DNA of 19,711 bases, taken from positions 1 to 19,711 of the forward strand of contig NGZR01000020.1 of assembly GCA_002197995.1 (NCBI GenBank). Direction: 5' to 3'. This stretch comes from Gaeumannomyces sp. JS-464 (lineage: Eukaryota; Ascomycota; Sordariomycetes; Magnaporthales; Magnaporthaceae). The notes beneath the pieces are model-generated. The model was not told where the DNA came from and made no database searches. It saw only the letters and a program-made list of their open reading frames with translations. The stretch's first letter is position 1, and each line of letters begins with the position of its first letter. Positions 1-19,711 of the stretch are shown in pieces. The translations under genes were made by a program, and so were the position numbers.

Positions 1-162
1 GAAAACAGTAAAAACGTAAGTGAGAGTAAGTAGAAGTACAGTGTAGGTAGTGACAGAAGGTAGGAAAAGGTACGTAGGGTGGTACAGTAAGAAGTGCAGG
101 TCGGGTCAAGCAAGTGTGTCAAACAAGTAGGCGTGTAGTCAAAAAACGGTGTCGTGAGGTAA
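1..162 (+). CDS. Intron-encoded endonuclease, C-terminal fragment (NUMOD-type helix-turn-helix)
   Basis: In the collapsed reading, frame 1 is open from the window edge to TAA at 159-162 and gives 43 residues without a slip. The core reads V-G-K-V-L-G-V-H-K-N-A-V-G-Q-A-I, followed by N-N-R-L-I-K-K-R. This is the pattern of the short DNA-binding helix-turn-helix repeat (NUMOD1/IENR1 type) that closes many GIY-YIG and HNH homing endonucleases of fungal mitochondria. It binds the intron homing site while the missing N-terminal catalytic domain cuts. The 5' part lies outside the window, so the catalytic class is unknown. It must belong to an intron of rnl upstream of the first exon seen here. Confidence 0.8.
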
Positions 163-299
163 CAAAAAAAAAGTAAAAGTGGAAGTAAGTAAGTGTCAGT
201 GGTGAGTGTAACGTAAGTGCAGTGTAACAAAAAAGAAAGAGAGGTAAACAGTAAAGTGTAGTAGTGTAGTCGTGGTAAAGTGGAGTAGGTGTAAGTGTG
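163..299 (+). other. Tail of an upstream rnl intron
   Basis: This is AT-rich, non-coding sequence between the stop of the first ORF and recognisable rnl. It contains poly-A stretches and no group I core motifs. The exact 3' splice site of this upstream intron is not visible to me. The boundary at about 299 is a guess based on where rRNA-like sequence begins. Confidence 0.4.
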
Positions 300-458
300 A
301 AAACGTAGTGTGAGAAAAGTCGTCAGCGTGTGTGCCGTAAGTGTAGAGTGGGCGTAAGAGAGTAAGTCGTGGTAGTCGGTCGCAAAGAGTAGTCCGAAGA
401 GGTGTAGTGGGTAAGGTAAGGTGAAAGACAAGTGTCGTGACGTAGGAGTAGCGTGGGT
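300..458 (+). rRNA. rnl: Mitochondrial LSU rRNA, exon around E. coli 700-800
   Basis: In the collapsed reading, 365-458 matches the helix region just before E. coli position 800: a hairpin like the one near 740-750, then a stretch equivalent to the bacterial GGTGAAAGGCCAATC segment, ending in GATAGCTGGT. The rRNA should continue with a T-rich, GAAA-containing segment, but it is interrupted at 458/459 by a group I intron, and the expected continuation resumes at 2209. The last exon base is T, as usual for a group I 5' splice site. The 5' limit at about 300 is uncertain. Confidence 0.75.
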
Positions 459-1007
459 AAAAAGTGTGAGTGGTAAGCAGGTCGTGTGTAGTGGCCAGCG
501 TGGGTAGGCGGACAAGCCGTACGTAGTAAACCAGTCAAAGTGTGACGGGAAAGCCCGTAAAGCGTAGTCGTCAACCAAACAAGAGGTGGGTAACACAGTC
601 GTGTGGTGGCACAGGTGTAAGTGACGTCGGTGGGTAAGGGTAAAAGTAGAGAGTAGAGTGGTACGAAAGGAAAGTGGGGTAAGTCCGCAGCCAAGGTACC
701 GTGGTAAAGTGTAGTGTAGTGTAAGTAAGTGAGGGTAGTGCAGGTGTCAGTCGACGTAGAGTGGTGGTGTGACGGTGTAGTGTGTGTCAGTAGCGGTGTG
801 TAAGAGTAGTAGGTCAAGCCGTCACCCGAAAGGGGTGCAGAAGTAAGTGTAAGGTAGTGTGTAAGTCGGTAGTCAAGTAGTGTGTAAAAGTGTAGCAGTG
901 TGTCGGTGTGTGTAGTAGCGTGTGCGCAGGTCAGTAGGGTAGTGTAGTAGTAGTCGTAAGGACGCGTGGTAAGTGTAGTACCGTGACCCGTGTGTGGGTG
1001 TAGGGGT

Positions 1008-1041
1008 GTACGAGTGTAGGAGGTACGTCCGTAAGTCGGTA
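1008..1041 (+). repeat. Perfect 26-nt palindrome inside intron 1 (collapsed)
   Basis: After collapse this reads TACGATTAGGAGT followed at once by its exact reverse complement. It continues into a TACTTCGTAC unit typical of the hairpin family dispersed elsewhere in the window. The symmetry is invisible in the raw bases because the inserted Gs lie on one strand only. Confidence 0.8.
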
Positions 1042-1152
1042 CGTGTCGGTACGTCCGGTACGGAAAAAGTGTCGTAGTCGGTAAGTAGTGGTGTAACGCG
1101 TAAGTACGCGACAGTGGTAGTGTCAGTAGTGAAAGACGTAAAGTAAGTAAAA

Positions 1153-2083
1153 AGTGAAGTGTGTACCCAACGAAAGTGTAAAGTGTGGTAGCGTGTGTGT
1201 AGTAAGTGGTGGCGTGTAGAGTAAAGCGTCGGTAGTAGTGTAAAAGAGAACAAAAAGTAGGGCAGCGTGGTAGTAGTCGGTGTGTAGGTGTAAGTAAAGT
1301 GGTAAGTAAGTAAAACGTGTAGTGTAGGGTAGGTACGTAGTAAACGTGGTGTCAAAGTAGAGTGTGTACAAAGTAGTGTGTCAAGTGTGTAAAGGTAGTG
1401 TAGCGTGAAAGAAGAACACCGTAGTGTCAGTCGTGTGCGTCGTGTGTGTAAAGGTAGTGGAGTGTCGAAAACGTGTGTACGTGTGTAGAAAGTACGTGGA
1501 AGTAGTGTGTGAAGAAGGGTGGTAAACCCGTAGTAACAAGAGAACAGGTAGTGTAGTGTGTGTGTCGTAAGGTGTAAAGCCAAGTAGTAAGTAGTGTGTG
1601 TAGGTACAAGCGGGGTGTCGTGTGTGTAGGAGTAGTAAACAGTACGTGAAACGTACGTGTGGAGTGTGTCGTGTGTAAAAGTGAAAGAAAAGGTGTAGGT
1701 GAGTAAGTACAAAAAAAAAGTGTGGTCGTAGTAGCGTGCAACAGGCCGAGGTACGTGTACAGAGGAAGAGTAAGCAAGAGTGTGTCGTGAGTGCCCGGTA
1801 AAGGGTGTGTAGTACGTGTCAGCGTGAGACGTCGGGTCGTAAAAGTAGTCAGTCGTGCGGCGTAGTAGCGTCGTGTAGAGGGTGGTGTACGTGGTGAGTA
1901 GGTGTAAAAAGTGGTAAAGTACGTAAGTGAAAAGGTGTAGAAGTGTGCAAGGTGTGTAACGTGAGTGCAGCCAAAGTACAGTAGGAGGTAAGGTAGACCA
2001 GCAGGTAAGAAAAGTAGTAGTGTGAGTACGTAAGTAAAGTGTAAGTACAAGGGTAGTACCGTGTGTAGTGTAACGTAAAGTAA
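1153..2083 (+). pseudogene. GIY-YIG homing endonuclease ORF with frame slips
   Basis: The collapsed ORF starts M-N-L-P-N-E-I-K and reaches TAA at 2080-2083. The GIY-YIG nuclease domain is recognisable. A-V-Y stands in for the GIY tripeptide (about 1262-1280), Y-L-G for YIG (about 1316-1331), the conserved Arg is in N-R-F (about 1355-1368), and the metal-binding Glu is in R-E-Q-Y-Y-F (about 1536-1560). Next come L-K-P-x-Y-N-I-L and L-G-Y-K-H-T-E-T (a NUMOD3-like repeat), and a closing helix-turn-helix Y-I-G-V-S-R-P-A-V-R-K-Y-I. Such enzymes cut intronless alleles and spread the intron. At least five frame slips, near 1375, 1505, 1585, 1680 and 1780, break the frame, mostly at A/T runs. They may be sequencing errors rather than true decay, so the pseudogene label is provisional. 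Confidence 0.75.
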
Positions 2084-2208
2084 AGTACGTGTAAGTGTAG
2101 TGTCGGTGTAAAGTGGAGTAGCAGTAAGTAGTAAGTAGCGTAGTGTGTAGGGAGAAGGACCCGTAGCGTGTGTACCGTGTAAAAGGGTGTAAAGGGGTCA
2201 GTAACGTG

Positions 2209-2536
2209 GTGTGTCGTGCGAAACCGTAGTAAAAGGTAGGCAAGTGTGTGTAAGTAACAGTCGTGTAGCAGGGTACAGAACGTGTAAGTCGTCAGACAAG
2301 AGTGGTAAAGTGTGTGTCAGTGGTGAAGTGTAAAGGTAGGTGCGTCGTGTAGCGTGTACGTAGGGTAGGTGCGTGTCGTGTAGTGCACAGTGAAAAGTAC
2401 AGTGTGTAGTCGTGTGTAGTAGAGTCGGGGGAGTCGGTGAAGAGTGTGTGTAGTCGGGTGAGGTAGTGGTAGACGTCGGAAGTGGCAAAGAGTGAAGTAG
2501 TGTGAAGTGAGTCGGACAGTAGAAGTGAGTAAGGGT
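2209..2536 (+). rRNA. rnl: Mitochondrial LSU rRNA, exon around E. coli 800-960
   Basis: The collapsed sequence resumes exactly where the previous exon stopped: T-rich bases, then CTGCGAAACCTATAAAAGTA, equivalent to the bacterial CCGAAAGCTATTTAGGTAG segment. It continues with a counterpart of the GGTAGAGCACTG helix and a diverged stretch up to about 2536. The 3' boundary is placed after AAGGT because the next group I core begins about 50 collapsed bases later. It is accurate only to a few bases. Confidence 0.78.
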
Positions 2537-4369
2537 GTAGTAAGTACAGCCGTAGTGTGGTAGAAGGTGAACCGTGTCGTGCGTAGTAAACCGTGTCAAA
2601 GTGTGCGGGAACACCCGTAAAGCAAGTCAGTAACCAAGGTAAGAGGTAGGTAAGTACAGTCGTGTAGTGGCGTCAGGCAAGTGACGTCGAGGGTAGTGGG
2701 TAAAAGTCAGTGAGTGTGAGTGGTACGAAAGGTGTAAAGTGGGCAAGTCCGCAGCCAAGCACGACGCAAGCGTCGGTGGTGCAGGTGTCAGTCGACGTAA
2801 AGTGGTAGGGTGTGGCGCAAGCGTGTAAAAGTAGTAGGTCAGGCCGTCAGTCCGAAAGGAGTGCAAGTGGCAAGTAAAGGTAAGTGTGTGTAGTGTGTGT
2901 AGTGTGTAGTAAGTGTGTAGTAGTAAAGTAGCGTGTAGTGTGTCAGTAGGTAACGTAGCGTAGTGTGTAGTAGGCCGGGTGTCGTGGCAAAAGACGTGTA
3001 AGTACGACAGGCGACGTACCGTGTGTCGAAGGGGTAACGGAGTGTGTAAACGGGCGTGACACCCGTGGGTGTAAAGTAGGTGGTGTAAGTAGGTGTAAGG
3101 GTACGTGCAAGAAAAGAGTGGTGTGCAAAGCGTGTGCGTAGTGTAAGTGTGTGTGTGTAAGTAGCCGGACCGTGGCGGCGACGCGTAGGTAAGTCCGAGA
3201 GAGTGAGGTAAGTGGAGTGTCCAGTGTACCCAGTGTGTGTGGGTGGGTAGTGAGACAAACACGTAGGCGTGGTCGGCCGTGTGTGTAAGTGTAGTAAGTA
3301 ACAGTCAAAAGGTCACAAAAAAAGTGTGTGTAGTAGTAAAGTAACGGGTGTAGGTAGCGTCCAAGTAAAAAGCGTACGGCAGTGTAGTGTAAAGTAAAAA
3401 GACGTAGTAGTGTACAGGAGTAACAAAGGGTAAACCGTGGGTAGTGTGTAGTCGTAGAAGTGTAAGTAAAGTGTAAAGTAAGTAAGTGCGTAGTGGTAGG
3501 GTAGGTGGAGTGTAAAGTGTGTAGTCACAAAGAGTGTGAGGTGAAGTAGTGTACAAGTCAAAGGTGAAGTGTAAAAGAAAGTGTCGTAGGCCGTCAGTGC
3601 GTGCGTGTACGTGTAAAGTAGTGGAGTACGAAAAGTGTGTGTAGTAAGTAGAAAGTGTGTAGAAGTAGTGTGCCGAGCAGAGTGAGCGTGTAGTGTAAAA
3701 GAGAACAGGTAGTGTACGTGGAGTCGTAGTGTAAAGTCCGTGAAGTAGTAAGTGGTAGTGTAAAAGTAGTGCGTAGTGTCGCGTAGTGTAGGGGTAGTAA
3801 ACAGTACGTCCGTGAAAAGTAGTAGCGAAGGTGTGTAAGGTGTAAAAAAGGTGTCACAGGAACGTGTAAGGAGTAGTAGTGTAGTCGTGTCAGGTGCACG
3901 TGTAGGAAAAGAAGGTGTAGGTCAAGAAACGTAGAGAGTAAAGTGTAGTCGTCGTGTGCGTACAGTCGTAACGTAGTAAAAAAAAGTAACCCGTCGTGTG
4001 TCACCGTGAAGCGTGTGTAGCGTAAGTAGTGTACAGCGTAAAACGTACAGAACGGTGAAGGAGGTGGCGTGGTGTACACGTGTGTAAAGTACGTCAAACG
4101 TAACGAAGAAGTGTAGAAGTGTCCGTACGTGTGTAACGTAAAGGTGTGCGGAAGTAGTGTGTGGGGTAGTAAAAAGACAAGCGTAGTACGAAACGCAAGT
4201 AAAGTAGAGGAAGGTCGTGTGTTAAAGGACGTGTGTAGTCGGTGGTGTCAGTAAAAAAAGGTAGGCAGGTGTGTAGTACACAGTAAGGTACGTAAGTGTA
4301 GTAAGTAAGTAAAGTAAAAGTGTACGTGTGTAAGTGTGTGTTAAGTCGTAGTAAGGTGTAAAGGTCAGG
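2537..4369 (+). mobile_element. Second group I intron in rnl (before E. coli 1000) with GIY-YIG ORF
   Basis: The core is very similar to intron 1. P3/P4 (CAAATTGCGGGAACACCC) lies near 2596-2617, Q (AATCCGCAGCCAAGC) at 2745-2760, R (GCAGTTCATCGACTAAA) at 2781-2802, and S (AAAATATAGTCAGGCC) near 2826-2845, followed by a stable GAAA-capped hairpin. A non-coding segment of about 500 raw bases (2880-3380) contains a strong hairpin GCTATTAATTTTTTAATAGC near 3130-3165. The GIY-YIG ORF follows. The 3' end is placed after CAGG at about 4369 from the resumption of rRNA. The similarity to intron 1 in core and ORF layout suggests a common ancestor or duplication. Confidence 0.85.
3380..4317 (+). pseudogene. 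GIY-YIG homing endonuclease ORF with frame slips
   Basis: The collapsed product shows K-G-K-P-G-I-Y-L (GIY, about 3425-3454), M-Y-V-G-S-G-L (YIG, about 3488-3510) and the catalytic Arg in L-S-Q-R-L (about 3518-3538). Then follow L-K-Y-G-Y-E-N-F, the Glu-bearing R-E-Q-Y-Y-L-D-L-L (about 3700-3728), L-G-Y-K-H-T-P-E-N (about 3783-3815, NUMOD3-like), S-Q-E-T-R-D-K-L-S-L, and a helix-turn-helix near 4140-4200 ending R-G-S-L-L-K-G-L-Y-R-V-H-K-K. From 3700 to 4290 the frame is almost continuous. The N-terminal third has slips, including a lost T in the codon I read as TGA (Trp) after I-Y-L near 3454, and a lost A near 3572. The start codon is not certain. It is typical of fungal mitochondrial intron endonucleases and may be functional if the slips are errors. 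Confidence 0.78.
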
Positions 4370-5726
4370 GTGTAGTAGTAACCGTGGTGGTCGTAAAGTG
4401 GAGTAGCGTCAGTAAAGAGTGTGTGTGGGCGTAGTGTGTAGGGAGTAAGAGTGTAAGCGTGTGTAGGTACAGTAAGCGTGTAAAGTGTGTCCGGTGGTAG
4501 TGGTCAAAAGGGAAACAGCCCAGAACAAGGTGTAAGGGTGTCCAAAAGTGTAGTGTAGTGTAAGGTGAAAGTGTAAGAAGGTGTGTGTAGTGTGTAAGGT
4601 CGACAAGGAGAGTAGGCGTGTGGAGGCAGCCAGTAAGTGTGTAAAGACCGTCGGTAACAGAGCGTGTGTGTGTAGGTGTGTAAAAGCAGTCGAAAAGTAG
4701 TAACGGAGTCGTAAAGTAAGTAGTACCGAGTACCGTGTGGTCCAGTAAAGTGTAAGAGTAAGTGTGTAGTGTAGTGGTGTAGTGTGTAGTGGGGTAGCAG
4801 AACGTGGGGTGTGTAGTAGTGAGAGTGTGTGTGTCGTGTATGTGTGTAAGAAAAGTGTAGTAAGTAGTAACGTCAAGGTGAGTAAGTGGTGACAGTGAGG
4901 TAACGTAAAAGAGGTGTGTAGTACGTCGTCGCCGTGTAAGCGTGTAGTGGCGTAAGGTAAAGGTAACGGCCGTCGTAAGGTGTGTGTGTGTAACCGTGAA
5001 GGGTGTAAAAGTGAGTGAGAAAAGTCGTGTAAAGTGTAAAAAGACAACAGTGTGTGTGTAAGGTGAAAAGGTGGTGCAGGAAAGTAGTGTGTGTAAGTAG
5101 ACAGTAGTGGACCAAGTAAACGTAAAAAGAGTGAAGAAAAGTAGTAAGGTGGTCAACCGGTACCGTAGTAAGCGTGCAACAAGGTAAGCGTAGGTAGAGG
5201 AGTACGAAGGCGGTAAAGTGAGAGTAACAAGTCAGTAAAGGAACGTCGGCAAAAGTAACGTACCGGTAACGTGTAGGGAGTAAGGAGGGCGTCAGTGTAG
5301 TGTCGTGTGAGTGTAAGTAGTCAAGGTAAAAAGGAAGAAGCAGTGAAAGTAGGTGGTGTGGTACGACGTGTGTGTAAGTGTAAAACAAAGCACGTGTGCA
5401 AAAAGAGTGAGTAAAGTCGTAAGGTAGTGTGTGTGAAAGTCGTGCCCGAGTGGTCGGCGTGGGTGTAACGAAGAGTAACGTAAAGTGTGTGTAAAGGGTG
5501 TGTGGGTGGTGTGCAGGAAACCCCGAGTGAAGTGGCGGCCGTGTAACGGTGAGGGTCCGTAAGGGTAGCGAAAGTGCCGTGTGGCCGTGTAAAGTGCGGG
5601 TCGTGTGCAGTGAAGTGAGTGGTAACGAGTACAACAGCGTGGTCGTCGTAGTGAGTGTGACGTCAGGTGAAAGTGTGGAAGTAACGTGGTGCAGAGTACA
5701 GGTGTACCGTCGTAGAGTAGACGAGA
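4370..5726 (+). rRNA. rnl: Mitochondrial LSU rRNA, exon from about E. coli 1000 to 2059
   Basis: Many universal LSU landmarks are visible after collapse: AGGGAAACAGCCCAGA (about 4508-4524), GGAGGCAGCCATAATTTAAAG (the GTPase-centre region, 4622-4645), TATGGGTAGCAGAACG (about 4785-4805), GACATGAGTAACTAAA, the ATACGAAGGCG segment near 5201, and CGGCAAAATAACTACCGTAA (about 5245-5272). They are followed by the segment equivalent to bacterial TGCAACTGTTTA and by TGCCCGATGTCGGC. Near 5526-5578 come GAATGGCGGCC and GGTCCTAAGGTAGCGAAAT (E. coli about 1900-1955), then GACTCAGTGAAATTG (about 5658-5680). The exon stops inside the peptidyl-transferase ring sequence at the 2059 position, where a group II intron begins. 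Confidence 0.95.
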
Positions 5727-6544
5727 GGTGCGACGTAGCGTAAGGTGCGTGTAAAACAAGTGGTGGGTGAAAACCCACCAGAGTAACCCGGTGTAGTCGT
5801 GAGCGTGTAGTGGTGGCAGTGCAGTGTAAGAGGTAAGTGTGTGTGTGTGTGTGGTGGTGAAGCCACAAAAGTCCGTGCCGTGTGTGTGTGAGTAAAGGGA
5901 GGGTGAGCGTAGTAGTACGTAGTGGAGTAACGTAAAGGTGAAGTCGTGCGGTCGTGAAGCGGTAGAGTCGTAGAGCGTCGTAGTGTGTCGTCGTACAGGT
6001 AGAAAAAGTGTGTAAAAAGTAGAGGTGTGTGGTGTAAGTGTGGTAGTAAACAAGGTGTCGTCGGTGTGTGTGTAGTGTAAGTGGGGTCGTAAGTAGTGTA
6101 ACCGTACGGTAGTAGCAGGAGTCCGTAAAGGTAAGTAAGTGTAAGGGTGGTGTGTGTAAGGTAAACGTAGGGTAAGCCCCAGTAGGTGCCCGTGTAGTAC
6201 AGCGGTAGTAAGGGTGTGTAACGTGGTGAAGGTGTAAAGTAGTACAGTGTGGGGGTAAAGGAGTGCGTCGTAAAAGCGAAAGGTGTCGTAGTGTGGTAAG
6301 TGAGTAGAAAGTAGGGTGTAGTGTGACGTAAGTGTCGAAAGAAGTGCGTGACGTGTAGAGGTGGGGTGGTGTGTAGTGTAAACGTAGTAACGGTAAAAGT
6401 GTGCAGTGAGTGTGGGTACCGGCGTGTGTCGTGTAAGGTGAGTACGCAGTGTGTGTAAGTGGTAGCGTAAGAAAGAGGCAGTGGCGTCCGGTAGCGTGTG
6501 TGTAAAGAGTGTAAGAAAAAAAAACGGGAGTAGAGAAAAGACAC

Positions 6545-7808
6545 AGTGACAAACCCAAAGTAACAGTGTCAAAAGTAGTCAACGAAAAGGTGTGGAGTCC
6601 GTAGTGGTGAGGTAACAGGGAGTGGTAGACGCGGAAGGGTAAGTGTGTGTAGCAGTAGTAGTACAACGAAAAAACGGAGTAAAGTGTGTAGGTGCGTAGT
6701 GTGTGTAAAGGTGTACACAGAAAAGGTACGTGTCACGTAAAGTAGTGGTGTAGGTAGCGTGTGTGAAAAAGTGTGTGTGTGTAAGTGTGCGGTAACAGTA
6801 GGTGTAGTGTGAGTAAGTAGGGAAACAGAGTGGAGTAGTAAAGTGTGTAACGGTGTGTCGTAAAGTGTGGTCGTGAGTGTGTAGTGTGAGTGTAGTGTAG
6901 TACCGTCAGTGTGTGAGTAAAGTGTCCGTGTGTAGGTGGGTGTCGTAAGCAGTGTGTGGAGTGTTGTGTGTAAGTGTGTGTAAGAAAGCGTAGTGTGTGT
7001 ACGTGTAGAAAAAGCGGTAGCGTGGCGTCCGAAGGAGGAAAGAACAAAGAGTAAGAGTGTCGTGTGTGTAGTAAAAACAGGTAGTGAAGTAAAAAAGAGT
7101 CGTGTAGTGAAGAGCGTGTGAAACGTAGTCGTAAGTAAGTGTAGTCGTGTGTGTAAGTGTGTACAGTCCGTGCGGTGAGGTACAGGCCGTGTGTGGTGGA
7201 GTGGGTGAAGGGTGGTGTGTGTCAAGTGGTAGAAGTAGCCAACACGTGGTAAGGTAGAAACGTGTGTACGTGTACAGTGTAGGTGGTGTAAGTCCGTACC
7301 GTGTAGAGAGTAGCGTCAAAACAGGTCACGAGTGGTGGAAGGTGTGTGAAGTGCGTAGTGTAAAGAGGTAGTGTGTCGGGTGGTAGGGTGTAGTCGTAAA
7401 CCGTAAGGTAGTGAGTAGTGTAAGAGTGTGTAAAGTGAAGTCGTAAAAAGTCGTCGGTAGAGGTGTAAGTAGAGTAAGTAGTGTAAGTCAAGAGGAGGGT
7501 AGTGTAGTGTAAGTGTGTGTGGTGTAAAGTACCCCGTGTAGTGTAACGTGTCAAAGAAGTGTGTAGAGTAGTGTCAGAGTGTGAAAAGTGTAAGTAAGTA
7601 GAGGTGTAAGAAAAAAAGTGTCACAGTCGGACGTCCCGAGGGGAAACAGGAAAGTGAGTAAAGTAGTCAAAGTGTAGGGTAGTGAAGTAGCAAGTAGAGT
7701 GTAGTGTAGAGTACGTAAGTAGTAAGTCAAGTAGTAGTCAGAGTAAAGTGTAAAACGTAAGTGTAAGTCAGTAAGTCCACACGGTGTGTCAGAGGCGTGA
7801 GGAGGTAG
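6545..7808 (+). CDS. LAGLIDADG homing endonuclease in a group II intron
   Basis: The collapsed ORF opens M-T-N-P-N-N-I-Q-N-I-N-E-K and ends at TAG (7805-7808), about 300 residues. The first motif, W-V-T-G-I-V-D-A-E-G-N-F-S-I, lies near 6607-6660 and the second, W-V-Q-A-F-V-D-G-E-G-V, near 7165-7215. Both keep the acidic residue before the last Gly that binds metal, so a single-chain, two-motif nuclease is expected. Downstream Y-P-L-L-T-S-K-N-L-D is the usual C-terminal domain signature, followed by R-T-P-E-G-K-Q-E. TGA encodes Trp in the first motif. Two to four slips occur at T runs (one at the first motif). Its probable role is to cleave intronless rnl and move its host intron. It may also act as a maturase, but that is speculation. 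Confidence 0.8.
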
Positions 7809-7947
7809 CACAGGTAGTGGGTGTGGTAGTAGTCGTGGTGTAGGGTAGTGTCGTAGTGTGGTGTGTGTGTAGTGAGGTCCACGTGTGAGTCAGGTGGCAG
7901 TAGTGTGGTAGGTGTAGTAGGTGTAAAGTAAAAAGTAAAGTGCGTGT

Positions 7948-7989
7948 GAGCCGGTAGTGCGAGTGAAAGGTGTGCACGGTACGGGTGTC
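7948..7989 (+). ncRNA. Group II intron domain V
   Basis: The collapsed 34-nt hairpin has the strongly conserved lower stem (GAGCCGTATG with CGTACGGTTC), a small internal bulge and a GAAA tetraloop. This is the catalytic metal-binding domain of group II introns and the clearest proof of the intron class. Domain VI with the branch-point A follows up to 8041. Confidence 0.9.
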
Positions 7990-8397
7990 GTGTAGAGGGG
8001 GAAAGTGTGTGTAGGTAAGTAAAACGACCGTAGTCGTCGACAGACCCGTAGTGCAGCGTGTGTACGTACGTGTGTATGTGGTGTAGTAGTGTAGGTTAGG
8101 TAGGTGAACGTGTGTGTAGAAGTAGTAAGGGTAAGTGTAAGTGCGAGTGAAAGTGTGAAAGTACCGTGTGTAGTGTGGAGTACGTAGTAGTGTAGTGCGG
8201 TAAGCGTCGTGTAGTGTGTAGGGTGTAGTACAAGTGTGACGTGTGTAAGTGGGTGTGGTAGTAGTAAGTAAGACCCGTGGTAAGAGGGGAACAGTGTGCG
8301 TAGGAGACAGGTGTGTAGTGCGGGGCACAGACCCCACAAAGAGGTAAAGTGGGGTGGTGGTCCAACAAAGTAAGTGTGTACAGTCGTAAGTGTAGGT

Positions 8398-8442
8398 GTG
8401 CGTGTCGTGACCCGTGTGTGGGGTAGAAAGTAAGCAAGCGTA
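8398..8442 (+). repeat. Hairpin repeat copy 1 in rnl variable region
   Basis: Collapsed, this reads GCTTCTGACCCTTTGGGTAG followed by AAATAAGCAAGC. The CTGACCC/GGGTAG and GCTT/AAGC arms can pair. A second, nearly identical copy lies at 8641-8686. It sits in an expansion segment of the LSU rRNA where an insertion is tolerated. Confidence 0.8.
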
Positions 8443-8640
8443 GTCGCGTCGACAGTAGAGTAGTACGGAAGTAGTGACAGAGCGTGGTCGGTGTAGGGTG
8501 GTAAACGTAAGTAGTGTAGTGTAGTGTAGTGTGTAAGTAAGTAAAGTAAAGTAGTGTAGTGTGTAGTGTAGTGTTGTGTGGTGTGTGGTAAGTGTGTAAC
8601 AGACGTGTAAGTGTAGTGGGGTGGTGTCGTACGAAGGTAC

Positions 8641-8686
8641 GCGTGCGTGTCGTGACCCGTGTGTGGGGTAGAAAGTAAGCAAGCGT
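8641..8686 (+). repeat. Hairpin repeat copy 2 in rnl variable region
   Basis: About 43 raw bases are identical to the copy at 8398-8442, which indicates recent duplication or insertion of a small mobile palindrome within the rRNA expansion segment. Confidence 0.8.
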
Positions 8687-9338
8687 ACGTAAAGTAAGCA
8701 ACCGTGTGTAAGTCGTGTAGGTAAAAGTCAAAGTGGTAAGTAGTGTGGTGTGTGTAGTGTGTGTAAGTAGTAAAAGTAGTAGTGTGTGTAGGGTAAGAGG
8801 TGTGTAAGTGTGTGGTGAAAGTGTAGGTAGTAGGTGTAAGTAAGTAGTGTAGTGAAGTAGTAGTGTCGTAAGTAGTGTAGTGTAGTAGGTGTAGTGTAGT
8901 AAAGTGTAGTGTGCGTACCGTCGTACGTGTCGGTAGGGTACGTAAAAGACGTAGCAGTAAGTAAGTAAGTGTGTAGTAAGTAAAAGGTGAGTAGTACAGT
9001 AGTAGACCAGGGTGTAACGGCGTGTAAGTCGTGTGCCGTGTACGTGGTGTGTGAGTGTAACAACAAAGTCGTGTACAGGTCGCGGTAAGCGGGGCAGTAG
9101 GAGTCACGAGACACAGTAAAGGAAAGGGTCGTGTGGAGTGTGTGTGTGGAAAAGCGTACGCGTAGGGAGTGGTGTGTGTCCGTGTCAAGTGGTGTGTAAG
9201 TAGTAGAGTAGTAGTAGCGTGTAAGCGTGTGTAGTAGTAGTAGTAAGTAGTAAGTAGTGAGTAGTAGTAGTGGGGTCAAGTGTCAAGAAGTGTACGTGTG
9301 TAGTGCAGTGCAGTACGTGTCGTACGGAGGTAGCGAAG

Positions 9339-9410
9339 GTACGTGCGTGGTGCGTGTCGTGTAGTGTCAGTAGCAGCAACCAAAGGGGTACGCGTACGTC
9401 CGGTAGAAGG
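9339..9410 (+). repeat. Dispersed hairpin element, copy 1 (inside omega intron)
   Basis: Collapsed, it reads TACTGCTGTGCTTCTTATTC, then ATAGCAGCAACCAAAGGGGT and ACGCTACTCCGTAGAAG. The GCTG/CAGC arms and the TACT...GTA part form two small hairpins. Close relatives stand at 13497-13567, 13571-13648 and 14702-14779 in tRNA spacers. Confidence 0.8.
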
Positions 9411-9652
9411 TAGGTAAGCACAAGTACGTGTAGGTAGGTAGTAGCAAGGTGTAAAGAAAACGTGAAGCGAAGCGTGTAGTCGTGTAACAGTAAGTAAGTA
9501 AGTAAGAGTAAGGTACGGTGTCAACGACGTAGTAAGGTGAGGTAAGTGGTGTAACAAGTAAGTCCGTGTGTAAGTAAAACCCAACAGTGTGTGTGTGTGT
9601 GTACGTGGTGTGTAGTAAAGTGTGTAAAGTAAAGTACAAAAGGAAAGTGTGT

Positions 9653-11474
9653 AGTGCCACACACAAAGTACAAAAAAAGTGTAAAGTCGTAGGTAGTGTG
9701 TGTAAGTAGAAAGTAGTGTAAGTAAGTAAAGTACAAAGTGTAAGTACCGTGTGTGTAAGTCAAGTCAAGTGTAAGTACGTACAGGGTGAAACGTAAGGTA
9801 GTGTGTCCGTGTCGTGCAGTCGTAAAGAAGTGAAAAAAGTAGGTGGTAGTGTCGTGTAGTAAGTCAAAAGTACAAGTAAAAAAGTGTGTCCGTGGTGTGT
9901 AGAGTGTCAAGGTGGTGTGTAGTAAGTAGTAAGTGTAAGAAGTGTACGTGTGTAAGTGTGTAGTAGTGTGTGTAACCAGTAAGTGTGTGTAGTGTCAAGT
10001 AAGGTCAAAAGTAGTCAAGTCGTCCGTAAGTACGTAAGTAAAGTCAGTAGTAAACAAAGTGTGTGTGGTGTAGGTAAACCGTGAAAGTAAAACAGTACGT
10101 AAGTGTCGTAAAGCGTCGTGTAGTAACGTAGTAGTAGTACAGTAGTAAGTAAGCAAGGAAGAGTCGTGTGTAGTGTAAAAAAGTGTAAAGTAGTAGTGTA
10201 AAGTAGTGGTCGTGTGTGTGTGTGTAGTGGAGTAGTGTCGTGTCACGTGTAGTGTAAGGTGAACGTAAAAGTGTGTCGTGTGTGTCGTGGTAGCCCGTGC
10301 GTGCAAAGCAGCAGGAGGGTGGTGTGTCACAGCAAACAGTGCGTGTGCGTACGCAGTACGCAGAAGACGTGTCCGTACAGCAACAAAAAGAGGGTGAGGT
10401 ACGTAGTATGTGTACGTAAAACGTGTAAAGTGTGTGTGTCGTGTGTGTAAAGAAGTGTAAGTACGTGTAGTGTAGAAGAGTGTAAAAGTGTAAAGCGTGT
10501 AAGTCGTAAGTAAAGTAGTAAAGTGTGTGAAGAAAAAGTGTGTGTGTAGTACAAAGTGTAAGGTAAAGTGTAAGTAGGTAGAGTGTGTAGTAAGTAAAAA
10601 GGTGTGGTAGTGTAAGTAGTAGGTAAACGTGTGAAGGTAGTGGTGTAGTGGTAGTAAGTAGGTGAGTAGTGTGTGTGTACAGAAAGTAGTGTCGTCAGTC
10701 AAAGGTGTAAGGAAGTGTGTGTAAGTGCGTAAGTCCGTCGTAAAGTGTGAGTGAGTAGTGTGTGTAGTGTGTAAGTAAAGCGTAGACGTGTCCAGTAGTG
10801 AAAGAAAAGTAAAAGTGTAAGGAAAGAAGTGTAGAAGTAGTGTGTAAGTACGTGGTAAAGTGTGTGAGTGCGTAGTAAGGTAAGTAAAGTGTAGAGAGTG
10901 GTGTAAGTAGTGTAAGTAAGAGTAAGTAACAGGTGTGCGTGCGTGCGTAAGCACGCGTGTCGCGTACGAAGGTAGTGCAGTAGGTGTAGAGTAAGTAGTG
11001 TGTGTAAAAGAGTCGTGTGTCAGTAAGTGGTGTGTGTGTGTGTAAGTAGCGGAGCACGTGTCGGTAGCGGGGGTGTACAAGTAGTCAGAGTAGTAGACGT
11101 CGTAAAAAGTGTAGTACGAAGTAGTAGTAAGTACGTAGTGTGTGTGTAAGTGTCGTAGTGTGTGTAGTAAAAAGTAGTAAGGTGGAAGTGTAGAGTGTGA
11201 AGGTGTAAAGGGAGGTGTAACGTAAACGGTGTGTGTAGAGCGTGAGTAGAGTCGTGGTGTGTAAGTGTAAAAGTGAAAAGGAGGGTGTAAGAAAGTAGTA
11301 GAGTGTCGTGTCGTGTAGTAAAGGGTGTGTAGTCAGGTGGTAAAGTGTGTCAGGGGTGTGTCACGTGTCACCGTAGGTGGTGCAGGTAGTGTCAAGTAAG
11401 GTACAGTCAAAACGGTCAGTGGTGTGGAGCGTGTGTGCAGGTAAAAGGGTGTGAAGTGTACGTGCGTAAAGTAG
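9653..11474 (+). CDS. rps3: Ribosomal protein S3 (intron-encoded)
   Basis: This encodes the mitochondrial small-subunit protein uS3. The collapsed ORF begins M-P-H-T-N-T-K-K-L-N and continues with S-I-N-T-T-G-E-T-K-Y-F-P-S-A (about 9757-9820), W-K-N-S, N-F-P-V, and T-N-S-K-A-L-I-T-I-Y-T-Y-N (about 10100-10140). The conserved C-terminus includes G-I-R-L-E-V-K-G-R-L-T-K-R (about 11182-11230), K-W-K-G-G-L-R-N-I-D-S-S-Y-K-G-L (11270-11330) and S-K-R-H-V-G-A-F-A-V-K-G-W-I, ending at TAG (11471-11474). TGA encodes Trp in K-W-K and G-W-I. The residue patterns and the position inside the 2449 intron both match Pezizomycotina Rps3. GC-rich palindromic insertions interrupt it at about 10283-10400 and 10930-10985, and several single-base slips occur. 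Translation presumably uses the intron or precursor RNA as messenger. Confidence 0.9.
10283..10400 (+). repeat. GC-rich palindromic insertion inside rps3
   Basis: The base composition changes abruptly from the AT-rich rps3 to a GC-rich block. It contains the perfect hairpin CCTGCTG-CAAAG-CAGCAGG (about 10295-10315) and further TGCTTGC and TACGCATACGC pairs. It has no counterpart in ordinary Rps3, so it is either an in-frame insertion tolerated in a variable loop or a frame-breaking one. Reading-frame bookkeeping is limited by the slips around it. Confidence 0.7.
10930..10985 (+). repeat. Second hairpin insertion inside rps3
   Basis: The collapsed block CAGTTGCTGCTGCTAAGCAC and CGCTTCGCTACGAAGTATGC is rich in GC and in the TACGAAGTA unit found in the dispersed hairpins. 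It is flanked by AT-rich rps3 codons. Confidence 0.65.
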
Positions 11475-11486
11475 AGTGTGTGTAGT

Positions 11487-11760
11487 GGTAGTGCGTACGT
11501 GTCGTAAGAAGGTAGCAGTACGTGTCGGTAGCCCGTGCGTGTGTGCAGGGCGTACAAAGGTACGCGTAGGTGGTGTAGTGTGTAGTGCGTGTAGTACGTG
11601 TGCGTACCGTAAGTCAGTAGTAAGCAGTACGTGTCGTGCGTGTAGTGTGTCGTGCGTACGAAGGTACGTACGAAGGTACAGTAGGTACGTGTCGGTAGCA
11701 GGTAGCGGTAGCGTGGTAGCCAGCCAGCAAGCCAGCCGTACGTGTCGGTAGTGAAGCAAG
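11487..11760 (+). repeat. Cluster of perfect double hairpins downstream of rps3
   Basis: 11487-11521 is a 12-bp stem with a TAA loop (GTATGCTACTTC / GAAGTAGCATAC). 11527-11555 is a 10-bp stem with a TTT loop (GTAGCCCTGC / GCAGGGCTAC). Near 11650-11699 is TGCTACGAAGTACT facing AGTACTTCGTAGCA. 11700-11745 is a GTAGC/CAGCC-rich stretch. Adjacent pairs of this kind resemble the mobile double-hairpin elements described in fungal mitochondrial DNA. Confidence 0.8.
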
Positions 11761-11897
11761 CACGTAAGTAGGTAAGGTAGAAAAAGTAGTAGCGAGTGTA
11801 AAACAGTAGGTAAGGTAAAAGTGAAGAAAGTAGGTCGTGAACCAGTGTGTGGTGAGAAGTGTGGAAAGTAGTGTAGTGTAGTGAGTAACAAGGTGTG

Positions 11898-12465
11898 AAC
11901 AGGCGTAAGTGTGTGCGCAAGAGTGGTGCGAAAGTGACGTGCGCGGGTGTGGCACCGTCGAGTGGTCGGCGTGTAACGTGTAGTCCGTCAGTGGACGCAG
12001 AAACGTAGTGGTAGGGGTGCGACGTGGTGTCGGTCGAGTGTAAAAAGGTGTACACGAGCGTGGGGTGTAAAGTACGGTCGGTGAGACAGGTAGTGGTGTG
12101 TCGTAGTCGTGTCGTAGAGGGAAGTGTAGAAGTAGTAAGTAAGGAGGTAAGTCGTAGGTACGAAAGGAACAGTGGGGACGTGGTGTAGTGTCGTACGAAA
12201 ACGGTGTGTGGTAAGTGTGTGTAGTGTAACCGTAGTGGGTGTGTACCGTGGTGTGGTGTGTAGTGGTACCCAAGTAGTGTAAGTGTAGTGTAGTAGTAAC
12301 AAACAAGTGTGTGTAGTAGTAGGGAGTGTGTACGTGTGTCACGTGTAAGGTAACAGTGAGTAGCAGTAGGCAGTGGCAGGGAAGCGTAAGGTGTAGGTCA
12401 AAGAGTAAGGTGGTGTGAAAGCAGTAGTAGACACGAAGCGTGTACCGTGTAAGAGTAGTGTGTCG
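11898..12465 (+). rRNA. rnl: Mitochondrial LSU rRNA, 3' exon (E. coli 2450 to end)
   Basis: It begins AACAGGCTAATTTGCGC and shows TTGGCACCTCGATGTCGGCT (about 11948-11975, the peptidyl-transferase region). CGAGCTGGGTTAAATACGTC (about 12055-12080), GTGAGACAGT and the sarcin-ricin loop AGTACGAAAGGAAC (12154-12171) follow. After an AT-rich expansion at about 12195-12350 the 3' terminal helix region reads GGCAGGGAAGCTAAGTTAGT and GATAAGTGTTGAAAGCATAT (about 12375-12428), the counterpart of the bacterial AGCTAAATGCGG and AAGTGCTGAAAGCATCT. The mature 3' end is placed at about 12465 by analogy. Confidence 0.92.
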
Positions 12466-12677
12466 TGTAGTAGTAGTACGGTAAGTAGTAAGTAGTACGA
12501 GAAGTAGGCGTGTGTGTAGTCGTGGTAAGAAGTCGTAGAGAGTGTGTGTAGGAACAAAGGTACGTAAGTGTTGTAGTAAGGTGTACGTAAAGTAGTGTGT
12601 GTAGTCGTGTCGTGTGTGTGTGTGTGTGTGTAGTAGTGTCAGCGTGTAGGTGTCCCGTACGTACGGTAGGGAACCAG
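12466..12677 (+). other. AT-rich spacer between rnl and trnT
   Basis: No gene is visible. It contains a long T tract (12607-12632 raw, ten collapsed Ts) and, just before the tRNA, the small palindrome GTTCCCTACTACGTAGGGAAC near 12648-12674. Confidence 0.6.
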
Positions 12678-12775
12678 GCCCCGTGGGCCGTAGGTGTAGC
12701 AGTAAAAGGTAAGTGCAAGTGTGGTGTGTGTGGTAAGTCAAGTAGAAGCAAGGTGCGAGTACGTGTGCACCGGGC
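12678..12775 (+). tRNA. trnT: tRNA-Thr(UGU)
   Basis: The collapsed anticodon loop TTTGTAA (anticodon TGT) is flanked by ATTG/CAAT. The T arm GCAAG-TGCGATA-CTTGC is perfect. The 3' acceptor strand ACCGGGC is clear, but the 5' strand GCCCCTGG pairs only partly, perhaps because of an indel. Its position directly after rnl is where Pezizomycotina carry trnT. Confidence 0.78.
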
Positions 12776-13162
12776 GTGTAGTGTAACGTGTAGTGCGAAG
12801 GTACAGCAAGCCGTGTGCGTGGTACGTGTCGTAAGTACGGTACGTACGTAAGTACGGTACGTACGTAAGTACGCAGCAGTAGTGTGTCAGTAAGTAAGGT
12901 AGTGCCGTAGTGTGTCGTGTAGTGTCAGTAGGTAGGTACGTACGTAAGTACGGTACGTACGGTAGCAAAGCGTACGTAGTGCACGTACGCACAGAAGGTA
13001 AGCACGCACGTAAGGTAAACAGTGCGTGTGCGTACAACGTACGCGTACGTGCGTACGAAGGTACGGTAGGTAGTGTCGGTAGGTACGTGTCGGTAGCAGA
13101 AAGTAAGAAGGTACACGTGTCGGTAAGGAGTGTAGTGTGTGTAGTAAGTAAGTACGTGTGTA
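12776..13162 (+). repeat. Spacer filled with TACTACTAATACG repeats and hairpins
   Basis: There is no gene. The collapsed unit TACTACTAATACG occurs repeatedly (about 12838-12873, 12934-12962), together with TACGAAGTA and TACTTCGTA elements (about 13054-13092). Some of these can fold back on each other. Confidence 0.75.
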
Positions 13163-13255
13163 GGGAGTGTAGGTCGGTCGTAGGTGGAAAGACAGTAGCG
13201 TCGTGTGTCAAGTGCGTGAGGTCGCAGGGTGTCAACGTCCGTGCCGTAGGTCGTA
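13163..13255 (+). tRNA. trnE: tRNA-Glu(UUC)
   Basis: The anticodon loop is CTTTCAA (anticodon TTC). The T arm GCAGG-TTCAACT-CCTGC is perfect, and the D arm is GTCGTCTAGTGGAAAGAC. The acceptor GGGATTA pairs loosely with TAGTCTA, probably because of one missing base. Confidence 0.85.
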
Positions 13256-13256
13256 A

Positions 13257-13349
13257 GTGCGGAGTGTAGTGTGGTAAAGTGGGTGTAACAAGTGTGTGAC
13301 GTCAGTGACCAAAAAAGTAGTAGGGTGTCAAAGTCCGTAGTAGTCCGCC
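13257..13349 (+). tRNA. trnM: tRNA-Met(CAU), initiator-like
   Basis: The anticodon loop is CTCATGA (CAT). The T arm is ATAGG-TTCAAAT-CCTAT, and the acceptor is GCGGAT with ATCCGC. The first position (T) faces C, a mismatch of the kind that marks bacterial-type initiator tRNAs, so this is the likeliest formyl-Met initiator of the three CAT tRNAs. It abuts trnE. Confidence 0.85.
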
Positions 13350-13496
13350 GTGCCGTACGAAGGTACGAAGGTACGTGTCGGTACGTGTCGGTACGTGTCG
13401 GTACGTGTCGGTACGTACGTAAGTACGTAAGTAAGTAAGTACGGTACGTACGTAAGTACGGTAGCAAAAGCACGCGTGTGTAGTGAAAGTAAGCAA

Positions 13497-13567
13497 GGTA
13501 CGTGCGTGGTGCGTGTCGTAGTGTGTCAGTAGGTAGCAACCAAAGGAGTACACGTACGTGTCGGTAG
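13497..13567 (+). repeat. Dispersed hairpin element, copy 2
   Basis: It has the same order of motifs as copy 1: TACTGCTGTGCTTCT, TTCATAG, GCAACCAAAGG, then CTACTTCGTAG. It carries a short form of the CCAAA repeat. Confidence 0.8.
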
Positions 13568-13570
13568 TAA

Positions 13571-13648
13571 GGTACGTGCGTGGTGCGTGTCGTGTAGTGT
13601 CAGTAGCAGCAACCAAACCAAAGGGGTACGCGTACGTGTCGGTAGAAG
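13571..13648 (+). repeat. Dispersed hairpin element, copy 3
   Basis: It is nearly identical to copy 1, but the AACCAAA stretch is extended to AACCAAACCAAAGGGG. It directly follows copy 2, so the two form a local tandem. Confidence 0.8.
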
Positions 13649-13849
13649 CGCGTGCGTGTCGTACGAAGGTACGTGTCGCACGAAGGTAGGTACGTGTCGG
13701 TAGGTAAGCAGCCGTGTAAGTAAAGAAGTAGTGCGTGTGTGTGTAGTAGACGTGTGCAGTGGGTGTACGAAGGTAAGCGTGTACGTGTCGGTAACGTAGT
13801 AGTAGGTGTGGTGCGTGTACGTAAGGTAAGCAGCGTGTAGTGTGTAGGT

Positions 13850-13947
13850 GAGGCGTAGTAGCGTGTAAGTGTGGGTAAAGCAGTACGTGCGTCAGTAACA
13901 GGTACGTGTACGTAAGGTGGTGTCAAGGTCACGTGTGTAGCCGTGTA
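13850..13947 (+). tRNA. trnM: tRNA-Met(CAU), second copy
   Basis: The acceptor GAGGCTA pairs with TAGCCTT. The D arm is AGCTTAATTGGTAAAGC, the anticodon loop CTCATAA (CAT), and the T arm AAGTG-TTCAAGT-CACTT is perfect. The fully paired acceptor suggests an elongator tRNA-Met. Confidence 0.88.
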
Positions 13948-13948
13948 A

Positions 13949-14051
13949 GTCCGAGGTGAGTGAAAGTGGGTAGACAGTAACAAACGTGTAAAAGTGTGTG
14001 GTAGGGTGTAAGTAGCCAGTAAAGGGTGTCGAGGTCCGTGTGTGTGTCGGA
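13949..14051 (+). tRNA. trnL: tRNA-Leu(UAA)
   Basis: Its acceptor TCCGA pairs with TCGGA. The D arm contains GATGAAATGGTAGACAT, the anticodon region AACTTAAAATTTG gives TAA, and the variable arm is long, as in class II tRNAs. The T arm contains AAAGG-TTCGAGT-CCTTT. It begins one base after the preceding tRNA. Confidence 0.87.
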
Positions 14052-14701
14052 GTAGCGTACGCAGTGGGAGAGAGGGTAGTGTGTGAGTGTACGTAGGAGT
14101 AGTAGGGTAGTGTGTAGTCGTAAAAAGTGTGTGTAGTCACCAGGTGTGTGTGTGTGTGTAGTGTGTGTGTAGTGTGAGTGTGTGAGTGTGTGGGTGTGTG
14201 GTGCGTACGAAGGTAAGCAGTAGAGTGTACCGGTACGTGTACGTACGAAGGTAGTGAAGTGTAGTGCGTAGCGTACGCACGTGTCGGTAAGGAGCAAGCG
14301 TAAAGCGTACACGTAAGTAAGAAGTAAGTAGGTGTGGGCCGTGGCGTACGTAGTGAAAGTAAGAAGGTACGTAGTGTACGTCGTGTGTGTGTGTGTGTAG
14401 GTACGTGTCGGTAGGTGAGTGGTAAGGTAGTGCAGTGGTCGTACGTGTCGGTAGGTGGTACGGCCGTACGTGTCGTGCGTGCAACGGAGGTAAGAAAGCA
14501 GCGTACGTGTCGGTAGTGCAGGGAACGTGTGTAAGAGTAAAGTACCCGCCGTAGGTGTAACGGAGTGGTAGGTGCGTGTACGTGTCGTAGTGTAAAGTAA
14601 GGGGGCGGTACGTGTCGGTAACACGTACGTGTCGGTAAGTACGCGCGTGTAGTGTCAGTAGTAAGCACACGTACGTAGAAGGTAAGCACACGTACGTAGA
14701 A

Positions 14702-14779
14702 GGTACGTGCGTGGTGCGTGTCGTGTAGTGTGTCAGTAGCAACCAAACCAAAAGGGTCAGCGTACGTGTCGGTAGAAGG
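14702..14779 (+). repeat. Dispersed hairpin element, copy 4
   Basis: TACTGCTGTGCTTCTTATTT, then CATAGCAACCAAACCAAAAG and CTACTTCGTAGAAG. It shares the extended CCAAA form with copy 3. Confidence 0.8.
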
Positions 14780-14842
14780 TACGTAAAAAAAAGTACCGGG
14801 GTGCGTACCCCGTGTGGGGGTGTGCGTGTCGCGTGGCAGGTA

Positions 14843-14914
14843 GCGCGTGTACGTGCGTGTCGCAGTGAAAGTAGGTAAGCGCGTGTACGTGCGTGTCGCA
14901 GTGAAAGTAGGTAA
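14843..14914 (+). repeat. Two tandem 36-base units
   Basis: The raw units 14843-14878 and 14879-14914 are identical, and a third truncated unit starts at 14915. Each collapses to GCGCTTACTGCTTCGCATGA plus AATAGTAA. With the next GCGC, the GCGCTTACT and AGTAAGCGC ends form an inverted pair, so each unit plus boundary can make a hairpin. Confidence 0.85.
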
Positions 14915-14926
14915 GCGCGTGTAGCG

Positions 14927-15022
14927 GGGGAAAGTAGGTAGTAAGTGGGGTAGGTAGTAGCAAGTGTGTGTGCAGTAGTGTGGTGTGTGGTCCGGGTGTC
15001 GAGTGCCCGGGTGTGTCGTCCA
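14927..15022 (+). tRNA. trnA: tRNA-Ala(UGC)
   Basis: Its acceptor GGGGAAA pairs with TTTCTCC. The D arm is TAGTATAATGGGTAGTATA, the anticodon loop TTTGCAT gives TGC, and the T arm is CCGG-TTCGATG-CCGG. The third truncated copy of the 36-base repeat abuts its 5' end. Confidence 0.88.
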
Positions 15023-15060
15023 CAGTAGTCGTGGTGTCAGTCGTAGTCCAGTGTCAGTGT

Positions 15061-15157
15061 GCGTCAGTGGTAACGTCAAGTGTGGTAGAGGTGAAAGTAC
15101 GTGAAGAGTAGTGTGTGTGGTGTAGTAAGGTGTCGAAGTCGTGTAGTCGTGTGGGCA
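15061..15157 (+). tRNA. trnF: tRNA-Phe(GAA)
   Basis: The acceptor GCTCATG pairs with CTTGGGC, using wobble pairs. The D arm is AACTCAATTGTAGAGT, the anticodon loop ACTGAAGAT gives GAA, and the T arm is ATAAG-TTCGAAT-CTTAT. Confidence 0.87.
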
Positions 15158-15181
15158 AAGAGTGTCGTGTAAAGTAGTAAG

Positions 15182-15268
15182 GGGTAAGTGAGTGGAAGTG
15201 GGTAGACAGTGAAGTAGTGTAGGGTGGTGTAGTGTGTGTAGTCCGGTGTCAACGTCGGGGTGTACCGT
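15182..15268 (+). tRNA. trnL: tRNA-Leu(UAG)
   Basis: Its acceptor GGTAA pairs with TTACC. The D arm contains GATGGAATGGTAGACAT, as in the other tRNA-Leu, and the anticodon region ATTAGGT gives TAG. The T arm is TCCG-TTCAACT-CGGG. The variable region looks short for a leucine tRNA, which may reflect lost bases. Confidence 0.75.
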
Positions 15269-15618
15269 GTAAGTGTAGTAGGTCGTAGGAAGTGTGTGTG
15301 TGTAGTCGTAGTAAAGTCCGTGTACAGTGTGTAAGTGTAAAGTCAGTGCGTGTAGGTACGTGTCGTACGAAGGTAGCGTGACCGTGTGTGGGTGTGTGGG
15401 TGTGCGTAGTGAAAGTAAGAAGCACAGCAGGTACGTGTCGGTACGTGTCGGTACGTGTCGTAAGTACGGTACGTGTCGTAAGTACGGTAGCGACGTCGGT
15501 ACGTGTCGTAAGTACGGTAGCGACGTCCGGTACGTGTCGTAAGTACGGTAGCAAACACAAAAGTAAGGTGAGTAAAGTAGAGTAGACGTGTGTAACAGTG
15601 TAAAAAAACAAGGTGAGA
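15269..15618 (+). repeat. Spacer with short tandem repeats between trnL and trnQ
   Basis: No gene is visible. After an AT-rich start (to 15350) comes TACGAAGTAGC, then three tandem TACTTCG-type units (15431-15460) and three longer tandem units TACTTCTAATACGTAGCGAC (about 15469-15553). The rest is AT-rich. Confidence 0.8.
15469..15553 (+). repeat. Three tandem units of about 30 raw bases
   Basis: Each unit collapses to TACTTCTAATACGTAGCGAC plus TC(C)G. The last is truncated after GTAGC. Within each unit TACTTCTAA resembles a degenerate partner of the TACGAAGTA motif. Confidence 0.85.
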
Positions 15619-15714
15619 GTAGTGGTGTGGTAGACGTAAGGGGTAAGGTCAGTAAGGTGTGTGTGTGAGTACGTGTACAGTAGTGAGGTGGTGTCGAACC
15701 GCGTCCAACAGTAA
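15619..15714 (+). tRNA. trnQ: tRNA-Gln(UUG)
   Basis: The acceptor TATGTTG pairs perfectly with CAACATA. The D arm GACTAAGGGTAAGTC, the anticodon loop TTTTGAT (TTG) and the T arm GAGTG-TTCGAAC-CGCTC also pair well. Confidence 0.9.
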
Positions 15715-15719
15715 GTGCC

Positions 15720-15816
15720 GGAGGAGTAGTAGGTGTCAAGTAGGGTAGAACGGTCGTGGTGTCGGTGGCGTCAGAAGGGTGTCGTCGTGGTGTCAAGGTC
15801 AGAGGTAGTCCGTCCC
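15720..15816 (+). tRNA. trnH: tRNA-His(GUG)
   Basis: The acceptor GGAGGATA is matched by TATCCTCC. The D arm is AGTTCAATAGGTAGAAC, the anticodon region TTCGTGGC gives GTG, and the T arm is CTCTG-TTCAAGT-CAGAG. All helices pair well. Confidence 0.9.
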
Positions 15817-15921
15817 GTGTAGGTGCGTGTCGTGTAGTAGTCCGTGTGTGCGTACGGTAGTGTAGAAGGTACGAAGGTAAGCAAGCCGTAGGTAAGTAGT
15901 GTGTAAGTGGTACGTAAGTGT

Positions 15922-16009
15922 GTGCCGTGTGTAGGTGTTAAGTGGGTAGAACCGGTAGTGTGTGTGTAAAAGTACGTGTGTGTGTAGGTGTCGAAGTCGT
16001 GGAAGGGCA
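15922..16009 (+). tRNA. trnK: tRNA-Lys(UUU)
   Basis: The acceptor TGCCTTT pairs with AAGGGCA. The D arm is AGTTTAATGGTAGAAC. The anticodon stem GTATT/AATAC closes a loop read as TTTAA, two bases short. A TTTTTAA loop with a shortened T run gives anticodon TTT. The T arm is TTTAG-TTCGAAT-CTGGA. The identity rests on repairing the T run, so it is less certain than the others. Confidence 0.7.
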
Positions 16010-16169
16010 AGAAAGTGGTAAGTAGTGTAGTAGTGTAGTAAAAAAAAAGTGTACGTGCGTGTAAGTGTCGTAGCGAAGGTACGTGTCGGTAGTAAAGGTA
16101 AGCACGAAGGTAAGCAGGTAAAACGTAGTAGTGTAAGTACGTAGTAAAGTAAGTGTGTAAAGAGTAGGT
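16010..16169 (+). other. AT-rich spacer between trnK and trnM
   Basis: No gene is visible. It contains a poly-A run and a TACTTCGTA unit followed by AAGTAAGCACGAAGTAAGC, another degenerate member of the hairpin family (about 16058-16120). Confidence 0.6.
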
Positions 16170-16261
16170 GTAGGGGTAGGTGTGTAAGTAGGGTGTAAAA
16201 CGTGTGTAAGTGTGTCAGTACGGTGTAAAAAGTGAGAAGTGTCGAGTGTGTCGTCCCCGTA
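16170..16261 (+). tRNA. trnM: tRNA-Met(CAU), third copy
   Basis: The acceptor TAGGG pairs with CCCTA. The D arm is AGTTTAATAGGTTAAAACT, the anticodon region TTTCATACG gives CAT, and the T arm GAGAA...TTCTC lacks one loop T. It lies 12 raw bases before the nad2 start, the usual place of a trnM in Pezizomycotina. A lysidine-modified tRNA-Ile cannot be excluded from sequence alone. Confidence 0.82.
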
Positions 16262-16273
16262 GCGTAAGTAGTA

Positions 16274-16781
16274 AGTGCGTACGTAACAGTCGTAGTGTCG
16301 TACGTGTAGTAGTGTAAGTGTGTCGTAAGTGTCGTGGTAACAGTCAAGAAGAGAGTAGTAGCGTAGTGTCGTGTAGTAAGTAGGGGTAGCGTAGTAAGTA
16401 GCGTGTGTGGTGTGGTAGTGGTAGTAGTGTGCGTGTGAAAGTAGGTGTAGCGTGTAGTCAAGTGTGTGTGAAAAGGGTAGTGGGTGTGTACAGTGGGTGG
16501 GTGTGCGTAGTAGTAGTAAGTAAGTAGTAACACAAGGTGTGTGTGTCAGTAGTAGTGTGTAGTAGTGTAGTAAGTGTAGGTAGTAGTGTAAGTAAGTACA
16601 AGTGTAACGTAGGTGTGTTGTAGTCCGTCGAAAAGGTGTGAGTCGTCCAGAAGTAGTGCAGTCGTGTGTAACAAAGTAGTGGTGTAGTCAAAGTAAAGTG
16701 TGTAAGTGTAGTGTAGTAGAACGTAAAGTGTAGTAAACAAAAGTGGGGAACAGTCGTGTAAGTAGTGTAGAGGTAGTCCGT
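16274..16781 (+). CDS. nad2: NADH dehydrogenase subunit 2, exon 1
   Basis: This encodes a membrane subunit of respiratory complex I. The collapsed start M-L-L-T-S-I-L-L-I-L-I-S-N-S-V-T-S-R-R-D matches the fungal Nad2 N-terminus. It is followed by I-S-R-V-A, G-L-H-G-G, a hydrophobic helix S-I-L-I-I-Q-L-T-S-F, and the signature F-Y-P-R-K-V-W-S-P-E-Y-A-S-L-T-N, in which TGA encodes Trp. The exon ends G-E-Q-S-L-I-L-E-Y-P at a T (16781), where a group I intron begins. Slips occur near 16430-16500 and at about 16730 (one T missing in L-L-N). It lies directly downstream of trnM, and reading continues in exon 2 at 18850. Confidence 0.9.
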
Positions 16782-17195
16782 GAACAGAGTAAAAGTGTAC
16801 GGGAGTAAACGTGGTCAAACGTCCGGGGAACGTCCGTAAAGCGTGTGTGTGAGTACCAAAGTCGTGGAAAACAGTGTGTGTCCGCGGGTGGGGTGTAAGT
16901 GTAGTGTCAGTGGTAAGGGTAACAAGGTCAAAAGAGTGAGTGTCGTGTGTAGTGTGTACGTGTAAGTGTGAGGTAGTAAGTAGTGTGTAGTGAGAGTGGT
17001 GTGGTCGTCAGGAAGTCCGTCAAAGGTAGGTAGCGTACGTAAGTGTGTCAGTGTAAAGCGCAAGCAAGCGTCGTCGTGTGTGAAAAAGTGGACAAGTCGC
17101 GGAGTCGTAAGGTCAAGTGAGTGCGTGTAAAAACAGTGTAGTGGTAAAAGAGCAACGAGGTAGACGGCAGGTGTGACGTAGTGTAAGGTCAGTGT

Positions 17196-18583
17196 AGTGC
17201 AGTGTGTAGTGTGTAAGGGTGGTACGTCGTGTAGAAGAGTGTCGAAAGAAGTACGTGTAGTCGTGGAGTCCCGTCGTCAGGTGCGTGCGGTGTGGTGGTA
17301 ACGCGTAAAGAGTACAAAGTGTGTGTAAAGTAAACGCGTGTAGTAGTGTCAGTCAACAGCAAAGCGTGTAACACAGAAAACCGTGTAAAAGGTGGTGTAA
17401 AGTCGTGTGTGGTAAAAGAGTGGTGTGTGTGTGTAAAGTCCGTGTGAGTGTGTGTAACCGGGTGTGTGTACCGAGTGGAGAGTGGTGTCAGTGTGTGCGT
17501 GGTCGTCGTAGTAACGTAGAAAAAAGAAGGAAGTAGGAGTGAAAAAGTGTGGTGTCCGTAGTGGTGTGTACGTAGTGTGGGCGTAGAGTAAAAAAGAGTG
17601 TGTAGAGTCGTGTGTAGGTGCAAAGTGTAAAGCGTGTGTGTGTAAAAGTAGGGTAAGTAGTAGTACACAAGGTACGTAAAGGAAGTAGGTAGTAGTGTAG
17701 TACAGGTAGGGGTCGTGGTAAAAGACAGTAGAAAAGGTACAGTGTGTGTACCGTCAGTGTGTGAGTAAAGTGTCCCGTGTGTAGGTGTACGTAAAAAGTG
17801 TCAAAGAGTGTGTGTACAGTGTAGTGTGTAAGCAAAGTAGGTACGTGTCGTGTAGTGGGTAAAAGGAGAACACAAGACGTCGTACCGTGGTGTGTAGTGT
17901 AAAAAGTGTGTGTCGTCAGTGTAAAAGGTGTAAGTGTAAAGTAAAGGAGTGTACCGTGCAGCAGGTAAAAGAAGAAGTGTGTCCGTGAGTAGTGTCAACC
18001 GTGCGTAGTGTGTACCGTGAGCGTGTAAGTAGCGTGGCGCACGCCCCGTGTAGGTGTGTGTAAGTCCGTAAGTGTGGGTAGCAGGAGTGTGTAGTCACGT
18101 GCAGAAGGTGTCGTGTGTGTGTGTAGTCGTCCCGTGTGTAGTGCAAAGTGAGAAAAGAAAAGCAGGAGTAGTGCGTAGTAAGGTGTGTAGCGTGTGTGTC
18201 CGTGTAAGCCAACAGTCAGTAGAGAGTAGTGAAGTGTACGTAGATGGACGTGTGCGTAGTAGTGTCGTGTAGAAGTGCGGAAGTAGGTGAGAAGTAGTCA
18301 GTCAAAGTCGAGACGCAGCGTGAAGTGTAAGTGTCGTAACCAAAGTCGTGAAGAGTGTGTAAAGTAAAAAAGTGTAAGTCCCGCGTAGTGTGAAAAAAGT
18401 AGTAAGTGTGTAGCGGGGTAGTAAAAGTGTAGTGTAAGTGTGTGTGAAAGAGTGTGTAAAGAGTGCAGTCGTGTGTAGTGTAGGTACAAAAGTAAAAGTG
18501 CAGTGTGTAACGTCCGTGAAGGGTGGTAGCAGTGTAAGTAAAAACAAGTAAAGAGTGCGAGTGGTAGTAAAGAGTAAGTGTAA
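17196..18583 (+). CDS. LAGLIDADG homing endonuclease in nad2 intron 1
   Basis: The collapsed ORF has an N-terminal leader (about 80 residues, R-R-F-E-R and similar). The first motif is L-N-P-W-F-L-T-G-F-T-D-G-D (about 17425-17478), followed by C-S-F-A-V-S-I-T-R-K-K. The middle domain contains L-P-H-F-D-K-F-P-L-V-T-K-N. The second motif is N-P-N-W-V-A-G-F-I-T-A-E-G-S-F-F (about 18066-18122), then S-Q-H-H-R-D-M-E-L-L-D and L-T-P-E-G-V-A-L-I, ending at TAA (18580-18583). Acidic residues are present at the active position of both motifs (D and E). TGA encodes Trp in the first motif. Four or more slips occur, including a lost T just after the first motif. A GC-rich insert lies at about 18023-18056. 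The start at 17196 is the first plausible ATG. Confidence 0.8.
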
Positions 18584-18589
18584 GTGTGT

Positions 18590-18790
18590 AGTGTGGTGGT
18601 GCGTCCGGTGTGTCGGTAAGGAAAGCGTAAAACCACGTGCGTGTACGTGTGTCGGTAGCGCGTGTCGTGTAGTGAAGGTACGTGGTGTACGAAGGTAAGG
18701 AAAGCAGGTAGGCGTCCGCCGTGCGGTAGCGCGTACGCGCGTACGCGCGTACGTGCGTAGCGAAGCAACCCCAAAGGGGGTAGCACACAA
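18590..18790 (+). repeat. GC-rich hairpin cluster in nad2 intron 1
   Basis: Collapsed features include GCTTACTTTCGTAGCGC, TTACGAAGTAAGG, a run of GTAGCGCTACGCGCTACGCG (alternating self-complementary CGC/GCG steps), TAGCGAAGCAACCCCAAAGG and GGTAGC. The AACCCCAAAGGGG part resembles the AACCAAAGGGG core of the dispersed hairpin element. No coding potential is seen. Confidence 0.75.
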
Positions 18791-18849
18791 AAGGTGTGTA
18801 GTGTGTAGAAGTGTGTGGTGAGAGTGAGGGAGTACCAACAAGTGTAACG

Positions 18850-19076
18850 CGTAAGTGTGTAGTGTGTGTAAGTGTACGTGGGTGCGTAGTGTGTGTGTGT
18901 AAGTGGTCAACGTAAGTGAGTGTGTAAGTGTCGAGTGTGTGTGTAGCAAGTAGAAGTGTACAAGTGTAGTGGTGTGGTAGTGTGTAGTGTAAGGTACGTA
19001 GTGTGTAGTAGAAACGTCGGAAGTGTGTCGTACGTACAGGAGGAGTGTAAGTGTGTAGTGTGTCGTAGTGTGGGGT
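18850..19076 (+). CDS. nad2: NADH dehydrogenase subunit 2, exon 2
   Basis: After joining to exon 1 the frame reads L-I-Y-F-L-I-T-G-A-I-F-L-M-S-T-N-D-L-I, then F-L-A-I-E-L-Q (the conserved Glu-bearing helix of Nad2), G/C-x-Y-L-L-S-T-I-Y-R-N-S-E and S-T-T-G-G-L-I-Y-F-L-L-G. It ends in T at 19076, where the next intron core follows. Two or three slips occur at T runs. The remainder of nad2 lies beyond the window. Confidence 0.87.
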
Positions 19077-19711
19077 GCCAAGGTGGAGGTGGGAGTCCCG
19101 TCGTAGTAGTGTGGTGCCAACGTAGTGTACCAAACGTCCGGGGACGCCGTGTAAAGCGTGTAGTGAGTACGTAAACGGGTGCGTGTGAAAAAGCAGTGTA
19201 GGTGGCGTGAAGTGTAAGTGTCAGGGTAGTAGGTAACAAGGTCAGTAAGAGTGAAGGAAACGTGAAAGTAGGGTAAGTCGCGGAGTCGTAAGGTCAAGGT
19301 GAGTAAGTAAAACAGTGTACGTGTGGAAAAGAGCAACGAGGTAAAGTGGGTAGGTAGTGGTGTGAGTGTAGTGTAACGTAGTGGTCAAACAGTAAGAGTG
19401 GTACGTCGTAAAGGGGTGTGTGAAAGAAACGTAGTCGTAACCGAAGGTCCCGTGTCGTAAACGAAAAAACCGTCGTGTGGTCAAGAGTGTGTGTAGTACG
19501 TACGTAGTCAGACAAGCGTCCCAGTGTGGTAAAGTGAAAGTGTGTAAGGTGGGTAAGTAAGTGTCGTGCGTGTGTGCAGTGTTGCGAACGTGTCGGTGTA
19601 GCGCAAGCGTGAAAAAACGCGTGTAAGTCCGTGTGAGTGTGTAGTCACAGGGGTGTGTACAGACGGGGAGGGGTACGTGTGTGTCGTAGTGTGGTAGTGT
19701 CGTAAAAAGTA
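19077..19711 (+). mobile_element. Group I intron 2 of nad2 (5' part)
   Basis: The core closely resembles that of nad2 intron 1: CCAAACTCCGGGGACGCCTT (about 19128-19152), AAAGCTTATGAGTAC-like bases, TAGTAACAAGTCATAAGATG (about 19228-19252), then TCGCGGATCTAAGTCAAGTG (about 19278-19300) and AAAGAGCAACGAG. An ORF starts at 19380. The 3' end lies outside the window. Confidence 0.85.
19380..19711 (+). CDS. LAGLIDADG homing endonuclease in nad2 intron 2, N-terminal part
   Basis: The collapsed ORF opens M-S-N-I-R-C-T-L-K-G-F-E-R-N-Y-L-T-E-V, a leader related to that of the ORF in nad2 intron 1. It continues R-F-Y-T-T-I-R-Q-A-P-I-V-N-E-I. A GC-rich hairpin stretch (about 19563-19620, CTGCTTTGCATTTGCGAAC and TTAGCGCAAGC) interrupts it, and at 19621-19680 the first catalytic motif appears: N-P-W-F-I-T-G-F-T-D-G-E-G-T-F-S-I, with TGA as Trp. 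It runs off the window end. Slips occur around the hairpin insertion. Confidence 0.75.

Follow-up and report, generated by a model that had tools for sequence, protein, structure and literature searches.

The window, by which we mean the whole stretch of DNA analysed here (contig C13, positions 1-19711, one of the 34 contigs of a 53 Mb genome), is a distorted rendering of ordinary DNA in which almost every T has received an extra G in front of it. This pattern is an artefact without biological novelty, and its most likely source is PacBio base calling. We consider it quite likely that the contig stems from a small part of the PacBio reads, where the caller had put a C behind each A; on the complementary strand, which is the one shown, this becomes GT.

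The window and its gene content

In the 19711 bases of the window T is preceded by G in 4748 of 4761 cases, and the 13 exceptions are divided between AT (4) and TT (9), with no CT at all, in agreement with the near-absence of these dinucleotides that had been claimed in the initial annotation. The pattern is present in each kilobase. When every GT is collapsed to T, 14963 bases with ordinary dinucleotide ratios remain; the observed/expected ratio of GT is then 0.96, and true GT must therefore have been turned into GGT. With ARAGORN 9 tRNAs are recognised in the window after the collapse and none before it, while five alternative collapse rules gave 0, 0, 0, 1 and 0 tRNAs and random deletion of 4748 G's gave none in 20 out of 20 trials. 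The initial reading of the window as GT written for T in ordinary DNA, with tRNA cloverleafs that appear after the collapse, was thus correct, and that DNA is probably organellar. In total, ARAGORN reported 39 tRNAs for 28 collapsed sequences, some of which overlap, and none for the raw letters of the same loci, the window not counted.

A cluster of tRNAs together with a piece of a LAGLIDADG homing endonuclease (Table 1) points to fungal mitochondrial DNA, which the window probably is, and the order of the tRNAs is one that we take to be typical of certain fungi. Among the further landmarks that had been proposed, one sarcin-ricin-like string appears in the collapsed window. Of the ribozyme cores, one string resembling group II domain 5 was found by string search, but the one group I string searched for was absent from the collapsed window. 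The raw window gave no Rfam match at gathering scores. The proposed protein frames stood only in part: out of eight collapsed protein pieces, one matched Pfam LAGLIDADG_1 (E 3.1e-7), one had an E of 0.075 and scored below the cut-off, and the other six had no Pfam match. Nad2 and Rps3 were not confirmed, as pieces of 24 and 70 amino acids gave nothing significant against solved structures (best E 0.69). The frames are broken because of indel noise, as can be seen from the comparison of the window with C18, a contig of the same GT type, where 2130 aligned columns at 96.8% identity contain 49 gap openings.

Many short palindromes, TACTTCGTAGTA and TACGAAGTACTTCGTA among them, can be seen by eye to recur in the collapsed sequence that separates the tRNA genes at 13773-16267. 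Units of this kind occur in some fungal mitochondrial spacers.

Table 1. Features of the window; positions refer to the raw letters, and the features marked as collapsed were found after GT had been replaced by T.
Feature	Position	Strand	Basis
Whole contig C13 in GT-for-T form	1..19711	+	14963 bases once GT is replaced by T
Stretch shared with C3 (opposite, AC type)	3..2725	+	Collapsed alignment 96.9%, 3 mismatches, 48 gap openings
Sarcin-ricin-like string of large-subunit rRNA (collapsed)	12156..12168	+	String search
tRNA-Glu and tRNA-Met (collapsed)	13164..13354	+	ARAGORN, mapped back; none in raw letters
Stretch present twice, in opposite directions, in fold-back C15	13773..19413	+	96.5% forward, 95.8% reverse
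tRNA-Met and tRNA-Leu (collapsed)	13848..14054	+	ARAGORN, mapped back
tRNA-Ala and tRNA-Phe (collapsed)	14927..15158	+	ARAGORN, mapped back
tRNA-Gln and tRNA-His (collapsed)	15619..15816	+	ARAGORN, mapped back
tRNA-Met (collapsed)	16164..16267	+	ARAGORN, mapped back
Stretch shared with C18 (GT type)	16968..19711	+	96.8%, 9 mismatches, 49 gap openings
LAGLIDADG homing endonuclease piece (collapsed)	18223..18479	+	Pfam LAGLIDADG_1, E 3.1e-7, passes cut-off

Two mirrored forms in one assembly

All 34 contigs were sampled, the window as a whole, 20 contigs by their first 10 kb and 13 by their first 1 kb. Judged by the sampled start, ten contigs are of the same type as the window (C6, C7, C8, C11, C13, C14, C17, C18, C20 and C28), and another ten show the mirror image, with a C after A (C3, C4, C5, C15, C16, C19, C22, C25, C26 and C27). 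Contig C9 is ordinary at its start and of the AC type further on. Where sampled, 11 contigs are ordinary, including all nine that are longer than 1 Mb, and C2 and C10 are partly masked, the readable part of the sample being ordinary. A GT-rich test pattern had 88 matches in the genome (38 forward and 50 reverse), compared to 0 and 1 for the same pattern written backward, and the matches listed were all in small contigs. In the faulty loci that were counted, 79 out of 47000 T's or A's break the rule. Loci that overlap, masked loci and the gradient of C9 do not enter this count, and neither does the start of C28, where 5 of 433 break the rule in the first 2.5 kb. Altogether 21 contigs with a total of 656 kb are affected, a figure that includes about 10.7 ordinary kb of C9 and contigs most of which were read only in part. 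The alignment of the window with C3 shows that both strand types can represent one and the same locus.

Some contigs have features of their own. The faulty C19 (C19:1-10000) has a higher GC content, and the part of it that was inspected after collapsing is crowded with short units that recur, for example GTGCAGGGTAGGTG; there is an rDNA match at C19:10517, and the faulty stretch around this weak match to the rDNA of C10 gave nothing at the Rfam gathering threshold. The small ordinary contig C24 (C24:1-1000) begins like the 2.7-Mb contig C32 (C32:1-1000), with 95.8% identity, 8 mismatches and 25 gap openings, and is perhaps a noisy duplicate of a chromosome end. In C21, an ordinary contig of 15 kb (C21:1-10000 sampled), there is a direct repeat of about 2.65 kb with 83.7% identity (276-2909 and 7173-9807).

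Ordinary copies of faulty loci

For three faulty loci an ordinary copy is present in the same assembly (C28 in C12, C16 in C10, and C3 in C9). The first 1 kb of C28, once decoded, matches the ordinary nuclear contig C12 with 98% identity over 843 of 843 bases, and the ordinary copy has an open frame of 817 amino acids, which we take to be PWP2-like. Over the first 2.5 kb of C28 the T's of the ordinary copy are written as GT in 432 of 448 cases, 13 are lost and 3 appear as G; the identity is 96.5% when collapsed, 81.9% in the raw letters and 73-82% with five other collapse rules. In the same way decoded C16 matches the ordinary rDNA of C10 (98.5% over 2110 bp, 7 mismatches and 16 gap openings), where the raw letters of C16 had no match at the threshold used, and in Rfam the ordinary stretch is recognised as eukaryotic LSU rRNA with 1150.8 bits. 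These copies bear out the earlier conclusion that the pattern is an artefact and not biology, and since one locus is nuclear and another is rDNA, the fault is not specific to mitochondria.

Could the letters instead be real, in DNA that the cell decodes by editing or by some reading rule of its own? The regularity of the pattern is all that speaks for such DNA, and as the assembly also contains faulty loci in ordinary form, two strand types for one locus and a gradient in C9 (see below), we reject this as next to impossible. If mitochondrial DNA had a modified thymine or adenine at which the instrument calls an extra base, the thymine having been suggested as a trigger in the initial annotation, this would agree with the mitochondrial look of most faulty loci, in composition and tRNAs. 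Such a miscall should however be restricted to modified DNA, and the fault is shared by a nuclear gene with an ordinary copy, by rDNA and by a probable synthetic adapter, while ordinary and faulty forms of one mitochondrial locus exist side by side; a modified base is thus an extremely unlikely trigger.

An ordinary copy of the window itself was not found with one collapsed piece of 916 nt, and a stretch of ordinary letters that is presumably cox3-like was matched only in C9, from which it was taken. That ordinary mitochondrial DNA was found only in C9, with these two pieces searched, fits a removal of organelle reads before assembly.

Gradual onset of the fault in C9

Contig C9 carries ordinary mitochondrial DNA from 10154 to about 10700, and the onset of the fault after that was measured per 100 bases against the fully faulty copy in C3, the shares leaving aside A's that are lost or turned into C. 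Up to 10700 the share of A's with an extra C is 0, 0, 0, 0.03, 0 and 0.07. In steps of 100 bases from 10700 it continues with 0.16, 0.42, 0.43, 0.40, 0.64, 0.64, 0.78, 0.70, 0.83 and 0.77, and the last values, up to 12600, are 0.79, 0.78, 0.81, 0.88, 0.77, 0.93, 0.92, 0.96 and 0.88. The share thus goes from 0-0.07 to about 0.9 between 10700 and 12300, or in about 1.5 kb. Early in the gradient the next base matters little, with an extra C in 29 of 56 cases before A, 20 of 46 before T, 6 of 16 before C and 24 of 41 before G. A drift within single reads would give such a gradient, but so might a consensus over a changing mixture of reads.

An error of consensus, polishing or file conversion that puts a G in front of every T, in reads whose calls were right, would give a rule as nearly perfect as that seen in the counted loci. 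A conversion would however be all or none for each record, and C9 grades from one state to the other; moreover, AC-type, GT-type and ordinary contigs coexist, and fold-backs are found among the faulty loci and not among the ordinary ones (see below). File conversion, one of the causes first considered for the window, is for these reasons rejected, and we regard any error after read calling as very unlikely. Base calling with one-sided reads had also been considered, and here the initial annotation was probably right; the 20 other affected contigs, the fold-backs, the probable adapter remnants and the probable form of the fault in the reads lay beyond what the window alone could show.

In the ordinary letters of C9:1-10000 two polymerase frames lie on opposite strands, one for DNA polymerase of type B (DNA_pol_B_2, E 1.6e-94), the other for a single-subunit RNA polymerase (RNA_pol, E 2.8e-81). 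This part resembles a linear mitochondrial plasmid and is joined to the mitochondrial DNA at about C9:10154, by either an integration or an assembly chimera.

Fold-backs and probable remnants of adapters

The 15 long faulty loci that were compared are the window and 14 stretches of 10 kb, with two masked loci left out. Five of them have palindromes with arms of at least 1 kb, as do 0 of 4 long ordinary loci; the window has none. A sixth fold-back was added by C25, and the turns are found in C6, C7, C11, C15, C20 and C25. Contig C20 is a single palindrome over 295-11281 of its 11282 collapsed bases, and C6 is palindromic over 1-9409 of the 11808 collapsed bases read. Both arms of C15 match the window and bear mirrored tRNAs.

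At all six turns the halves are separated by unpaired, pyrimidine-rich spacers, themselves in GT form, which are similar to the SMRTbell oligo. Only in C20 and C6 is this similarity clear by eye, and in the others it is weak when they are taken singly. The scores of the oligo at the turns of C6, C7, C11, C15, C20 and C25 are 27.5, 22.0, 21.5, 20.0, 34.0 and 21.5, and within each locus the fraction of positions outside the turn that score at least as high is 0, 0.039, 0.058, 0.049, 0 and 0.041, respectively. When positions were drawn at random, 0 of 20000 draws attained the joint score of the six turns, but when the oligo was shuffled, 53 of 3000 shuffles did so (8 of 2000 for the first five turns alone), and the opposite orientation of the oligo was at chance level (19181 of 20000). 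On the GT strand the oligo scores higher than its complement at 6 of 6 turns. A blind adapter scan of 23 faulty loci did not single out the turns: C20 had 34.0, places other than turns had up to 31.5, and in C4 an ordinary coding stretch gave 35.0 with the opposite form of the adapter, so that the scan does not decide the matter by itself and the comparison at the turns was preferred.

We think that the spacers are probably degraded SMRTbell adapters in the same faulty form as the inserts, in which case the reads would be PacBio reads and the AC strand the strand that was read. The ligated adapter has the form TTTTCC...GTTG (PMC5218489), and the C2 primer contains AACGGAGGAGGAGGA, which is complementary to it (PMC8864876), so a read should bear the complement of the oligo. 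With the oligo form favoured on the GT strand at every turn, the AC strand would then be the read strand. Given this identification of the adapter, on which both statements rest, each A in a faulty read is probably followed by a superfluous C, and the fault in C9 would increase along the direction of reading.

The same fault of base calling on another long-read platform, with fold-backs that are template-complement reads or palindromes from amplification, has some appeal, as the adapter remnants are weak one by one and amplification palindromes have been documented in long reads (PMC6218980). The unpaired pyrimidine-rich spacers at all six turns, each of them favouring the SMRTbell oligo over its complement, speak against it and we find it unlikely. 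PacBio reads with a missed adapter run along one strand and back along the other, just as the six palindromic contigs do, and are known to PBJelly as overlapping alignments on opposite strands (PMC3504050). What differs from the usual missed adapter is that the probable adapter here shows the same corruption as its insert, and that the fold-backs became contigs. Adapter sequence inside contigs is also the case treated by HiFiAdapterFilt, where adapters were matched at 97% or more (PMC8864876); the degraded adapter here would be missed by the thresholds stated there.

Proposed cause

Under the reading that we prefer, the base caller would, in a small part of the PacBio reads, have followed each A with an additional C, and the complementary strand, as in the window, would then show an extra G before T. 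The onset would lie within single reads. Corrupted adapters could escape adapter detection, and the reads would remain unsplit and give the fold-backs. Mitochondrial DNA and rDNA are present in high copy number, and a small share of faulty reads may suffice to reach the depth needed for assembly. Ordinary mitochondrial reads may have been removed before assembly, and faulty reads, which share no words with the filter, would have passed it. The nuclear gene in C28 could have been assembled by chance from a single faulty read or a few of them. As a guess at the physical cause, the tail of the A pulse may be called as a second, weaker pulse of C. Random insertion errors of single-molecule sequencing also add bases that are absent from the molecule, but the present fault always sets the same base next to the same base, with very few exceptions and whatever the context.

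A search limited to open papers and narrow terms turned up no published account of a PacBio fault of this kind, which is weak evidence. Prokaryote assemblies were scanned twice for 16S sites, in the sense-strand GT form only, and both scans gave 0; the second 16S pattern also gave 0 in the genome of the window, and the test is hence weak. A further pattern gave 0 in that genome as well.

Implications

The letters of 21 contigs are wrong where they were read, and they run the risk of being annotated as odd genes, simple repeats or contaminants. The fault can be detected with a test of one line, the share of T after G and the share of A before C. A nearly perfect rule in a contig, independent of context, can originate in the reads, and no error in a file is required for it. 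We tentatively suggest, as a possibility that falls somewhat short of being probable, that this is a PacBio failure mode so far undescribed, where part-way through a read a false C begins to follow each A until the rule is complete, and that such faults hide adapters, yield fold-back contigs and slip past organelle filters and contaminant screens, so that other public assemblies may hold such contigs unnoticed. The case is in any event useful as a warning.
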